In this document: in pieces, positions 1 through 64,000 of the stretch
How positions within the stretch are numbered: position 1 is the stretch's first letter
Layout: each line of letters opens with the position of its first letter
Origin: Microbacterium yannicii PS01
Lineage (GTDB): Bacteria > Actinomycetota > Actinomycetes > Actinomycetales > Microbacteriaceae
NCBI RefSeq assembly: GCF_000304335.1
Contig: NZ_CAJF01000009.1
Span: forward strand, 62,001 to 126,000
Reading direction: 5' to 3'
DNA: 64,000 nt
Notes under the pieces: generated by a model
Databases searched by the model: none
Seen by the model: only the letters and a program-made list of their open reading frames with translations
Told to the model about the DNA's origin: nothing
Program-made: the position numbers and the translations under genes

Positions 1-723
1 CCAGCCTCCATCGAAGGTCAAGACCTGACCTACCAGGTGAGGAGATCTTCCCTCCATGAGGAATGAGATCAGATCGGCCAGCTCGGCAATCTCGCCCATC
101 ATCTTCCGGGGTGTCTCGTTGGCGATTTGCTCGTACTCGTCGCGCCATCCACCCCGAAACTCAGGGAAGCGCATGAAGTTCGTGGCGACGGCGTTCACCG
201 TGATTCCAGAGGGAGCAAGTTCTCGCCCGACTGCCCGTGCGAGCGCGTTCTCACTCGCGCGAGCTGCCGCGTAAATAGCGTGGCCCTCTGTGGGGCGTTC
301 GCCGTGGGCACTCGTTCCCACGACTATCTGACCTGTTGTCATGGATGCCGCAATCGCCTGCAGCGAGTGGAAACACACGTCGATGTGCAGCCGCATGCGA
401 TTGTGATCATCGTCGGTCGCTTCTAGGAACGGACCGTCGACAAAGTCCGCCGACCGCACGAAGGCCGCATCGATCCGACCAAACGATTCAATGCATTCCC
501 GCACCATCGCGTCCGATCCGGCACGCGTCGCCATCCGTGGCTGGTCGAGCTCAGCCGATGCGAAGACGACCGCAGGTGATGGTTCTCCAAAACTGTCGCG
601 TTCCTCAAGGGTCACGCCCTGCAGGAACACACGAAAACCGCCGGCCAGAAGCTTCGAGGTCAGATCAGGCCCCACGAAACGACGCGCATCCATGACGAGC
701 GCGACAGGTTGCGAGTCTGACAT
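1..723 (-). CDS. SDR family oxidoreductase, divergent, C-terminus cut by window edge
   Basis: The minus strand reads open from an ATG at 723 to the left edge, giving 241 residues that end in VGQVLTFDGGW, the usual C-terminal signature of short-chain dehydrogenases. The body has the SDR order: NVAG-region equivalent, then GTSAHG near the catalytic Ser, then YAAAR, then PSGITVNAVA. Two family hallmarks are degraded. The N-terminal TGxxxGIG cofactor loop is replaced by MDARRFVG, and the catalytic YxxxK reads YAAAR, with Arg for Lys. It is divergent from the gene at 796, with an operator-like palindrome between them. The SDR fold is clear, but activity is uncertain because of the substitutions; it could be a non-canonical reductase or a binding protein. 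The substrate is unknown. Confidence 0.85.
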   Translation of the reverse strand, partial: MSDSQPVALVMDARRFVGPDLTSKLLAGGFRVFLQGVTLEERDSFGEPSPAVVFASAELDQPRMATRAGSDAMVRECIESFGRIDAAFVRSADFVDGPFLEATDDDHNRMRLHIDVCFHSLQAIAASMTTGQIVVGTSAHGERPTEGHAIYAAARASENALARAVGRELAPSGITVNAVATNFMRFPEFRGGWRDEYEQIANETPRKMMGEIAELADLISFLMEGRSPHLVGQVLTFDGGW

Positions 724-744
724 GCGGTCCCCATTCCAGAAAAC

Positions 745-761
745 GTTAATCTATACTGTAC
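745..761. promoter_or_regulatory. 17-bp operator-like site, copy 1
   Basis: GTTAATCTATACTGTAC lies between the divergent SDR and NTF2-like genes. It matches the pattern RTTnAnnnnTACTGWAC found at other promoters in this region. TATACT (752-757) inside it could serve as a -10 box for the rightward operon, so a bound repressor would block it. The functional role is inferred. Confidence 0.55.
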
Positions 762-795
762 ATGGGTCCGCTCGGACGATGTAGATGGGAAATGC

Positions 796-1386
796 ATGAA
801 CGACGAACGTGGCCAAGCGCGATCTTCGACGCTTGAGGATCTCATCGATAAGCAGGACATCCAAGAGGTGATCCTCCGGTACGTGCACGGCGTCGACCGG
901 CTCGACTGGGAGCTCGTGCGTGATTGCTACTGGCCCGATGCCGTAGATGACCACGGGGCATTTCGTGGCGACCCCGAGGGCTTCATTGAATGGGGTCGAT
1001 GCCTTAAGGCATCCACCGTCTCCACCACTCACCAGGTGAGCCCGTCTTTGATTGTTCTCGACGGCGACCACGCCCAGGTCGAGACGTACTGTCTCGCTTT
1101 TCACCGCCAGGAGATCGACAGAGGGGCGCGAGATGCCGTGATGGGTGTCCGGTACGCCGATCGGTTCGAACGCCGGGGCGGGCAGTGGCGCATTCTTGAG
1201 CGGACCGCCATTTGGGATTGGCTTCGGGTTGACGACGTCGCCGTCCCCGCCGACGAAGAGTGGTCCTTCGGTCCGGACCATGTCCGGGGGTCCCGCGGAG
1301 TTCACGACATGATCCACGCGCTCGCCATAAAGCTCCATGCCCACGCACCTTCCGCCGTTCTCGCCTCTGAGACTGGAGATGTATGA
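796..1386 (+). CDS. NTF2-like/SnoaL-fold protein
   Basis: This 196-residue protein carries a SnoaL_4-type NTF2-like domain over roughly residues 15-150. The N-terminal helix reads DKQDIQEVILRYVHGVD, followed by LDWELVRDCYWPDAV with the buried W/D pattern of small dehydratase/isomerase-like cone folds. Relatives include polyketide cyclases, steroid isomerases and aromatic dioxygenase small subunits, so a hydratase or isomerase role on a pathway intermediate is possible but cannot be fixed. The stop overlaps the start of the next gene by 4 nt (ATGTATGA), so the two are probably co-translated. An operator-like motif lies 35 nt upstream. Confidence 0.8.
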   Translation: MNDERGQARSSTLEDLIDKQDIQEVILRYVHGVDRLDWELVRDCYWPDAVDDHGAFRGDPEGFIEWGRCLKASTVSTTHQVSPSLIVLDGDHAQVETYCLAFHRQEIDRGARDAVMGVRYADRFERRGGQWRILERTAIWDWLRVDDVAVPADEEWSFGPDHVRGSRGVHDMIHALAIKLHAHAPSAVLASETGDV

Positions 1387-1934
1387 CCACCGCACTGGTT
1401 GTCAATCACGTCGGCATCTCGGTGCCAGACATAGTCGCCGCAATCGACTGGTACGAGAAACTCTTCGGCTTCCGGTGCATCATGGGCCCGCGGGTCATGA
1501 GGCCAAGCTCAGAGGCAACGGCGGAGACCCGGCAGATACTCGGCGACCGGTTCCGGGAGGCATGGCAGGCGCATCTTCTCACTGCAAACGGAGTCGGACT
1601 GGAGTTGTTCCAATTCATCGACCCCGTGGTCGAGCCGGGCACTGTCGACATCGAGTACTGGCGACAGGGGCTGTGGCATTTGTGTTTGACAGATCCTGAC
1701 GTCGCCGGAGCGGTCGCACGCATCGTCGAGGCTGGAGGTACCCAGGCGTCCCCGGTCACGCTGTTCGTTCCCGGCAAACCGTACACCCTGGTGTACTGCC
1801 GGGATCCATGGGGAACGACTCTCGAGATCATGTCGCACTCGTATACGGAAGTGTTTGCCTCCTGGCCCCAGCCGGGCATGGAACTAGAGACAGAATGGGC
1901 GACAGCCGACGCCGTCGGGCGGCCAGCGAAGTGA
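1383..1934 (+). CDS. VOC family (glyoxalase/dioxygenase-fold) protein
   Basis: This 183-residue protein has two beta-alpha-beta-beta-beta modules. It begins VNHVGISVPDIVAAIDWYEKLFGF, the classic VOC start with a metal-binding His, and ends with PWGTTLEIMSHS, where the C-terminal Glu ligand sits. The middle GLWHLCLTDPDVAGAVARI carries a second His. The metal-ligand set His/His/Glu looks intact, so a metal-dependent epimerase, lyase or isomerase is plausible. It overlaps the SnoaL-like gene by 4 nt. It converges with the PanE-like gene at 1967, with a 32-nt gap. A second VOC gene sits at 9488 in the same island. Confidence 0.85.
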   Translation: MTTALVVNHVGISVPDIVAAIDWYEKLFGFRCIMGPRVMRPSSEATAETRQILGDRFREAWQAHLLTANGVGLELFQFIDPVVEPGTVDIEYWRQGLWHLCLTDPDVAGAVARIVEAGGTQASPVTLFVPGKPYTLVYCRDPWGTTLEIMSHSYTEVFASWPQPGMELETEWATADAVGRPAK

Positions 1935-1966
1935 CGCGGTCTCGATCATGGCGGCCGAAACCACAC

Positions 1967-3001
1967 TTAAGAGTGAACGGCCAGGAGTAGCCTCACGTTG
2001 TCGGGATGCGGGTCGAGCTCGCCGGCGTCAATGCGACGGGCAATCGCTGCGGTGCGCTCGTTGGCGTCAGTACGGACTCCTACCCGCGCGGCTTCGCGTG
2101 CAACGTAGCCGTTGAGTTCATCGGCCTCCCCGCGGCGTCGCTTCTGCCAATCCTGCAGCACCGTGGTCTTAGTGTGCGGGAGCGACCATTTCGTGTAGAC
2201 GGCATCAAGTGTCTGCTCAACGAAGAGCTCAGGTTGCTCGGGATCGACATCCGTGAGCCCGAAGATCGGGACGATGCGGTGACCGGTGGCCAGCGCTGTA
2301 CGCACCGCCTCCTTGCCGGTCGTAAGCATGAAGTCATGCATGCCAGGTACCTTCGCGGCGTCAAGGAGGGGAAGATCGAGGATCGCCGACGTCACTAGCT
2401 CCGCGGCGTTGACGGTGAGCTTCATCCACTTTGCCGATCGAATATCGGTGACAGTCTCGGCCGTGCCGGCGTGGCTCAGCACCTCGGTCACCTCGCTCTC
2501 TCGCCCGACGGTCGCCGCGGTGAGGCTGCCGATCGCGAACCACGTCCCGCTCGCTGGAGTGTGACGCTCCACAACACCGGGGGTGAACATCGCGGCCGCG
2601 ATCTCAATCACGGCACCGAGCGTACGGTGCGGGCCAATGATCTCCGACATCGCGTCGACCGTCATACCGTTCTGCAGCCCGACCACGAGGGCGCCCTCGG
2701 CGAGGTAGGGCTTAATGAGTTCGCTCACCCAGCGCGTGTCGTACGCCTTCACCACGATGAACACGAGGTCGAACCTCTGCCCGCGCAGTTCCGCTACCTC
2801 GCAGAAATTGAGGATGCTGCCCGCCTGCGTCACCACGGTTTCACTGGGCGTCTGCACCACGATGCCGTCAGCACGCATAGCGGCGACATTGTCGGGCCAC
2901 TGCTCGATAAGGGTGACATCTTGTCCCGCTCGGAGAAGGTCGGCGGCGATCCCCGCGCCGTTGGCTCCCGTGCCAACCACGGCGATTCTGACGTCAGTCA
3001 T
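1967..3001 (-). CDS. Ketopantoate reductase family (PanE/ApbA) oxidoreductase, paralogue 1
   Basis: This 344-residue protein starts MTDVRIAVVGTGANGAGIAADL with the GxGxxG Rossmann motif, followed by the VVKAYDTRW nicotinamide-side lysine motif and VVGLQNGM. KWMKLTVNA is the site of the family catalytic Lys. The family reduces 2-oxo acids such as 2-ketopantoate with NADPH. The start at 3001 is chosen over a longer frame because AAAGGAG lies 7-8 nt upstream. Two close paralogues at 13763 and 24481 share the same signature segments, so the job is more likely catabolic than CoA biosynthesis. It is divergent from the gene at 3104, with two operator-like sites between. Confidence 0.88.
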   Translation of the reverse strand: MTDVRIAVVGTGANGAGIAADLLRAGQDVTLIEQWPDNVAAMRADGIVVQTPSETVVTQAGSILNFCEVAELRGQRFDLVFIVVKAYDTRWVSELIKPYLAEGALVVGLQNGMTVDAMSEIIGPHRTLGAVIEIAAAMFTPGVVERHTPASGTWFAIGSLTAATVGRESEVTEVLSHAGTAETVTDIRSAKWMKLTVNAAELVTSAILDLPLLDAAKVPGMHDFMLTTGKEAVRTALATGHRIVPIFGLTDVDPEQPELFVEQTLDAVYTKWSLPHTKTTVLQDWQKRRRGEADELNGYVAREAARVGVRTDANERTAAIARRIDAGELDPHPDNVRLLLAVHS

Positions 3002-3034
3002 GTCTCGACTCCTTTGATGGACGACTGTGCACAA

Positions 3035-3051
3035 GAACAGTACCAATGAAT
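3035..3051. promoter_or_regulatory. Operator-like site, copy 2 (weak)
   Basis: GAACAGTA-C-CAATGAAT reads as a degenerate copy of the ideal GTTCAGTA-N-TACTGAAC (6/8 plus 5/8). It lies 34 nt upstream of the leftward PanE-like start. The assignment rests on position and on the better copies elsewhere. Confidence 0.35.
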
Positions 3052-3058
3052 AGCCGAC

Positions 3059-3075
3059 GTACATATATGCTGAAC
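3059..3075. promoter_or_regulatory. Operator-like site, copy 3
   Basis: GTACATATATGCTGAAC matches the right half of the ideal palindrome at 7 of 8 positions (TGCTGAAC) and lies 28 nt upstream of the rightward gene at 3104. A -10-like CATATA (3062-3067) overlaps it. With copy 2 it covers both promoters of the divergent pair. Confidence 0.4.
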
Positions 3076-3103
3076 ATGCGCATCGCACCAAAGGAGTCGA
3101 CGT

Positions 3104-4039
3104 ATGCCGCACACAACCGATCGAGACCGACCATCCGTGGCGTGGGTCGGTGCGGGCCGGATGGGCACCGCGATGGCCTCGCGGCTGCTCGCCGCCGACG
3201 TGCGCGTCGCGGTGTGGAACCGCACTGCCGGAAGGCTCGACGCGCTGCGCGAGCGTGGCGCGACAGTGCTGCCAGCCTTAACGGATGCCGTGCACTCGGA
3301 TGTGGTCTGGTCAATGGTGATCGACGATACCGCCTTGATGGCTCTGGCCGATAAGAGGAGTGGCCTGTTTTCTGGCGAAAGCGGCGGAGGTACGACGCGG
3401 GTCTGGGTAGACAGTTCGACGGTGTCACCGAGCGCTGCAATAGTCGCGGCGGAAACAGCACGAAGCGCCGGCGTCGCGTACGTTTCAGCGCCGATCAGTG
3501 GCAATCCCGGTGTCGTGGAGCGCGGCGACGCGGTTTTCGCCACCTCGGGCGACGCGGCCGGCATCGACCTCGTGGAGCCCCTCGCGCGCCTCATCGGCCG
3601 CGACGTGCACCGCATGGGTGAGGGAACCACCGCCAACGTTGCGAAGCTGTCAGTCAACGCGCTTCTGTGCACGACGATGCAAACGCTAGCCGAAGTCGCC
3701 GTCCTGGCTGACAAGGCAGGATTATCGCGCGCCGCGCTTATGGACTTCATCAACGACAGCGCTGTCGGGTCCCTGTTCACCCGATATAAGACGGCTGCCG
3801 TCGTCGGCCTTGATCTCGGCGTCACGCTCTCCGCGGAAGGCCAGCGGAAAGACTTGACGCTCGTCCTGGACACTGCGGTTACGGAGCGCGTCCCAATGCC
3901 CGTGGTCGCCGAGACCGAACGTGCCTTCGCACGTCTCGTTCAAAGCGGCTTGGCCGACGGGCTCGACTATGCCGCACTCATCTTGCTCGCCGCGCGCGAC
4001 GCGGACCACACGCTCACACCGGAGGAGATCCGCTCATGA
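3104..4039 (+). CDS. NAD(P)-dependent beta-hydroxyacid dehydrogenase
   Basis: This 311-residue member of the 3-hydroxyisobutyrate/tartronate-semialdehyde reductase family starts with the cofactor motif VAWVGAGRMGTAMASRL (GxGxMG). The substrate-site segment VDSSTVSPSAA follows, then YVSAPISGNPGVVERGDAVF. GTTANVAKLSVNALL contains the catalytic Lys of the family. AAAGGAG at 3090-3096 supports the start. Its stop overlaps the alcohol dehydrogenase start by 4 nt (ATGA). It probably oxidises a 3-hydroxyacid or reduces a semialdehyde formed in this pathway. A second, more typical family member is encoded at 6511. Confidence 0.88.
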   Translation: MPHTTDRDRPSVAWVGAGRMGTAMASRLLAADVRVAVWNRTAGRLDALRERGATVLPALTDAVHSDVVWSMVIDDTALMALADKRSGLFSGESGGGTTRVWVDSSTVSPSAAIVAAETARSAGVAYVSAPISGNPGVVERGDAVFATSGDAAGIDLVEPLARLIGRDVHRMGEGTTANVAKLSVNALLCTTMQTLAEVAVLADKAGLSRAALMDFINDSAVGSLFTRYKTAAVVGLDLGVTLSAEGQRKDLTLVLDTAVTERVPMPVVAETERAFARLVQSGLADGLDYAALILLAARDADHTLTPEEIRS

Positions 4040-5166
4040 CCGCCAGCACCGTACTGCCCGATACCATGCGGGCGGCCGTCTACCACGGCCAGCACGACAT
4101 CCGCTTCGAAGAACTTCCAGTGCCCCATCCCGCGGCTGGGGAACTACTCCTGGCAGTGGGGACGGCCGGCGTCTGCGGATCCGACGTCGCCGAATGGGCA
4201 TACGGTCCGCACCAGCACGCGTTTGATGCGCCGCATCCCGCAACTGGCTGGATCGGCCCGATCACACCCGGACACGAATTTTCGGGCACCGTCGTTGCCG
4301 TCGGCGAGGGTGTAGACGCCGAGACCTGGCTTGGCACGACGGTCGCCTCCTGCGGTTCAGTCGCATGCGGCGCGTGCGACCCGTGCCTGCGCGGCCAGTC
4401 CAATCAGTGCGCGCATTACAACGGCGTTGGCCTTCATCGTCCTGGGGCTCTTGCCGAGTTCGTGACAACACCCATCGAAAACTGTCTGCGGGTTAACGAA
4501 CTGGGTTTGTCGCTCGACGAAGCGGCCCTGTGCCAGCCGATGTCGATCGCCGTGCACACCACGTCGCGCGCGGGCGGAGTGGACGGGCAAACCGTCGTCG
4601 TGCAGGGCGTCGGTGGCATCGGAGCGTTCCTCGTCTACGCCCTGGTCGAAAGTGGCGCCGATGTCGTGGCCACCGATCGCGACGCCGAGCGGCTCCAGAT
4701 TGCCCGGGAGCTCGGCGCCCGCGCGACGGTGCACGTCTCCGGCAGCGCCGACGATCTCGTGATGATCCGCGAGGCGGTCGGAGAAAACGAGCTGCGCGTA
4801 ATCTTCGAAGTCAGCGGGTCGCGTCCCGGAATCGAGTCGGCGCTGGCACTTGCTCCACGAGGGTGCCGCATCGTGCTGGTCGGCATCCAGAAGGCGCCAG
4901 TATCAATTGACCTTGCGTCGATCACGCTCGAAGAGCGTCAACTCATCGGCACCAACGCGCTGGTGCGGGAGATCGACTTCCCGCGCGCGGTAGAACTAAT
5001 CGCGCGTCGGCGCGGTCGCTGGGCTGTGCTCGCCCCGCGTGTACTGCCCCTTGACCAGGTCGTTGAGGGTGCGCTCCGCCCGATGAGCGAGGGGCGGGCG
5101 CCGGCCATCAAGACCCTTATCGACCCTCGCGGTACCGACGTGCGGCCAATCGCCTCGCTCGCGTAA
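4036..5166 (+). CDS. Zinc-dependent medium-chain alcohol dehydrogenase
   Basis: This 376-residue MDR protein has VCGSD (catalytic Zn Cys) and GHEFSGTVVAVGEGVD (catalytic His-Glu). CGACDPCLRGQSNQC supplies the four-Cys structural zinc site. VQGVGGIGAFLVY is the Rossmann GxGxxG. The N-terminal GroES-like half is followed by the NAD-binding half near residue 175. The layout is closest to sorbitol/threonine/2,3-butanediol dehydrogenases, which oxidise secondary alcohols. GGAGGAG 8 nt upstream, inside the preceding gene, supports the start. It is co-transcribed with the reductase upstream and probably with the M24 gene 29 nt downstream. The substrate is unknown. Confidence 0.9.
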   Translation: MTASTVLPDTMRAAVYHGQHDIRFEELPVPHPAAGELLLAVGTAGVCGSDVAEWAYGPHQHAFDAPHPATGWIGPITPGHEFSGTVVAVGEGVDAETWLGTTVASCGSVACGACDPCLRGQSNQCAHYNGVGLHRPGALAEFVTTPIENCLRVNELGLSLDEAALCQPMSIAVHTTSRAGGVDGQTVVVQGVGGIGAFLVYALVESGADVVATDRDAERLQIARELGARATVHVSGSADDLVMIREAVGENELRVIFEVSGSRPGIESALALAPRGCRIVLVGIQKAPVSIDLASITLEERQLIGTNALVREIDFPRAVELIARRRGRWAVLAPRVLPLDQVVEGALRPMSEGRAPAIKTLIDPRGTDVRPIASLA

Positions 5167-5195
5167 GTACACGGACCCACTCGGAAGGAACACTG

Positions 5196-6452
5196 ATGAA
5201 CTCTTCGCTCCCCGCACGTCCGATTCCAGCTCCGGGTCACTCAGCCGTCGATTACGAGCATCGAGTGGATTTCGACCGTCTGCGCGCGTACCGATTGTCG
5301 CGAGCTGTCGAAGCCCTCGAGAACGGCGAATGCGGTGCGTTCCTACTTTTCGACCAGTACAACATTCGCTACGTCACGCAGACCTGGATTGGCGGGGCCC
5401 TTCCCGACAAGATGATCCGCTATGCACTGCTCATGCGCGGACGACCGCCTATCCTGTGGGATTTCGGTTCGGCCGTGCGCCACCACCAGCTGAACTCGGA
5501 CTGGATGCCTGACGAGAACCACCGTCCGGGATTTCTCGGCTTCCGAGGAGCGGTGTCACCGGAGCCGACCGGTCTCATGAGCACGGCGATCGCCGAAATC
5601 GCCTCGCTTCTGCGCGCGGAAGGATTAGAGGATGCTCCCGTCGGCGTCGACATAGTCGAGCCACCCTTCCTCTTCGAGATGCAACGGCAGGGTTTGCGCG
5701 TCGCCGACGCGCAGCAGTCGATGCTCGACGCCCGCGTGATCAAGTCGCACGACGAGATCGTTCTCTTGAATCAAGCCGCGGCGATGGTCGACGGCGTCTA
5801 CCAGGACATCGCCGAGGCGCTCAAGCCTGGCGTACGTGAGAATGAGATCGTCGCGCTGGCGAACAAACGGCTGTACGAGTTGGGATCGGATCAGGTCGAG
5901 GCGGTCAACGCGATCTCTGGCGAACGGTGCAACCCGCATCCGCACAACTTCACCGACCGCATCATCCGCCCGGGCGACCAAGCATTCTTCGACGTCATTC
6001 ACTCCTACAACGGCTATCGCACCTGCTACTACCGCACATTCGGGGTCGGGAGCGCTACGACGAGTCAGCGCGACGCTTACAAGCGGGCGCGCGAGTGGAT
6101 GGACCGTGCGATCGACGCGATCGGTGTGGGTGTGGGTACCGATCAGGTGGCGTCGGTGCTGCCGACGGCGGCCGACATCGGCTTTGAAAGCGAGCTGGCG
6201 GCGTTCGGTCTACAGTTCGCTCACGGTCTGGGGCTAGGCCTGCACGAACGCCCGATCATCTCTCGGCTGAACTCCATGAGCGATCCCGTGGAACTGCGGG
6301 CCGGCATGGTATTCGCCATGGAAACCTACTGCCCAGCGACCGATGGCGTTTCCGCCGCCCGCATCGAGGAGGAGCTCGTCGTGACCGACCGCGGTGTCGA
6401 AGTGCTGACAAAGTTTCCTGCCCAGGAACTGTTCGTCGCGAACGAGTACTGA
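5196..6452 (+). CDS. M24 (pita-bread) family protein, paralogue 1, one metal ligand replaced
   Basis: This 418-residue protein has a creatinase-like N-terminal domain (about 1-180) and a pita-bread C-terminal domain. The metal-ligand positions of aminopeptidase P/prolidase are traceable: Asp266, then Cys277 exactly 11 residues later where the second Asp should be, His343 in AHGLGLGLHE, Glu376 in FAMETYC and Glu391 in ARIEEE. The Asp-to-Cys change also occurs in the paralogue at 16435. M24 relatives include Xaa-Pro peptidases, metal-free creatinase and the DMSP lyase DddP, so hydrolysis of a small amide or lyase chemistry is as likely as peptidase activity. GGAAGGA lies 7 nt upstream. Confidence 0.82.
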   Translation: MNSSLPARPIPAPGHSAVDYEHRVDFDRLRAYRLSRAVEALENGECGAFLLFDQYNIRYVTQTWIGGALPDKMIRYALLMRGRPPILWDFGSAVRHHQLNSDWMPDENHRPGFLGFRGAVSPEPTGLMSTAIAEIASLLRAEGLEDAPVGVDIVEPPFLFEMQRQGLRVADAQQSMLDARVIKSHDEIVLLNQAAAMVDGVYQDIAEALKPGVRENEIVALANKRLYELGSDQVEAVNAISGERCNPHPHNFTDRIIRPGDQAFFDVIHSYNGYRTCYYRTFGVGSATTSQRDAYKRAREWMDRAIDAIGVGVGTDQVASVLPTAADIGFESELAAFGLQFAHGLGLGLHERPIISRLNSMSDPVELRAGMVFAMETYCPATDGVSAARIEEELVVTDRGVEVLTKFPAQELFVANEY

Positions 6453-6457
6453 ACGAC

Positions 6458-6500
6458 GGAAAGGCCCGGCGAGCTCCTCGTGAACTCGACGAGCCTTTCC
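6458..6500. terminator. Bidirectional terminator-like stem-loop
   Basis: GGAAAGGC (6458-6465) pairs with GCCTTTCC (6493-6500), and a GC-rich interior can pair further. It sits between the convergent M24 gene and the beta-hydroxyacid dehydrogenase gene, where a terminator for both is expected. Confidence 0.6.
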
Positions 6501-6510
6501 ATCTAGGGTG

Positions 6511-7371
6511 TCAGCCGCGTCGCACGATCTCGGCGATTGCCGCCCAGTCGCTCTCGGCGAGCTGCGGGTCGGCCAATGCGGCTTCGAACATGTGGCGGAG
6601 TGCGGGTGCCGTCGGCAATGCGGCATCCACCTCCCTTGCGGCACGTTCTGCAAGACCGAGATCTTTGAATCCCAACCGCATTCCGAACAGCGGCGGGTAG
6701 TCGCGCCGCGCAATCGAGTCGCCGTAGCCCGAGTAAACGACACCGCCGAAAAGCGTGCTTGTAAGCAGATCGACGAACTCGGCACCCTCAATGCCGTGTC
6801 GTTCGACGAGATTGACCGACTCGCCCAGTGCCTGTAACGCGTGGATGATGTTGTAGTTGACCGCGATTTTGGCGACGTTGGCCGTGCGGGGCCGCGTCCC
6901 GAACCGCCAGATCTGTGCGCCCATGAGCTCGAGGTACGGTGAGACCTCCTCGACCACCTCATCGTCGCCGGCCGCGAGGATATTCAGTTTGCCGGCGGCC
7001 GCGACCTGCGGTCGGCCGATGACAGGAGCGGCGACGTAAGCGACGTCGGCGGCGGCGTGTAGAGCGGCGAGTCGGTCCGCGGCTTCGGGGCTTACCGACG
7101 CCATGTTGACATGGCGACCGCCGGCGGCTGTCGCCACCGTGTCGGGTGACAGGATCTGCTCGGCGACCTCATCATTGGCCAACATCGAGAAGCTCGTTCC
7201 AGTCGCCAGGGCGTCGCGGGGCTCGTCGGCTGCGATCGCTCCGTCCGCCACGAGCGCGTCGACCGCCGGGCGAGATCTGTTCCAGACGACGACTTCATGG
7301 CCGCCGTCGATGAGTCGCCGCGCCATGGCGGCTCCCATCGTGCCGAGCCCCAGGAACCCGATACGCGCCAT
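6511..7371 (-). CDS. NAD(P)-dependent oxidoreductase, 3-hydroxyisobutyrate dehydrogenase family
   Basis: This 286-residue protein opens with MARIGFLGLGTMGAAMARRL, the family cofactor motif. It continues with HVNMASVSPEAADRLAAL, VAAPVIGRPQVAAAGKLNI and TANVAKIAVNYNIIHALQALGE, which holds the catalytic Lys. It resembles GarR/HIBADH-type enzymes that interconvert a semialdehyde and a hydroxyacid. It is the last gene of a four-gene leftward operon (VOC, GntR, aldehyde dehydrogenase, this gene), starting 3 nt after the aldehyde dehydrogenase stop. Pairing with that enzyme suggests both act on one semialdehyde intermediate. Confidence 0.9.
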   Translation of the reverse strand: MARIGFLGLGTMGAAMARRLIDGGHEVVVWNRSRPAVDALVADGAIAADEPRDALATGTSFSMLANDEVAEQILSPDTVATAAGGRHVNMASVSPEAADRLAALHAAADVAYVAAPVIGRPQVAAAGKLNILAAGDDEVVEEVSPYLELMGAQIWRFGTRPRTANVAKIAVNYNIIHALQALGESVNLVERHGIEGAEFVDLLTSTLFGGVVYSGYGDSIARRDYPPLFGMRLGFKDLGLAERAAREVDAALPTAPALRHMFEAALADPQLAESDWAAIAEIVRRG

Positions 7372-7374
7372 CGC

Positions 7375-8751
7375 TCAGCCCTTCCAGACGGATTTGAGAT
7401 TGCAGAACTCGCGGATGCCCTCTGCCGACAGCTCCCGACCGATCCCGGAGTCCTTCACGCCGCCGAAGGGGAGTTCGGGGTAGGAGATCGACATGCCGTT
7501 TATGAATACAGCGCCGGCTTCAAGCCCGGCGACGAAGAACGCCTCGTCGTCGGGGTCTTCAGTCCAAACCGCCGAGCTCAGGCCGAACGTGGTGTCGTTG
7601 GCGATGCGCAGCGCTTCCTCGCGGTCCGCAACACGGAAAACCGTCGCGAGCGGGCCGAACGCCTCTTCAGCGTATAGACGCATCGCGGGGGTGACGTTCG
7701 TCACGACTGTCGGCGGGAAGAACCAGCCAGGGCCGTTCGTCGGGACTCCACCCACGGTGATGCCGGCGCCGTGTGAACGGGCATCGTCGACGAGCTCAAT
7801 CAGGTCCTCACGACCGGATGCGGTGGCGAGCGGCCCCACGTCGGTGTCGGCGTCCATCGGGTCGCCCACCACTAGTGCCGCCATCGCCTCGCTAAACTTT
7901 GCGACGAATTCGTCATAGACGGCAGCGTCGACCAGGAACCGCTTGGCGTTGATGCAGGCCTGACCGTTGTTGGTCACGCGTGCGATGACGGCCGTGGACA
8001 CCGCGCGGTCGAGGTTGGCGCTGGAGGTGACGATGAAAGGGTCCGAGCCGCCAAGCTCGAGGACCGTGTGCTTAACCTCAGAACCGGCGATGGCGGCAAG
8101 TGAGCGTCCTGCGGGTTCGGAACCGGTGAGGGTGGCAGCGACGATGCGAGGGTCTCGCACGACGCCCTCCACGCGGGCAGCGGGTATGAGCAAAGTTCGG
8201 AACGCTCCGGCGGGGAACCCCCCGCGCTCGAAGAGCGTGTCGAGATACAACGCCGATTGCGGCACATTCGAAGCGTGCTTGAGGAGCCCGGCGTTGCCGG
8301 CCATGAGAGCTGGTGCTGCAAAGCGAATGACCTGCCAGATCGGATAGTTCCACGGCATCACTGCGAGAACTACGCCGATCGGCTCCCAGCGGGTCCATGC
8401 GGACGAAGCCCCGACTGCAGACGGATCGTCCAGCATCGACTCCGTAAGGAAGCGCTCGGCGTTATCTGCGTAGAAGCGCATCGCCTTGGCCGACTTGGCG
8501 ATCTCGGCGCGCGCCTGGACGAGCGTCTTGCCCATCTCGAGCGTGAGCATCGGCGCAGCGGTGTCGATTTCGGCGTCGAGCAAATCGGCTGCTGCGCGCA
8601 TCCATCCCGCTCGCGTTGCGAAGTCGGTGGAGCGCATTGCGAGGAAGGCTGCTCTGGCCTGCTCGATGCGCTCGTTGACCTCTCCTTCGTCGTGGGCGGC
8701 GTATTCGCGCACGAGTTCGCCGGTGGTGGGATTCACCGTTGCTATTGCCAT
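7375..8751 (-). CDS. NAD(P)-dependent aldehyde dehydrogenase (succinate-semialdehyde type)
   Basis: This 458-residue ALDH superfamily protein has the cofactor segment VMPWNYPIWQVIRFAAPALMAGN, LTGSEPAGRSLAAIAG, the general-base region LELGGSDPFIV and the nucleophile segment NNGQACINAKR. The C-terminal PFGGVKDSGIGREL resembles the GabD/YneI-like class that acts on succinate semialdehyde and related aldehydes. SD GAAAGG lies about 7 nt before the ATG. The start overlaps the end of the GntR gene by 10 nt, so translation is coupled to its regulator. Expected product: a carboxylic acid from the pathway semialdehyde. Confidence 0.9.
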   Translation of the reverse strand: MAIATVNPTTGELVREYAAHDEGEVNERIEQARAAFLAMRSTDFATRAGWMRAAADLLDAEIDTAAPMLTLEMGKTLVQARAEIAKSAKAMRFYADNAERFLTESMLDDPSAVGASSAWTRWEPIGVVLAVMPWNYPIWQVIRFAAPALMAGNAGLLKHASNVPQSALYLDTLFERGGFPAGAFRTLLIPAARVEGVVRDPRIVAATLTGSEPAGRSLAAIAGSEVKHTVLELGGSDPFIVTSSANLDRAVSTAVIARVTNNGQACINAKRFLVDAAVYDEFVAKFSEAMAALVVGDPMDADTDVGPLATASGREDLIELVDDARSHGAGITVGGVPTNGPGWFFPPTVVTNVTPAMRLYAEEAFGPLATVFRVADREEALRIANDTTFGLSSAVWTEDPDDEAFFVAGLEAGAVFINGMSISYPELPFGGVKDSGIGRELSAEGIREFCNLKSVWKG

Positions 8752-9485
8752 GGAGTGCCTTTCGCGAGGTGTTCAGCGGATGGGGTGTGGAAGAGGTCGC
8801 CACTTCGGGCGAGCTGTCGACGCGTGCGTCGGATATGTCCGGCCAGCACGCGCTCCGCATCCTCGAAGTCGCCGTCGCGCAGCGACGCGATCATGAGATG
8901 GTGCTCCTCATTGGCGATGCGGCGAAGCTCGGGTCCCCATGACGCGACGTAGGCGCGGCGGTATGGGCCGGTGCTGTTCCAAAGTTTGGTGATCACGCCA
9001 CCCAACTGTGTCGTCGTTGCGCCGGAGTAAGTCGCCTGATGGAACTCGCGATCAAGCGAGAGAAAGGCGTCTGTGTCTGCGCCGACCTCGTTGATGCGCC
9101 GCGCGAGCCGCGACAGTTCGTCGAAGTCGACGCTGGTGAGCTGAGGTGCGCTGTAGCGCAGAAGCAGGGGTTCGAGACGCTCGCGCATCTGATAGATCTC
9201 TTCGCATTCGGCGAGAGTAAGCCGCGATACCCAAGCACCTGCGTTGGCGACGACGGTGACAAGTCCTTCGAATTCAAGGGCACGCAGAGCCTCTCGAACG
9301 GGCACGCGACTCACTCCGAATTGCGCCGCTAGTTCCTCCTGGCGGATCCGCGCACCCGGAGGGAAGGATCCCGCGAGGATGTGGTCGCGGACGTAGTCGG
9401 CGATTCGCGCCCCGGCGTCGCCGTCACGGGTCGCTCTTGCCCTTGGCAGTGCGACCAGGTGGGAGCCGTCTTCTCGATCAGGCAC
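8742..9485 (-). CDS. GntR family transcriptional regulator, FCD subfamily
   Basis: About 247 residues. The N-terminal winged HTH reads ADYVRDHILAGSFPPGARIRQEELAAQFGVSRVPVREALRALEFE. An all-helical FCD ligand domain follows (about 100-230) with metal-site features such as DREFHQATY and a late HHLMI histidine segment. A GTG at 9485 with GAGGAG five nt upstream is preferred over a longer start at 9515 without an SD. FCD regulators bind GT-N3-AC palindromes, and the shared 17-bp operator here has GTAnTAC at its centre. It is therefore the best local candidate for controlling the island, including its own operon from the site at 10151. That link is inference. Confidence 0.88.
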   Translation of the reverse strand: MPDREDGSHLVALPRARATRDGDAGARIADYVRDHILAGSFPPGARIRQEELAAQFGVSRVPVREALRALEFEGLVTVVANAGAWVSRLTLAECEEIYQMRERLEPLLLRYSAPQLTSVDFDELSRLARRINEVGADTDAFLSLDREFHQATYSGATTTQLGGVITKLWNSTGPYRRAYVASWGPELRRIANEEHHLMIASLRDGDFEDAERVLAGHIRRTRRQLARSGDLFHTPSAEHLAKGTPWQ

Positions 9486-9487
9486 TG

Positions 9488-10012
9488 TCACTCCTCGGGT
9501 CGGGCCGGATGCCACAGCAGCATCTCGGCGTCTTGCTCGTAGGCCTTGCCTTCAGGGAAGCTCACCAGCTCGAACTGCATCCCCCAAGGCGAGCGGAAAT
9601 ATATCCAGCGCTGGCCGCGGCTGGCGTTCTCACTTGTCGTCGGCTCACCCATCGTTTCGATGCCTTCGGATCGGAGGTACTTCACGGCGAGGTCCAGATC
9701 GTCGACATATAGCGCGAGGTGATGTCCGCCGATGTCGCTGTTGACGGGTTGGGCTGCCTGGCCGTCGGCTGCTTCGTATTCGAAGACTTCGAAATTCGAT
9801 CCGTTGCCGCAGCGGTAGAAGTGCAGGCGGCGCATCACAGTGCGTGGGTGCACCCCAAGGTGCACGCGCATCCACTCGTCTTCATGCGCAAACGGGCCGA
9901 GGGAGTAAACGCGCGTGCAGCCGAGCACGCGCACGAAGAAGTCATCCGCAGCGTCAAGATCGGGAACCGTGAACCCGATGTGATCGGTGCCACGCACTCC
10001 GGGTAGAGCCAT
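9488..10012 (-). CDS. VOC family protein, dioxygenase-like
   Basis: This 174-residue protein starts MALPGVRGTDHIGFTVPDLDAADDFFVRVLG, the VOC opening with a metal His. HHLALYVDDLDLAVKYL supplies the second His and PWGMQFELVSF the Glu. The three metal ligands are therefore present, consistent with extradiol dioxygenase, glyoxalase or epimerase chemistry. The start at 10012 is supported by AGGAGGAG upstream; a longer in-frame start would run into the divergent E1 gene. It is the first gene of the leftward operon, followed at once by the GntR regulator gene, and shares its control region with the E1-E2 operon. Confidence 0.87.
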   Translation of the reverse strand: MALPGVRGTDHIGFTVPDLDAADDFFVRVLGCTRVYSLGPFAHEDEWMRVHLGVHPRTVMRRLHFYRCGNGSNFEVFEYEAADGQAAQPVNSDIGGHHLALYVDDLDLAVKYLRSEGIETMGEPTTSENASRGQRWIYFRSPWGMQFELVSFPEGKAYEQDAEMLLWHPARPEE

Positions 10013-10150
10013 GTCCCGCTCCTCCTGCCACGTCGATGTGAGTTCACGCGAATGCGAGATTACAGCAATTGTAGCCAAATCAAGACTGATTGAGCAGCGG
10101 GAGCGGCGAGATGCGGGCTTCGAATGACGGATTGGACGCAATCGGGTATC

Positions 10151-10167
10151 ATTCAGTAATACTGAAC
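10151..10167. promoter_or_regulatory. Best copy of the 17-bp island operator
   Basis: ATTCAGTAATACTGAAC is an almost perfect 8-1-8 palindrome; 10152-10166 is perfect (TTCAGTA-A-TACTGAA). It lies between the VOC-GntR-ALDH operon and the E1-E2 operon. A -35-like TTGGAC (10132-10137) and a TAATAC element inside the palindrome suggest repressor occlusion of the E1 promoter. The GT-N3-AC core suits a GntR-family protein. Confidence 0.7.
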
Positions 10168-10198
10168 GCCTAGTGCGCGCTCGATCAACGGAGATGAC

Positions 10199-12385
10199 AT
10201 GCCACGCCATAAGAGACTCGACAGCGGTGTCCCCTGGGTGCAGTTGAGCACGACTGCCGCCGACTGGAAGGCCGCCGACCCTCAACTGCTGGGCACGATG
10301 CTCGCTCAGTTGCACCTCATCAGGGCTTTCGAAGAGACGGTTCTCGAACTTGCGGGCGAGGGACTGGTGCACGGCCCGGCGCACTCGAGCATCGGGCAGG
10401 AGGGCGGCGCCGTTGGATCCATCGTGGGCCTGCGCTCCAGCGATGCCGTGAACGGCTCGCATCGCGGCCACCATCAATTTCTGGCCAAAGCACTGACTCA
10501 CGTGGCCGGCGGCCGCCTCGACCCTCTCGCGCCGCTATCCGATGATGTCCTAACCGTGCTGCGGCGCACGCTCGCAGAGATCCTCGGCCTCGCCCAGGGA
10601 TACTGCCGCGGTAGGGGAGGCTCGATGCACCTGCAGTGGTTCGAAGCGGGCGCCCTCGGAACGAACGCGATTGTCGGGGGAGGCGCACCGATGGCGACGG
10701 GCAACGCCTGGGCGCAGAAACATTCGGGTACGTCCGACCTAACGATCAACTATTTCGGTGACGGCGCTAGCCAAATCGGGTCAGTTCTCGAATCGATGAA
10801 CTTGGCGGCGACGTGGCAACTGCCCGTGGCCTTCTTCATTGAGAACAACCGATACGCCGTCGCCACAAAGGTGGAGGAGATCAGCGCAGACACCCGACTG
10901 TCGGTGCGGGGCCAAGGCTTCGGCATTCCCGGTTGGCGCGTAGACGGCATGGATCCCCTCGCGGTTCACCTCGCGATGAACGAGGCGGCCGAGCGGATGC
11001 GTGCGGGCGAAGGCCCCGCTGTGATCGAAGCGGAGGTGTATCGCTTCTTCCACCAGAACGGCCCGTACCCCGGCAGCGCGTTCGGCTATCGGCCGAAGAC
11101 CGAGGAAGTGGAGTGGCGTGCCCGCGATCCGCTCGACCGCGTCGCCGGCGAGATGGCGAAGCTATCGCTCATCGGCGAGGCTGACGTGGCGTCTGTGCGC
11201 GCTCAAGCCAAAGAGGCGATGGCCCAGATTGCGCGCGAATTGGTGGAGGCGGATCCCGCTCGCGAGGGACGCCGCCGGATTCGCCCGGTTTTGTGGCCCG
11301 ACCCGGGATTCGTCGACGTCGGCATTCGGGGCGACGCCACCGAGCTCGCTGCCGAGCGGGTCGCGGACCCTCTGGAGCACGACGGCGACTGGCGTGAGAT
11401 CAAGTTTGTCGATGCCGTCGCCGAAGTGATGGGTCGTCGAATGAGCGTCGACGAGCGCATCGTCGTAATGGGGGAGGACGTGCACCGGCTGGGTGGTGGC
11501 ACAAACGGTGCCACGAAAGGCTTGCTTCCTCGATTCGAAGGGCGGGTGCTCGGCACACCGATTAGCGAAAATGCGTTCGTCGGACTCGGCGGCGGCCTTG
11601 CACTCGATGGCCGATTTCGGCCCGTTGTTGAATTCATGTATCCCGACTTCATGTGGGTGGCGGCTGACCAGGTGTTCAACCAGATCGGTAAGGCTCGGCA
11701 TATGTTCGGCGGTGACAACCCGGTGCCGCTCGTCCTCCGCACGAAGGTGGCCATGGGCTCTGGCTACGGCTCTCAACACCTGATGGACCCCGCCGGCTTG
11801 TTCGCCACGAGCCCAGGGTGGCGCATCGTGGCGCCCTCCAGCGCGGCCGACTACGTGGGACTTATGAACGCCGCGCTCGCGCTTCAAGATCCTGTACTCG
11901 TGATTGAGCACGTTGACCTCTATGGGCAGGCCGACCGCATACCTGAGGGCGACGGTGACTACGTTCTCCCACCCGGAAAGGCAGCACTTCGGCGCGAAGG
12001 AGACGAGCTGACGATCATTACTTACCTGTCGATGGTGGGGCACACGCTGGAGGCTCTTGCCGAAACCAACATCGACGCGGATCTGATCGACCTGCGCTGG
12101 CTCGATCGTGCCTCGCTCGACTGGGAGACGATCGAGGCGAGTGTGAAGAAGACCAACAATGTCTTGATCGTGGAGCAGGGAGCGCAGGGCACGTCGTACG
12201 GGGCATGGCTGGCCGACGAGATCCAGCGTCGCTTGTTCGACTGGCTCGATCAGCCCATCGAGCGCGTCACTGGCAGCGAAGCGAGCCCAAGCATCTCGAA
12301 GGTTTTGGAGCGTGCGGCGATCGCTCGCACTGAAGAAGTGCGCGACGGACTCGAACGCGTGCGCCGCGGCTGGGGGGGACGCTGA
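10199..12385 (+). CDS. 2-oxoacid dehydrogenase E1, fused alpha and beta subunits
   Basis: This 728-residue single chain combines the two E1 halves. The alpha part (about 20-350) carries the TPP motif GDGASQIGS followed by FFIENNRYAV, plus GRGGSMH. The beta part (about 395-715) has MGEDVHRLGGG, PISENAFVGLGGG, VAADQVFNQIGKAR and a C-terminal transketolase-like domain with LIVEQGAQG. Such fused chains occur in acetoin, branched-chain and related 2-oxoacid dehydrogenases. It would decarboxylate a 2-oxo acid or diketone and pass the acyl group to the lipoyl E2 encoded next, with a 1-nt overlap. SD GGAG lies 5 nt before the ATG. No E3 gene is present, so E3 must come from elsewhere. Confidence 0.9.
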   Translation: MPRHKRLDSGVPWVQLSTTAADWKAADPQLLGTMLAQLHLIRAFEETVLELAGEGLVHGPAHSSIGQEGGAVGSIVGLRSSDAVNGSHRGHHQFLAKALTHVAGGRLDPLAPLSDDVLTVLRRTLAEILGLAQGYCRGRGGSMHLQWFEAGALGTNAIVGGGAPMATGNAWAQKHSGTSDLTINYFGDGASQIGSVLESMNLAATWQLPVAFFIENNRYAVATKVEEISADTRLSVRGQGFGIPGWRVDGMDPLAVHLAMNEAAERMRAGEGPAVIEAEVYRFFHQNGPYPGSAFGYRPKTEEVEWRARDPLDRVAGEMAKLSLIGEADVASVRAQAKEAMAQIARELVEADPAREGRRRIRPVLWPDPGFVDVGIRGDATELAAERVADPLEHDGDWREIKFVDAVAEVMGRRMSVDERIVVMGEDVHRLGGGTNGATKGLLPRFEGRVLGTPISENAFVGLGGGLALDGRFRPVVEFMYPDFMWVAADQVFNQIGKARHMFGGDNPVPLVLRTKVAMGSGYGSQHLMDPAGLFATSPGWRIVAPSSAADYVGLMNAALALQDPVLVIEHVDLYGQADRIPEGDGDYVLPPGKAALRREGDELTIITYLSMVGHTLEALAETNIDADLIDLRWLDRASLDWETIEASVKKTNNVLIVEQGAQGTSYGAWLADEIQRRLFDWLDQPIERVTGSEASPSISKVLERAAIARTEEVRDGLERVRRGWGGR

Positions 12386-13740
12386 TGCCCACCCTGATCC
12401 GCATGCCGGAGGTCGCGACCGGGACAGGTGAGGCCGCAATCCAGTCATGGCTGGTCGAGGTCGGTGCCGAGGTGGTGGTGGGACAGACGCTCGCCGAAAT
12501 CGAGACGGAGAAGGCCGTCGTCGAGTACGAGGCGGAGGCATCGGGCACTCTGGCTGCCCTGTTGATCGCCGAAGGCGACGCGGCCTCAGTCGGAACACCG
12601 ATCGCCCTGCTCGCCGACGCCGGCGAGTCGATCGAGGCAGCGGTCGCCGCTTCCGGCGGAAATGCCCCGGCACCCGACCTTAGCGAGGAGGCATCGGACT
12701 CTCCGGCGGCCGGTGCATCTCGCGTCGCGCTACCCGAGCCCGAGGCGCCCACGCCGGCAGCGGTCGACCTGAAGACGGAATTGGTAGCGACGCCGCCTCA
12801 GCCGGCAGGCCCGGAACCCTCGAAGGATCGTATCTTCGCGAGCCCGCTTGTGCGCAAGCTAGCCCGCGAGCGCGGGCTCGATCTGCAAACACTCAGCGGT
12901 TCGGGGCCGCGTGGCCGCATCGTGCGACGAGACCTTGAAGCAGCTGCTGCCGCGCCGGCCACTGCCGCGCCGGTCACTGCCGCGCCGGCCACTGCCGCGC
13001 CGGTCACTGCCGCGCCGGTCACTGCCGCGCCGGTCACTGCCGAGCCGGCACCGAGCGGCGCCGGCTATGTCGATCATCCGCATACCGGCATGCGCCGCGC
13101 AATCGCGCGTCGGCTTGTAGAGAGTGTTACGACAATTCCGCACTTCACCTTGTCGGCGGACTGCCGCGTCGACGCGCTGGCCCAACTGCGCGCCGAACTG
13201 AACGCCCGCGAAGGGGTGAGGGTGTCGGTGAACGACCTCGTGGTCAAGGCGGTCGCCGGAGCCTTAGTCGAAGTACCGGAGGCGAACGCGATCTGGACCG
13301 ATACGGCGACGCGACGCTTCGACTCGGTAGATCTCGCTGTAGCAGTGTCGGTTCCGGATGGATTGCTCACACCCGTCTTGCGCGGCGTCGATCGCATGTC
13401 GATCGGTGAGGTGAGTCGTACCGTGCGTCGCCTCGCCGAGAGCGCCCGCGACGGACAACTTCGTCAGCAAGAGCTCGAAGGCGGATCGTTCTCGGTGTCG
13501 AATCTCGGCATGTACGGCACCCGCTCGTTCTCGGCCATCATTAACCCGCCGCACTCGGGCATTCTCGCCGTCGGTGCGGCCCGCGCGGTTCCGATCGCGG
13601 TGGAAGGTCAGGTGGAGATCGCTTCAGTGATGACGGTGACGCTTTCAGCCGATCACCGCGTGCTGGACGGCGCACTAGCCGCTCAATGGCTCGCGGCGTT
13701 TGTGCGACGCCTGGAAGATCCGATCAGCATCTTGCTGTGA
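12385..13740 (+). CDS. Dihydrolipoamide acyltransferase E2 component
   Basis: This 451-residue protein has the full E2 plan. The lipoyl domain has Lys43 in ETEKAVVEYEA. A peripheral subunit-binding domain lies around residues 150-185 (ASPLVRKLARERGLDL...GSGPRGRIVRRD). An Ala/Pro/Thr linker of repeated APVTA follows, then the catalytic acyltransferase domain ending LSADHRVLDGALAAQWL with the His-Asp active pair. It transfers the acyl group from lipoamide to CoA. It starts on the stop codon of the fused E1, so the two are stoichiometric partners. The acyl specificity is unknown. The linker is encoded by an imperfect 15-nt tandem repeat. Confidence 0.92.
   Translation: MPTLIRMPEVATGTGEAAIQSWLVEVGAEVVVGQTLAEIETEKAVVEYEAEASGTLAALLIAEGDAASVGTPIALLADAGESIEAAVAASGGNAPAPDLSEEASDSPAAGASRVALPEPEAPTPAAVDLKTELVATPPQPAGPEPSKDRIFASPLVRKLARERGLDLQTLSGSGPRGRIVRRDLEAAAAAPATAAPVTAAPATAAPVTAAPVTAAPVTAEPAPSGAGYVDHPHTGMRRAIARRLVESVTTIPHFTLSADCRVDALAQLRAELNAREGVRVSVNDLVVKAVAGALVEVPEANAIWTDTATRRFDSVDLAVAVSVPDGLLTPVLRGVDRMSIGEVSRTVRRLAESARDGQLRQQELEGGSFSVSNLGMYGTRSFSAIINPPHSGILAVGAARAVPIAVEGQVEIASVMTVTLSADHRVLDGALAAQWLAAFVRRLEDPISILL
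12952..13050 (+). repeat. 15-nt tandem repeat encoding the E2 linker
   Basis: About six copies of a 15-mer close to actgccgcgccggtc run in frame and encode Thr-Ala-Ala-Pro-Val/Ala units. Copies differ only in gtc/gcc near the end and in a terminal gcgccg-to-gagccg change. Flexible Ala-Pro linkers are normal in E2 proteins, and repeat number may vary between strains. Confidence 0.8.
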
Positions 13741-13762
13741 CAAGGCATCGAAAGGCGGGCTG

Positions 13763-14797
13763 ATGATGTCCAGTCGGATTGCTGTGGTGGGAACGGGAGC
13801 GAACGGCGCGTCCATCGGTGCGGACCTGGTCCGGGCGGGACTCGACGTTACGTTCATCGAGCAATGGCCGGCACACGTCGACGCAATGCGCGCGAACGGG
13901 CTCGCGGTGCACCTGCCCAATCGCGTTGAGGTGACCGAGGTGAACGCGAACCACTTGTGCGAGGTGGCGGAACTGCAAACACGGTTCGACATTGTGTTCA
14001 CTTCAGTCAAGAGCTACGACACCCGCTGGGCGTGCGAACTGATCAAGCCGGTCATCGGGCCGGACTCAGTCGTGGTAGGACTTCAGAACGGCATGACCGT
14101 TGACCCCGTTTCCGAAATCCTCGGGGTCGAGCGAACGATCGGCGCTGTTCTCGGGATCGCCGCGAATTTGCCGGAGCCGGGGATCGTCGTGCGCCAGGTA
14201 GATCGCGCCGACACGTGGTTCTCGGTCGGTGCGCTCTCCGAGCGCACCGACCGAGTGGAGGAAGTGGCCGCGGCGCTCGCACATGCCGGGGTGACAGAGA
14301 TCAGTGACGACATCCGGGCGTCGAAATGGATGAAACTTATCGCCAACATCCCCGAGATGCTGCCGTCGGCGATCCTTGGGATGCCGTTGCTGTCAGCGGA
14401 GCGTCTCCCCGGCGTGCGCGAGGTGATGGACGCCGCGGCGCGGGAGGCGTATGCGGTAGCTCGCGCTTTGGGCATCACCATGCGTCCAATTTTCGGTAAG
14501 ACCGCCGCCGACGTGCCCGACTCCGACCAGTACGCCCTCGACCTACTCGACGCCGTGCTCGCCGATTATTCGCTGCCGGACACGCGAGTAGCCGTGCTGC
14601 AGGACTGGGAAAAGGGCCGCCGCGCAGAGCTCGACGCATTCAATGGATATGTCGTCGGACGCGGACGAGAACTCGGCGTCCCCGTGGAGGTCAACCGCGC
14701 CATCCTCGAAATCGCGGAACGTATTGAGTCACGCGAACTGCGCCCTGGCGCAGAGAACGTCGATCTTCTCACCGGATGTGGAGAATCGCTGCACTGA
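13763..14797 (+). CDS. Ketopantoate reductase family (PanE/ApbA) oxidoreductase, paralogue 2
   Basis: This 344-residue protein starts MMSSRIAVVGTGANGASIGADL and shares FIEQWPAHVDAMRANG, SVKSYDTRWACELIKP, VVGLQNGMTVDPVSE and SKWMKLIAN with the copies at 1967 and 24481. GxGxxG binds NADPH and the Lys in KWMKL is the family catalytic base. It lies 22 nt after the E2 gene, so it probably belongs to the E1-E2 operon. This suggests that it handles a 2-oxo acid, or the hydroxyacid reduced from it, connected with that complex. The start at 13763 or 13766 is preferred because AAAGG lies just upstream and the family N-terminus fits. Confidence 0.88.
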   Translation: MMSSRIAVVGTGANGASIGADLVRAGLDVTFIEQWPAHVDAMRANGLAVHLPNRVEVTEVNANHLCEVAELQTRFDIVFTSVKSYDTRWACELIKPVIGPDSVVVGLQNGMTVDPVSEILGVERTIGAVLGIAANLPEPGIVVRQVDRADTWFSVGALSERTDRVEEVAAALAHAGVTEISDDIRASKWMKLIANIPEMLPSAILGMPLLSAERLPGVREVMDAAAREAYAVARALGITMRPIFGKTAADVPDSDQYALDLLDAVLADYSLPDTRVAVLQDWEKGRRAELDAFNGYVVGRGRELGVPVEVNRAILEIAERIESRELRPGAENVDLLTGCGESLH

Positions 14798-14828
14798 TGT
14801 GCACAATAGGTGAACGGTGCACGTGAAC

Positions 14829-14845
14829 GTGTACTCCTACTGAAC
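14829..14845. promoter_or_regulatory. Operator-like site, copy 5
   Basis: GTGTACTCCTACTGAAC has the full right half TACTGAAC of the island operator and lies 16 nt upstream of the amidohydrolase ATG. A nearby GTGCAC repeat (two copies within 14801-14822) may add regulation. Confidence 0.45.
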
Positions 14846-14861
14846 TCAAGGACGAGGTCTC

Positions 14862-16292
14862 ATGCGTACGCTGATCCAGAACGCCGCCGTCGTGACAATG
14901 GATCCCTCACTGGGCGACTTTTCACGAGCCGATATCCTGATCGAGGGCCCCCGCATAGTGGAGGTGCGACCCAGTATCGACGCGGTCGACGCGGACGTCA
15001 TCGACGCGAGCGCGATGATAGCGATGCCTGGCATGGTCGATACCCACCGGCACACCTGGCAGACCGCCCTTCGAGGCATTCTCGCCGACGGCAACATCCC
15101 CGACTATCTGCGCGGGTTCCGGTTACAAATGGCGGAGCTGTACCGCGCCGAAGACATGTACGCCGGCAACTACGCTGGGGGACTGGACGCGCTCAACCAA
15201 GGCGTCACCACGCTCGTGGACTACTGTCACAACATCCTCGAGCCCGACTATGGGCACGCCGCGGTCGCGGGACTGCGCGATTCGGGTGTGCGCGCGCTCT
15301 ACGCCCACGGAATGGTGCCGATCACAGAGAACACGTGGAGCGATACGCGCGGCGGTAATGAAGAGGCGGGCGTATCAGCGAGTTTCGGGCGCCGGTCTCG
15401 GCTGGCGCGAGAGATCAAATCAGAGTACTTCTCCAGCGACGACCAGCTTGTTCGCTTCGGCCTCGCTCCACAGGAGTTGGCGATCGCCCCGGTCGAGGAT
15501 GTCCGGCGCGAGTTTCAGCTCGCTCGGGAGCTCGGCGCTCGCATCACGTTCCACTCCAACCAGGTGCTCGTCCGCAAGCTTTTCAAAGACATCGAAAAGC
15601 TACATGCGCACGACCTCCTGGGCGAGGATCTCCTGCTGGTGCATTGCACTTTCAATACGCCTGAGGAATGGGAGCTGCTGCGTGGCACCGGGGCAACGAT
15701 CTCAGTCTGCGCCGAAACTGAAATGCAGATGGGCATGGGTTTTCCCATTATCCGCGAGGCAACGGAGTTTACTCCTGGGCCCAGTCTCGGCATCGATTGC
15801 ACAAGCAGCACTGGTGCCGACATGATCTCGCATGCTCGGTTAGTGCTGCAGTACACCCGTTGGCGAGAGGACGCACCGGAGTACGCCGAGATGCGCCAAC
15901 CGACTCAGATGCGGTGGAAGACTCGCGATGCCCTGGAATGGCTGACCGTCAACGGAGCACGCGCGGCTGGCGTCGACGGCGTTGTCGGCTCTCTCACTCC
16001 GGGCAAGCGCGCTGACATCGTGCTGCTTGATATGAGTGGTATCAGCCAGGCGGGCTGGAACCGTCGCGAGCCCGCCGGCGCGATCATCGCCCAGGCGAAC
16101 TCGGGCAACGTCGACACTGTGCTCGTCGATGGCAACATCGTCAAACGTCACGGGCGTCTCGTACACGTCGACGAACGCGCTGCTCTCGCTGTGCTCGATG
16201 AATCACACGGTTATCTTTACGACGCCATGGACGCCAACGGCGGCTTCATTCCCCAACCCCCCGTCGAGCTTCCGCTTTTCGATCGAGGCTGA
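14862..16292 (+). CDS. Amidohydrolase family protein (TRZ/ATZ-like), paralogue 1
   Basis: This 476-residue member of the cytosine deaminase/TRZ-ATZ branch of amidohydrolases has all the metal-site segments. They are VDTHRHTW (HxH), a mid-chain ITFHSNQ histidine, LLVHCTFN and GIDCTSSTGADM with the late Asp. The composite beta-sandwich is visible in the N-terminal TLIQNAAVVTMDP and the C-terminal GKRADIVLLDMSG. The family removes amino or halo groups from heterocycles or hydrolyses cyclic amides. GGACGAGG lies before the ATG and an operator-like site lies upstream. A second family member is encoded at 21780. The substrate is unknown. Confidence 0.87.
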   Translation: MRTLIQNAAVVTMDPSLGDFSRADILIEGPRIVEVRPSIDAVDADVIDASAMIAMPGMVDTHRHTWQTALRGILADGNIPDYLRGFRLQMAELYRAEDMYAGNYAGGLDALNQGVTTLVDYCHNILEPDYGHAAVAGLRDSGVRALYAHGMVPITENTWSDTRGGNEEAGVSASFGRRSRLAREIKSEYFSSDDQLVRFGLAPQELAIAPVEDVRREFQLARELGARITFHSNQVLVRKLFKDIEKLHAHDLLGEDLLLVHCTFNTPEEWELLRGTGATISVCAETEMQMGMGFPIIREATEFTPGPSLGIDCTSSTGADMISHARLVLQYTRWREDAPEYAEMRQPTQMRWKTRDALEWLTVNGARAAGVDGVVGSLTPGKRADIVLLDMSGISQAGWNRREPAGAIIAQANSGNVDTVLVDGNIVKRHGRLVHVDERAALAVLDESHGYLYDAMDANGGFIPQPPVELPLFDRG

Positions 16293-16348
16293 AGTTCAGT
16301 CACAGTGTTGAGATAGTCAGCTACTCGGCAAAACGTTCACTATGACGC

Positions 16349-16380
16349 TTGCATCCGTCTAGCGTTCATTTATACTGAAC
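16349..16380 (+). promoter_or_regulatory. Promoter with embedded operator copy 6
   Basis: TTGCAT (16349-16354) and TATACT (16371-16376) are spaced by 16 nt, a good sigma-70-type promoter for the M24 gene at 16435. The 17-bp operator GTTCATTTATACTGAAC (16364-16380) covers its -10 region, and its outer arms GTTCA/TGAAC are perfectly inverted. A repressor bound here would exclude RNA polymerase. Confidence 0.65.
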
Positions 16381-16434
16381 AGACAGCTGATCTTCGGAGA
16401 AGCACAACGAAGTGATCCACGAGGGAGGCCCCGC

Positions 16435-17826
16435 ATGGCGATTGCGACCCATGGCTCGATGAATGTCGACTGGGAGACCCGAATCGACATGGACCGGCTC
16501 CGCGAGGAGCGACTCGCGCGTCTCCGCAGGCAACTGGAGATATCCGAAGCCGGGGCGCTGCTGGCCTTCGATTTCGGAAACATCCGGTACATGACGGCGA
16601 CCCATATTGGCACGTGGGCGATGGATAAGCTGATCCGCTTCTCGCTGATCACGCGAAACTCCGATCCGATCTCCTGGGACTTCGGCTCGGCCGCCCGGCA
16701 CCATCAACTGCGCAACCCATGGCTCGGTACGACTCACATGGACGCCGATGCCGATCCTCACGCCCCGCACCACGACGCGGTGCGCCCGCGAACTGAGCAC
16801 GGCGCGAGGGCTGGTATCTCGCTGCTTCGCGGCGCGTTCCACCCCGAGGCGGGTATCGCCCGATCGGTCGCACAAAAGATCCGGCGTGAACTTGACCGAT
16901 TCGGCTTGACGAACGAACCGCTGGCCGTCGATGTCATCGAGCTGCCTGTGCTCTTCGCGCTGCAAGAAGCTGGCATCCGCGTGATTGATGGACAGCAGAT
17001 CTTCCTCGAGGCGCGGCGCGTGAAGACTGTCGACGAGATCTCGCTGCTCACTCAAGCGGCGGCAATGGTGGATGCCGCATACGAAGACCTCTACGAGTTC
17101 CTCCGTCCCGGAGTACGCGAGAACGAGGCCGTCGGCCTCGTGTCCAAGAAGCTCTATGACCTCGGCTCGGAGTACGTCGAGGGCGTCAACGCCATCTCGG
17201 GCGAGCGTTGTGCGCCGCACCCGCACGTGTACTCCGACCGCCTCATCCGCCCGGGTGATCCCGCATTCTTCGACATCCTGCACAGCTACAACGGTTACCG
17301 CACCTGCTACTACCGAACATTTGGGGTCGGTTCTGCGAGCCGTGCTCAACGCGACGCCTATGTGAAGGCCCGAGAGATCATGGATCGCTCCATCGCCATG
17401 GTGCGCCCCGGCATCACGACCGCCGACGTGGTCCGCGAGTGGCCGAAGGCGCAGGAGTTCGGTTTCCCCGACGAAGAAGCGGCCTTCGCACTCCAGTACG
17501 GTCACGGCGTCGGTCTGTCGATTTGGGAGAAGCCGATTTTCTCGAGACTGGTCTCACTCGAGCATCCCGAGACCATTGAAGAGGGAATGGTCTTCGCCCT
17601 GGAGACCTACTGGCCTTCGGCCGACGGCCTCGGCGCGGCGCGCATCGAGGAGGAGCTCGTAGTAACCGCCGACGGGTGTGAAGTGATCACGAAGTTCCCC
17701 GCCGAAGAGCTGATGGTTGCGGGCGGCCGGCGGTATTTCACCGTGGACGGTCCGATGAACCTGCTGCGCGACTCGCAATCGCACCTGAACTCGTCCATTG
17801 GGCGTGGAGAGGTGCCGGCGAGCTAA
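16435..17826 (+). CDS. M24 (pita-bread) family protein, paralogue 2, one metal ligand replaced
   Basis: This 463-residue homologue of the 5196 product shares the long block around FFDILHSYNGYRTCYYRTF. Asp280 is followed 11 residues later by Cys291 instead of Asp. The other ligand segments are kept: YGHGVGLSIWEKP (His, although the usual second HE is WE), FALETYW and ARIEEEL. An insertion near residues 95-115 (DADADPHAPHHDAVRP) is rich in His and Asp and absent from the other copy. SD GGGAGG lies near the start. The gene begins a probable operon with the ABC importer. Amide hydrolysis or lyase activity on the imported substrate is possible, but identity is open. Confidence 0.82.
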   Translation: MAIATHGSMNVDWETRIDMDRLREERLARLRRQLEISEAGALLAFDFGNIRYMTATHIGTWAMDKLIRFSLITRNSDPISWDFGSAARHHQLRNPWLGTTHMDADADPHAPHHDAVRPRTEHGARAGISLLRGAFHPEAGIARSVAQKIRRELDRFGLTNEPLAVDVIELPVLFALQEAGIRVIDGQQIFLEARRVKTVDEISLLTQAAAMVDAAYEDLYEFLRPGVRENEAVGLVSKKLYDLGSEYVEGVNAISGERCAPHPHVYSDRLIRPGDPAFFDILHSYNGYRTCYYRTFGVGSASRAQRDAYVKAREIMDRSIAMVRPGITTADVVREWPKAQEFGFPDEEAAFALQYGHGVGLSIWEKPIFSRLVSLEHPETIEEGMVFALETYWPSADGLGAARIEEELVVTADGCEVITKFPAEELMVAGGRRYFTVDGPMNLLRDSQSHLNSSIGRGEVPAS

Positions 17827-17905
17827 GACGTCCCGCCCGCACTGGGAGGGAGAATCCGTGGGCCGAGGGCTCGCGACTTTTCAACGATGAGGAGTAAGAG
17901 GCGAC

Positions 17906-19072
17906 ATGTTCCAATCACCTGGGGTCGAGCGCACCGCACGCGCCGCCGTACTCATGGCTGCGGCCGCGCTCGTCCTATCGGCGTGTTCGTCGATCGGGGA
18001 CTCTGCCGGCGGCGAAGACAGTGGCCCGGCGGTAGACACCGCAATGCTGGAGGCCGGCTATGCGGGCGCGTTCGACGCACCCCCAAGCGATGGCCCTGCG
18101 GCTCAGCCCGACAAGTCCGTCTGGTACATCTCGTGCGGCCAGTCCTACGCGGCGTGCGCGGGCGCCGCAGAATCGTTTGCCGAGGCTGGCGACGCTCTAG
18201 GGTGGAACGTCACCATCCAGGACGGCAAGGCAGATCCAAACACTGCGGCGAGCATCATCCGACAGGGCGTGGCCGCCGGAGTTGACGGCATCGGGCTTTT
18301 CACCTATGACTGCCCCGCGATCAAGAGCGCGCTACTTGAGGCGCGTGACGCTGGCGTACCGGTGGTGAACTTCGGGTCGCTCGACTGCGACGACGAAGCG
18401 TTCGGCAGCGAAGAGCCGCTCTTCGCGGCGAGCGTGAACGAGCAGGGCTCCACCGACCAGGCGGACCTCTGGAAGGTGCTAGGCGAAGCCCGCGCGACGT
18501 ACTCGGTCGCCTCGCTCGGCGGGGAGCCCGGAAAAATCATCAACATCTGGGAGACCAGCCAGCGCGCGCACCAGTGGCAGCAAGTCGGCTTCACTGAGGC
18601 CATGGATGAGCTCTGCCCTGAGTGTGAGGTCGTGAATGTTGAATTCACCTTCGCGCAGGTGCCGAACCGTTCTAGCGAGATTTTCAAGGCTGCTCTCGCG
18701 CAGAACCCCGACGTAGGTGTAGTCACGTGGGACACCGACGCCCTCATGGGCCTCGGACTCAGCACTGTCCTGCAGCAGGCCGGCCTCGATCCGAACGTCG
18801 CGCTAGTGGGCGCCGAAGGTAACCCGCCCAACATGGAACACATCAGGAAGGGCGAACAGACTTCTTCGTCGTTCATTCCCTACAGCTGGTACCAGTGGGC
18901 AATGGCCGACACATTCAACCGCATCTTCGCAGGCGAGGACCCTGCCTCCCTCCCCAGCCAGGGCGGTGGATACATGTTCATCGATGCCGAGAACAACCTC
19001 CCTGAGGAAGGCGAGCCGGTCGAACTTCCGATCGACTATAAGGCCGCTTACACCGAGGTTTGGAACGGCTGA
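17906..19072 (+). CDS. Sugar-type ABC transporter substrate-binding lipoprotein
   Basis: This 388-residue protein has a lipoprotein signal peptide, RAAVLMAAAALVLSAC, with cleavage before Cys27 of the LSAC lipobox. The mature part is a periplasmic-binding-protein type I fold (RbsB-like): SVWYISCGQSYAACAGAAESFAEAGDALGWNV, then GVAAGVDGIGLF and AGVPVVNFG. A segment with several cysteines (SCGQSYAAC, TYDC, LDC, CPEC) could form disulfides outside the cell. It should deliver the island substrate to the ATPase and permease encoded next. The class handles sugars, nucleosides and autoinducer-like molecules. Confidence 0.9.
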   Translation: MFQSPGVERTARAAVLMAAAALVLSACSSIGDSAGGEDSGPAVDTAMLEAGYAGAFDAPPSDGPAAQPDKSVWYISCGQSYAACAGAAESFAEAGDALGWNVTIQDGKADPNTAASIIRQGVAAGVDGIGLFTYDCPAIKSALLEARDAGVPVVNFGSLDCDDEAFGSEEPLFAASVNEQGSTDQADLWKVLGEARATYSVASLGGEPGKIINIWETSQRAHQWQQVGFTEAMDELCPECEVVNVEFTFAQVPNRSSEIFKAALAQNPDVGVVTWDTDALMGLGLSTVLQQAGLDPNVALVGAEGNPPNMEHIRKGEQTSSSFIPYSWYQWAMADTFNRIFAGEDPASLPSQGGGYMFIDAENNLPEEGEPVELPIDYKAAYTEVWNG

Positions 19073-19104
19073 CCAGCCGTCCGACATCCGAGATCGAGGA
19101 ACTC

Positions 19105-20691
19105 ATGAACAGTCCAGCGCTTCCCGCTGACGTCGAGCGCGCCGAAAGGATAACCTCCTCCGGTCCCGCTCTACGCATCGACCGAGTATCGAAGACGTTC
19201 GGCGTCTCGAAAGCGCTGGACGACGTTTCCTTCGAGGTAGGGCATGGTGAGATCCACGCCCTCCTCGGAGGAAACGGCTCCGGGAAGTCCACGCTCATCA
19301 AGATCCTTGCGGGCGTGTATCGCGGCGATGAGGACGGCGGCGCGCTCGAGTTCGACGGCACCAGGGTCGAAGCGCACTCCATGACACCAGCGATCGCTCG
19401 AGACAATCGCCTTCGCTTTGTACATCAGAACCCGGGTCTGTTTCAGGATCTTACCGTCGCGGACAACGTAGCGATGCGCAGCGGATACCCCACCAGAATC
19501 GGGGCGATTCGCAAGCGTGCTTTGCACCGCCACGTCGCCGCGCTTCTTGATGCGTTCGAGATCGACGCCAAGCCGGGCGACGTGCTGGGCGACCTGCGCC
19601 CGGCCGATCAGACCATGATTGCGATAGCGCGCGCCCTCGAACGTAGCGACGGCGAGCCACCATCGCTGCTTGTGCTCGACGAGCCGACCGCGTCGCTTCC
19701 CCAAGGCGAGGTCGACGTATTGTTGGCGGCTCTGCGCCGCCGTGCGCACGCCGGCCAGGGCATCATCTACGTGAGCCATCGCATCGACGAGGTGATGTCG
19801 ATCTCCGACACCGTCACCGTGCTGCGCGACGGCGAACACATCGTCACGCGACGGGCCGAAGGCCTCACCGAGGCGAGCCTCACCGAGTACATCGCGGGGC
19901 GCTCAATCGAGCGCCTATTCGGCGAGCGTCCCGACGAGACTTCCGCGCGCGGCGCGACAGTGCTCACGGTTCGCGAGTTGGCAGGCGGTCCGCTCGCTAA
20001 CGTCTCGTTCGATCTTCATGAGGGCGAAATCCTCGGAGTGGCCGGTCTCCTCGGTAGTGGCCGCACGGAGCTCCTTCGCATGATCTTCGGCGCCATGCGC
20101 GCCGAGCGCGGGGAAATAAGGCTCCGGGATGCTCTCGTGGTCGGTGGACTCGACCCGCGCCCCGCCATGCGCCAGGGGATCGCTTACGTGCCTGAGGATC
20201 GGGCCCTCGACGCCTCCTTTCCTGACCTCGACGTAGAGACCAACCTCTCGATGGCTCAGGTTGGCAAGTACCTCCGTGGCGTCTTCATGTCTACGAAGGC
20301 AGAGCGCCGCGACGCGCTCGCCTCAATCGACGGCTTCGGCATCAAACCCCGCTCGACGAGCGCCGTATTCTCGACGCTGTCCGGCGGCAACCAGCAGAAG
20401 GTCGTGGTCGCCCGATGGCTGCGACGCAACCCGGCTGTCCTGCTTCTGGACGAACCAACACAGGGCGTCGACGTCGGCGCTCGGGCGGACATTTATAGCG
20501 CCATCCGGTCGGCCACCGCGCAAGGCATGGCCGTCATCCTGGTCAGTTCCGACTTCGAAGAGCTCGCACACGCATGCGACCGGGTGATCGTCATCCGCGA
20601 CGGGGCTATCACCGCCGAAGTGCTCGAGCACCGTCTCGATCGCGAAATCCTCACTTATCTGACGTACAGCGGCAAGGAGAACGAGTCGTGA
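19105..20691 (+). CDS. Sugar-type ABC transporter ATP-binding protein (RbsA-like, two ABC domains)
   Basis: This 528-residue tandem ATPase has a first domain with LLGGNGSGKSTL (Walker A) and VLDEPTASL (Walker B). Its signature is weak (DLRPADQ), as is usual in RbsA-type first halves. The second domain has VAGLLGSGRTELL, LSGGNQQKVVVARWL and LLLDEPTQGVDVGAR. An in-frame TTG at 19060 would overlap the upstream gene; ATG 19105 with GAGGA four to five nt upstream is preferred. The stop overlaps the permease GTG (GTGA). It powers import together with the binding protein and the single permease. Confidence 0.9.
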   Translation: MNSPALPADVERAERITSSGPALRIDRVSKTFGVSKALDDVSFEVGHGEIHALLGGNGSGKSTLIKILAGVYRGDEDGGALEFDGTRVEAHSMTPAIARDNRLRFVHQNPGLFQDLTVADNVAMRSGYPTRIGAIRKRALHRHVAALLDAFEIDAKPGDVLGDLRPADQTMIAIARALERSDGEPPSLLVLDEPTASLPQGEVDVLLAALRRRAHAGQGIIYVSHRIDEVMSISDTVTVLRDGEHIVTRRAEGLTEASLTEYIAGRSIERLFGERPDETSARGATVLTVRELAGGPLANVSFDLHEGEILGVAGLLGSGRTELLRMIFGAMRAERGEIRLRDALVVGGLDPRPAMRQGIAYVPEDRALDASFPDLDVETNLSMAQVGKYLRGVFMSTKAERRDALASIDGFGIKPRSTSAVFSTLSGGNQQKVVVARWLRRNPAVLLLDEPTQGVDVGARADIYSAIRSATAQGMAVILVSSDFEELAHACDRVIVIRDGAITAEVLEHRLDREILTYLTYSGKENES

Positions 20692-21746
20692 CCAGCACCC
20701 AGAACGTACCCCCGCAGAGTTCGGCCGAAGTGGTAGCCAACTCGGCCTCGTCAGCCGCTCGATCTCACAGCACACGCGGTTCCGGCGGCGGGCTGCTCGA
20801 GCGCTATGGCCTCATCGGCATCTTCATTGCTGTGGCAATCGTCTTCGCCGTGCTGAGGCCCGAAACCTTCGCCCAGTACACGAATTTTCGGAGCCTCTCA
20901 ATCTCGTACTCCGTCCTCGCCATCGCGGCGTTGGCACTGATCGTGCCGCTCGTCGCAGGCAGATTCGACATCTCAGTCGGTGCAAACATCGGAATGAGTT
21001 CGATCGTGGCGGCATCTGCGATGTCAAGATTCGACCTGCCACTCTGGGTCGCGGTCCTGGCCGGGATCGCCACCGGTGCCCTCGTGGGCGTGATCAATGG
21101 CGTGCTCGTGGCCTATCTCGGCGTAAACGCGATCATCGGCACGCTCGGAGTCAGCATCATCCTGCAAGGACTTATGAGCGCATACACCGGCGGCATCCCA
21201 ATTAGCTCCGGTCTAGACCCGGCGTTGACCAACCTCAGCGTCTCGCTCATCGCTGGGATTCCCACGCTCTTCATCATCATGATATTGGTCGCCGTGATCA
21301 CATGGTTTCTGCTGCGCCAAACCCCTTACGGCCGCTACCTCGAGGCCGTCGGATCAAATCTCGCGGCCGCCCGACTTACCGGCATCCCAGCCAAACGCAT
21401 CGTCTTTCTGAGCTTCGTAATCGCCGGCTCACTCGCCGGCGTGGCCGGAGTGCTGCAGATCGGCGCGCAGGGCAACGCGGATGCGGCGACAGGCACAATC
21501 AACTTCATCCTGCCGGCGCTGGCCGCCGCGTTCCTCGGCGCAACCACCTGGCGCCCCGGTACGTACAACGTCGGTGGCACGATCATCGCACTGTACTTCC
21601 TCGCGATGGTCGTCAATGGTCTCTCGCTTCTAGGCGTACGCCCTTGGGTTACCGACGTCTTCAACGGCGCGGCTGTCATCGTTGCAATTGTCGTCTCGGC
21701 GCAGCTGCGACGACGTCGCACCGGCAGCATCGAGATCGGACAGTAG
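20688..21746 (+). CDS. Sugar-type ABC transporter permease (RbsC family)
   Basis: About 352 residues from a GTG that overlaps the ATPase stop. After a polar N-terminus of about 45 residues there are 8-10 hydrophobic segments, including GIFIAVAIVFAVL, LAIAALALIVPLVAG and FLSFVIAGSLAGVAGVLQIG. The BPD_transp_2 signature GRFDISVGANIGMSS is followed by NAIIGTLGVSIILQG. Only one permease gene is present, so it probably acts as a homodimer. The next gene, an amidohydrolase, begins 33 nt downstream, linking import directly to hydrolysis. Confidence 0.9.
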   Translation: MTSTQNVPPQSSAEVVANSASSAARSHSTRGSGGGLLERYGLIGIFIAVAIVFAVLRPETFAQYTNFRSLSISYSVLAIAALALIVPLVAGRFDISVGANIGMSSIVAASAMSRFDLPLWVAVLAGIATGALVGVINGVLVAYLGVNAIIGTLGVSIILQGLMSAYTGGIPISSGLDPALTNLSVSLIAGIPTLFIIMILVAVITWFLLRQTPYGRYLEAVGSNLAAARLTGIPAKRIVFLSFVIAGSLAGVAGVLQIGAQGNADAATGTINFILPALAAAFLGATTWRPGTYNVGGTIIALYFLAMVVNGLSLLGVRPWVTDVFNGAAVIVAIVVSAQLRRRRTGSIEIGQ

Positions 21747-21779
21747 TAGTGGCCACGACCGCCCTGACCGGAGACCCTG

Positions 21780-23198
21780 ATGTCTGACTATCTTGGAAAC
21801 GAGCGGATCTTGATCCGCGGCGGCACCATCATTTCGGTCGATGAGGCCGTCGGTGACCTCCCGCGCGGTGACGTCCTCATCGATGGCGGCATGATCGTGG
21901 CGATCGGAGTGAACCTTCCTGACGAGGGCGCCCGCGTCATCGACGCGGACAACCATTACGTCCTCCCTGGATTCGTCGACACGCACCGGCACACGTGGCA
22001 GTCGGTGCTGCGCAACGTCGCCTCCGACTGGTCCCTCGGCCAATACTTCCAGGGCATGCACTTCGGCATGTCGTCACTATTCCGGCCCGAGGACACCTAT
22101 ATCGGCAACCTGCTCGGCCGCACCGAGGCGCTCGACGGTGGCATCACCACGATGCTCGATTGGTCGCACAACATGGCGACCCCAGAGCATGCTGATGCGG
22201 CCGTGGCGGGTCTGCTTGACGCCCCCGGACGCTCGGTGTTCGCGCACGGCGGTGGGGCGCCGCAGTGGCAGGTTCCCAGCGGTGTACCGCATCCGCGTGA
22301 CGTGCTTCGCCTGCAGGAGCAATACTTTTCCTCCGAGAACCAACTCGTCACGCTACAGTTCGCCGCGCGCGGTCCTCAATACACGACCCCGGAGATCGCT
22401 GAGTCTGATTGGGAGTTGGCCCGCGAGGTCGGCACGCGCATCACGGTTCACGTCGGCGATGGTGCATGGGGCAAGAATCGCCACGTTGTGTGGATGCACG
22501 ACCGGGGGATGACCGGCCCGGACGTCACCTACGTGCACTGCAACATGATCGACGATGAGGAGTTTCGCATCATCGCCGACACCGGCGGAAGCGCGTCGGT
22601 CGCTGCCGACATCGAGACTCAGATGGGTCATGGATGGCCGGCCACCGGGCGACTGCTGGATGTCGGAGTGCGACCTTCCCTGTCGATCGACGTGTGCTCA
22701 TCCAACGGTGGAGACATGTTCCACGCGATGAAGACCACGATCAGCACCCAGCGCGCGCTCGACAACGCAGCCCTCGAGCGCAATGGGCTTTCGGCCACGG
22801 ATGCAGCCGGACTGCGGGTCAGCTGCCGCGACGTAATCGAGTTTGCCACGCTCCGTGGAGCGATCGCGAATGGCGTCGATGACAAGGTCGGGTCCCTCAC
22901 GGTCGGTAAGCAAGCCGACATCATCCTGATTCGCGCGAGCGACCTGTCGATGTTCCCGCACAACAATCCGTATGGACAGATCGTCTATAACGCACACGCC
23001 GGCATGGTGGACACGATCCTTATCGCCGGTCGCGTGGTGAAGGAGGAAGGCCGGCTTATCGGGACCGACGTCGGGCGAATCAAACAGCTCGCGCAGGAGA
23101 CCAACGACTATTTGTTCGCCGAGGCGGCGAACAAGGACTTGATCCGCGACGCGTCGCGAGATGGGCACTGGCACCCGCGGCCGGTTGTGGCCTCATGA
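21780..23198 (+). CDS. Amidohydrolase family protein (TRZ/ATZ-like), paralogue 2
   Basis: This 472-residue relative of the 14862 product keeps the metal and catalytic segments: VDTHRHTWQSVLRN, RITVHVGDG, VTYVHCNMIDDEE and LSIDVCSSNGGDMF. The mid-region is clearly diverged from paralogue 1 (for example GGGAPQWQVPSGVPHP), so the two likely act on related but different intermediates. The family deaminates or dehalogenates heterocycles or opens cyclic amides. It is positioned after the ABC permease and overlaps the alpha/beta hydrolase start by 4 nt (ATGA), so hydrolysis in two steps by these two enzymes is plausible. Confidence 0.87.
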   Translation: MSDYLGNERILIRGGTIISVDEAVGDLPRGDVLIDGGMIVAIGVNLPDEGARVIDADNHYVLPGFVDTHRHTWQSVLRNVASDWSLGQYFQGMHFGMSSLFRPEDTYIGNLLGRTEALDGGITTMLDWSHNMATPEHADAAVAGLLDAPGRSVFAHGGGAPQWQVPSGVPHPRDVLRLQEQYFSSENQLVTLQFAARGPQYTTPEIAESDWELAREVGTRITVHVGDGAWGKNRHVVWMHDRGMTGPDVTYVHCNMIDDEEFRIIADTGGSASVAADIETQMGHGWPATGRLLDVGVRPSLSIDVCSSNGGDMFHAMKTTISTQRALDNAALERNGLSATDAAGLRVSCRDVIEFATLRGAIANGVDDKVGSLTVGKQADIILIRASDLSMFPHNNPYGQIVYNAHAGMVDTILIAGRVVKEEGRLIGTDVGRIKQLAQETNDYLFAEAANKDLIRDASRDGHWHPRPVVAS

Positions 23199-24148
23199 GC
23201 GCGGCGGTCCCGAGGACCTTTGTTGTCCACACTGCCGATGCAGCGCTCGAGGTGACCGAGTGGGGGGCTGGGGACCTCGTCATGCTGGTGTCAGGATGGC
23301 CGCAAACCCAATACGCATGGCGGAAGCTAGTACCGCTCCTGGTCGATGCAGCGCACCGCGTCGTCGTGGTCGAACCCAGGGGCCTGGGCCGCAGTACCAC
23401 CCAGCATCTGCCCGCCGACCTGTCGCCCGCGATCGACGACCTTCTCATCGTTGCGCAGCGCTTCACGTCAGATCCCTTCCACCTGGTCGGCCATGACATT
23501 GGAGCCTGGCTCGCACACGGCCTTGCGGCTCGCGAACCTGCCGCGGTGCGCTCACTCGTGCTGGTAGATGCTGGTATCCCGGGCCTCACGCCCCCACCTA
23601 GCGGCAACCTCGACGAGGGTGCGAACGCCCGGAGTTGGCACTTCGGCTTTAACCGACTGCCCGACCTCCCCGAGCTGCTACTCGCCGGGCGCGAGCGCAG
23701 CTTCCTCGATTGGCTGCTGCGCAGCAAGAGCGCCGACCACGCATGGATCACCGACGAGGTGGTGGAGGAATACGCCGAGGCGCTAGCCGCTCCCGGTGCG
23801 GTCACAGCCGGGATGGACTACTACCGCGCCGTATTCTCTGCACTCGGACAACGCGCCGCAGCTATAAGGGGAGCCCGCTCCATCAACGTGCCGACGCATG
23901 TTGTCTCAGGCCGACGTGGTGTCGCCGAAACTCTGCAGCGCGCCCTCGAAAATCGGTCCGCGCGACTCTCAGGAGTCGTACTGGAAGACTGCGGACACTA
24001 TGTCGCGGAGGAGCGCCCGGAAGCACTTTTCCGTGAGATGCTCTCCTTCTGGCGTCGCCTGGATGACGCTCGCGCACCCGAGTCAGATCTCGTAATCGAC
24101 CACCGCTCGATCTCGCACCACCGTGTTGACGATCTCGACTGCGGCTAG
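23195..24148 (+). CDS. Alpha/beta hydrolase
   Basis: This 317-residue alpha/beta-fold protein has an oxyanion-hole region SGWPQTQYAWRKLVP and nucleophile elbow GHDIGAWLAHGL, giving an Asp nucleophile at the usual Ser position. CGHYVAEERPEAL carries the catalytic His. An Asp nucleophile is typical of epoxide hydrolases and haloalkane/fluoroacetate dehalogenases rather than esterases. The cap domain lies around residues 140-220. It starts on the stop codon of the amidohydrolase and is the last gene of the transport operon. Its 3' end overlaps the convergent Dabb gene by 66 nt. Confidence 0.87.
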   Translation: MSAAVPRTFVVHTADAALEVTEWGAGDLVMLVSGWPQTQYAWRKLVPLLVDAAHRVVVVEPRGLGRSTTQHLPADLSPAIDDLLIVAQRFTSDPFHLVGHDIGAWLAHGLAAREPAAVRSLVLVDAGIPGLTPPPSGNLDEGANARSWHFGFNRLPDLPELLLAGRERSFLDWLLRSKSADHAWITDEVVEEYAEALAAPGAVTAGMDYYRAVFSALGQRAAAIRGARSINVPTHVVSGRRGVAETLQRALENRSARLSGVVLEDCGHYVAEERPEALFREMLSFWRRLDDARAPESDLVIDHRSISHHRVDDLDCG

Positions 24149-24382
24149 GTGAGCAGGATGCTGCTGATATTCGGCCAGCGCATCCCACGATGTGTGCTCC
24201 GACACGAGTGCGGCGTCCCAATGCGCGGCGACCAGCTTGGGGTCGCCGTCTACCCGCAGAGAATTCACGCCTGGCACGATCCCGCCGACCGGCGTCAAGG
24301 TCTCCACGATCTTTGCGACTGCGGCCCGGCGGGCCTCCTCGTCGTCAATGCCGACAGAGAAAAGGACGATGTGGCGGATCAT
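24083..24382 (-). CDS. Dabb (stress-responsive A/B barrel) family protein
   Basis: This 99-residue protein begins MIRHIVLFSVGIDDEEARRAAVAKIVETL and has the central GVNSLRVDGDPKLVA and SEHTSWDALAEYQQHPAHLAAV segments of Dabb-domain proteins. These are ferredoxin-like dimers found as small cyclases, isomerases or decarboxylases in catabolic clusters. ATG 24382 is supported by AAAGGAGCGAC directly upstream. It is divergent from the PanE-like gene at 24481 across an operator-like site and converges with the hydrolase gene. Confidence 0.85.
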   Translation of the reverse strand: MIRHIVLFSVGIDDEEARRAAVAKIVETLTPVGGIVPGVNSLRVDGDPKLVAAHWDAALVSEHTSWDALAEYQQHPAHLAAVEIVNTVVRDRAVVDYEI

Positions 24383-24432
24383 GTCGCTCCTTTCGTTCGA
24401 GGACGTGATGCCAAGGAGCATCGAACGCCGAT

Positions 24433-24449
24433 GTTTAGTACTACTGTAC
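24433..24449. promoter_or_regulatory. Operator-like site, copy 7
   Basis: GTTTAGTACTACTGTAC matches the 10151 site at 13 of 17 positions and lies between the divergent Dabb and PanE-like genes. It also contains GTAC-TACT-GTAC. It is the rightmost copy of the motif that I found in the island. Confidence 0.55.
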
Positions 24450-24480
24450 AAAGCCAGCCCGCCTAAGCAAAGGAGCAGTC

Positions 24481-25533
24481 GTGAGCAAACTTCGAATCGC
24501 CGTCCTCGGTGCCGGTGCCAACGGTGCTTCGATCGGCGCGGACCTAACGAGGACGGGTCACGATGTCACGCTCATCGAGCAGTGGCCTGAACATGTCCGC
24601 GCGATGCGCGAGCGCGGCGCGAAAATCGTGATGCCCGAGGAGACGATCACCGTGCCTGTGCGGGTGCACGACCTGTGCGAGGTCGCGACGTTCACCGAGC
24701 CCTTCGATGTGGTGCTACTTCTTGTGAAGGCGTACGACTCTCGCTGGGCCGCGGAATTGATTCGACCGTACGTCGCCCCCGACGGGATGGTCGTCGGCGT
24801 GCAGAACGGCATGAGCGTCGACGAAATCGCCGCCGCTGTGGGACGTGAACGCACCATGGGATGTGTCATCGAGATCACCTCGATGATGTTTGAGCCAGGC
24901 ATCGTCGAGCGTCACTCGCCGAAAGACCGCTCTTGGTTCGCGGTCGGCAGCGCCTTCGAGGAGACCGCTGGCCGAGAAGCCGAGATTGCCGACCTTCTGC
25001 GCGAGGTCGGCACGGTAGAGGTGGTGGACGATATTCTCTCCGCCAAGTGGATGAAGCTGGTCAGCAACTCCACGACCCTTGTGACAACAGCAATCCTCGG
25101 CATACCGATGATCGAGGCAGCTGCCATACCCGAGATGCGGCGGTTGATGTTGCGCTCGGGTCAGGAGGCGTTGCAAGTAGGAGTGGCCGCCGGCTACCGC
25201 GTCCTGCCAATCTTCGGCTTGGCGCCAGCCGAGGTATCGGATGAGTCCACGGTCGTGGAGACGCTCCTCGACACGCTCTTGGGCGGGTTCGTCCTGCCCA
25301 GTTCAAGAACGACAATCTTGCAGGACTGGTTGAAGGGCAGGCACAGCGAAGTGGACGACATCAATGGCCGAGTCGTCGCGCTGGGGCGGCGTCATGGTGT
25401 GGACACTCCCGCCAATGCTGCGGTCGTGGAGCTCGCCCACCGCATTGAACGGCACGAGATCGAGCCCGGCCGCGATAACCTCGCTGCCCTCCTCGAGCTC
25501 GCTCCCGATCCGGGTGTCTCGGTGGTCGACTGA
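24481..25533 (+). CDS. Ketopantoate reductase family (PanE/ApbA) oxidoreductase, paralogue 3
   Basis: This 350-residue protein from a GTG with AAAGGAG upstream opens with LRIAVLGAGANGASIGADLTRTG. It repeats the family blocks LIEQWPEHVRAMRERG, LVKAYDSRWAAELIRP, VVGVQNGMSVDEIAA and SAKWMKLVSN. All three copies share the IEQWP segment after the second strand, marking them as one subfamily, and the predicted catalytic Lys is kept. It is followed 46 nt later by the first XRE-cupin regulator. It likely reduces a 2-oxo acid or oxidises a 2-hydroxyacid of the island pathway. Confidence 0.88.
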   Translation: MSKLRIAVLGAGANGASIGADLTRTGHDVTLIEQWPEHVRAMRERGAKIVMPEETITVPVRVHDLCEVATFTEPFDVVLLLVKAYDSRWAAELIRPYVAPDGMVVGVQNGMSVDEIAAAVGRERTMGCVIEITSMMFEPGIVERHSPKDRSWFAVGSAFEETAGREAEIADLLREVGTVEVVDDILSAKWMKLVSNSTTLVTTAILGIPMIEAAAIPEMRRLMLRSGQEALQVGVAAGYRVLPIFGLAPAEVSDESTVVETLLDTLLGGFVLPSSRTTILQDWLKGRHSEVDDINGRVVALGRRHGVDTPANAAVVELAHRIERHEIEPGRDNLAALLELAPDPGVSVVD

Positions 25534-25579
25534 TGAGCGATAACGGCGCGCACCGGGGACGTCCGTCGCAGGAGCGGGT

Positions 25580-26356
25580 ATGTTTCCCTTGAGTGAACGT
25601 CGTGGCGACTCCGTCGCCGACGTGTTATCGGACGATTTAGCCCGCGACCTTCGTCGGGGGAACAGGATGCAGATGGCGACGACGGGGTTGGGCGGCAAGA
25701 TCCGGGCGGCGAGGACGGCGCGAGGCCTGAGCTTGCGCACGGTGGCCGCCGCAATCAATCTTTCGCCGAGCCTGCTGTCCCAAGTGGAGACCGGAAAGAT
25801 CCAACCGTCAGTCAGTACGTTGTACGCGATCGTGACTTATCTCGACCTTTCGATCGACGAATTGCTTGACCGTGGCGCACCCGCGTCCGAATCCGATCCG
25901 GGGCCGCGTGGACCGGAGCACCCAGTTCAGCGCTCCGGCACCCACCCGCTCGTCACGATGCAGAACGGCGTCACGTGGGAGCGTCTGGCGACGCTCGGAC
26001 CGACAGACCGAATCGACCCCATCCTGACGACCTACGCGCCACGGGGAGCGAGTTCGATAGAGGACTCGCATATGCGTCATTCTGGCGTGGAGTACGGCTA
26101 TGTCATCACGGGCGAGTTGACCCTGAAGCTTGATTTCGAGAGCTACGTTCTACACGCGGGTGACTCCGTGTGCTTCGATTCGCGACGCCCGCACCTCTAC
26201 GTGAATCACACCGATCAAGTCACGCAGGGCGTGTGGTTCGTGGTCGGTCGCAACGAAGAGGGCGACGCGACCGAACCCGGTGGCCACATCAATGCGCGCA
26301 CCGCGGTGGACGCGCTGGAGATCCTGCGATCTACGCGCACCGAAGGCGGCGGCTAG
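25580..26356 (+). CDS. XRE family regulator with C-terminal cupin domain, copy 1
   Basis: This 258-residue protein has an HTH_3 domain at about residues 35-90 (LGGKIRAARTARGLSLRTVAAAINLSPSLLSQVETGK) and a cupin at about 140-230 (HSGVEYGYVITGELTLKLDFESYVLHAGDSVCFDSRRPH). This layout is common in regulators that sense a small metabolite in the cupin and control nearby catabolic genes. AGGAG five nt upstream supports the start. A paralogue follows 8 nt later. Which promoters they control is not visible. Confidence 0.88.
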   Translation: MFPLSERRGDSVADVLSDDLARDLRRGNRMQMATTGLGGKIRAARTARGLSLRTVAAAINLSPSLLSQVETGKIQPSVSTLYAIVTYLDLSIDELLDRGAPASESDPGPRGPEHPVQRSGTHPLVTMQNGVTWERLATLGPTDRIDPILTTYAPRGASSIEDSHMRHSGVEYGYVITGELTLKLDFESYVLHAGDSVCFDSRRPHLYVNHTDQVTQGVWFVVGRNEEGDATEPGGHINARTAVDALEILRSTRTEGGG

Positions 26357-26364
26357 GAGCAGGC

Positions 26365-26985
26365 GTGACGGACGACGATTGGCACAAGGTCGGTGAGCGC
26401 ATCCGTGAAGCGCGCATCGCGGCCGGGCTGTCTGTGCGCGAGCTCGCACGACGCATGGGAGTATCGCCGAGTCATGTGTCCCAGGTCGAGCGCGGAATCG
26501 GATCCTTCAGCGTTCCTACGCTGTACACGGTCGTGCGCGAACTTGGTCTTTCAGTAGGAGACCTCATCCCCGCACCCGTGATCAGCCCGGCCGCCTCACC
26601 ATCAGAGAGGGAGCGGGAGATCCGGGACACCCCGCAGTTCGTCCTGCGCAAGGAGAGCCGACCGACCATCCGCCTCAGCAACGGGCCTCGGTGGGACAGG
26701 CTGACGCCACAGAACGAGCCGGATGTGGAATTTCTCGAAGTGACTTACGAGCCCGGCACGGGGGGGCATGCGAACCACATTCAACACGATGGCCGCGAGT
26801 ACGGGGTTGTAATCGAAGGAGAGCTTTCTGTCGAGGTGGAGGGCACGACGGCCGTGCTCCAAGCGGGGGATTCGATCGTCTTTGACTCGCAACGTCGCCA
26901 CCGGTTCTGGAACGGATCCTCCGTGGCGGTTCGCGCCGTATGGTTCGTGCGCGACCGCGCCGGATCGACCGTCCCGCACGTGTAA
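26365..26985 (+). CDS. XRE family regulator with C-terminal cupin domain, copy 2
   Basis: About 206 residues from GTG 26365, preceded by TAGGAGCAG. The HTH reads VGERIREARIAAGLSVRELARRMGVSPSHVSQVERGIGSFSVPTL, and the cupin carries HDGREYGVVIEGELSVEVEGTTAVLQAGDSIVFDSQRRH. It aligns with copy 1 throughout but lacks its 30-residue N-terminal extension. Tandem co-transcribed copies may form heterodimers or split activator and repressor roles. It is the last recognisable gene of the catabolic island. Confidence 0.88.
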   Translation: MTDDDWHKVGERIREARIAAGLSVRELARRMGVSPSHVSQVERGIGSFSVPTLYTVVRELGLSVGDLIPAPVISPAASPSEREREIRDTPQFVLRKESRPTIRLSNGPRWDRLTPQNEPDVEFLEVTYEPGTGGHANHIQHDGREYGVVIEGELSVEVEGTTAVLQAGDSIVFDSQRRHRFWNGSSVAVRAVWFVRDRAGSTVPHV

Positions 26986-27113
26986 GGGGCAGCGATCCCG
27001 CGGCAGGGCGGCTGGCTGGCGAATCTGACGCTCGATGAAGGCAGCCATTTCGGAGCATGGCGAATGCAGAAACCCAGGTAAATGCCGAAATCCTTCTCTC
27101 GCCGATATTAGAT

Positions 27114-27139
27114 CTTATGTCAACTCAGGTTGACATAAG
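27114..27139. promoter_or_regulatory. Perfect 11-bp inverted repeat in the 26986-27269 intergenic gap
   Basis: CTTATGTCAAC (27114-27124) and GTTGACATAAG (27129-27139) are exact reverse complements around TCAG. No U-run follows, which argues against an intrinsic terminator. The length and symmetry fit a homodimer-binding operator or a recombination half-site. It lies at the junction between the catabolic island and the defence region, 131 nt beyond the Cap5 stop. Nothing else is seen in this gap. Confidence 0.6.
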
Positions 27140-27269
27140 GTCGATCTGGCCTCCGTCGAGGAAACCGTGTTCGCCTCTCGGATGTGTGTCGAGACCTGAA
27201 GGCGGACGACGCGTACGGTGATGTCAGAACAGGGCGGCGAACGTGTGATTCAGCGGGATCGCCTCAAAG

Positions 27270-28418
27270 TCAGCCGACTCTGAGCGCTTCCACGTAGTCT
27301 TCGGCGGTCCGCTGGTACACGACGAGCTGTGGCTGGGCGTCGCGCATGTGGTGCTGGCCGGTGGCCACCGCAGCGGCCACGGGGACGGCTGCGAGGAGGT
27401 GAATCCGCTCGCAGCTCGGGTAGTGGGATTCGACTCTGGCCAGGGCGCGGCGCCACGCGGAAGCGAACGCGGCGAGGTCCGCCTTCGTCTGGATCAAGTC
27501 CGGACCGATGTTCTCGACAGTCAGCGCGACGCGGGGGAGGTCTACCAGATCCGCGGGTGCTCGGCTCACGTCGACCGCTGCGGACACGCTCACCGTCACA
27601 ACTACGTCCCGGGCCTGGGCATCGGCGCTTCCATGGGAGACCTCGAATGCGGCCGGTGTGAGCGGTTCGTTCCGCCAACAGCACGCGAGATCTTCCGCGT
27701 CGCGGAATCGGGGGAACACTCGGATGTCGGCCTTGTCATCGAGGCGGGACCCGAGGAAAACGAGGAGCGGGATTGGCGCCATCGCGAAGACGGCGACAGT
27801 GGGGTGGGGAGAGTCGCGAAGACCCTCGAGCTTGGCCGCGATCTTCTTCGTGCCTTCGTCCCACACCCACGATTCGGTGTCCTCGGAGTCGATGGACACG
27901 ATGTACTCGGCGTCGTGGGGGTGTTCGCCGGCTGGTCGTAGATCCTCGTAGTGGAGTGCTGCCCCGACCTGTCTGTCGGTTGCCGGTGAGAGTGTCCCGC
28001 GGATTCTTCCTGTGACGCGAACGACGGCGGCCTCTGTCACGGTGGCGAAGTCAGTCACGCGGCGAACGCGATCCTCGTGCGCGCGCTTGTGTCGGGCGAG
28101 GTACTCCTCGGTGTAGATCCTCTCCGCGCCGATGTCGTCGACCATCCGATGGCACTCATGGCATAGGAGCAGCAGGTTCTCCGGTAGCGCACGCTCGTCG
28201 AGAGTGAGCGTCGATTTTCCCCGCGGCGACTTCTTCCCCTTGGTCGCGCCCACGTTGTGGGCGACCTGCCCGTGTGGGATGTGGTGGAAGTATGTGCGGC
28301 CTCCGCCGAGAAGGTAGGCGGAGCACAGCACGCAACGGCCCGCAGCGCGAACCCAGATCTCGCGAATCACCTGCTCGCCGATGCGTGATCTCGCGACCTG
28401 CGTGTTCCTGCGCGTCAT
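27270..28418 (-). CDS. cap5: CBASS effector nuclease Cap5 (HNH-SAVED)
   Basis: This 382-residue protein has two domains. Residues about 20-100 form an HNH/beta-beta-alpha-metal nuclease with zinc-binding Cys29, Cys32, Cys86 and Cys89, and His45/46 in HHIPHG, within NLLLLCHECH. Residues about 145-380 resemble a SAVED domain (for example AVFAMAPIPLLVFLGSRL and the Cys/His-rich late part), which binds cyclic oligonucleotide messengers. In known Cap5 proteins, ligand binding triggers tetramer formation and dsDNA degradation, killing the infected cell. It is divergent from the CD-NTase gene across 106 nt, an orientation less usual than a single operon. Confidence 0.88.
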   Translation of the reverse strand: MTRRNTQVARSRIGEQVIREIWVRAAGRCVLCSAYLLGGGRTYFHHIPHGQVAHNVGATKGKKSPRGKSTLTLDERALPENLLLLCHECHRMVDDIGAERIYTEEYLARHKRAHEDRVRRVTDFATVTEAAVVRVTGRIRGTLSPATDRQVGAALHYEDLRPAGEHPHDAEYIVSIDSEDTESWVWDEGTKKIAAKLEGLRDSPHPTVAVFAMAPIPLLVFLGSRLDDKADIRVFPRFRDAEDLACCWRNEPLTPAAFEVSHGSADAQARDVVVTVSVSAAVDVSRAPADLVDLPRVALTVENIGPDLIQTKADLAAFASAWRRALARVESHYPSCERIHLLAAVPVAAAVATGQHHMRDAQPQLVVYQRTAEDYVEALRVG

Positions 28419-28524
28419 GCATTGCCCATCTCAATGTCGGAAGCCCTCTTTATCATAGGAACTACACCGTTGTGATTCATCGGCGGTGCTGGGGAACGAA
28501 GGTCCGAATGGGAGGGGTTCCGTT

Positions 28525-29508
28525 ATGCAGCTCGAGGATCATTTCGGAGTACTGCTCCGAGACACTGTCAACCTGAGTCCGTTCCGGCTCAACACGCTCG
28601 ACGACCGGGTGGCCAAGATCTACTCCGCGCTGCAGAACGACACCGAGCTGGGGCCGCGCGTGCTCGGCATGAGCAAGCAGGGCTCATGGGCGCACCGGAC
28701 CATCATCAATCCCGTCGGGGACAACGAGTTCGACGCGGACTTCATGCTCTACCTCAAGGATGACACGGATTGGTCCGCGAAGGACTATCTCACGAACGTC
28801 AAGTCGGCGCTGATGCGTAGCTCCGTCTACGGCAAGATGCCCGTGAATCGGAAGAACCGATGCGTGCGCGTCGTCTACGCGAACTCGTGTCACATCGACA
28901 TCGTTCCCGCCATTGAGCGCGGTGGCCTCGAGTACGTCGCGAACTACGAGGATGACAACTGGGAGCGGACGGATCCTAAGGGGTTCACCACGTGGATGAA
29001 GGAGAAGGACACCATCACCGGCGGCAACCTCCGCCGGGTGATCCGTCTCATGAAGTTCCTTCGCGATCACCGGGGATCCTTCAAGGGGACCCGGTCCGTC
29101 ATCCTCACCACGCTCCTCGGCGAACAGGTGAGTGCCTTCCGCACCTTCGGCGACTCGGGTTACTACAAGAACGTCCCCACCACACTGCTGCACGTCGTCA
29201 GCGACCTCGACGAGTACCTTCGGGCGAACCCCACAAAGCCCGTCATCATGGACCCGTCCGGCTCGGGTGCCAGCTTCGACCACCGGTGGTCGCAAAAGAC
29301 CTACGCGAACTTCCGCGACCGCATCCACACGTACGCCGCAGACATGGACGCCGCGTACCACGCGACCGACAAGGACGACAGCGTCTCGAGGTGGCAGGCC
29401 CTGTTCGGGGACGGATTCAAGGCGCCGACGACGTCCGAGTCGAGCACGCCCTTCGGTGAGCCCAAGTCCGCTCCCGCGTCGACCAGCCTTTCGGGACGCG
29501 CCGGTTGA
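28525..29508 (+). CDS. CBASS CD-NTase (cGAS/DncV-like nucleotidyltransferase)
   Basis: This 327-residue protein has the polymerase-beta-like core GSWAHR at Gly53-Ser54, metal ligands Asp70 and Asp72 in FDADFML, and a third Asp near residue 125 in CHIDIVPA. It should make a cyclic di- or trinucleotide on phage infection that activates Cap5. ATG 28525 follows GGAGGGG at 7-8 nt. The C-terminus is a Ser/Pro-rich tail ending SLSGRAG; a terminal Gly suits conjugation by the Cap2 encoded next. The gene overlaps Cap2 (TTGA). The clade is not assigned; pairing with HNH-SAVED recalls CdnG/CdnD-type systems. Confidence 0.9.
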   Translation: MQLEDHFGVLLRDTVNLSPFRLNTLDDRVAKIYSALQNDTELGPRVLGMSKQGSWAHRTIINPVGDNEFDADFMLYLKDDTDWSAKDYLTNVKSALMRSSVYGKMPVNRKNRCVRVVYANSCHIDIVPAIERGGLEYVANYEDDNWERTDPKGFTTWMKEKDTITGGNLRRVIRLMKFLRDHRGSFKGTRSVILTTLLGEQVSAFRTFGDSGYYKNVPTTLLHVVSDLDEYLRANPTKPVIMDPSGSGASFDHRWSQKTYANFRDRIHTYAADMDAAYHATDKDDSVSRWQALFGDGFKAPTTSESSTPFGEPKSAPASTSLSGRAG

Positions 29509-31181
29509 GTCCCGCGCCCGGTCGTTCACCGTGGCAGGAGCAGTTCCTCGCCGATCTGGACTCCGTCGCGCGTGCGCATCCGGAACTGGTCGGCATCCGC
29601 GAACGGCGCAAGCTCTCCGACGCCGGAGAGTTGCCGATCCAACTCGCGATCCACACCGCGAACTTGGTTCACGGCGAAGGCGGGCTCGAGCTCGACCAGA
29701 CCGAGATCGTCGAGATCACCATCCCGCGAGAGCCCGCCCAGCCCCCCTCGGCCCATGTCACACACCCGAGATTCGTCGGATACCCGCACGTGCTCAACGG
29801 CTACGTTCTGTGCATCTACCTCGACCCGGATCGAGAGTGGAACCCGGACCACAGTGCCACAGGATTCCTCAACCGTCTCTGGGGTTGGTTCGAATCGGCT
29901 GCGGCCGGAAAGTTCGACCCGCGCACATCACTGTTCCACGCCGTCGGTGGAACCAGTCACGCAACGGGATCCACTTCGACAGTAGTCATTCGCGACGAGC
30001 TCGCCGACGGAATCGCTCGGGTTTGGCTCGCGCCGAGGAATGACCACCGATTCGACCTCACATTCAGCGACTCAACCGACAGCCTCCGCGCGACGATGCT
30101 GACCGCTCCCGCGCCGCTGCCCCTCGGGACAGGCACCACCGTTCTCGAGCTCTCCACCCTTCTTGACGACCCCACGCTGAGTCGCGCTGGGCGGCCCGAG
30201 CCCGGCATGCCTGCAAAGCGAGACTCTATGTGGGTCATGTTCACGGCAGCCGCAAGACGGAACCCTGACAACTCGCCGCAGCCCTTCATCCTCCGCGTTC
30301 CACATCCTGCGGGAGGCGTCCCTCATGTTCTTGTCGGGGCGCTGCCCGCGGCAGCAGCAGACGCCCTTCGCTCGGGAACCGATCCCAAGGATCCGGACAT
30401 CGAGTGGTGGCGCGTGTCCGACGAACGTGCCTCCGTGACAACTCGCCGGGACTCGACACGACCTACCGCAGCATTCGTTGGGCGCACCGTGCTCCTCCTC
30501 GGCTGCGGTGGCTTGGGCTCGTGGATGGCCGAGTTCATCGCGCGCGCTGGTGTGAAGAAGATCGTCCTGTCAGACCCCGCCGTGATCTCCGGCGGGCTTC
30601 TCGTCCGGCAGAACTATGCCGAGGGCGATGTCGGCGCGACCAAGCAATCTGCGCTGGTATCGCGCCTCCGTGCCATCCGCGACGATCTCGAAGTCGAAGT
30701 GCTCGCTGACAGCGAGTGGCTCGAACTCGAGGATCTTGATCTCATCGTCGATGCCACCGTCAACCTCGCGAACGGCCAAGCTCTCGCCGTCGTGTCACAC
30801 AGCCTGCTGGTAGCGCAGGTGGCAGTTGACCCACGCACCGCATCCATGGGAATGGTCCTGGTAAAGCCGTCGGGATGCACGAGTTCCATGCCGGAACTCG
30901 ATGCCCACGCAGGACGCATCGTCCTGAACGATCCGACTCTCGAGGACTATCACTCCATGTGGTCTGCCGGTACTCACGGCTTTCTCACACCCACGCGCGG
31001 CTGCTCCGTCCCCACGTTCCACGGGTCGGCCGCCGACGTCGCAGCCGCGGCAGGAGTGATGCTTTCCCTGCTCGGCACGCAGCTCGTGTCTCCCGCAACC
31101 GGAGTCCACCTCTTCACGCTCCCACACGCAGCGGCCCAGGAAACCAAGACGGCAGTTTTCCTCCCTCTCGGCGTCACCTAG
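29505..31181 (+). CDS. cap2: CBASS Cap2 (E2-E1 ubiquitin-transfer-like fusion)
   Basis: This 558-residue protein starts with TTG inside the CD-NTase stop. The N-terminal E2-like domain (about 1-160) has the candidate catalytic Cys103 in NGYVLCIYLD followed by DREWNPD. A linker domain follows, then an E1/ThiF-like adenylation domain from about 325 with LLLGCGGLGSWMAEFIARAG (Gly333 onward). The candidate E1 Cys500 lies in TRGCSVPTFHG. Known Cap2 enzymes ligate the CD-NTase C-terminus to cell proteins and prime messenger synthesis. No JAB-type Cap3 deconjugase gene follows, and no JAB motif is seen in the C-terminus. Confidence 0.9.
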   Translation: MSPAPGRSPWQEQFLADLDSVARAHPELVGIRERRKLSDAGELPIQLAIHTANLVHGEGGLELDQTEIVEITIPREPAQPPSAHVTHPRFVGYPHVLNGYVLCIYLDPDREWNPDHSATGFLNRLWGWFESAAAGKFDPRTSLFHAVGGTSHATGSTSTVVIRDELADGIARVWLAPRNDHRFDLTFSDSTDSLRATMLTAPAPLPLGTGTTVLELSTLLDDPTLSRAGRPEPGMPAKRDSMWVMFTAAARRNPDNSPQPFILRVPHPAGGVPHVLVGALPAAAADALRSGTDPKDPDIEWWRVSDERASVTTRRDSTRPTAAFVGRTVLLLGCGGLGSWMAEFIARAGVKKIVLSDPAVISGGLLVRQNYAEGDVGATKQSALVSRLRAIRDDLEVEVLADSEWLELEDLDLIVDATVNLANGQALAVVSHSLLVAQVAVDPRTASMGMVLVKPSGCTSSMPELDAHAGRIVLNDPTLEDYHSMWSAGTHGFLTPTRGCSVPTFHGSAADVAAAAGVMLSLLGTQLVSPATGVHLFTLPHAAAQETKTAVFLPLGVT

Positions 31182-31276
31182 AGGGCCCTCGCGTCTCCGC
31201 ACAGGTCATGCTTGGGGTCGGCACCTGGTTCTGGCTGGATACTTGAAAGCATCCGCGTACACTTGGGGTTGCATTT

Positions 31277-31322
31277 ATATCTGCAAGCTCATATCTTCAG
31301 GGCAACGGCATTATGCAGATAT
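31277..31322. promoter_or_regulatory. Inverted repeat upstream of the HTH/PIN module
   Basis: ATATCTGCA (31277-31285) and TGCAGATAT (31314-31322) are exact inverted copies separated by 28 nt, and a related CATATCT occurs between them. The spacing of about four helical turns from centre to centre suits cooperative binding by a toxin-antitoxin-type autorepressor such as the HTH protein encoded at 31393. The stretch 31182-31392 has no other gene. Confidence 0.5.
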
Positions 31323-31392
31323 GCGATACCCAGTCAGGCGCCGGCACGCTCAACATCGCCGGCGCCCACAAGCAACAAGAGAGCACGCATCC

Positions 31393-31848
31393 ATGAACGC
31401 CACGCTTCTCGCGCACTCCGGCGCAGTCACTGAGCAGGTTCTGTTCGACGAGAACATCCAGCAAGAGGCCCGCGAGGTCATCGCCGAGGCCCACGACCGT
31501 AAGCCGATCGGCATCGCCATCGAGCTTGAGGACGGCTCGGCGATCTCCCTACCAACCGAGCTGTCGCGCGCGCTCGTGTTGGCCATCCACGGCATGACGC
31601 AGGGCAACGTCACGATGCGCGCTATGCCCGAAGAGCTCACCACTTCGACCGCTGCCGGGATCCTCGGCGTCTCGCGGCCGACGCTGATGAAGCTCATCGC
31701 GGAAGGAGACGTGCGTGCCACGAAGGTTGGCAGTCACCACCGCCTCAATGTCCACGACGTGCTTGCCCTGCGCGATAAGCGCGAGGAGACTCGCAGGATC
31801 GCGTTTGACGAACTGCGTCAGGTCGACACAAACCTCGACCTTGATTGA
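31393..31848 (+). CDS. Excisionase/MerR-like HTH protein, probable antitoxin of the PIN gene
   Basis: This 151-residue protein has an acidic N-terminal half (DENIQQEAREVIAEAHDRKPIGIAIELEDGSAISLP) and a C-terminal helix-turn-helix of the excisionase family. The HTH reads TTSTAAGILGVSRPTLMKLIAEGDVRATKVGSHHRLNVHDVL. ATG 31393 gives the compact family form; an earlier GTG-type start would add a non-conserved leader. The same HTH-plus-PIN arrangement is common in actinobacteria as a VapBC-like pair, with the HTH protein as antitoxin and autorepressor. Excision control of the mobile region is an alternative. Confidence 0.78.
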   Translation: MNATLLAHSGAVTEQVLFDENIQQEAREVIAEAHDRKPIGIAIELEDGSAISLPTELSRALVLAIHGMTQGNVTMRAMPEELTTSTAAGILGVSRPTLMKLIAEGDVRATKVGSHHRLNVHDVLALRDKREETRRIAFDELRQVDTNLDLD

Positions 31849-31905
31849 CTGCCACTTCCAGAAGTGTCGTCCGGTCTTCCCCATCGGCGCTCACGTGTCG
31901 AAGGG

Positions 31906-31939
31906 ATAGCCCCCGGAGTTGATACGGATCGGGGGCTAT
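31906..31939. promoter_or_regulatory. Perfect hairpin overlapping the PIN gene SD
   Basis: ATAGCCCCCG (31906-31915) pairs exactly with CGGGGGCTAT (31930-31939), loop 14 nt. Its 3' arm contains GGGGG, the only SD-like stretch at the right distance from the PIN start. It may end antitoxin transcription, or hide the PIN ribosome site and keep toxin output below antitoxin output. There is no clear U-run. Confidence 0.55.
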
Positions 31940-31943
31940 TCTC

Positions 31944-32633
31944 GTGCCTATGGATCTGGTTTTCGTGGACGCGAACGTCCTGTTCAGCCGCACGCTGCGC
32001 GACTGGACGTTGATGCTGGGCAGGGAGTGCAATCGCTTCGCCGTCATCAGCTCACGGGACTGTCTCGTGGAGGCGATCGCGAACATCCGCGAACGGAACC
32101 CTGAGGCCGAAGGCGGCGCGATCAGCCACATTCACGACCTCATCGACCGCTCGCTCCACGACCTCATCACGCAGTACCCGGGCGGGCCAATCGACGGGAT
32201 GCCCGACGAGAAGGACTGGCACGTAGTGCATGCCGCGACCGCAGCAGGTGCGAAGATCCTCGTCACCTCGAACATGAAGGACTTCGCGCCAGTCGCAGAC
32301 TTACTGCCCTTCGACCTGTATTCTCCGGACGAGCTCTTCGATCTTGTCTGGAAGAATGACCCCCGCGGCGTCGAAGACGTCACGATCCAGCAGGTGCGCT
32401 ACTGGAAGGGTGAAGCGGAGCGCTACGAGGCTGAGGGACGGTCTGCACCCAAGGGACTCGTCCCGGCCCTTCACGACGCCGGCGCTACGGAGTTCGCCGG
32501 CATCATCGCACAGACCCTTCGCAAGCTCGGCTGCGAGAAGGGAATTACCGAGGGCGGTACTGCTCCCTCGGCCGCGGCTATCCCGGATCTGGATCCAGGG
32601 CTCACGACGGAGGCGGTGCCGTCTCCCGTGTGA
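31944..32633 (+). CDS. PIN domain protein, probable toxin RNase
   Basis: This protein of about 229 residues has a PIN-domain acidic set: Asp in LVFVDANVLFSR, Glu in SSRDCLVEAIANI, Asp in GMPDEKDWHVVHAA and Asp in VTSNMKDFAP. These place it among metal-dependent RNases used as VapC-like toxins. The C-terminal part (about 140-229) is an extension beyond a normal PIN domain. GTG 31944 has GGGGG 8 nt upstream; ATG 31950 is an alternative. It lies 95 nt after the HTH gene, and a strong hairpin ends just before its start. RNA cleavage is inferred from the fold. Confidence 0.8.
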   Translation: MPMDLVFVDANVLFSRTLRDWTLMLGRECNRFAVISSRDCLVEAIANIRERNPEAEGGAISHIHDLIDRSLHDLITQYPGGPIDGMPDEKDWHVVHAATAAGAKILVTSNMKDFAPVADLLPFDLYSPDELFDLVWKNDPRGVEDVTIQQVRYWKGEAERYEAEGRSAPKGLVPALHDAGATEFAGIIAQTLRKLGCEKGITEGGTAPSAAAIPDLDPGLTTEAVPSPV

Positions 32634-33213
32634 CCCGCGTTGGCAGTGTGGTGCTCAGCGGGTGCCAACTACTACCGCCTGACAGCCGCTGGGTTCGCTG
32701 AACCAGCCATCGAGCAATCGACGATCGCTTGCCGATGCGTGCGTATCCGGCCTACCTGCGCGTGCTCGTCCGCAACACAATGCGGTTGCGGGCCGGCCGC
32801 GACGCCGTAAAAGCCGGTCCTCCACGGCGGTTGGAAGCTCGCCGCGTGTAGTCATCGGTGTAGATCCGGATCGAGTGCGGCGCGTCACTGCACGACTATT
32901 TGACGCCGTTGAAAGGAGCCCCACGAATCCGACCAGCACCGCCCGCTCCGGTCTGTGCGCGGACCGGGGGCATCCGCTCGATCACCGGTCCTCGGTCGCG
33001 CGAATCGTTCGGGCGACCAGACTCCGTCCCTCCGATGCTCAGGACGCCTGTTCCGCCCGCCCGATGAACTTGCACGCCAACGTGCCACAAACGCGCGGGC
33101 GGAACAGACTGCGGGACGGAAGTCGAGGCAGCGAGGACAAGACAAAACCGCAATGCACGCAGGCACTTTCTGTGGAAGTCATTCCCAGTTAAGCAAGTTC
33201 CCGGTACTCTGGT
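32634..33213. other. Gene-poor region with nested inverted repeats, candidate oriT
   Basis: No convincing gene is seen in this 580-nt stretch. CTGTTCCGCCCGC (33048-33060) is an exact inverted copy of GCGGGCGGAACAG (33095-33107). Outside these, GACTCCGTCCC (33020-33030) pairs with GGGACGGA-A-GTC (33113-33124) with one bulged base. Long paired arms just upstream of a relaxase gene are typical of conjugative origins of transfer, where a nick site flanks the hairpins. No nick site can be named. A transcription attenuator is an alternative. Confidence 0.45.
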
Positions 33214-36200
33214 GTGGTGCGGGGTGGCCTCGAGCGTTGGAAACGGGGTGTCGGATCGCAGGGGGTTCGGCAGGCGATCGGGTATGCCCTCAAGGGGTCA
33301 TGCGACTCGCATCTGCGGTCCGCCGGTGTGGATGCGCTCGCTAGGTACGGGGCAGCTGACACGACAGGCGTGACACGGTTCACCGTGGAGGCGGGAGTGA
33401 TTCGGACCGACGGGCTGGACGAGGCAGCGTTGCGCCGGTGGGTGGATGGGTGTGATCCGGCGACGGGTGAGCGGCGCGGTCGCGATCTGCGTTCGGCTGA
33501 CGCCGACTTGATCCTGGACGGCACAATCAATGCCCCGAAGTCGTACAGCATCGCCGCGTTGATCCACCCAGAGCTGGCGCGCGAGTTCGAGGCACTGCAG
33601 GACCGGTTGCGGGAGCGGGTCATCACCACGTGGCAGCGGGAGCTGAACGCGCGCCGGGGCACCGGAGGTTGCGTCCGTGAGGCGCTGCACCGGGTGGAGG
33701 TGGTCGAGTTGCAGCACCGCCGATCTCGTGCACTGGACCCGCACATCCACCGCCACCTGTGGCTGAACGTGAAGGTCCTCGGCCAGGACGGGAGATGGTC
33801 GAACGTGGACTCCCGCGTGGCGATGAAGATGCACACGCTCATCAACGCGGAGGGGGAGCTCGCCGCCCGCACCGACCCGGACTGGGTATGCGCGCTTGCC
33901 CGCCACGGCTACACACTGAACGCGGATGGCGAGATCACCGAACTGGTCCACGCGGTGCGGCCACTGTCACGCCGATCCACACAGATCGAAGCGAACCGGG
34001 CCATGCTGCTGGCGGAATGGCGGGACGAGCATCCCGGGCAGGAGCCGGGCCCGGATCAGCTGCACCGACTGGACCGGTTGGCGTGGTCTAAGGCTCGCCC
34101 CCACAAGCCCGGTGACATCGACGAAGCCGCATGGGAACACCTCATCGCCGACGAGCTCGAGAGCATCGACCCAACCATCCTCCAGCCCCGACCCGCCGTG
34201 ACCCCACGCTTCGTTGGGGTGGAGGAGCTGGATGTCAGGCTGCTTGCCGCATGCGCCGCGGTCGATGCGGATGCCCGCTCGGCGGCATGTGGGGGAAGAT
34301 TCAGCCCGTTCGACGTGCGCGCCGGTGCCACTCGTGCAGTTGCCTCCTCTGGCATCGTCGCGTCCCGGCCGGTGTTGCAGGAAACGATCGACGAGGTCAC
34401 CCGCTGGGCGCTCGAGTTGACGGTCGATCTGCTTCCCGAAGAGCCGGAACGTCCGGCGCATGTGAAGGGATACATGGCGGTGGCGACCGCGACGCTCAAG
34501 GCCGACCTTGCGGCCCGACTCGATGCGCTGACGCGTGCCGGCGCACCCGCGGCGGAGGGCGAGGTTGTCGCGGCCGCGGCGTCGGTGCTGCGCGACGGCG
34601 TGCAGCTGGATCGTGAACAGGTGCGCGCGGCCGCGGCGATCGCGGGGACGGACCGGCTGGTGTCGGTGACCGGGCCTGCGGGAGCGGGGAAGACCACCAT
34701 GCTGCGGGTCGCGAACAGCGTCCTTGCGGCGCAGGGCAGGCGGATGGTGGTGGTCGCCCCGACGAAGAAGGCGGCATCGGTCGCCGGCCGGGAACTGGGT
34801 GCCACTGCGTCCAGCCTGCACGCCCTGCTCGCCGACCACGGCTACCGGTGGACCCGCGATGGCGCTGGCGGCGAGGTCTGGACCCAGCTCGCAGTCGGCG
34901 ACATCGACCCTGCGACCGGCCGAACCTATGAGGGGCCGCGTCGGTTCCCTCTTGCCGCGGGGGACCGGGTGGTGGTGGATGAGGCGGGCATGATCGACCT
35001 GCACACCGCCAACGCCCTTGCCACCGTCGCCGCCGGCACGGGGGCGGGGATCGCGATGGTCGGCGATCACCTGCAAGCTCGGCCCGTGGGCCACTCCGGG
35101 GCGATGGCCACCCTGACCCGGCGTGCCACCGCCGTCGTCGAACTTGCCGCCGTGCACCGGTTCCGCGACCCGGGCTACGCCGCCCTCACACTTCAGATGA
35201 GGGAACCCGCGTCGAAAGAGATCGCCCTCGGTGTCGCAGCCGACCTGAACGGACGTGGCCTGATCCACCGGGTGGCTGATCATGTGCAGGCTCGCGACGT
35301 GATGGTCGAAGCCTTCTTCCGGTGGACGCGAAACCATCACCGTGTCGCCCTGGTGACTAGCACCAACGAAGAGGCGGACGCGATCAACGAGGCCGTACAG
35401 CAGCGCCGCATCGACACCGGCGACCTCACCACGACACGAATCGCAGCCGGGCAGCACGAGCAACGACTGCTCGAGGGCGACGTGGTGCAAACCCGCCGCA
35501 ACGACCGTGACACGGGCGTCGAGAACCGGGCCCTCTGGACCATCCGCCACATCACCCCCGCCAGCATCGAACTGGCCAGCATGGGCGACGGCGCCGACAC
35601 CCGCACTGTCAGCCTCGATTACGCCGCGCAACATGTCCATCTCGCCTACGCGTCCACGGTGCACGGCATCCAAGGCGAGACCACCGACGCGTCCATCGTC
35701 GGACCCGGCGTCGACGCGTCGGGCCTCTACGTCGGAATGACCCGCGGCCGCAGCCACAACGAGGCGATCGCCATCGCCAGCAGCGACGCAGCAGCCCGGG
35801 ACAGGATCGCGGACAGTATGCTCCGCGGAATCCCCGAAGTCAGCATCGACGACTCCATCCGCGCCGCCCGCACCGAAGTCCAGCGTTCCGCCCGCCCACT
35901 CGCCCCCTGGTCGGATCGCACCGGGCGACCCCTCGGCCACGTCCCCGACATCGAGCGCTCGCACACCCACTACCAACAACAGCACCACACCGCTCGAAGC
36001 AAACTACAGCGCAGCAGCGCGTGGCTGCACGCAACCTGGCGCGCACTACTCGACCTCGACGCCCGCATCGCCAGCACCACCGCCACCGGCCACGCCCGCA
36101 GCGCCGACCGTGACGACGGACTCCACAGCGCCCGCGAGCAACTCGCCGACCAGTATCAATCTCGCAGCAGCAACCACGCAGAACTCGTCAACGCCCACCG

Positions 36201-36357
36201 CCGGACCGCGCAGCTGCTTGAGGCAGCCGAAACCGAACTTCGCGCCCGAGCGACGCTCACGCCCGACCAGCACCGAGGCGAGAACGCAGCACGCGGGGTC
36301 GAGGCGTCCACGCCAACTCCCAGCTGTGTCCAGGGATCCACCTACCTAAGCCGGTAA
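33214..36357 (+). CDS. MobF-type conjugative relaxase with RecD-like helicase domain
   Basis: This 1047-residue protein has two parts. The N-terminal relaxase domain (about 1-300) has the three-His metal motif HRRSRALDPHIHRHLWLNVKV and upstream NAPKSYSIAAL. The helicase/ATPase domain (about 440-880) has VTGPAGAGKTTML (Walker A), DEAGMIDLHTA and a late VHGIQGETTDASIV motif. The C-terminal tail is charged and probably coiled. Such proteins nick oriT, stay bound to the 5' end and unwind the plasmid strand. The usual N-terminal Tyr cluster is not obvious; Tyr24 in AIGYALKG is one candidate, so the N-terminus may be shortened. No coupling protein or type IV secretion gene is nearby. Confidence 0.87.
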   Translation: MVRGGLERWKRGVGSQGVRQAIGYALKGSCDSHLRSAGVDALARYGAADTTGVTRFTVEAGVIRTDGLDEAALRRWVDGCDPATGERRGRDLRSADADLILDGTINAPKSYSIAALIHPELAREFEALQDRLRERVITTWQRELNARRGTGGCVREALHRVEVVELQHRRSRALDPHIHRHLWLNVKVLGQDGRWSNVDSRVAMKMHTLINAEGELAARTDPDWVCALARHGYTLNADGEITELVHAVRPLSRRSTQIEANRAMLLAEWRDEHPGQEPGPDQLHRLDRLAWSKARPHKPGDIDEAAWEHLIADELESIDPTILQPRPAVTPRFVGVEELDVRLLAACAAVDADARSAACGGRFSPFDVRAGATRAVASSGIVASRPVLQETIDEVTRWALELTVDLLPEEPERPAHVKGYMAVATATLKADLAARLDALTRAGAPAAEGEVVAAAASVLRDGVQLDREQVRAAAAIAGTDRLVSVTGPAGAGKTTMLRVANSVLAAQGRRMVVVAPTKKAASVAGRELGATASSLHALLADHGYRWTRDGAGGEVWTQLAVGDIDPATGRTYEGPRRFPLAAGDRVVVDEAGMIDLHTANALATVAAGTGAGIAMVGDHLQARPVGHSGAMATLTRRATAVVELAAVHRFRDPGYAALTLQMREPASKEIALGVAADLNGRGLIHRVADHVQARDVMVEAFFRWTRNHHRVALVTSTNEEADAINEAVQQRRIDTGDLTTTRIAAGQHEQRLLEGDVVQTRRNDRDTGVENRALWTIRHITPASIELASMGDGADTRTVSLDYAAQHVHLAYASTVHGIQGETTDASIVGPGVDASGLYVGMTRGRSHNEAIAIASSDAAARDRIADSMLRGIPEVSIDDSIRAARTEVQRSARPLAPWSDRTGRPLGHVPDIERSHTHYQQQHHTARSKLQRSSAWLHATWRALLDLDARIASTTATGHARSADRDDGLHSAREQLADQYQSRSSNHAELVNAHRRTAQLLEAAETELRARATLTPDQHRGENAARGVEASTPTPSCVQGSTYLSR

Positions 36358-36539
36358 CGCCAACGCACCACGTGGACAGGGATTCGCGGCGCAACACGCC
36401 TCGCAGGGGAGAGACTCAGGCCGTGGCCCACGTGCGCGCGGGACGTGGGTCGGCGAGACGGAGCGTCATTTCCGCGTTCGTCTGATCCTTCTCTCTGTGC
36501 CGACGTGTGCACTGATCTGGGTTCATAGGTGGCTTTTGC

Positions 36540-36986
36540 TCACGACGACGGCTCGACTCTCGCCTGAGGTATCCGATCCCGGGTGTACGTGATGTCGGTG
36601 TAGCCGTGAGGTGACGGAGCACCGCTCGCATCGAGATTGACGAAGACGATGCGCTCGATGGCGAGAATGCGCCGGCGCGTGATCATGTTGCGGACTTCGG
36701 CGCGCATCGTGAGCGATGTTCTGCCGAAGGCCGTCGCCCGCAGCCCCATCTCGATGAGGTCGCCCTGCACGGCGGAGCTGACGAAGTCGATCTCCGACAT
36801 GTACTTGGTCACCGCGCGAGGATTCCCCAGCTGGAGAATCGCGTAGATCGCCGCCTCCTCATCGATCCAGCGCAGGAGACTGCCGCCGAAGAGAGTCCCG
36901 TTCGCGTTGAGATCCTCCGGGCGCACCCAGCGTCGCGAGCGGAAATTGATCTCGTGCTCCGCCTCCGAGGCCGTCGACTCCGTCAC
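36540..36986 (-). CDS. Acyl-CoA thioesterase, hotdog fold
   Basis: This 148-residue YciA/BFIT-like protein has RWVRPEDLNANGTLFGGSLLRWIDEEAAIYA, with the Asn/Asp region and the long hotdog helix. VTKYMSEIDFVSSAVQGDLIEM and the final strand block around IVFVNLDASG complete the single hotdog domain. It hydrolyses acyl-CoA; chain length is not predictable. GTG 36986 with GAAGGGAGC upstream is preferred over the GTG at 37016. It ends a leftward operon after the MFS gene, 26 nt apart, and lies just right of the mobile region. The gap 36358-36539 holds nothing recognisable. Confidence 0.85.
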   Translation of the reverse strand: MTESTASEAEHEINFRSRRWVRPEDLNANGTLFGGSLLRWIDEEAAIYAILQLGNPRAVTKYMSEIDFVSSAVQGDLIEMGLRATAFGRTSLTMRAEVRNMITRRRILAIERIVFVNLDASGAPSPHGYTDITYTRDRIPQARVEPSS

Positions 36987-37012
36987 GGTGCTCCCTTCTC
37001 TCACTTCGTGGG

Positions 37013-38419
37013 TCACAGGCGGACCGCCCGGCGTGTGGCCCGATGGCCCGCATCACGTGGCAGCAGGATCGCCCCGGTGAGCGGCACGACCATCACTGCT
37101 GCCGCCATCACGTAGGCCCAGGAGTAGCCGGATGCGGCGTCTCCCAGGATCCGTTCCGTCGCATCCGTGCCGACGCGTACCAGCAGCGTCGCGACCACGA
37201 TTCCGATGGCCGCGCCTGCCTGCTGAAGAGTGGATGACAGCGTGTTGGCGTTGTTCATGTCTTCGGGCGCGATGTCGGCGAACTGCAGAGTGCCGTACGC
37301 GCTGAACCCGAGCGAGCGGAACACGCCACTGAAGAACAGCACCGTGGTGATCAGCGCGAACGGCGTCGCGGCGGTGAACGAGGCGCACACGGCGAGCAGC
37401 GCGAGCCCGAGCGCGTTCGAGACGATGAGCGTCGTCCGGAATCCCAGCAGACGGATGATCGGTGTGGTCAGCGGCTTGATGCCGAGATTGCCTGCGAAGA
37501 CGGCGATCACGGCGATGCCTGCCAGGAACGCGGACCAGCCGAACGATACCTGAAACTGCAGTGTGAAGAGGAACGGTGCCGCGGTGATCATAAGGCGATA
37601 CACGGTGCCGCTCACGTTGCCTGCCCGGAAGGTGAGGAGACGAAGCGCGCTCAGGTCGAGAAGGGGAGGTTCTCCTCGCTTCATCGATCGCACGGCGACG
37701 GCGCCGAGCACGAGGCCGGCGACGGCGAGGCCGCCTCCGAGCACGAACGCGAAGAGATCTCCTCGGCTCATCACCTCGGCGCCCAGAGTGACCGCCGCAA
37801 GCGCACCCGCGACCAGCACGAAGCCCACGACGTCGAATCGCCCGGCTCGATCAGCCCCTCCGTCTTTCAGAAGGACCCAGCCGGCGACCAGCGCGGCGAT
37901 GCCGAGTGGGATGTTGAGGAGGAAGATCCAGGGCCAGCCGATCGTGTCGCTGATCAGACCGCCAAGAGCCGGAGCGACGACGGGCGCGATGAGCGCGGGC
38001 CAGGTGAGGTAGGCGACCGCCTCGAGGAGGTCCTCGGGACCGGTGGCGCGCAGGACGGCGTATCGGCCGACCGGCACCATCAGCGCGCCGCCCACGCCCT
38101 GCAGCACGCGCGCGGCCGTGAGCAGTTCGAGGGTCGGCGCGACGGCGCATAACGCGCTGGCGATCGTGAAGACGGCGATGGATGCCAGGAAGATCCGGCG
38201 GATCCCGAAGCGTCCGGCGAGCCAGGCGCTGGCCGGGATGCAGACGCCGACGGCGAGCAGGTACGCCACGATCGTGGCGCCGACGTCGACCGGTGCCACG
38301 CCGAGGTCCTGCGCGATGGCGGGGGCGGCCGTCTGGATGATCGTCGCGTCGAGATTCTCCATGAACAGCGCCGTCGCGGCGAGCAGGGCGACGCCTCGGC
38401 TGAAGCTGCGGGGGCGCAC
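37013..38419 (-). CDS. MFS transporter, DHA2-like
   Basis: About 468 residues from GTG 38419, with GAGGAGGACCG upstream. There are 12-14 hydrophobic segments. The first carries LFMENLDATIIQTAAPAIAQDL, the D1 motif of drug:H+ antiporter-2 proteins. LAGRFGIRRIF is motif A, and GRYAVLRATGP follows ARVLQGVGGALMVPV (motif C-like). DHA2 members export drugs or metabolites by proton antiport at the cytoplasmic membrane. It lies between a Gfo/Idh/MocA dehydrogenase and a thioesterase in one leftward operon, so metabolite export is possible. The substrate is unknown. Confidence 0.88.
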   Translation of the reverse strand: MRPRSFSRGVALLAATALFMENLDATIIQTAAPAIAQDLGVAPVDVGATIVAYLLAVGVCIPASAWLAGRFGIRRIFLASIAVFTIASALCAVAPTLELLTAARVLQGVGGALMVPVGRYAVLRATGPEDLLEAVAYLTWPALIAPVVAPALGGLISDTIGWPWIFLLNIPLGIAALVAGWVLLKDGGADRAGRFDVVGFVLVAGALAAVTLGAEVMSRGDLFAFVLGGGLAVAGLVLGAVAVRSMKRGEPPLLDLSALRLLTFRAGNVSGTVYRLMITAAPFLFTLQFQVSFGWSAFLAGIAVIAVFAGNLGIKPLTTPIIRLLGFRTTLIVSNALGLALLAVCASFTAATPFALITTVLFFSGVFRSLGFSAYGTLQFADIAPEDMNNANTLSSTLQQAGAAIGIVVATLLVRVGTDATERILGDAASGYSWAYVMAAAVMVVPLTGAILLPRDAGHRATRRAVRL

Positions 38420-38442
38420 CGGTCCTCCTCGACGGGTGTCGG

Positions 38443-39633
38443 TCAGGCCTCGACGGACGTCCAGGCCCCGCTGTCGCAGGAGCGCTCTGCGGCCTCGAGG
38501 ACCTCGGTCACGCGCCACCCCGCCTCGAAGTTCGGCGACGCCTCGCGGTCGTCGAGGATCGCCTGGAAGAGATTGCGGATCTCGATGACCTTGAGTTCGT
38601 GCAGACCCAGCGTGACCCCAGGGAACGGCCAGAACGCCCCGTAGTTGGGGTGCTGGGGGCCCAGGGTCAGGACCGTGTTGCCCTGGAAGACCTGCGCTTC
38701 CTGACCGCGAAGGAAGAGCTCGACCTTGTAGGATTCCTGCTGGGAGAACCGGAGGGAGCCCTTCGACCCAAGCACCTCGAATCCCAGGTCGAACGGGTGC
38801 CCGTTGCCGACGCGGTTGGCCTCCAGCACCGCGGTGCCGCCGCCCGCGAGACGCCCCAGTACGAACGTGATGTCGTCGTTCTCCACAGGGACGAGTGGAG
38901 CATCGGCGGCAGCGGTGGACCCGTACGAGGCGGCGCCGACGGCCTCGGGGCGCTCCTTCACCGCGGTGGCGAGCTCGCCGAACACGGACGTCAGCGGTCC
39001 GGCGACCTCGTGAACGATGGCGACGATGTGCGAGCCGATGTCGCCGAGGGCACCGAGTCCCGCCTTCGCGCGCTCGTAGTGCCATGTCCGGGGGAGCCGC
39101 GGGTCGGCGTTGGCGTCGACCACGAAGTGAGCCTTGACCGACCAGACGTCGCCCAGCGTCCCGTCCTCGACCAGCTGCTTGGCCAGCTGAACGCCCGGGT
39201 TCCCGAGGTACGAGAAGCCGACGATTGTACGGACGCCGGCGTCGCGCGCCGCTTCCCACATGCGCTTGGACTCCGCCGCAGTGATGGCCAGCGGCTTCTC
39301 GCAGTACACGTGCTTGCCCGCGGCGATGGCCGCCATGGCGACCTCGTAATGCAGCCAGTTCGGTGTCACGATGTCGACGATGTCGATATTGGGGTCGTTC
39401 ACCGCCTCCTGCCAGTTCGCGGTCCACCGGGCGTAGCCCAGGCGCTCGGCGGCTTCCCGTGCCGATTCATCGCTGGCGTCGGCGAGGAGCTCGAGCCGAG
39501 GCTTCGCGCCGAGTTCGGGGAACAGCGTGCTCAAAGCGCCGTAGGCGATCGTGTGCGAACGGGCCATGAAACCCGCACCGATCAGTGCGATGCGCAGCCG
39601 ACGCTGGTCGTCGACGGTAGGAGTGATCGTCAT
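38443..39633 (-). CDS. Gfo/Idh/MocA family dehydrogenase
   Basis: This 396-residue protein has the N-terminal Rossmann segment LRIALIGAGFMARSHTIAYG and VTPNWLHYEVAMAAIAAGKHVYCEKPLAITAAE, with the family EKP catalytic Lys. The C-terminal alpha/beta domain has GDIGSHIVAIVHEVAG, holding Asp and His active-site positions. The family oxidises cyclitols and sugars with NAD(P). Next to iol-like isomerases and an inositol operon, an inositol or inosose dehydrogenase role (IolG/IolW/IolX-like) is plausible but unproven. It is divergent from the isomerase gene at 39798, across an IolR-like site. Confidence 0.88.
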   Translation of the reverse strand: MTITPTVDDQRRLRIALIGAGFMARSHTIAYGALSTLFPELGAKPRLELLADASDESAREAAERLGYARWTANWQEAVNDPNIDIVDIVTPNWLHYEVAMAAIAAGKHVYCEKPLAITAAESKRMWEAARDAGVRTIVGFSYLGNPGVQLAKQLVEDGTLGDVWSVKAHFVVDANADPRLPRTWHYERAKAGLGALGDIGSHIVAIVHEVAGPLTSVFGELATAVKERPEAVGAASYGSTAAADAPLVPVENDDITFVLGRLAGGGTAVLEANRVGNGHPFDLGFEVLGSKGSLRFSQQESYKVELFLRGQEAQVFQGNTVLTLGPQHPNYGAFWPFPGVTLGLHELKVIEIRNLFQAILDDREASPNFEAGWRVTEVLEAAERSCDSGAWTSVEA

Positions 39634-39684
39634 TGAAGCTTTCCTGGACGGGGCCCCGGAGGCCGGGAGCGGCGGACTAGCTGA

Positions 39685-39694
39685 TGTTAGAACA
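39685..39694. promoter_or_regulatory. IolR-like operator site, copy 1
   Basis: The minus strand reads TGTTCTAACA, 9 of 10 matches to KGWCHTRACA, the motif I recall for the GntR-type IolR of Corynebacterium glutamicum. It sits in a wider inverted repeat CTGATGT/ACATCAG (39681-39706) between the Gfo/Idh gene and the isomerase gene, so it could control both directions. Confidence 0.5.
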
Positions 39695-39797
39695 TATTGA
39701 CATCAGTTGTAAACGAAACATAGGCTACGACCGCTCGCCTGCAATCCATGCAGGCACACGCTCCAGCAAGGAAGCTCGAACTGAAGGACACACGCGC

Positions 39798-40805
39798 ATG
39801 AGAGTCGGTCTGTATCTGGCAGGTCTGATGGACCTGTCTTTAGAGGACGCACTCGATCGGACTCGTGAGTGGAGGCTCACCGACGCCGAGGTTCCCGCCG
39901 GCGGGTTCAATCCCTACGGTCACTGCGATCCGGGAGAGCTCGTGGCCAGCGCGGCCCGCCGCGACGATTTCCTCGGCGTCTTCGCCGACAAGGGCGTCAA
40001 CCTCGCGATCCTGAACGCCAACAGCAACCCCATCCACCCGGATCCCGAGGTCAGCGTGCCGCACGCCAAGGACCTTCGCGACTCGATCGTGCTCTCGCGT
40101 CAGCTGGGGCTCGACCGCGTCAACGTGATGTCGGGCAGCGTAGGCTCCGGACGGGGAGCCACCCTGCCGACGTGGTCGCTCGTTCCCTGGGAGAGCGGTC
40201 TGCTCGAGGTACGCGACTACCAGCTCTCGGTTGCAGTGTCGTTCTGGACTGAGGTTGCCGCCCTCGCCGAGGAGAACGATGTGAAGCTCGCCTTCGAGAT
40301 CCACCCGCACATGGTGACCTACAGCCCGGCCAGCCTGGAGCGTTTCATCGATGCGGTCGGCTCCGACTACCTCGGAGTGAACCTCGACCCTAGCCACCTC
40401 TTCTGGCAAGGCATCGACCCATCGCGATTCGCGCGGCGCTTCGCAGGCAGGATCTGGCACGTTGCGGCAAAGGACACGGTCCTCGTCGAGGACGCGATCG
40501 CCGAGTGGGGACTGCTCGATGACCGCTACACCTACATCCCAGCCGACGAGAAGCCGCAGCCTCTCGGTGGCCGCTACCTGACAACGCGGCCGGCGCAGGA
40601 CGGTCCGTGGCATTTCGTCGCCGCCGGCCGCGGTCACGACACTCAGTGGTGGACGGACTTTCTCGCCGATGTCCGTGTCGCCGGGTTCGACGGCGCGGTC
40701 TGTATCGAGAACGAGGACTGGGATCTTCCGCGCGAGGAATCCATTCCCATCGCGGCCGCGACTCTTCGCGCCGCTGTCGGCATAGCCGAGCCCGTCCTCG
40801 CCTGA
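39798..40805 (+). CDS. Sugar phosphate isomerase/epimerase family (TIM barrel), copy 1
   Basis: This 335-residue xylose-isomerase-like TIM barrel starts MRVGLYLAGLMDLSLEDAL. Metal ligands of the family are suggested by Glu in LAFEIHPHM, Asp and His in GVNLDPSHLFWQGID, His in IWHVAAKD and Glu in AVCIENEDW. Members include inosose dehydratase (IolE), IolH/IolI and hydroxypyruvate isomerase. In this setting an inosose dehydratase or isomerase role is reasonable, but the family cannot be resolved by eye. GAAGGACAC precedes the ATG. It is co-transcribed with the related gene 19 nt downstream. Confidence 0.85.
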   Translation: MRVGLYLAGLMDLSLEDALDRTREWRLTDAEVPAGGFNPYGHCDPGELVASAARRDDFLGVFADKGVNLAILNANSNPIHPDPEVSVPHAKDLRDSIVLSRQLGLDRVNVMSGSVGSGRGATLPTWSLVPWESGLLEVRDYQLSVAVSFWTEVAALAEENDVKLAFEIHPHMVTYSPASLERFIDAVGSDYLGVNLDPSHLFWQGIDPSRFARRFAGRIWHVAAKDTVLVEDAIAEWGLLDDRYTYIPADEKPQPLGGRYLTTRPAQDGPWHFVAAGRGHDTQWWTDFLADVRVAGFDGAVCIENEDWDLPREESIPIAAATLRAAVGIAEPVLA

Positions 40806-40824
40806 CCGATTCGAAAGGAATCTT

Positions 40825-41673
40825 ATGAAGCTCGCACTGGACCCGCTTCCGTTTCGTCACCTTCCGATCCCCGAGATGGTCCGCACCGTGGCCGACCTTG
40901 GCTACGAGTGGATCGAGTTCTCGCAGCGTGACGACTTCTTCCCGTTCTACCGCCATCCGCGCGCGAGCGATGAGCTCGTCCAGGAGTTGAAGAAGTCGCT
41001 GAAAGACACTGGAGTCAAGATCGCGTCGGTGCTGCCGATCCTTCGGTGGTCCAGCCCTGACGAGGATGAGCGTCAGGCCGCCGTGCGCTCCTGGCTGCGC
41101 TCCATCGACATCACCGTCGAACTCGGCGTCGACCAGATGAACTCCGAGTTCTCCGGACGCCCTGAGCAGTCCGAGCGCAGCGAGGCACAGTGGCTGAGGT
41201 CCATGGAGGTCATCCTGCCGCGCCTCGAGAAAGAGGGGATCAAACTCAACATCGAGCCGCACCCCGACGACTTCATCGAGGACGGCATCGAGGCGGTCCG
41301 GATGATCCGCGGCATGAACTCGCCGCTTCTCGGGTTCCTGTATTGCGTACCTCACACGTTCTACCAAGGACATGACATTTCGCACATCGTCGAGTACGCG
41401 GGCAAGGACCTCAAGCACCTCCACCTCGCGGACTCCTTCGACTACCGCGCCTCCGGGGGACGCCGCTACCTCCTGAATCCGGCGGAAACCACTGCCACCG
41501 TGCACCAGCACCTTCCGTATGGGCAGGGAGAGGTCGACCTCGACTCCTTCTTCGCGGCGCTCAAACGCGTAGGGTTCGACGGAATCGCAACCGTGGCCGT
41601 CTTCTCGCAGGAGGAGAAGGCCATCGAGAACTCGACCTGGATGCGCGAGGAGACGCTGCGTCGCCTCGCTTGA
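40825..41673 (+). CDS. Sugar phosphate isomerase/epimerase family (TIM barrel), copy 2
   Basis: This 282-residue protein opens MKLALDPLPFRHLPIPEMVRTVADLGYEWIEF. Metal-site candidates are Glu in KLNIEPHPDDF, Asp in HLADSFDY and Glu in FSQEEKAIE. It resembles IolH/IolE-type barrels found in inositol clusters. GAAAGGA lies 6 nt before the ATG. It ends a two-gene unit closed by a strong stem-loop. It is clearly different from copy 1 and is not a recent duplicate, so the two likely act at different steps (dehydration and isomerisation). Confidence 0.85.
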   Translation: MKLALDPLPFRHLPIPEMVRTVADLGYEWIEFSQRDDFFPFYRHPRASDELVQELKKSLKDTGVKIASVLPILRWSSPDEDERQAAVRSWLRSIDITVELGVDQMNSEFSGRPEQSERSEAQWLRSMEVILPRLEKEGIKLNIEPHPDDFIEDGIEAVRMIRGMNSPLLGFLYCVPHTFYQGHDISHIVEYAGKDLKHLHLADSFDYRASGGRRYLLNPAETTATVHQHLPYGQGEVDLDSFFAALKRVGFDGIATVAVFSQEEKAIENSTWMREETLRRLA

Positions 41674-41684
41674 GCAGTCCGCAC

Positions 41685-41715
41685 ACGGCCGACGCATCGC
41701 GGATGCGTCGGCCGT
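41685..41715 (+). terminator. Strong intrinsic terminator-like hairpin
   Basis: ACGGCCGACGCATC (41685-41698) and GATGCGTCGGCCGT (41702-41715) are exact complements around a 3-nt loop. It follows the isomerase stop by 11 nt, as expected for an operon end. The U-tract is weak, as is common in actinobacteria. Confidence 0.85.
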
Positions 41716-41764
41716 TCTGCTGCTCCCGTTCGAGGAGAGTAACGAATCGGCAACAAGGTGTGTA

Positions 41765-41798
41765 TGTCTTGACATTCTCATGTCAATGTCTTTACGAT
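41765..41798 (+). promoter_or_regulatory. Promoter and IolR-like operator for the ABC importer operon
   Basis: TGTCTTGACA (41765-41774) fits KGWCHTRACA at all ten positions and contains the -35 TTGACA (41769-41774). TACGAT (41793-41798) lies 18 nt further as a -10. An additional perfect inverted repeat TTGACAT-TCTC-ATGTCAA (41769-41786) spans the same place. Binding would block the promoter of the importer operon at 41881. Confidence 0.68.
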
Positions 41799-41880
41799 CG
41801 AGCACACCCTGGTGTTGGCAATGCAGCTTCCATTCGGTCAGCAGAGCAGCTAACCCGAGACCTATGAAAGGGCCCGGACG

Positions 41881-42945
41881 ATGAATGTCTCGAAGCTCGC
41901 ATTCCCGCGCATGACCCGGCGCGCACGTCTTCTCGCTCTCGCGGTTCCGGCGGTCCTCGTCGCCGCGGCCGTCACCGCGTGCACCCCGGGCGGAACCAGC
42001 CCGGACGCCTCATCCACGAACAACGCCAGCGGCTCGGACGCCAGCGGTGTCAACATCGTCGTGATCGGCGGCGCGTCGGACGACTCGTTCTTCTCGTCCG
42101 TCAAGCGGGGCGTGGACGACGCGGCGAAGGTTGTGGAGGCCAACGGCGGCAAGGTCACGTATCTCGCTCTCGCGAATTACAACAACATCGGTCCGGATGC
42201 TGCACAGCTCGTGAAGAACGCGCTCGGCCAGGACCCCGATCTCGTGGCCGTACCGGACTGGGTGCCCGATGCCGAGGAGCCCGCGATCCAGGAAGTGATC
42301 GACTCGGGAGTGCCCGTGATCATCTACAACTCCGGTGGCATGGAAGCGGCGGAACGAACGGGCGCTCTCACCTACATCGGCACCGACGAGTACCTGGCTG
42401 GTGTGGCCGGCGGTGAGGCGCTCGGGGAGGCGGGGGTCACGAAGAACGTCTGCGTCAACACCGTTCCCGGCGCCCAGAATCTCGAGGACCGCTGCCGCGG
42501 CGTGGCGGATGGCCTCGCGAAGTCCGGCGGCGAGTCGACCCAGCTCGCCCTCGCGGGATCGAACTACGGAAACCAGACCGCCGTCGCGCAGGCTATCAAA
42601 GCCGCGATCCAGCAGGACCCCTCGGTGGACGGTCTTGTCACGGTCGGTGGCTCCGACAGTGCTGCAGCCCTGGATGCCCTCGGGCAGGCGAACACGGACG
42701 GGAAGGTCAAGTACGTCCACTTCAACGTCGACATGAACACTCTCAACGCGATCAAGGACGGCGTGGCGCTCGCCGCGATCGACCAGCAGCCGTACCCGCA
42801 GGGCTATTACACCGTGTCTGCAGCGCTGCAGTACGTCGCCTTCGGCATCGAGCTGCCCACCAAGCCGATCCTCACCGGTCCGCTTGTCGTCAACGCCGAC
42901 AATGTCGACCTCGCCATCAGCGGCACCGAGGCCGGCGTCCGCTGA
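41881..42945 (+). CDS. Inositol/sugar ABC transporter substrate-binding lipoprotein
   Basis: This 354-residue protein has a signal peptide ALAVPAVLVAAAVTAC with a lipobox at VTAC. The mature PBP type I (RbsB/IbpA-like) fold carries IVVIGGASDDSFFSSVKRGVDDAAKVVEANGGKV, GVPVIIYNSG and TYIGTDEYLAGVAGGEAL. It captures the substrate outside the membrane. The setting (IolR-like operator, inositol operon nearby) makes myo-inositol or another cyclitol the best guess. AAAGGG precedes the ATG. A stem-loop follows before the permease gene, a common device for keeping binding protein in excess. Confidence 0.9.
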   Translation: MNVSKLAFPRMTRRARLLALAVPAVLVAAAVTACTPGGTSPDASSTNNASGSDASGVNIVVIGGASDDSFFSSVKRGVDDAAKVVEANGGKVTYLALANYNNIGPDAAQLVKNALGQDPDLVAVPDWVPDAEEPAIQEVIDSGVPVIIYNSGGMEAAERTGALTYIGTDEYLAGVAGGEALGEAGVTKNVCVNTVPGAQNLEDRCRGVADGLAKSGGESTQLALAGSNYGNQTAVAQAIKAAIQQDPSVDGLVTVGGSDSAAALDALGQANTDGKVKYVHFNVDMNTLNAIKDGVALAAIDQQPYPQGYYTVSAALQYVAFGIELPTKPILTGPLVVNADNVDLAISGTEAGVR

Positions 42946-42954
42946 CATCCCCTT

Positions 42955-42988
42955 GGTGGTGTTCGGCGATCGCACTCCGGGCACCACC
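42955..42988 (+). terminator. Intercistronic stem-loop after the binding-protein gene
   Basis: GGTGGTG (42955-42961) pairs with CACCACC (42982-42988), with CGG/CCG pairing inside. It lies between the binding-protein stop and the permease start. It probably attenuates or stabilises the upstream mRNA rather than fully terminating. Confidence 0.5.
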
Positions 42989-43017
42989 GGACCACTTCCC
43001 TCTAAGGAGCCACACTC

Positions 43018-44082
43018 ATGAGCATCGACCTCTCCACGGCGACGCTGAAGGCGATGCCGTCGGCGCCGCCCGAACCCAAGGAGTCCGCCGTCCGGCGCCT
43101 CACCCGCCGCCCCGAGATGGGCGCACTCGCCGGCACTGTCCTCGTCTTCGTCTTCTTCTCCATCATCGGCGGTCAGAACTTCCTGTCGCTGGGCGGCACC
43201 GCCAGCTGGCTGAACGTCGCCTCGGAGCTGCTGATTATCGCCATCCCGGTCGGACTGCTCATGATCGCCGGCGAACTCGATCTGTCGGTGGGATCGGTCC
43301 TGGCTGCGAGCTCGATGACGCTCGCCATCGCGTCGGGGACCTACGGCCTCCCGATGATCGTCGGCGTCATCCTCGCGTTGGGAGTGGGAGCGTTGGCCGG
43401 CTTCGTCAACGGCATCATCACCGCCCGCACCAACGTGCCCTCGTTCGTGGTGACCCTGGGCATGAATTTCGGCCTCGCGGGCATCGTTCTCGGCCTCTCG
43501 CGTGCCATCACCGGCACGACGAGCGTGCCGCTCGATGTCGACCCACTGTTCAAGAGCATCTTCGGCAGCATGATCGGCGGACAGTTCGAGGTGGCGATCG
43601 TCTGGGCCCTGGGGGTCGCCCTGGTGATCGCCTGGGTTCTTCAGATGACGCCGTGGGGCAACTGGGTGTTCGCCATCGGCGGTGACAAGGACAGCGCTCG
43701 GGCAACCGGCATCCCCGTCCCTCGCGTGAAGATCACCCTGTTCGTGATGAGCGGTCTCGGCGCCGCGCTGGTCGGCGTGATCCAGACCTGCCTCTACAAC
43801 GGCGCCCAGACGTCGAACGGACAGTCCTTCGTCTTCAACTCGATCATCGCGGTCGTCATCGGCGGCGTGCTACTGACCGGCGGCTACGGCTCAGTCATCG
43901 GCATGGTCCTCGGCACACTGACCTTCGCGATCGTCAACCAGGGCATCTACTACACCGGGTGGAGCTCGGACTGGGCCAGCTTCATCCTCGGTGCACTGCT
44001 GCTCGCTGCGGTCCTCATGAACAACACGTTCCGTCGACTCGCCCTGTCGAGCGGTCCGAAGAAGTCCGGAAAGAAGGCCTGA
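43018..44082 (+). CDS. Sugar-type ABC transporter permease
   Basis: This 354-residue BPD_transp_2 (RbsC-like) membrane protein has about ten hydrophobic segments, for example ALAGTVLVFVFFSIIGG, LLIIAIPVGLLMIAGELDLSVGSVLAASSMTLA and NSIIAVVIGGVLLTGG. The GELDLSVGS motif is the family signature. The N-terminal 35 residues are polar and cytoplasmic. It is the only permease of the operon, so a homodimer is expected. The ATPase gene begins 1 nt after its stop. Confidence 0.9.
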   Translation: MSIDLSTATLKAMPSAPPEPKESAVRRLTRRPEMGALAGTVLVFVFFSIIGGQNFLSLGGTASWLNVASELLIIAIPVGLLMIAGELDLSVGSVLAASSMTLAIASGTYGLPMIVGVILALGVGALAGFVNGIITARTNVPSFVVTLGMNFGLAGIVLGLSRAITGTTSVPLDVDPLFKSIFGSMIGGQFEVAIVWALGVALVIAWVLQMTPWGNWVFAIGGDKDSARATGIPVPRVKITLFVMSGLGAALVGVIQTCLYNGAQTSNGQSFVFNSIIAVVIGGVLLTGGYGSVIGMVLGTLTFAIVNQGIYYTGWSSDWASFILGALLLAAVLMNNTFRRLALSSGPKKSGKKA

Positions 44083-44083
44083 A

Positions 44084-44875
44084 ATGTCCGAATCACTCAT
44101 GAAGCTCGAAGGCGTCGGCAAGAGCTTCGCCGGTACCGAAGCGCTGGCGGACATCTCGCTGGACATCGAGCCGGGCAAAGTGCTCTGCCTGCTGGGCGAC
44201 AACGGCGCGGGCAAGTCGACGCTCATCAAGATCCTCTCCGGCTATCACGCGCCGACATCCGGCACCATCGAAGTCGACGGCAAGAAGGTCGTGTTCAACA
44301 GCCCCCGGGATGCCAGCGCCGCGGGAATCGCCACGGTGCACCAGTACGGCGGTACGTTCCCGCTGATGAGCGTGGGACGGTCGTTCTTCGTCGGATCCGA
44401 GCCGACGAAAGGGTGGGGGCCGTTCAAGCACTTCGACAAGTCGACGGCCAACAAGGTGGCCATAACCGAGCTCAAGAGCCTGGGCATCACTCGCATCAAC
44501 GACGGCAATCGCCTCGTCGGTGGCATGTCCGGTGGCGAGCGGCAGTCTCTCGCGATCGCGCGGGCGGTCTACTTCGGCGCCCGGCTGCTCATTCTGGATG
44601 AGCCCACAGCGGCGCTCGGTGTAAAGGAGGCCTCGCACGTCCTCAAGATCATCATGCAGGCACGCCAGAAGGGCATCGCCGTGGTCTTCGTGACGCACAA
44701 CGTGCTTCATGCCATGACAGTCGGCGACAACTTCGCGGTGCTGATCCACGGACGCAAGGCTGACGACTTCGCCAAGGGCGAGCGCACCCGCGAGCAGATC
44801 ACCGACCTGATGGCCGGTGGCGAGGCGATGGCGGAGCTCGAGGCGGAGATCGCGCAGTTCGAGCGGCAAGCATGA
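44084..44875 (+). CDS. Sugar-type ABC transporter ATP-binding protein, single domain
   Basis: This 263-residue protein has LLGDNGAGKSTLIKIL (Walker A), the Q-loop region ATVHQYGG, signature MSGGERQSLAIARA and LLILDEPTAALGVKE (Walker B). Unlike the 528-residue RbsA-type ATPase at 19105 it contains only one nucleotide-binding domain, so two copies must pair. This matches frcA/xylG-like short ATPases of actinobacterial inositol and fructose importers. Its stop overlaps the transaldolase-like start by 4 nt (ATGA). Confidence 0.9.
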   Translation: MSESLMKLEGVGKSFAGTEALADISLDIEPGKVLCLLGDNGAGKSTLIKILSGYHAPTSGTIEVDGKKVVFNSPRDASAAGIATVHQYGGTFPLMSVGRSFFVGSEPTKGWGPFKHFDKSTANKVAITELKSLGITRINDGNRLVGGMSGGERQSLAIARAVYFGARLLILDEPTAALGVKEASHVLKIIMQARQKGIAVVFVTHNVLHAMTVGDNFAVLIHGRKADDFAKGERTREQITDLMAGGEAMAELEAEIAQFERQA

Positions 44876-45972
44876 GCGCAGTCGACGGAGAGGCGGTCGT
44901 GGGCGCCGCCCACGGCCCTCTCCGGGCAGCGGTCGAGTCGACGCCGACCGTGCTGTGGAACGACTCCGCCGACCCGGCTGAACTACGCCGGTCCATCGAG
45001 TTCGGGGCCGTCGGGGCGACGTGCAATCCCGTGATCGCGTTGACCGCGATCCGCAACGACCTGGATGCGTGGGGTCCTCGAATCCGCGAGCTCTCCGAAC
45101 TGCACCCCACGGCGGGAGAGTCGGAGATCGGCTGGCTCGTCGTCCAGGAGCTGTCGATAGCGGCGGCGAAGCTGCTGGAGCCGGCGTTCGCCGCCAGTGG
45201 GGGACGTGACGGGCGCTTGTCCATCCAAACCGATCCACGACTGCACCGCGACGCCGAGGCGCTCGTGGAGCAGGCCGTGCTGTTCAGCGGGTTGGCGGAG
45301 AACATCATCGTGAAGATCCCCGCCACGGCGGTGGGCATCCGCGCGATAGAAGAGGCGACGTACCGCGGCGTGAGCGTGAACGTCACCGTCTCATTCACGG
45401 TGCCCCAGGCGGTGGCAGCTGCTGAGGCGATCGAGCGAGGGCTCAACAGACGTTCGGAAGCCGGGCTCGCCGACCGGGAGTTCGGATCCGTCGTTACCAT
45501 CATGGGTGGGCGTCTGGACGACTGGCTGAAGATCTGGACGCAGCGCCATCGCGTGCTCATCGATCCGGGCTACCTGGAGTGGGCGGGTGTGGCGGCGCTC
45601 AAGCGCGCTCACCACACCTTCGTCGAGCGCGGTTACCGCGCTCGAGTACTCTCGGCGGCGTTCCGGAATCACATGCAGTGGTCTGAGCTGATCGGCGGCG
45701 ATCTCGTCGTGTCACCACCGTTCGACTGGCAGGCACGGATCCACGAGAACGGCCTGCCGACGCCCTCGCGGATCGACGTGCCCGTGGACTCGCGCGTGAT
45801 CGAGACCTTGCAGGAACGCGTTCCGGAGTTCCGACGCGCATATGAACTCGATGGCCTCAGCATCTCCGAGTTCGATTGCTTCGGCGCGACGCGCGCCACG
45901 CTTCGTCAGTTCCTCGATGCGGACGCGCAGCTCGACGCGCTCGTCCGCGACATCCTCGTTCCCGCGCCCTGA
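44872..45972 (+). CDS. Transaldolase family protein
   Basis: This 366-residue barrel protein has the transaldolase opening TPTVLWNDSADPAELRRSIEFGAVGATCNPVI, the Schiff-base Lys segment GLAENIIVKIPATAVGIRAIE and VNVTVSFTVPQAVAAA. It is longer than canonical TalB (about 317 residues) and has an N-terminal leader of about 20 residues. Transaldolase-family enzymes transfer or cleave a dihydroxyacetone unit. Encoded between an importer and aldolase-like genes, it may cleave a cyclitol-derived sugar phosphate. It overlaps the ATPase gene, so it is part of the importer operon. Confidence 0.83.
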   Translation: MSAVDGEAVVGAAHGPLRAAVESTPTVLWNDSADPAELRRSIEFGAVGATCNPVIALTAIRNDLDAWGPRIRELSELHPTAGESEIGWLVVQELSIAAAKLLEPAFAASGGRDGRLSIQTDPRLHRDAEALVEQAVLFSGLAENIIVKIPATAVGIRAIEEATYRGVSVNVTVSFTVPQAVAAAEAIERGLNRRSEAGLADREFGSVVTIMGGRLDDWLKIWTQRHRVLIDPGYLEWAGVAALKRAHHTFVERGYRARVLSAAFRNHMQWSELIGGDLVVSPPFDWQARIHENGLPTPSRIDVPVDSRVIETLQERVPEFRRAYELDGLSISEFDCFGATRATLRQFLDADAQLDALVRDILVPAP

Positions 45973-46022
45973 GAAGTGGAAGCCAGCAGCAATCGGCTCC
46001 CACTCCCGTCTGGACACCGCCG

Positions 46023-46931
46023 ATGACGCCGCCACCCACCACATCGTCGCCCTGCCGCGAGAAGTTGCTGGACTTCGATCGTTTGCGGGAAACCCGCGCC
46101 GCGTCGCCCGAAGCGATCGCGGAAGGCTATCGTTCGCGCGTGCGAAGGGATTTGCGAGCCTCTGATGGCGGGCTCCTCATCATCGACGCAGATCTGGCTC
46201 GCCGACCCCCATCGCACGAGTGCCGCTCGAGCGAGATAGGACGATACAGGCTGCTCGCACGCCTGGCGACGGCGCTCGAGATGCCGGGGGTAGACGGGGT
46301 TCTGGCCACACCGGACATCCTCGACGATCTGGTGATGCTCGGCGCGCTCGAGGAGAAGGTCGCCGTCTCGTCGCTGGATCCCGCGGGTCCGGCGGACGCC
46401 CCTTTCGTCACGGGCAACGGACTGACCTCGTCTACGGTGCGCGCGGTGCGCGAGGCTCGTCTCGACATGGCCAAGCTCTCGCTGTGCATCGACCTCGCCG
46501 ACGCCCGCACAGCGGCCCTCCTCGAACGCGCCGGTCGTGTGGTGACCGAGGCGTCTCAGTCCGGACTGCGTGTGCTGATCGAGATCATCTCGACACGCCG
46601 CGGCGACCCCGCGACGGAGGATGACGAAGCCGAGGCTCTGATGAGGTCCGTATCGATCGCGGCAGGTCTGGGTGGGGGCTCCGCTGCGTCGTGGCTTCTG
46701 CTGCCCGCGGCCGGTGCAAACGTGCTGGCTGCCACCACGCTTCCAGTGCTTCTCAGAAAGACAGAGCGCGACGCTGCGAATGGCGCGGTGGGAGCGACGG
46801 CGGCATCCGCCGCGCATCATGGCGTTTGTGGCAGGGTCGTCGATGCCTCGGTCCTCTTTCCGCGCGACGGCGACTTCCTCCGATCCGTCGGTCAGGCCGT
46901 GTCGACCGTGCAGCGCGTCAAGCCGCGGTAG
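46023..46931 (+). CDS. Cgl0158-type aldolase-like barrel protein lacking the active-site Lys
   Basis: This 302-residue protein is the same length as the paralogue at 48857 and aligns along its whole length: DFDRLRETRAASPEAIAEG, LLIIDADLARR, LLARLATALEMPGVDGVLATPDILDDL and MAKLSLCIDLADARTAALLE. Where the paralogue has WMKLP with its probable Schiff-base Lys220, this copy has WLLLP, and the neighbouring loop is scrambled. DHPARGA of the active copy is DLARRPP here. It may be a non-catalytic partner or a decaying duplicate. The start at 46023 is set by the paralogue; no strong SD is seen. Confidence 0.78.
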   Translation: MTPPPTTSSPCREKLLDFDRLRETRAASPEAIAEGYRSRVRRDLRASDGGLLIIDADLARRPPSHECRSSEIGRYRLLARLATALEMPGVDGVLATPDILDDLVMLGALEEKVAVSSLDPAGPADAPFVTGNGLTSSTVRAVREARLDMAKLSLCIDLADARTAALLERAGRVVTEASQSGLRVLIEIISTRRGDPATEDDEAEALMRSVSIAAGLGGGSAASWLLLPAAGANVLAATTLPVLLRKTERDAANGAVGATAASAAHHGVCGRVVDASVLFPRDGDFLRSVGQAVSTVQRVKPR

Positions 46932-46942
46932 GTCCGCCGGCA

Positions 46943-47704
46943 TCATTTCGCGACGAGTGTCGTCTCGAAGCTGTAGAGGTCGGTGCGATAGCAGTGATGC
47001 CCGAACTCGATGGCGCGTCCAGCGCTATCGAACGCCACCCGCTCCATCGTGAGCACTGGGCCACCCTTGTCGATGTCGAGAAGCTCCGGCTCGTCACGCT
47101 GCGCGCGGCGAGCCCCGATCTTCTGCTTGGCGATGCGGATAGTGACTCCGCGTCCGCGGAGGATCTGGTAGAGGCTGCGCTCCTCCAGTTGCTCCGCCGT
47201 GATGTCGGCGAACTCTGCCGGGAGGTAGTTCTCGAGAATGGCGATCGCCACCCCGTCGGTACTCCTCGCCCGGCGCAGATAGAGGATCTCGTCGCCGGGC
47301 CGGATGCCGAGAGCCTCGGCGACGGCGTCTGACGCTGGCTGCAGCTCGTGAGTGAGGACCCTTGTCCCCGGCTCGTGCTGGGATCCCTTGAGATCCTCGT
47401 AGAGGCTCGTGAGTTCGACCGGTCGCGTGACCTGGCCCTGGACAACCTGCGTGCCGATGCCGCGACGTCGCACCAGCAGTCCCTTATCGACGACCTCCTG
47501 GATGGCGCGGCGCACCGTCGGTCGAGAGAGACCGAGTCGCTGGCCGATGGAGATCTCATTGTCCAGTCGTGCGCCCGCCGGTATGTCGCCGCTGCGGATC
47601 GCCGCTTCCAGGCGACTGGACACCTGGAAGTAGAGCGGAACCGGGCCCGTGCGGTCCAGGTCCAGAAACAGCTCGTCGGGCCAGACTGTCTCGTCAGTCA
47701 CCAT
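46943..47704 (-). CDS. GntR family regulator with UTRA domain, IolR-like
   Basis: This 253-residue protein has an N-terminal winged HTH (PLYFQVSSRLEAAIRSGDIPAGARLDNEISIGQRLGLSRPTVRRAIQEVVDKGLL) and a C-terminal UTRA effector domain (about 90-245, for example LYLRRARSTDGVAIAILENYLP and DLYSFETTLVAK). UTRA regulators bind sugar or inositol derivatives. It is divergent from iolC, and IolR-motif-like sites lie in the shared 195-nt region and in front of the importer and isomerase genes. It is therefore the probable repressor of inositol use and of itself. Confidence 0.88.
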   Translation of the reverse strand: MVTDETVWPDELFLDLDRTGPVPLYFQVSSRLEAAIRSGDIPAGARLDNEISIGQRLGLSRPTVRRAIQEVVDKGLLVRRRGIGTQVVQGQVTRPVELTSLYEDLKGSQHEPGTRVLTHELQPASDAVAEALGIRPGDEILYLRRARSTDGVAIAILENYLPAEFADITAEQLEERSLYQILRGRGVTIRIAKQKIGARRAQRDEPELLDIDKGGPVLTMERVAFDSAGRAIEFGHHCYRTDLYSFETTLVAK

Positions 47705-47744
47705 GAACTCTCCCTTGACATTCGTGAGCAGACTCTCATCTTAA

Positions 47745-47754
47745 TGTCTCAACA
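47745..47754. promoter_or_regulatory. IolR-like operator site, copy 3
   Basis: TGTCTCAACA matches KGWCHTRACA at 9 of 10 positions and lies 41 nt upstream of the gntR start. A weaker 8/10 copy TCCCTTGACA is at 47711-47720. Autoregulation of the GntR-UTRA gene is the natural reading. Confidence 0.5.
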
Positions 47755-47833
47755 ATATTACTCACCCGCCCTTATGAAACGCCTAAGGACTTGCGCACCT
47801 CGGAGATATACCCCGCGTATGAGTTGTGTTATT

Positions 47834-47843
47834 GTTAGGACAT
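47834..47843. promoter_or_regulatory. IolR-like operator site, copy 4 (iolC side)
   Basis: The minus strand reads TGTCCTAACA, matching KGWCHTRACA at all ten positions. It lies 55 nt upstream of the iolC ATG, near the expected promoter of the iolC-aldolase-iolA operon. The wider TGTTAGGACATA differs at one base from TGTTAGAACATA at 39685. Confidence 0.6.
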
Positions 47844-47898
47844 AGTCGTCCAGCCGGGGCGGCCCGATCAAAGACTCGAGAGAGTTGTACAGCGGAGT

Positions 47899-48855
47899 AT
47901 GACCGAAAACCTGATTCCTCACGACGTCCTCGCGATCGGTCGCCTGGGTGTCGACATCTACCCTCTCCAGGACGGCGTCGGCCTCGAGAAGGTCGAGACC
48001 TTCGGCAAGTACCTCGGCGGTAGCGCAGCCAATGTGACTGTCGCGGCTGCGCGCTATGGCCGCGCCTCGGCGCTGATCTCGCGGGTCGGTGACGACCCGT
48101 TCGGCCGATATCTGCTTGCGGAACTTCGTCGCCTGGGCGTCGAGAACCGCTACGTCACAGTGGATCGCGATCTGAAGACCCCGGTGACCTTCTGCGAGAT
48201 CTTCCCGCCCGATGACTTTCCGCTGTACTTCTATCGCGAGCCCAAGGCGCCTGACCTGAACGTCGAGTCGTCTGAAATCGACCTCGATGCTATTCGTGCT
48301 GCGCGCGTGTTCTGGCTCACCGTCACGGGTCTGAGTCAGGAGCCCAGCAGGCACGCGCATCTCTCCGCGCTCCAGGCTCGTGGGCGGGCGGATCACACAG
48401 TCCTCGACCTCGACTATCGCTCGATGTTCTGGAGCGAGCCGGCCGAGGCCTCGGCGCAGATCGCCCACGCGCTCGAGCACGTCACTGTAGCTGTCGGCAA
48501 TCGCGAGGAATGCCTGGTGGCGGTCGGCGAGAGCGAGCCGCTGCGTGCGGCGGACGCGCTGCTGGATCGCGGTGTCCGTCTGGCGATCGTCAAGCAGGGC
48601 CCCAAGGGTGTGCTCGCAAGAACGGCGGACGAGACCGTCGAGGTGCCGCCTCACTTCGTCGATGTCGTCAATGGTCTGGGTGCCGGCGACGCGTTCGGCG
48701 GTGCGCTGTGCCACGGACTGCTCGAGGGCTGGGACCTGGAACGGATCCTCCGCTTCGCCAACGTGGCTGGCGCCATCGTCGCCTCACGCCGGGAATGCTC
48801 CACCGCAATGCCGACGACCGATGAGGTCGAAGCGATCCTCATGACGGGAGTCTGA
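47899..48855 (+). CDS. iolC: 5-dehydro-2-deoxygluconokinase IolC
   Basis: This 318-residue PfkB-family kinase opens VLAIGRLGVDIYPLQDGVGLEKVETFGKYLGGSAANVTVAAAR. It ends with the ATP/substrate site VNGLGAGDAFGGALCHGLL, where Asp264 of GAGD is the catalytic base. The GVDIYP and SAANVTVAAARYG segments are characteristic of IolC. It phosphorylates 5-dehydro-2-deoxy-D-gluconate at O6 in myo-inositol breakdown. The length matches the family, although actinobacterial IolC is not fused to the aldolase. The aldolase gene begins one base after its stop. Confidence 0.93.
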   Translation: MTENLIPHDVLAIGRLGVDIYPLQDGVGLEKVETFGKYLGGSAANVTVAAARYGRASALISRVGDDPFGRYLLAELRRLGVENRYVTVDRDLKTPVTFCEIFPPDDFPLYFYREPKAPDLNVESSEIDLDAIRAARVFWLTVTGLSQEPSRHAHLSALQARGRADHTVLDLDYRSMFWSEPAEASAQIAHALEHVTVAVGNREECLVAVGESEPLRAADALLDRGVRLAIVKQGPKGVLARTADETVEVPPHFVDVVNGLGAGDAFGGALCHGLLEGWDLERILRFANVAGAIVASRRECSTAMPTTDEVEAILMTGV

Positions 48856-48856
48856 C

Positions 48857-49765
48857 GTGCCCGCCCCAACAATCCTCGAGTTCTCCCGACTGCGCAGCCT
48901 CCGCGCAGATCGCCCCGATGCAGTCGCGCACGCGCTCAATGCCCGGAAGCGACGTGACGTCGTGCGGGGCGACGGCAGATTGTTCATCGTCGCCGCCGAC
49001 CACCCGGCACGTGGCGCGCTCGCCGTCGGTTCGGACCCGACAGCGATGGCCAACCGCTATGACCTCCTCGAGCGCCTGGCGATCGCCCTGGAGCGCCCCG
49101 GGGTCGACGGCGTGCTCGGAACCCCGGATATCATCGACGATCTGGCTCTGCTGGGACTCCTGGATGACAAGATCATCGTCGGGTCCATGAACCGTGGGGG
49201 CCTGCGCGGCGCGACTTTCGAGATGGACGATCGCTACACCGGTTATGACGTCCCGTCGATGACAGCCGCAGGCGTCGACTTCGCGAAAACGCTCGTCCGC
49301 ATCAATCTGGCCGATCCCGCCACGGCCCCGACTCTGGAGGCGACTGCCAACGCCGTCACAGACGCATCTCGGGCAGGCTTGCCCATCATGCTCGAGCCGT
49401 TCATGAGCCGATGGGTCGACGGCCGGATCGTCAACGACCTCACACCGGACGACGTCATCCTGTCGGTGGCGATCGCGTCCGGCCTGGGTGCCAGCAGTGC
49501 GTACACGTGGATGAAGCTGCCCGTGGTCGACGACATGGAGCGGGTGATGGAGGCTACGACTATGCCGACCCTCCTTCTCGGCGGTGATTCGGGAGCGGAT
49601 CCCGACGAGACGTTCTCGACATGGGACGACGCTCTCACTCTCCCGGGCGTCCGCGGGCTGACCGTCGGGCGCACCCTCCTCTATCCGCCCGATGGCGACG
49701 TCGCGGCCGCCGTCGACACCGCCGCCCAGTTGGTGCACCGAACCGGCCTCGCCGCGGCTTCCTAA
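48857..49765 (+). CDS. Cgl0158-type aldolase, probable IolJ-equivalent
   Basis: This 302-residue barrel protein of the DeoC/LacD-related Cgl0158 family starts at GTG. FIVAADHPARGALAVG is the phosphate-site-like opening, RPGVDGVLGTPDIIDDL follows, and YTWMKLPVV carries Lys220, the probable Schiff-base residue. LTVGRTLLYPPDGDV is near the end. In actinobacterial inositol clusters this family takes the place of IolJ and would cleave 2-deoxy-5-keto-gluconate 6-phosphate into dihydroxyacetone phosphate and malonate semialdehyde. It sits between iolC and iolA, exactly that step. The assignment is from context plus fold. Confidence 0.85.
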   Translation: MPAPTILEFSRLRSLRADRPDAVAHALNARKRRDVVRGDGRLFIVAADHPARGALAVGSDPTAMANRYDLLERLAIALERPGVDGVLGTPDIIDDLALLGLLDDKIIVGSMNRGGLRGATFEMDDRYTGYDVPSMTAAGVDFAKTLVRINLADPATAPTLEATANAVTDASRAGLPIMLEPFMSRWVDGRIVNDLTPDDVILSVAIASGLGASSAYTWMKLPVVDDMERVMEATTMPTLLLGGDSGADPDETFSTWDDALTLPGVRGLTVGRTLLYPPDGDVAAAVDTAAQLVHRTGLAAAS

Positions 49766-49788
49766 CCCTCCAGATCAAAGGAACAATC

Positions 49789-51342
49789 ATGAGCACGATC
49801 GAAACCACCCCGGCCGCTTCACCCGCAGCCACTGATGCCCGCACGATCTCGCATTGGATCGATGGCGCGGAACGTGCATCGTCGTCGGGTCGGACGGCGC
49901 CGGTGTTCAACCCGGCCACGGGCGCCGTGCAGGCCCAGGTCGCGTTGGCTGACCAGGCCGAGATCGAGCAGGCGATCGCGTCGGCCAGGCGCGGCTACGC
50001 GGTGTGGTCGAAGTTCTCCATCGCGAAGCGTCAGACAGTGCTGTTCAACTTCCGCGAGCTGCTGAACGCGCGCAAGCGGGAGCTGGCCGAGATCATCACG
50101 GCCGAGCACGGCAAGGTCGTCTCCGACGCGATGGGCGAAATCCTCCGCGGACAGGAGGTCGTGGAGCTTGCCACCGGCTTCCCGCACCTTATCAAAGGAG
50201 CGTTCAGCGAGAACGCGTCGACCGGCATCGACGTGTACTCGCTGAAGCAGCCGCTCGGTGTGGTGGGCATCATCTCCCCGTTCAACTTCCCCGCGATGGT
50301 GCCGATGTGGTTCTTCCCGGTGGCCATCGCCGCCGGGAACGCGGTGGTCCTCAAGCCCAGCGAGAAGGACCCGTCCGCAGCGCTGTGGCTCGCGCGACTG
50401 TGGAAGGAAGCCGGACTTCCCGACGGCGTGTTCACCGTGCTGCAGGGCGACAAGCTCGCCGTGGACGGGCTGCTCGAAAGCCCCGACGTGGCCTCGATCT
50501 CGTTCGTCGGGTCCACTCCGATCGCGCAGTACATCTACGAGACCGCGTCGCGCCACGGCAAGCGAGTGCAGGCGCTCGGAGGGGCGAAGAACCACATGCT
50601 GGTGCTCCCGGATGCCGACCTCGACCTCGTCGCCGACCAGGCCGTCAACGCCGGGTACGGCGCGGCGGGCGAGCGGTGCATGGCGATTTCGGTCGTCCTT
50701 GCCGTCGAGCCGGTCGCGGACGAGCTGATCGCGAAGATCTCTGAGCGCATCGCCACGCTTCGCATCGGCAACGGTGCCGGCGTGGACGGGGTCGAGCCGG
50801 ACATGGGACCCCTGATCACGGACGTGCACCGCGACAAGGTGTCCTCGTACGTCGACATCGCCGAGCAGGACGGCGCGAAGATCGTCGTCGACGGGCGGAA
50901 CTTCACCGTCGACGGACACGAGGACGGGTTCTTCTTCGGTCCCACCCTGATCGACGACATCCCCACCACCTCCCGCGCCTACCAGGAGGAGATCTTCGGA
51001 CCGGTGCTGTCGGTCGTGCGGGTGCAGTCCTACGACGAGGGGCTGGACCTGATCAACTCGGGCCAGTTCGGCAACGGCACGGCCATCTTCACCAACGACG
51101 GCGGCGCGGCCCGCCGCTTCCAGAACGAGGTCGAGGTCGGCATGATCGGCATCAATGTGCCTATCCCGGTTCCCGTCGCGTACCACTCGTTCGGTGGCTG
51201 GAAGCAGTCCCTGTTCGGCGACGCGAAGGCCTACGGCGTGCACGGTTTCGACTTCTTCACCCGGGAAAAGGCCATCACCAGCCGCTGGCTCGACCCCGCC
51301 ACCCACGGCGGCATCAACCTCGGCTTCCCCCAGAACAACTGA
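49789..51342 (+). CDS. iolA: Methylmalonate/malonate-semialdehyde dehydrogenase (CoA-acylating) IolA/MmsA
   Basis: This 517-residue ALDH-superfamily protein has the MSDH-specific features ISPFNFPAMVPMWFFPVAIAAGN, QALGGAKNHMLVLPDAD and nucleophile Cys297 in GERCMAISV. PIPVPVAYHSFGGWKQSLFGD lies at the C-terminus. CoA-dependent MSDHs lack the general-base Glu of normal ALDHs, and GGAKNH fits. It converts malonate semialdehyde to acetyl-CoA and CO2, the last inositol step. AAAGGAA lies before the ATG, 23 nt after the aldolase stop. A GC-rich hairpin separates it from iolB. Confidence 0.93.
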   Translation: MSTIETTPAASPAATDARTISHWIDGAERASSSGRTAPVFNPATGAVQAQVALADQAEIEQAIASARRGYAVWSKFSIAKRQTVLFNFRELLNARKRELAEIITAEHGKVVSDAMGEILRGQEVVELATGFPHLIKGAFSENASTGIDVYSLKQPLGVVGIISPFNFPAMVPMWFFPVAIAAGNAVVLKPSEKDPSAALWLARLWKEAGLPDGVFTVLQGDKLAVDGLLESPDVASISFVGSTPIAQYIYETASRHGKRVQALGGAKNHMLVLPDADLDLVADQAVNAGYGAAGERCMAISVVLAVEPVADELIAKISERIATLRIGNGAGVDGVEPDMGPLITDVHRDKVSSYVDIAEQDGAKIVVDGRNFTVDGHEDGFFFGPTLIDDIPTTSRAYQEEIFGPVLSVVRVQSYDEGLDLINSGQFGNGTAIFTNDGGAARRFQNEVEVGMIGINVPIPVPVAYHSFGGWKQSLFGDAKAYGVHGFDFFTREKAITSRWLDPATHGGINLGFPQNN

Positions 51343-51351
51343 ACCCAGACC

Positions 51352-51389
51352 GGGATGCCGCGGACATCCGATCTTGGCCGCGGCATCCC
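51352..51389 (+). terminator. Perfect 12-bp hairpin between iolA and iolB
   Basis: GGGATGCCGCGG (51352-51363) pairs exactly with CCGCGGCATCCC (51378-51389), loop 14 nt. No U-run follows. It may end most iolC-iolA transcripts or act as an mRNA-stability element, implying separate levels for iolBD. Confidence 0.7.
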
Positions 51390-51508
51390 CACAACACGCG
51401 GACACAGCTCCGATCACCTGCGAGCCCAGTTCGCCAGCGCCGCGGCCGCGGACCCACGGGTTCCGCGGTCGCGGCAGAGTCCCTCACGAGCACCCACGAA
51501 AGCACGAC

Positions 51509-52423
51509 ATGAGCACTTCCGACCAGCGCTGGTTCCACCGCCGAGGCGATCTCGCGCGTGACGGCTGGGAAAGCGTCGTGGACGCGACGACTCCCGGCTG
51601 GAGGCACACCGGCATCCGCGTCGCGGACCTCGCAGACGGGGATCACCTGAACCTGGACGATCGCGGAGTGGAGAGGATCATCGTCCCGCTCGCCGGGACG
51701 TTCCACGTCGTTCATCGCCACTTCCCCGGGGAGTGGGAGACGCGTCTGCACGGCCGGCGGTCGGTTTTCGACGGTCCGACCGACGTGCTCTATCTCTCTG
51801 CCGGCACGACGGCGGAATTGCGCGGGCACGGTCGCGTCGCGGTCGCGGAGGCGCCGGCGACCGGGTCGCGCGACTGGCACTACATCCCGGCATCCGACAC
51901 CCCCGTGGAGCTGCGTGGCGCGGGCCGGTCGAGTCGGCAAGTGCACAACTTCGGAACTCCCCAGGCGCTTGACGCCGCACGACTCATCGTGTGCGAGGTC
52001 ATCACGCCGGCCGAGAACTGGTCGTCATATCCGCCGCACAAGCATGACGAGCACGTGCCCGGGCACGAATCTCGTCTCGAAGAGATCTACTACTTCGAGA
52101 CCGCGCCGATTGCGGGCTCGGATGCCGCGGCCGACGCCGCGTTCGGCATGTTCAGCACCTACTCGTCCCCGGCGGGCGAGATCGACATCAATGCGATGGT
52201 GCACACGGGCGACATCGCGCTCGTGCCTTTCGGCTACCACGGCCCCGCCGTCGCCGCCCCGGGCTACGACCTCTACTACCTCAACGTGATGGCCGGACCC
52301 GATCCCGAGCGGACGTGGCTGATCAGCGACGACCCCGCGCACGCGTGGGTGCGCGACACCTGGAATGGGCAGAGCATAGACGAGCGCCTGCCGTACGAGA
52401 ACGACGAGAAGGGCTCCCGCTGA
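51509..52423 (+). CDS. iolB: 5-deoxy-glucuronate isomerase IolB
   Basis: This 304-residue bicupin of the KduI/IolB family has metal-ligand His residues in YPPHKHDEHVPGHESRLEEIYYFE, whose HxH...E pattern is the IolB signature. DIALVPFGYHGPAVAAPGYDLYYLNVMAG and ERTWLISDDPAHAW complete the typical C-terminus. It isomerises 5-deoxy-glucuronate to 5-dehydro-2-deoxygluconate, the IolC substrate. ATG 51509 gives the standard family length. Its TGA overlaps the iolD ATG (TGATG). Confidence 0.93.
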   Translation: MSTSDQRWFHRRGDLARDGWESVVDATTPGWRHTGIRVADLADGDHLNLDDRGVERIIVPLAGTFHVVHRHFPGEWETRLHGRRSVFDGPTDVLYLSAGTTAELRGHGRVAVAEAPATGSRDWHYIPASDTPVELRGAGRSSRQVHNFGTPQALDAARLIVCEVITPAENWSSYPPHKHDEHVPGHESRLEEIYYFETAPIAGSDAAADAAFGMFSTYSSPAGEIDINAMVHTGDIALVPFGYHGPAVAAPGYDLYYLNVMAGPDPERTWLISDDPAHAWVRDTWNGQSIDERLPYENDEKGSR

Positions 52424-54336
52424 TGGGTGAAACGAAGCGAATGACAGTCAGCCAGGCACTCGTGGAGTTCCTGGCCCACCAGTGGACCGTCGATGGGGAC
52501 ATTCGTGAGCGGACCGTTCCCGGCATGTTCGGCATCTTCGGGCACGGGAACGTCGCCGGCATCGGTCAGGCGCTCAAGCAGTTCAATGTCGAGCAGCCCG
52601 ACCTGATGCCGTACTACCAGGCCCGCAACGAGCAGGCGATGGTGCACCAGGCCGTGGGCTACGCCCGCATGCACCGCCGTCGCGGCACGTACGCGTCGGC
52701 CGCGTCGGTCGGCCCGGGTGCGGCGAACATGCTCACCGCCGCGGCCCTCGCGACCACCAACCGCCTTCCGGCGCTGCTCCTGCCGAGCGACACCTTCGCG
52801 ACGCGCGTCGCCGACCCGGTCCTGCAGCAGCTCGAGCAGCCGTGGGACATCGGCCTCACCGTCAACGACGCGTTCCGCCCGCTGTCGAAGTTCTTCGACC
52901 GAGTGCAGCGCCCCGAGCAGCTGTACTCGATTGCGCTGGCCGCGATGCGAGTGCTCACCGACCCGGCCGAGACCGGCGCCGTGACGATCGCGCTTCCGGA
53001 GGACGTGCAGGCCGAGGCGCTCGACGTGCCGGTCGAGTTCCTACAGGATCGCGAATGGCACATCCGCCGCCCCGTGCCCGAGCGCGGACCGCTCGCGCGC
53101 GCCGTCGCCGCCATCCGGGGTGCCAAGAACCCGTTCATCGTCGCCGGCGGCGGTGTCATCTACTCAGCCGCCGAGGACCAGCTCAGGGCGCTCGTCGATG
53201 CCACCGGTATCCCGGTGGGAACCTCGCAGGCCGGCGGCGGTGTCTTGAACTGGGATCACCCGCAGAACCTCGGCGGCGTCGGCGCGACCGGCACCCTCGC
53301 GGCCAACCGGCTCGCGGCCGAGGCGGACGTCATCATCGGCATCGGCACCCGCTACAGCGACTTCACCACCGCATCGCGCACGGCGTTCCAGAACCCCGAC
53401 GTCGTGTTCGTCAACGTCAACATCGCCTCCTTCGACGCCTACAAACACGGCTCGCAGCTCCCTCTCGTCGCCGATGCCCGCGAGGCGCTCAGCGAGCTCG
53501 CCATCGAGCTCGAGGGCTTCGAGATCTCGCGCGAGTATACCGAGCGCATCGCCCGCGAGAAGGCGGGCTGGGATGCCGCTGTCGACGCGGCGTTCGAGGC
53601 GTCGGGGCGCGCACTGCCCGGCCAGCCGGAGATCATCGGCGCGGTGCAGTCGAAGAGCGCGCCTCAGGACGTCGTCGTGCAGGCGGCGGGCTCGCTGCCG
53701 GGCGACCTCCACAAGCTCTGGCGCGTGCGGGATCCGCTGGGGTACCACGTCGAGTACGCGTTCTCCTGCATGGGCTATGAGATCGCCGGCGGACTCGGCG
53801 CCAAGCGCGGTCTCCTTGCCGACGGCGATGACCGTGACGTCATCGTGATGGTCGGCGACGGCTCATACCTCATGCTCAACACGGAGCTCGTCACCGCGGT
53901 CGCCGAGGGCATCAAGCTCATCGTGGTGCTCATCCAGAACCACGGCTATGCGTCGATCGGGCACCTGTCCGAGACGGTCGGGTCGGAGCGGTTCGGCACC
54001 TGGTACCGGGAGTACGACGGCGAGGCCCGCAATTTTCAGGGGGAGAAGATCCTGCCCGTCGACCTCGCGATGAACGCGCGCAGCTACGGCCTCGACGTGA
54101 TCGAGATCGAGCCGGGCGCCTCGGCCATCGACGATCTCAAGTCTGCCGTCGCGCAGGCGAAGGCATCCAACAAGTCGACGTTCATCCACATCAACAGCGA
54201 CCCGCTCGTCTACGCGCCCGACGGGGCGGGCTGGTGGGACGTGCCGGTGCCAGCGGTCTCGACCCTCGAGAGCACTCACCGAGCACGCGAGGTGTACCTG
54301 ACCCAACAGGCGAGTCAGAAGCCGCTCGTCGGCTGA
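52423..54336 (+). CDS. iolD: 3D-(3,5/4)-trihydroxycyclohexane-1,2-dione acylhydrolase IolD
   Basis: This 637-residue TPP enzyme of normal IolD length has MFGIFGHGNVAGIGQAL, the catalytic Glu in YYQARNEQAMVHQAVGYAR, ASVGPGAANMLTAAALATTNRLPALLLPSDTFA and the TPP motif VGDGSYLML...QNHGYASIG. It hydrolytically opens the cyclohexane-dione ring to 5-deoxy-glucuronate in inositol catabolism. It is translated from the iolB stop region. A second, diverged IolD-like gene lies at 58026. Confidence 0.93.
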   Translation: MGETKRMTVSQALVEFLAHQWTVDGDIRERTVPGMFGIFGHGNVAGIGQALKQFNVEQPDLMPYYQARNEQAMVHQAVGYARMHRRRGTYASAASVGPGAANMLTAAALATTNRLPALLLPSDTFATRVADPVLQQLEQPWDIGLTVNDAFRPLSKFFDRVQRPEQLYSIALAAMRVLTDPAETGAVTIALPEDVQAEALDVPVEFLQDREWHIRRPVPERGPLARAVAAIRGAKNPFIVAGGGVIYSAAEDQLRALVDATGIPVGTSQAGGGVLNWDHPQNLGGVGATGTLAANRLAAEADVIIGIGTRYSDFTTASRTAFQNPDVVFVNVNIASFDAYKHGSQLPLVADAREALSELAIELEGFEISREYTERIAREKAGWDAAVDAAFEASGRALPGQPEIIGAVQSKSAPQDVVVQAAGSLPGDLHKLWRVRDPLGYHVEYAFSCMGYEIAGGLGAKRGLLADGDDRDVIVMVGDGSYLMLNTELVTAVAEGIKLIVVLIQNHGYASIGHLSETVGSERFGTWYREYDGEARNFQGEKILPVDLAMNARSYGLDVIEIEPGASAIDDLKSAVAQAKASNKSTFIHINSDPLVYAPDGAGWWDVPVPAVSTLESTHRAREVYLTQQASQKPLVG

Positions 54337-54340
54337 TCCG

Positions 54341-54357
54341 CACTTGTACCACAAGTG
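54341..54357. promoter_or_regulatory. GntR-type palindrome downstream of iolD
   Basis: CACTTGT-ACC-ACAAGTG is a perfect 7-3-7 palindrome whose core TTGTACCACAA fits the TNGTNNNACNA pattern of FCD-type GntR regulators. It starts 5 nt after the iolD stop. It may be a leftover operator of a lost gene or a weak terminator stem. Confidence 0.45.
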
Positions 54358-54563
54358 GTCGTCAGCCCACCGCGCGCAGTTTGTCGTCGTCCCTTTGACG
54401 AGCCGACCCCGGCGCAGCAGGCGGCAGCGTACATGCGCTTCCGCCCGAACGAGGCCTTCACCCGCCCCGCTGCTGCGCGCAGGCTCGAGCTGTCGGGGGA
54501 TGCCGAATGGGCGGCGACCGCCGAGCGGCTGCGCGCGCAACGAGCCGCAGCTCGCCGGCATGT
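54358..54563 (+). other. Possible gene remnant between iolD and the IclR pair
   Basis: A short plus-strand reading frame here contains DEPTPAQQAAAYMRFRP followed by a helix-rich SGDAEWAATAERLRAQRAAA and looks like the tail of a protein, but no start, SD or domain is recognisable. It lies just after a GntR-type palindrome. It may be a decayed gene fragment; I cannot name it. Confidence 0.2.
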
Positions 54564-55295
54564 TCACCGCGACGTGAGCGCCTGAGCACCCGCGCGCAGC
54601 GCGGCCGTGTAGTCGTCGAGGTTCGCGCGGATCTCGCCGGCGAGGCCGCCGGCCGAAAGGCTCGCGCGGAACCGGCCCTGCCCGTCCAGAACGGGAACGG
54701 CGATCCCGCCGATGCCGACGGTCGCATCCTCCAGTGAGATCGTGCGTCCCTCGGAGCGGGTGCGGGCGATGTCCTCGCGCAGCAGAGCCGGATCGACCAG
54801 GGTGGCGGGGGTGAGGCGCTCGAGGGTGCCCGATTCGAGCACCTCCTCCGCAGCAGGGTCATAGGCGAGCGTCAACCGCCCGGCGCCGCCCGCGTTCGGA
54901 GCGAGGGATCGTCCGGGGCGGAGCACCAGGAGCTCGAGCGCGCGGCCGGGGGCCCAGTCGATGCAGAATGCCCGATGGAGTCTGGGAACGCACAGGAAGA
55001 TGGACTGGCCGGTGACTTCGGACGCGGCGTGCAGCACATCCGCGGCCCCGTCCCATTCGGTCATGGCCGCGCGGGCGGCGTCGCTGAGATGCAGCCACTT
55101 CGACGACATCGCGACCAGCCCGTCCTGGCCGATCCTCACCAGGTCGATGGCCGCCATCGCTTCGACGAGCCGATAGACGCTGGCGCGCGGCATGTTCAAC
55201 GCCTCCGCCAGCTCGGCGTGGGTCAGCCGGCCGTCGCGCGAGAGCAGATCGGCCAGGTCGCGAGCATTCGAGAGGGTGCGGATGGGGCTGGGCAC
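54564..55295 (-). CDS. IclR family transcriptional regulator, copy 1
   Basis: This 243-residue protein has a winged HTH (LADLLSRDGRLTHAELAEALNMPRASVYRLVEAM) and an IclR ligand domain (about 75-240) with APNAGGAGRLTLAYDP and GIGGIAVPVLDGQGR. The HTH and effector halves are both complete. It starts immediately after the stop of the second IclR gene, so both are made from one mRNA. The pair is divergent from the transketolase-IolD2 operon and most likely controls it; which acts as repressor is unknown. Confidence 0.88.
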   Translation of the reverse strand: MPSPIRTLSNARDLADLLSRDGRLTHAELAEALNMPRASVYRLVEAMAAIDLVRIGQDGLVAMSSKWLHLSDAARAAMTEWDGAADVLHAASEVTGQSIFLCVPRLHRAFCIDWAPGRALELLVLRPGRSLAPNAGGAGRLTLAYDPAAEEVLESGTLERLTPATLVDPALLREDIARTRSEGRTISLEDATVGIGGIAVPVLDGQGRFRASLSAGGLAGEIRANLDDYTAALRAGAQALTSR

Positions 55296-56090
55296 TCAGC
55301 GCTCCTCGGGGATCGCGCCGCCGAGCATCGCGGTGATGCCGTGCGCGGCGGTCCTGACGGCGGTCACGGTGCTCTCGACGTCGTCCAGGATCAGACCGCG
55401 CATCCCGCTCACAGAGACGGCGGCGACCACCTCGCCCCGGTGATTCGTGACGGGCATGCCGATCGCGGCGATCCCGGGCGTGACATCGCCGTCGGACTCG
55501 GCCCACCCACGCCGGAGAGTCTCGTCGACGGCGCGCGTCGCCGCTGCGGAGTCGAAGCGGTACTCGGGGAATCGTGCGCTCGCCTCGCGGGCGAGGTTTG
55601 CGATGACCAGTGTGCGCTCGCTCGCGGGAAGCAGCGCCAGCAGGGCGAGCGGAGCGGCGCCGAGGCCCAGCGGCAGCGAGTCTCCCAGCCGCATCGCCAA
55701 TGAGCCCACGTCGCGTCCGTCGAGCCGGTCGATGCAGACTGCCGCGAGACCTCGCCGGATGCACAGGAACGAGGTGGCTGCCGTCCGGCCACGCAGATCC
55801 CTCAGGAACGGCTGGGCGATCGCGCGGATGTCGGTCGTCTCCTCGACGGCGGCTCCGACGCGGATGAAGTCGAGGCCGAGGCGGTAGTGCCCGCGCCGCG
55901 ACGACGGGTCCACCCATCCGAGGTCCACGAGATTGCTCACGAGGCGATACGTGGAGCTCACCGGCTCGCCGACCACGCGCGCGAGTTCGGCGATCGACAA
56001 TGTGCCCCTATCGGCCAGTGCGTCCAGGGCGGCGGAGGCCTTCGACAGAATTTCCATGCCGCCTATGGCCTGGCCCTGAGTCGCCGTCAT
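55296..56090 (-). CDS. IclR family transcriptional regulator, copy 2
   Basis: This 264-residue protein has an HTH in ALDALADRGTLSIAELARVVGEPVSSTYRLVSNLVDLGWV and an IclR effector domain with FLCIRRGLAAVCIDRLDGRDVGSLAMRLGDSLPLGLGAAPLALLA and IGMPVTNHRGEVVAAVSVSG. It keeps the family ligand-site features better than its neighbour. It is first in the leftward regulator operon. A perfect palindrome (56114-56126) lies 23 nt upstream of its start, between it and the divergent operon. Confidence 0.9.
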   Translation of the reverse strand: MTATQGQAIGGMEILSKASAALDALADRGTLSIAELARVVGEPVSSTYRLVSNLVDLGWVDPSSRRGHYRLGLDFIRVGAAVEETTDIRAIAQPFLRDLRGRTAATSFLCIRRGLAAVCIDRLDGRDVGSLAMRLGDSLPLGLGAAPLALLALLPASERTLVIANLAREASARFPEYRFDSAAATRAVDETLRRGWAESDGDVTPGIAAIGMPVTNHRGEVVAAVSVSGMRGLILDDVESTVTAVRTAAHGITAMLGGAIPEER

Positions 56091-56109
56091 GCGGAGATCC
56101 TCTCACTGG

Positions 56110-56139
56110 TTGGACGGTTCGACCGTTTTCATGCATAAT
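56110..56139 (+). promoter_or_regulatory. Promoter with palindromic operator for the transketolase-IolD2 operon
   Basis: TTGGAC (56110-56115) and CATAAT (56134-56139) are spaced by 18 nt. ACGGT-TCG-ACCGT (56114-56126) is a perfect palindrome over the -35 edge, well placed for IclR-type control of both directions. CATG repeats flank the -10. Confidence 0.5.
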
Positions 56140-56197
56140 TCTCATGTGGCAGTCAATCTGTCTGATACATAAGAGTCAAGGGAGACGGGTCGGCACC

Positions 56198-57082
56198 ATG
56201 ACAGTCACGACAGGACACGAGCGACTCGTGGACATCGCCCGCGGAGCCCGACTGCATGTGGTCGAGACGGTAGCCGCCAGCAAGGCCGGGCACATCGGCG
56301 GCCCGCTATCGGCGATGGACCTGCTGGTCGCGCTCTACTTCGAGCAGATGCGCATCGACCCGTCCGACCCGCGACGGCCTGATCGCGACAGGTTCGTCCT
56401 CTCCAAGGGCCACTCCGCGATTGCTCTGTACGTCGTATTGGCGCTGCGGGGCTACTTCCCTATCGAGGAGCTCGTGACCTTCGACCACGGTGACTCGCGA
56501 CTGCAGGGGCATCCCGACATGCTCCTCACGCCCGGAGTCGACGTCTCGACGGGCTCCCTCGGACAAGGCCTGTCCGCCGCCGCCGGCATCGCGCTGGGCG
56601 CCCAGCGCCTGGAGCGCGACTTCCACACCTGGGTGATGCTCGGCGACGGCGAACTCGAGGAGGGCATGGTTTGGGAGACGGTGCTGTCGGCGCCGCGCTT
56701 CGCCCTGGACAACCTCACGGCGATCGTGGACCTCAACGGGCTGCAGCAGTACGGCTGGCCGGCATCGTCCGGTGACAGGTTCGACCGCAGCGAGCCGCTC
56801 GGCCACGTTGATCTCGCGGCCGTGTTCTCCGGATTCGGCTGGGAGGTGCGCGTGATCGACGGGCACGACTACGGCGAGATCCTCGCGGCATACGAATGGG
56901 CGGAGCGGCGGAGGGGAGTGGCGGGGACCCCGTCGGCCATCATCGCGCGGACCACCAAGGGCCAGGGGATCTCCTTCACCGCGGGAACCTACAAGTGGCA
57001 CAACGGGGTTGCCACCGACGAGCAGCTGGCCGTCGCGCGCGCGGAGCTGCGCGACCGCGATCAGGCGGAGGCAGCACGATGA
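56198..57082 (+). CDS. Transketolase-like protein, N-terminal (TPP-binding) subunit
   Basis: This 294-residue protein equals the first half of transketolase. It has SKAGHIGGPLSAMDLLVALYF, RFVLSKGHSAIALYVVLALRGYF, GSLGQGLSAAAGIALGAQ and the TPP motif GDGELEEGMVWE followed by VDLNGLQQYG. The C-terminal half is supplied by the next gene, which overlaps by 4 nt. Split transketolases often serve dedicated catabolic routes (for example apulose, DHAP-forming or inositol-like pathways) rather than the pentose phosphate pathway. GGGAGA precedes the start region. Confidence 0.9.
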   Translation: MTVTTGHERLVDIARGARLHVVETVAASKAGHIGGPLSAMDLLVALYFEQMRIDPSDPRRPDRDRFVLSKGHSAIALYVVLALRGYFPIEELVTFDHGDSRLQGHPDMLLTPGVDVSTGSLGQGLSAAAGIALGAQRLERDFHTWVMLGDGELEEGMVWETVLSAPRFALDNLTAIVDLNGLQQYGWPASSGDRFDRSEPLGHVDLAAVFSGFGWEVRVIDGHDYGEILAAYEWAERRRGVAGTPSAIIARTTKGQGISFTAGTYKWHNGVATDEQLAVARAELRDRDQAEAAR

Positions 57083-58029
57083 GGGCGCAACGCGAGGTGT
57101 GGGGGCAGACGCTGGCGAACCTCGCCAGGGAGGACGAGCGGGTGCTGGTGATCGACGGCGACCTCGCAACGTCTACCCGTGCGGACCTGGTGGCTGATCA
57201 GGCGCCCGGCAGCTTCATCCAAGCGGGGATCGCCGAGCAGAACATGGTGGGCATGGCCTTCGGTCTCACCACGATGGGATATCGGCCGTGGCTGTCGTCG
57301 TTCAGCGTGTTCCTCACCCATCGCTGCCTTGACCAGACCCGGATGCTGGTGTCGCAGACCAAGGCCCCGGTTCGTTTCGCGGCCGCCTACAGCGGTCTGC
57401 TCAACGGCTCCAGCGGCAAGACGCATCAGGATCTGACCGATATCGCCATCATGCGGTCGATGCCCCATATGACCGTGCTCGCGCCCGCCGACGAGGTGGA
57501 GGCCGAGGCCGTCATCCGGTGGGCGGCCGACCATGACGGGCCGGTTTACGTGCGGTTGGCGCGGGATGCCGTCCCCCCCGTCTTCGAGGAGAGCTACGCG
57601 TTCAGGCCCGGCGAGCCGCGGCTCGTCAACGACGGCGACGATGTCACGATCATCTCCACGGGGGTGCAGACCGCGCGCGTGAGGGAGTCTGTCCGGCTGC
57701 TCGCCGAGCAGGGTGTCTCCGCTCGCCTCGTCCACCTGGCCACCATCAAGCCGGTCGACGAGCGCGCGCTGATCGCCTTCGTCGCCGCGGCGCCGCTCGT
57801 GGTCACCGTTGAGGAGCACAGCGTGATCGGCGGACTCGGCGGTCTGGTGAGCGAGATCCTCGCGCCGCTGGCCGATGCCCCGCCGCTGGAACGGATCGGC
57901 CTCGCCGACGGCTGGTCCGAGTCGGCGCCGAACGGCTTCCTTCTGGACAAGTACGGACTGGCTCCCGAGAAGGTCGCGGCCAAGATCGTCGACCTGCTGG
58001 GCGAACACAAGACAAGGACACTTCAATGA
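57079..58029 (+). CDS. Transketolase-like protein, C-terminal subunit
   Basis: This 316-residue protein corresponds to the pyrimidine-binding and C-terminal domains of transketolase. LVIDGDLATSTRADLVAD and FIQAGIAEQNMVGMAFGL carry the conserved Glu that activates TPP. SGKTHQDLTDIAIMRSMPHMTVLAPADEVEAE and TVEEHSVIGGLGGLVSEIL follow. It forms the active site with the N-terminal subunit. It overlaps that gene (ATGA) and the IolD-like gene downstream (ATGA), so all three are translated together and probably act on one substrate. Confidence 0.9.
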   Translation: MRAQREVWGQTLANLAREDERVLVIDGDLATSTRADLVADQAPGSFIQAGIAEQNMVGMAFGLTTMGYRPWLSSFSVFLTHRCLDQTRMLVSQTKAPVRFAAAYSGLLNGSSGKTHQDLTDIAIMRSMPHMTVLAPADEVEAEAVIRWAADHDGPVYVRLARDAVPPVFEESYAFRPGEPRLVNDGDDVTIISTGVQTARVRESVRLLAEQGVSARLVHLATIKPVDERALIAFVAAAPLVVTVEEHSVIGGLGGLVSEILAPLADAPPLERIGLADGWSESAPNGFLLDKYGLAPEKVAAKIVDLLGEHKTRTLQ

Positions 58030-59909
58030 CGCAGACAATCGGTGCCCCGACACGGCGGCTTACCGTGGCCCAGGCTGTCGTCCAGTTCATGGCGGCACAG
58101 CATATCGAGCGGGACGGCGTCGAGGAGTCCTTTTTCGGTGGCGCGTTCGGGATCTTCGGCCACGGCAACGTCGGAGGGCTCGGTCAGGCGCTACTGGAGT
58201 ACGAGCACGACTTCCGCTTCCTCCAGGGGCGGCACGAGCAGGGCATGGTGCACATGGCGGTCGGCTACGCCAAGATGCGCAACCGGTTCGGAGCGATGGC
58301 GGTGACCACCTCGATCGGTCCCGGCGCGACGAACATGGTCACGGGAGCGGGCACCGCCACCGTGAACCACCTGCCGGTGCTCCTGCTGCCCAGCGACACT
58401 TTTGCCACGCGCGCCACCGGTGCCGTGCTGCAGCAGATCGAGCAGCCCTACTCGATGGAGGTGACCGCGAACGACTCCTTCCGTGCGGTCTCCCGGTACT
58501 TCGATCGCGTGACACGACCCGAGCAGCTGGCCCCGGCGCTGCTGGAGGCGATGCGTGTCCTCACCAGTCCGGTGGACACCGGAGCGGTCACCCTCTGCCT
58601 GCCGCAGGACGTCCAGGCCGAGGCCTTCGATTTCCCGGTTGCGCTGTTCGAGCACCGTGTGTGGCACGTGCCGCGCAACCGGGCGGACCTCTCGGCGATC
58701 CGTCGCGCCGCCGAGGCCATCCGCGGCGCCGAGCGTCCGGTGATCATCGCCGGAGGCGGGGTTATCTATTCGAGCGCGTCGGAGGAGCTGATCCGCTTCG
58801 CGGAGGCCCTCGGAGCCGGAATCGGCGTGACCCAGGCGGGCAAGGCGAGTGTGCCTTTCGACCACCCACTCGCGCTCGGTGCTCTCGGAGCCAGTGGCTC
58901 GGCGTTCGCCAATCGGTTCGCGAACGATGCCGACCTCGTGATCGGTGTGGGCACGCGGTACACCGATTTCACCACCGCGTCCAACACCCTGTTCCGCAAC
59001 CCCGGCGTCCGCTTCGTCAACATCAACGTCGCCGAGCTCGACGCTCTCAAGGAGGCCGGCATCGCGCTGATCGGCGATGCGCGCGAGACGCTTCGAGAAC
59101 TCCGCCAGGCACTCGAGGGCCACTCGACACCCTCGTCGTTCCGCGATGAGGTGGTCGCGGCCGCGACCGGATGGCGGCACGAGGTGGACCGCCTGATCGA
59201 GCCCGATGAGGCATCGCCTTCGCTCTCCCAGGCAGCCGCCATCGGTCTCGTCAACGCGGCGGCGGACGAGCGCGACGTCGTCGTCAATGCCGCGGGATCG
59301 ATGCCGGGCGATCTGCATCGACTCTGGCGGCCGGGCTCGGTGAAAGGCTACGACATCGAATACGGCAACTCCTGCATGGGCTACGAGATCCCCGGTGCCA
59401 TCGGCGCGAAGCTGGGCGACCCGAGCCGCCACGTCTGGTGCTTCATCGGCGATGGCACCTACCTGATGATGTCGCAGGAGCTCCTGACCGCTGTGCAGGA
59501 GAAGCTCACGATGACCGTCGTCGTGGTCGACAACCGCGGCTACGGGTCGATCGCGGCACTGTCGAACTCGCTGGGCTCGCAGGAGTTCGGCACGCGGTTC
59601 TTCGAGCGCTCAGACGACGGGCGGCTGGCCGGTCCCATGCTTGAGGTGGACTTCGCCGCCAACGCCGCCAGCTATGGTGCCGAGGTCTTCACTGCCGCGA
59701 CCGCGAAGCAGCTCACCGAGGCGCTCGCCTCGGCGAAGGCGTGCGACGGGCTCAGCGTCGTCTACGTGCAGGTGGATGCGCAGGCTCGCTTCGGCGGCTC
59801 CGGGGCGTGGTGGGACGTCCCGCTCGCAGAGGTGTCGAACGTCGCGTCGTCCATCGACGCGCGAGTGGTCTATGACGGACGCAAAGCCACCCAGCGCCTG
59901 TACATGTGA
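58026..59909 (+). CDS. IolD-like TPP enzyme, paralogue 2
   Basis: This 627-residue protein aligns over its full length with the iolD product: FGIFGHGNVGGLGQAL, catalytic Glu in FLQGRHEQGMVHMAVGYAK, TSIGPGATNMVTGAGTATVNHLPVLLLPSDTFA, GVGTRYTDFTTAS and TPP motif IGDGTYLMM...VDNRGYGSIA. Differences in the substrate half and its pairing with a split transketolase suggest it opens or cleaves a related cyclic dione or 2-keto sugar rather than duplicating IolD. It overlaps the transketolase gene by 4 nt. Confidence 0.87.
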   Translation: MTQTIGAPTRRLTVAQAVVQFMAAQHIERDGVEESFFGGAFGIFGHGNVGGLGQALLEYEHDFRFLQGRHEQGMVHMAVGYAKMRNRFGAMAVTTSIGPGATNMVTGAGTATVNHLPVLLLPSDTFATRATGAVLQQIEQPYSMEVTANDSFRAVSRYFDRVTRPEQLAPALLEAMRVLTSPVDTGAVTLCLPQDVQAEAFDFPVALFEHRVWHVPRNRADLSAIRRAAEAIRGAERPVIIAGGGVIYSSASEELIRFAEALGAGIGVTQAGKASVPFDHPLALGALGASGSAFANRFANDADLVIGVGTRYTDFTTASNTLFRNPGVRFVNINVAELDALKEAGIALIGDARETLRELRQALEGHSTPSSFRDEVVAAATGWRHEVDRLIEPDEASPSLSQAAAIGLVNAAADERDVVVNAAGSMPGDLHRLWRPGSVKGYDIEYGNSCMGYEIPGAIGAKLGDPSRHVWCFIGDGTYLMMSQELLTAVQEKLTMTVVVVDNRGYGSIAALSNSLGSQEFGTRFFERSDDGRLAGPMLEVDFAANAASYGAEVFTAATAKQLTEALASAKACDGLSVVYVQVDAQARFGGSGAWWDVPLAEVSNVASSIDARVVYDGRKATQRLYM

Positions 59910-59965
59910 ACCGCGGCGCGACCCGCGCGGGTCGTCGGCGCATGTGCCCGGACCGAGGAGACTTC

Positions 59966-61441
59966 ATGAACGACACCCGTGAGATCGAGCTGTTGGCGAA
60001 AGCGCCCGACGGGCTCTTCATCGACGGCCAATGGGTGGCCGCCGACGGCCGCCGGACGCTGGATGTGTATGACCCCGCGACGGGTCAGGTGATCAAGACC
60101 ATCGCGAACGCCTCGCCCGAGGACGGCAAGGCGGCGCTGGACGCCGCGGTCGAGGCGTTCCCGGCCTGGGCGGCGACGCCGGCGCGGGAGCGGGCCGAGA
60201 TCCTGCGGCGGGCGTTCGATCTGCTTCAGGAGCGCAAGGAGGACTTCGCGCTGCTGATGACGATCGAGATGGGCAAGCCGCTGGCCGAGGCGCGGGGCGA
60301 GGTCGCGTACGGCGGCGAGTTCCTGCGGTGGTTCAGCGAGGAGACCGCGCGGGTGCAGGGCCGCTATGGTGCGAACCCGGAGGGCACCGGGCGGATGATC
60401 GTGTCGCAGCACCCGGTGGGTCCGTGCTTCCTGATCACGCCGTGGAACTTCCCGCTGGCGATGGCGACCCGCAAGATCGCGCCGGCCCTCGCCGCCGGCT
60501 GCACCGTGGTGATCAAGCCGGCGGAGCTGACGCCGCTGACCACGCTCGCCTTCGCGAAGCTGCTGGAGGACGCGGGCCTTCCTGCCGGCGTGGTGAACGT
60601 CTTCACCACCTCGACGTCGGGTGCCGTCTCGGAGCCGATCATCCGGGACCCGCGGCTGCGCAAGCTGTCGTTCACCGGCTCGACCCAGGTGGGGCAGCGC
60701 CTTCTCGAGCAGGCGGCGCAGGGCGTGCTGCGCACCTCGATGGAGCTCGGCGGGAATGCGCCGTTCGTCGTGTTCGACGACGCCGACCTCGAAAAGGCCG
60801 TGGACGGGGCGATGCTGGCGAAGTTCCGCAACATCGGCCAGGCCTGCACCGCGGCGAACCGGTTCATCGTGCACCGCTCCGTCGCCGAGGAGTTCGCGCG
60901 CCGGGTGACCGCGCGGGTGCAGGGCATGAAGATCGGGCGCGGCACCGAGGAAGGCGTCACGATCGGCCCGCTCATCGACGACCGTGCGGTCGAGAAGGCG
61001 TCGACGCTGGTCGAGGATGCCGTCGCCCGCGGCGCGTCGGTCGCCACCGGCGGCAACGCGGTCGAGGGGCCCGGCACGTTCTACGAGCCGACCGTGGTCA
61101 CCGACGTGCAGCCGGGCTCGGACATCCTGCGCGAGGAGATCTTCGGGCCCGTGCTCGCGATCATCCCCTTCGACTCCGAGGACGACGCCGTGCGGCTCGC
61201 GAACGACACCGAGTACGGCCTGGTGTCGTACGTGTTCACCGAGAGCCTCTCGCGCGGACAGCGGATGATCGAGCGGCTCGAGACGGGCATGATGGGCCTC
61301 AACGTCGGCGTCGTCTCCAACGCCGCGGCGCCGTTCGGCGGGTGGAAGATGTCGGGACTGGGCCGCGAGGGCGGCGCGGAGGGCATCCACGAGTACCTGC
61401 AGACGAAGTACACGCTCACCGCCAACCCGTTCGCATCGTGA
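59966..61441 (+). CDS. NAD(P)-dependent aldehyde dehydrogenase (succinate/glutarate-semialdehyde type)
   Basis: This 491-residue GabD-like ALDH has LITPWNFPLAMATRKIAPALAAGCTVV, FTGSTQVGQRL, general base in MELGGNAPFVVFDDADLEKA, nucleophile in NIGQACTAANRF and PFGGWKMSGLGREGG. Unlike IolA it keeps the normal ELGGNAP base motif, so it forms a free acid. GAGGAG lies 6 nt before ATG 59966. The stop overlaps the next gene (GTGA). It likely oxidises the semialdehyde released by the TPP enzymes upstream. Confidence 0.9.
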   Translation: MNDTREIELLAKAPDGLFIDGQWVAADGRRTLDVYDPATGQVIKTIANASPEDGKAALDAAVEAFPAWAATPARERAEILRRAFDLLQERKEDFALLMTIEMGKPLAEARGEVAYGGEFLRWFSEETARVQGRYGANPEGTGRMIVSQHPVGPCFLITPWNFPLAMATRKIAPALAAGCTVVIKPAELTPLTTLAFAKLLEDAGLPAGVVNVFTTSTSGAVSEPIIRDPRLRKLSFTGSTQVGQRLLEQAAQGVLRTSMELGGNAPFVVFDDADLEKAVDGAMLAKFRNIGQACTAANRFIVHRSVAEEFARRVTARVQGMKIGRGTEEGVTIGPLIDDRAVEKASTLVEDAVARGASVATGGNAVEGPGTFYEPTVVTDVQPGSDILREEIFGPVLAIIPFDSEDDAVRLANDTEYGLVSYVFTESLSRGQRMIERLETGMMGLNVGVVSNAAAPFGGWKMSGLGREGGAEGIHEYLQTKYTLTANPFAS

Positions 61442-62496
61442 CTGCTCGAGCCGAATACTCCATCGCGCTCATCCCGGGAGACGGGATCGGCGTCGAAGTG
61501 CTGGAAGCTGCTCGCGTCCCCCTGGCCGCGGTAGCGGCCAAGCACGGCTTCGCGATCCAGGAGCAGCACTATGACTGGTCGTGCCAGCGCTATCTCGACA
61601 CGGGCGCGATGATGCCCGAGGACGGCATCGACCAGCTGCGGGCGCACGACGCCATCCTGCTCGGCGCCGTCGGCTGGCCCGCCCGAGTGCCCGACAGCGT
61701 CTCGCTACACGGGCTGCTGCTGCCGATCAGGAAGCGGTTCGACCTGTTCGTCAACGCGCGGCCCCATCGCCTGCTGCCGGGGATCGAAGGGCCGCTGCGC
61801 AAGAGCGACTTCGACATCCTCTGCATCCGCGAGAACACGGAGGGCGAGTACGCCGGCGCGGGTGGTCGCGTCCATGTCGGAACCCCGAACGAAGTCGCCG
61901 TCGAGACCGCGATCCTCACGCGTGCCGGTGTCGAGCGGATCCTCCGCTACGGCTTCGAGCAGGCACGCCTGCGCAGCGGACGGCTCGCGTCGGTGACGAA
62001 GTCCAACGCACAGCGCCACACGATGGTGTTCTGGGACGACGTCACGGACGAGCTGGCGGCGCAGTACCCCGACGTCGAGGTCACGAGGTACCACGTCGAC
62101 GCGATCGCGGCGCGGATGATCACGCATCCGGAATCCCTCGACGTGCTGGTCGCGTCGAACCTGTTCGGCGACATCCTGAGCGATGTCGGGGCGGCGATCC
62201 AAGGCGGACTCGGCTTCGCGGCATCCGCGAACATCAACCCGTCTCCCGGCGTGCCGTCCATGTTCGAACCTGTGCACGGCTCGGCGCCGGATATCGCCGG
62301 TCAGGGCCGCGCGAACCCGATTGCGGCGATCTGGAGCGCGGCTCAGATGCTCGCGCATCTCGGGGAGCGGGAGGCGGCGGCCGACCTTCTCTCAGCGATC
62401 GCCTTAGCCAGCCGGAACGCGCGCGGCCTCACGCCCGACTGCGGGGGAACCGCCACGACGACCCAGGCCGCCCGTCGCATCGCCGAGTTAGTATGA
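61438..62496 (+). CDS. Tartrate/isopropylmalate dehydrogenase family protein
   Basis: This 352-residue beta-decarboxylating dehydrogenase has SIALIPGDGIGVEVLEAA, LHGLLLPIRKRFDLFVNARP, CIRENTEGEYAGAGGR and the metal-site segments HVDAIAARMI and NLFGDILSDVGAAIQG. FEPVHGSAPDIAGQGRANPIA completes the fold. The RENTEGEYAG form and cluster setting favour the tartrate/D-malate dehydrogenase branch (TtuC/DmlA-like) over leucine biosynthesis. It would oxidise a 2-hydroxy-diacid with NAD+ and may decarboxylate it. GTG start overlaps the aldehyde dehydrogenase stop. Confidence 0.88.
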   Translation: MTARAEYSIALIPGDGIGVEVLEAARVPLAAVAAKHGFAIQEQHYDWSCQRYLDTGAMMPEDGIDQLRAHDAILLGAVGWPARVPDSVSLHGLLLPIRKRFDLFVNARPHRLLPGIEGPLRKSDFDILCIRENTEGEYAGAGGRVHVGTPNEVAVETAILTRAGVERILRYGFEQARLRSGRLASVTKSNAQRHTMVFWDDVTDELAAQYPDVEVTRYHVDAIAARMITHPESLDVLVASNLFGDILSDVGAAIQGGLGFAASANINPSPGVPSMFEPVHGSAPDIAGQGRANPIAAIWSAAQMLAHLGEREAAADLLSAIALASRNARGLTPDCGGTATTTQAARRIAELV

Positions 62497-62503
62497 CGTG
62501 ACA
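62494..62503. promoter_or_regulatory. IolR-like operator site, copy 5
   Basis: TGACGTGACA matches KGWCHTRACA at 9 of 10 positions. It overlaps the stop of the tartrate-type dehydrogenase gene, 98 nt upstream of the Gfo/Idh gene, in an AT-richer stretch (TTTATAATGG) that may hold a promoter. It hints that inositol control extends into this operon. Confidence 0.4.
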
Positions 62504-62600
62504 TTTATAATGGACATGATGCCCGACACATGAGAAGATAGAGCCGATTAACCCAGGTCATGCTGCACGTGTGCGGATGACGAAAGCCGAAGGGGGCACC

Positions 62601-63734
62601 ATGGCGGACGATGTTGTCCGAGGGCTGGTCGCGCAGAGGTCGGCGCCGATCCGAGTCGCGGTGATCGGTTCGAGCTGGATCAGCCGCGCGCATTGCCACG
62701 CTCTGCTGTCGCTCAACCACATCCGCCCCCTCACCCGTCCGATTCAGCTCGTCTCTCTGCATGCGCGCACGCCGGAGACGGTTGAGGCGCTCGCGACCGA
62801 GTTCGGATTCCAGCGCTGGAGCACGCGGTGGGAGGACGCGGTCGAGGCCGATGACGTCGACGTCGTCGCCGTGCTCACGACAAATCACCTGCACGCCCCG
62901 GTCGTCCGTGCCGCCCTCGCCGCCGGCAAGGCGGTGTTCTGCGAGAAGCCCCTCGCTCTGGGAGCGGACGACGCCGTTGAGCTGGCCGTCCTGGCCGAAC
63001 AGAGCGGCCTCACCGCGGCGTGCGGCTTCAACTACCGCTACCACCCGGCCACGATGCTGCTGCGGGAGCTGACGCTCAGCGGAAGGCTGGGCGACGTACG
63101 GCACTTCCGTGCGGTATACCTGCAGGACTGGGCCGACCAGCTGTCCGCGACGCGGCCCAATCACTCGGGCGCAGGCTCGATCGGCGACTACTCCCACATC
63201 ACGGACTTCCTGATCGAGCTCACCGGCGTCCCGCGCTCGGTCACCGCCGAGGTGCGGGGGTTCGGCCTGACCGACGACGACGCGTTCGTCGCGACCGCGG
63301 TGCTCGCGGGCGGCGGGCTGGGCACGCTGGAGGCCTCCCGCTTCGCGCTGGGGCACAAAGGCGGTCAACGGATCGAAGTCAACGGCACGCGGGGCTCGGC
63401 GTGGTGGGACATGGACGACCCGAACCGCCTGCACGTCTTCCTCCGCGAGGACGAGGTGGAGGGACTCGGCGGCTTCCGCGACATCGTCGTCACCGAGCCC
63501 GGGCATCCGCTCATGGCGGGCTGGTGGCCGCCCGGCCACGTGCTCGGCTGGGAGCACGGCTTCTCCAATGAGTGGCGCGACTTCCTCGGGGCCGTGATCG
63601 AGGGAACCCCGGTGCCCCATCGGCAAGCATCCTTCCGCGACGGGGCGATCGTGGAGGTCGTGTCGGACGCTCTCCAGCGCGCGGCGGCCGAGGGGCGGCG
63701 TGTGACCGTGGACATCCCCGGTGTCCTGGCCTGA
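62601..63734 (+). CDS. Gfo/Idh/MocA family dehydrogenase, copy 2
   Basis: About 377 residues from ATG 62601, preceded by GAAGGGGG. The cofactor region is RVAVIGSSWISRAHCHALLSL, with GSS replacing the usual GxG spacing. Then LTTNHLHAPVVRAALAAGKAVFCEKPLALGADD carries the EKP Lys, and GDYSHITDFLIELTG carries active-site Asp and His. It differs clearly from the copy at 38443. It probably oxidises a cyclitol or sugar acid in this operon. The alcohol dehydrogenase gene begins 7 nt after its stop. Confidence 0.87.
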   Translation: MADDVVRGLVAQRSAPIRVAVIGSSWISRAHCHALLSLNHIRPLTRPIQLVSLHARTPETVEALATEFGFQRWSTRWEDAVEADDVDVVAVLTTNHLHAPVVRAALAAGKAVFCEKPLALGADDAVELAVLAEQSGLTAACGFNYRYHPATMLLRELTLSGRLGDVRHFRAVYLQDWADQLSATRPNHSGAGSIGDYSHITDFLIELTGVPRSVTAEVRGFGLTDDDAFVATAVLAGGGLGTLEASRFALGHKGGQRIEVNGTRGSAWWDMDDPNRLHVFLREDEVEGLGGFRDIVVTEPGHPLMAGWWPPGHVLGWEHGFSNEWRDFLGAVIEGTPVPHRQASFRDGAIVEVVSDALQRAAAEGRRVTVDIPGVLA

Positions 63735-63741
63735 GGGGGAG

Positions 63742-64000
63742 ATGCGGGCATTCCTCGTGGATGCCGCCAGGCAGGGGTCCTGGCGGCCGACACGGATGCC
63801 CGACCCGGCGCCGGGGACGGCGCTGGTGCGCGTGCGGGCCGTCGGACTGTGCGGAACGGACGCGCATCTGTGGACGGGGCTGAGTCCGAACCTTCAGCGC
63901 GGACTGACGACCTATCCCTGGCAGCCGGGGCACGAGTGGTGCGGCGAGGTCGTCGCCGTCGCCGGGGGCGCCGTCGGCGGCCACCCGGTGGTGGGCGACC
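63742..64000 (+). CDS. Zinc-dependent alcohol dehydrogenase, N-terminal part (cut by window end)
   Basis: 86 residues are visible from ATG 63742, with GAGGGGGAG directly upstream. They form the GroES-like start of an MDR dehydrogenase: ALVRVRAVGLCGTDAHLW with the catalytic Zn Cys, then PGHEWCGEVVAVAGG with the catalytic His-Glu. The structural zinc loop and Rossmann half lie beyond the window. As the last visible gene of the operon it likely oxidises a polyol or cyclitol hydroxyl. Confidence 0.85.
   Translation, partial: MRAFLVDAARQGSWRPTRMPDPAPGTALVRVRAVGLCGTDAHLWTGLSPNLQRGLTTYPWQPGHEWCGEVVAVAGGAVGGHPVVGD

Follow-up and report, generated by a model that had tools for sequence, protein, structure and literature searches.

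A predicted local operator of an XRE-cupin repressor in a catabolic gene cluster of Microbacterium yannicii, next to a GntR protein with a predicted operator of its own

Which regulator reads the 17-bp palindrome that recurs between the genes of this catabolic cluster? The window, i.e., the whole stretch of 64,000 nucleotides analyzed, encodes an FCD-type GntR protein, to which an earlier note assigned the motif, and two tandem XRE-cupin proteins. The favored reading, given a probability of roughly 0.85, is that an XRE-cupin repressor, encoded at 25580, uses the motif as its operator and would so control the cluster including its own operon, and that the GntR protein acts separately at the E1/VOC gap. 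The genes and sites concerned are listed below (sites marked unstranded lie in gaps between divergent genes).

745..761, unstranded: weaker operator (predicted), between the SDR gene (minus) and the SnoaL_4 gene (plus)
3035..3051, unstranded: marginal site, ApbA1/HIBADH divergent gap
3059..3075, unstranded: marginal site, not secure, same ApbA1/HIBADH gap
8742..9515, minus: FCD-type GntR, proposed to act locally at the E1/VOC gap (both Pfam domains, GntR and FCD, exceed their cut-offs)
10151..10167, unstranded: operator O1 (predicted), ATTCAGTAATACTGAAC, between divergent VOC-GntR-ALDH (minus) and E1-E2 (plus)
10199..13740, plus: E1 (fused alpha/beta) and E2 of a 2-oxoacid dehydrogenase-type complex (Pfam)
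14829..14845, plus: weaker operator (predicted), upstream of amidohydrolase 1
16294..16310, plus: weaker operator-like site, GTTCAGTCACAGTGTTG, M24b promoter
16364..16380, plus: operator O2 (predicted), GTTCATTTATACTGAAC, upstream of the M24b gene, includes TATACT
16435..23198, plus: M24 family protein, sugar-type ABC transporter (SBP, ATPase, permease) and amidohydrolase 2 (Pfam)
24433..24449, unstranded: operator O3 (predicted), GTTTAGTACTACTGTAC, between Dabb (minus) and ApbA3-XRE-cupin1-XRE-cupin2 (plus)
25580..26356, plus: XRE-cupin regulator 1 (P0002), proposed repressor (Pfam HTH_3, Cupin_2); relatives carry the motif
26365..26985, plus: XRE-cupin regulator 2 (in P0003), belonging to another clade (HTH_3 and Cupin_2 both exceed their Pfam cut-offs)

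All seven 17-mers of the earlier note are present, at 745, 3035, 3059, 10151, 14829, 16364, and 24433, and the palindrome at 10151 is near-perfect as described (7 of 8 pairs match). The stated fit to the ideal GTTCAGTA-N-TACTGAAC holds within two mismatches for 10151 (1), 16364 (2), and 24433 (2), the other copies being poorer (4 mismatches at 14829, 5 each at 745, 3035, and 3059). In a scan of the window and the whole 3.95 Mb genome, these three are the only places with at most two mismatches, all in the cluster. With up to three mismatches, the window contains 3 matches against 0.06 expected, a number reached in 0 of 100 shuffles, and the genome beyond it a single one, C20:70536, which was rejected as a distant operator because of its overlap with open frames and its score of only 4.8 under the motif learned from relatives. 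Nine window places have five mismatches, three of them claimed sites, and therefore the ideal by itself lends 745, 3035, and 3059 no significance; all three are promoter-located. The 'seven promoters' become six intergenic regions, since 3035 and 3059 lie in one gap, and the eighth site at 16294, absent from the earlier list, shares the promoter of 16364. As far as sequence can tell, the shared motif appears to mark a genuine, local set of putative repressor-binding sites in a catabolic cluster, in support of the earlier proposal of an operator common to a catabolic regulon, and 24433 is likely the autoregulatory site of the XRE-cupin operon.

The motif was also learned outside the window by palindromic EM. 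From 14 XRE-cupin or M24b upstream regions of relatives, the 17-bp motif GTTCAGTgncACTGAAC was obtained, which places 16364, 10151, 24433, and 745 at ranks 1–4 of 63,984 window positions, followed by 14829 (6), 16294 (7, score 11.9), 3035 (8), and 3059 (12), so that all seven claimed sites are in the top 12. A strict set of 11 regions was taken from eight genomes with an XRE-cupin but without a close GntR (best FCD match 39% identity, E 4.9e-26). Its 17-bp motif, GTtcAGTGnCACTgaAC, ranks 10151, 16364, and 24433 as 1, 2, and 3 of 63,984, 745 as 5, 16294 as 6, 14829 as 7, 3035 as 12, and 3059 as 49. The 19-bp version again puts the three strong sites at ranks 1–3 (14829 has rank 20 at this width), and at 15 bp 24433 is found at rank 11, 14829 at 27, 3035 at 32, 745 at 84, and 3059 at 731. 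With the first set of 14 regions, the highest LL (140) belongs to the 19-bp motif, which is the same palindrome with one more base on each side; widths of 16 and 18 bp gave other alignments (LL 71 and 75 vs. 105 at 17 bp) and were set aside. The strict set repeats the test of an intermediate set, with which 745 had rank 3, without the regions of G672 and G681 (L097, L098), i.e., the 4 of 14 regions coming from genomes with GntR elsewhere. Left out of the XRE-cupin upstream sets were L071, L086, and the second-clade L067, L075, and L078; L106 and L107, chosen after their XRE-cupins had been seen, are excluded from every count, and their sites score up to 16.3 and 17.2. Overall, the palindrome of other genomes backs 745 and 14829, 3035 weakly and 3059 barely, and adds 16294, at a noise level in the window of 12.5 (47017) and 11.2 (51710), both inside open frames. 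A point against the favored reading is that the three strong window sites have the center TA-N-TA (or TT-A-TA), and relatives mostly TG-N-CA.

The protein encoded at 25580 has an N-terminal XRE/Cro HTH and a C-terminal cupin (Pfam HTH_3, 51.8 bits, cut-off 23; Cupin_2, 53.4 bits, cut-off 27.2), and a palindrome near its own gene and the neighboring metabolic genes, 24433 being upstream of ApbA3-XRE1. When the matrix was built solely on the sites of the window, the mean best score was 10.6 in 17 XRE-cupin upstream regions (letter shuffles 1.5, sd 0.76, largest of 300 = 4.3), and there was no signal in 20 GntR-side E1 upstream regions (4.2 vs. 4.8 in shuffles, sd 0.69), some of them from genomes with an XRE-cupin match elsewhere (Mann-Whitney p=0.002 between the two groups). 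Five of the 17 regions stay under 6.5, the 95% level of random stretches: L079 has its site before M24b instead, L097, L098, and L102 have sites elsewhere in the cluster, and L101 has a single weak site that falls just short of 13. L061 also scores low, at 10.5 under the learned motif. The motif adjoins XRE-cupin genes in genomes that lack a close GntR. Two sites precede the ApbA-XRE-cupin pair in L102, as 24433 does in the window, and L099 has sites upstream of ApbA, AmHyd2, the ABC stretch, and M24b. In L079–L082 the site upstream of M24b runs, by eye, into TTGACA, a -35-like hexamer, which fits repression. The helix SPSLLSQVETGKIQPSV of XRE-cupin 1, which is presumably the recognition helix, is nearly the same in most motif-bearing relatives. 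The 23 loci first taken as XRE-free (380 kb) contain 21 sites scoring at least 11 and 12 scoring at least 13, compared with 14 and 10 in six held-out XRE loci (119 kb). Of these 21 sites, 17 fall in five A+T-richer loci, and 6 of the 14 tested genomes presumed XRE-free have an XRE-cupin match elsewhere; L062 and L065, from genomes without such a match, have one site each (14.4 and 12.0).

From these sites, their restriction to the cluster, and the association of each motif with each regulator across genomes, a mechanism may be proposed. XRE-cupin 1 would bind as a dimer to the palindrome (T)GTTCAGTA-N-TACTGAAC(A) in the cluster promoters and keep the genes of the M24 enzyme, transporter, amidohydrolase, E1/E2, and reductase off, and it would likewise silence its own presumed operon, ApbA3-XRE1-XRE2, through 24433. 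Binding of the substrate or an early product to the cupin domain may then release the repressor. GntR would act separately at the E1/VOC promoter via an operator pair of the TGGATCCA type.

The earlier view, in which the 17-bp motif is read by the FCD GntR (8742) as regulator of all the promoters, has gene order on its side, as the GntR gene follows the VOC gene, which diverges from E1 at the best palindrome. The protein has the winged-helix and FCD domains of such regulators (GntR 65.8 bits, cut-off 27; FCD 80.6 bits, cut-off 24.3), and two sites, with GTAATAC and GTACTAC at the center, match the GT-N3-AC core invoked for such regulators. This argument fails, because the core is found at 10151 and 24433 and missing from five of the seven sites. 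Moreover, close relatives of the protein, which retain the SR(V/L/I)PVR recognition-helix core, carry another palindrome: in actinobacteria it is mostly ATTGGATCCAAT upstream of E1, often paired, with a spacing of 62–64 bp in 8 of 14 pairs. A ATTGGATCCAAT-like palindrome (score at least 15) is present in 16 of 19 E1-upstream regions with no XRE-cupin in the stretch examined, the three misses being proteobacterial; the proteobacterial L022, L023, and L025 score 3.7–8.3 with the GntR motif they helped learn, and no operator was found in them. Among E1-upstream regions outside the training, 10 of 12 score at least 16 (L020, L026, L061, L067, L071, L075, L078, L099, L103, L104; misses L063 and L102, as cut); upstream of E1, the 17-bp motif occurs in L026 and L104, both with an XRE-cupin. 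Eight of 14 tested GntR-bearing genomes have no XRE-cupin match at E<=1e-15; upstream of E1 the exact 8-mer TGGATCCA occurs in 8/8 of them, their regions being part of the GntR-motif training, and the 17-bp motif (score at least 11) in 0/8. The closest GntR found (G681/L103, 71–72% identical) has two TGGATCCA-like sites at a distance of 63 bp, and the 17-bp motif was not found in its E1-upstream region (best score 4.3). The GntR EM set omits L024 (near-duplicate of L023), and the E1-upstream analyses omit L088–L090 (GntR 38–40% identical, no E1 beside GntR); for L065 and L087, with no VOC match beside E1, the region is plainly that upstream of E1. With the motif adjoining XRE-cupin genes where no close GntR exists, GntR control of all promoters is very improbable, and the earlier assignment is very probably wrong. 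The window itself has a degenerate GntR pair, 63 bp apart:

10068..10079, unstranded: degenerate GntR operator copy 1 (predicted), ATTGTAGCCAAA, score 11.9
10131..10142, unstranded: degenerate GntR operator copy 2 (predicted), ATTGGACGCAAT, two mismatches to ATTGGATCCAAT

As 0.92 two-mismatch matches to ATTGGATCCAAT are expected by chance in the window, the evidence for copy 10131 is its position and spacing. The best reading is that GntR 8742 acts at the E1/VOC gap via its own predicted, VanO-like operator.

Two further explanations concern the 17-bp motif. XRE-cupin 2 (26365), alone or in a mixed dimer with XRE-cupin 1, might read it, being encoded by the adjacent gene of the same inferred operon and having the same domain build. 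However, it groups with L067/L075/L078 at 100/99 support, and its clade has a different helix, SPSHVSQVERG (window, L067, L075), and no site above 11.6 in the stretches examined (best scores 9.1 in L067, 11.6 in L075, and 8.2 in L078, whose stretch excludes the gene's upstream side), so that this option appears unlikely and the first XRE-cupin (25580) is favored as the binding protein. The similarity could also reflect a common promoter sequence, i.e., a -10 TATACT with its surroundings; this hexamer does lie within the motif at 752 and 16371, as the earlier note observed. A sigma-70 scan of 1–17000 reported no promoter at these two positions and gave 2 hits vs. 2.4 expected in shuffles, at 7146 and at 10124–10152, the latter sharing 2 bp with the 10151 site. 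The palindrome recurs in other genomes without TATACT, e.g., as GTTCAGTGACACTTGAC, and three places at up to two mismatches in 3.95 Mb are unlike a general promoter element; on these two grounds the shared-promoter explanation was rejected and has next to no probability.

The site of Escherichia coli PuuR may resemble ATAATGAACA, for which a literature search gave no confirmation. In NCBIfam, both XRE-cupins match PuuR (NF007408) best, with 70.5 and 71.0 bits, and the identity was rejected, as these scores are far below the cut-off of 211. In the passages cited, the XRE-cupins characterized in Pseudomonas act as local repressors on palindromes close to the genes that encode them (PMC7901475). 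Those of P. aeruginosa, including PsdR, PauR, and ErfA, are similar to the protein proposed here in having an XRE-type HTH with a cupin, palindromic operators, and mostly local regulons in which the regulator adjoins enzyme and transporter genes; they are described there as transcription inhibitors, and PsdR reportedly reads a different palindrome, TTAAG-N5-CTTAA (PMC7901475, PMC10965056). The present cluster differs in being actinobacterial, in having its sites spread over six intergenic regions, and in encoding two tandem XRE-cupins. VanR of Caulobacter is a GntR-family protein. The learned GntR-side motif atTGGATCCAat equals the VanR operator half ATTGGATCCAAT in the passage cited (PMC7970624), and the window's own GntR copies differ from a VanO-type operator in being degenerate. 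Among the matches listed by a literature search on the motif strings and XRE-cupin operators, judged by listing entries and text passages, none describes the cluster palindrome, and a search on the enzyme combination of the cluster gave no match. The putative regulon would be new, its kind being already known.

A wider view, offered tentatively and rated below even odds, is that of a transferable actinobacterial module with two regulators having unrelated operators. The XRE-cupin would silence the whole cluster through sites of the TGTTCAGT-N3-ACTGAACA type, and a VanR-like GntR would control only the thiamine-diphosphate-dependent dehydrogenase step via paired TGGATCCA sites. The strong XRE-cupin site 10151 inside the GntR promoter gap might then represent a promoter takeover, the GntR sites having decayed.

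A predicted operator is thus gained for a clade of actinobacterial XRE-cupin regulators. The regulator assignment is corrected, and a second predicted operator is added for the widespread VOC-GntR-E1-E2 module; with two operators predicted, two inputs into one cluster become separately testable. The cluster also illustrates a case in which the closest plausible regulator gene is probably not the right candidate and the decision comes from cross-genome comparison.

The catabolic cluster occupies positions 1-27000 of the window (C9:62001-126000, in a genome of 3.95 Mb) according to Pfam domain matches. The cluster and its neighbourhood contain:

1-27000: SDR, SnoaL_4 and VOC proteins, three ApbA-type reductases
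1-27000: two 3-hydroxyisobutyrate dehydrogenase-like (HIBADH) proteins, zinc alcohol dehydrogenase, two M24 proteins
1-27000: aldehyde dehydrogenase, FCD GntR regulator (8742), second VOC protein, fused E1, E2 (2-oxoacid dehydrogenase type)
1-27000: two amidohydrolases, sugar-type ABC transporter, alpha/beta hydrolase, Dabb protein
25580 and 26365: two XRE-cupin regulators (XRE-cupin 1 and 2), cluster end
27270-31181: CBASS-like set of SAVED protein (-), SMODS nucleotidyltransferase (+) and Prok-E2_A + ThiF domain protein (+)
31243-36357: HTH_17 protein, PIN-like protein (under the Pfam cut-off), TrwC relaxase/AAA protein
46943-47704 (-): UTRA-domain GntR regulator, neighbouring a pfkB kinase gene (+, 47899)

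The aldehyde dehydrogenase, at 732 bits, is barely above the cut-off (730) of the succinic semialdehyde dehydrogenase model. The cluster looks accessory. The FCD GntR was matched at E<=1e-30 in none of the 11 other same-genus genomes listed and is present in two further ones (G672 and G681), and XRE-cupin 1 was matched in 3 of 17 listed, once at only 34% identity. The CBASS-like set adjoins the cluster, and the genes at 31243-36357 suggest an adjoining mobile element.

All seven 17-mers of the palindromic motif reported in the earlier note are found, at 745, 3035, 3059, 10151, 14829, 16364 and 24433. Three sites are strong, differing from the ideal half-site-N-half-site sequence at one position (10151) or two (16364, 24433); of the other four, 14829 has 4 mismatches and 745, 3035 and 3059 have 5 each. 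The strong sites are far above chance and strictly local, since, when 3 mismatches are allowed, the window has three matches vs 0.06 expected, and the whole genome adds only C20:70536 (3 mismatches). The ideal alone is no basis for judging the four weak sites. Positions 1-27000 have seven sites scoring at least 11, all promoter-located by the gene starts used here, and 27001-64000 two (47017, 51710), both within open frames; 47017 is a stray match inside the UTRA-domain GntR gene. A catabolic regulon defined by a predicted operator exists, as had been proposed; the number of secure sites was overstated, three being strong, two supported and two marginal, with one unlisted site (16294) to be added. 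The 3035/3059 pair is flanked by an inverted repeat, TCGACTCCTTTG ... CAAAGGAGTCGA (3004-3017 and 3090-3103, by eye), which constitutes the ribosome-binding regions of ApbA1 and HIBADH, two divergent genes. Upstream of amidohydrolase 1 (14778-14845), several extra half-sites (GTGCAC/GTGAAC) accompany 14829.

Relatives of the GntR were taken from eight loci of one search and 24 other genomes of a 394-genome class sample (25 including its own; E<=1e-30), and those of XRE-cupin 1 from nine other genomes of a 394-genome class sample (10 including its own) and six further genomes in a 396-genome order sample (seven including its own). For each genome, as much as 20 kb of sequence was retrieved around the best match, and a few more stretches were added later.

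The GntR at 8742 had been proposed to bind the motif. In GntR loci, a VOC-GntR pair divergent from E1-E2 is widely conserved, and a different palindrome, ATTGGATCCAAT, is present in one or two copies upstream of E1 in many of them. Palindromic EM on 19 E1-upstream regions gave atTGGATCCAat, with a site scoring at least 15 in 16 of the 19 training regions (all three misses proteobacterial) and at least 16 in 10 of 12 regions outside the learning set. Where two sites were listed, some with a weak second copy, they are 62-64 bp apart in 8 of 14 cases (L020 and L067, 62; L059, L103 and L104, 63; L071, L075 and L078, 64); the other spacings are 52 (L060, L066), 73 (L062), 74 (L026), 75 (L061) and 108 bp (L065). 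The window has two weak, degenerate TGGATCCA-type copies at 10068 and 10131 (10068-10142), 63 bp apart, a spacing that recurs in relatives. Since the GntR helix core SR(V/L/I)PVR is identical in the window and in relatives down to ~45% identity, a change of specificity would not be expected in this genome. In the proteobacterial loci L022-L025 (Shinella, Brucella, Rhizobiales), the VOC-GntR/E1-E2 arrangement is conserved; no ATTGGATCCAAT-like site was seen in the stretch read.

The motif itself accompanies XRE-cupin genes. Five loci (L080-L084) with no GntR in the fetched stretch have GTTCAGTGACACTTGAC-like palindromes between XRE-cupin and M24 genes. Among 13 XRE-cupin genomes checked, four have the GntR (G672, G681, G747, G539), and in eight (G208, G348, G057, G040, G090, G174, G134, G722) the top FCD hit reaches no more than 39% identity and its E-value does not fall below 4.9e-26; G643 resembles these (29%). 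EM on 11 regions from these eight genomes gave, at 17 bp, GTtcAGTGnCACTgaAC. With this motif the three best positions of the window are 10151, 16364 and 24433, in that order, and 745, 14829, 3035 and 3059 rank 5, 7, 12 and 49. The strong sites again rank 1-3 with a 19-bp motif, and 1, 2 and 11 with a 15-bp motif. Six 17-bp motifs from letter-shuffled regions, a set slightly different from the 11 regions, ranked the seven sites from 433 to 63,195. In reverse, a matrix of the window sites only was run on upstream regions: those of 17 XRE-cupin genes gave a signal (best scores averaging 10.6 vs 1.5 shuffled), and those of 20 GntR-side E1 genes gave none (4.2 vs 4.8 shuffled). Eight of 14 GntR-bearing genomes tested have no XRE-cupin match at E<=1e-15; upstream of their E1, the motif occurs in 0/8 and TGGATCCA in 8/8, these genomes having belonged to the GntR motif learning set. 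Both motifs precede E1, as in the window, in two loci (L026, L104), each with an XRE-cupin. The assignment of the motif to the GntR is thus very probably wrong, because E1 regions of its relatives mostly carry the ATTGGATCCAAT-like palindrome and the motif accompanies XRE-cupin.

Six held-out XRE-cupin loci (L097-L102), outside a first learning set of 14 regions from relatives, have 14 sites scoring at least 11 in 119 kb. The 23 loci initially regarded as XRE-free have 21 such sites over 380 kb, a modest difference. Of these 21, 17 come from five loci that are richer in A+T (L023, L024, L025, L076, L090), and some of these genomes carry an XRE-cupin elsewhere; eight clean loci, with no XRE-cupin match in the genome, have two in 110 kb. 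The best explanation, with a probability of about 0.85, is that the XRE-cupin at 25580 is a repressor binding the motif; the ranks from the 15-bp motif and the sites in A+T-rich control loci slightly weaken it. Both XRE-cupins are missing from the earlier note. XRE-cupin 1 clusters with the L026 protein (support 99/97) and its helix is nearly the same as in motif-bearing loci. XRE-cupin 2 belongs to a separate clade (100/99), in three loci of which no site exceeds 11.6, the L078 stretch being without the upstream side of the gene. ApbA3 and the two XRE-cupins lie downstream of site 24433; L102 repeats the ApbA-XRE-cupin arrangement with two sites and one XRE-cupin.

Pseudomonas XRE-cupins, which inhibit neighbouring metabolic genes from palindromes and in some cases autoregulate, according to passages of PMC7901475, may serve as a model. 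By analogy, an XRE-cupin dimer would block the cluster promoters until a metabolite binds the cupin domain. Promoter occlusion fits, because sites overlap TATACT (16364, 745) and, in relatives, TTGACA. At the E1/VOC promoter, the GntR may provide a further, local level of control by way of its predicted operator, which resembles the VanR operator sequence quoted in a passage of PMC7970624. The regulon is new, and its class is already known.
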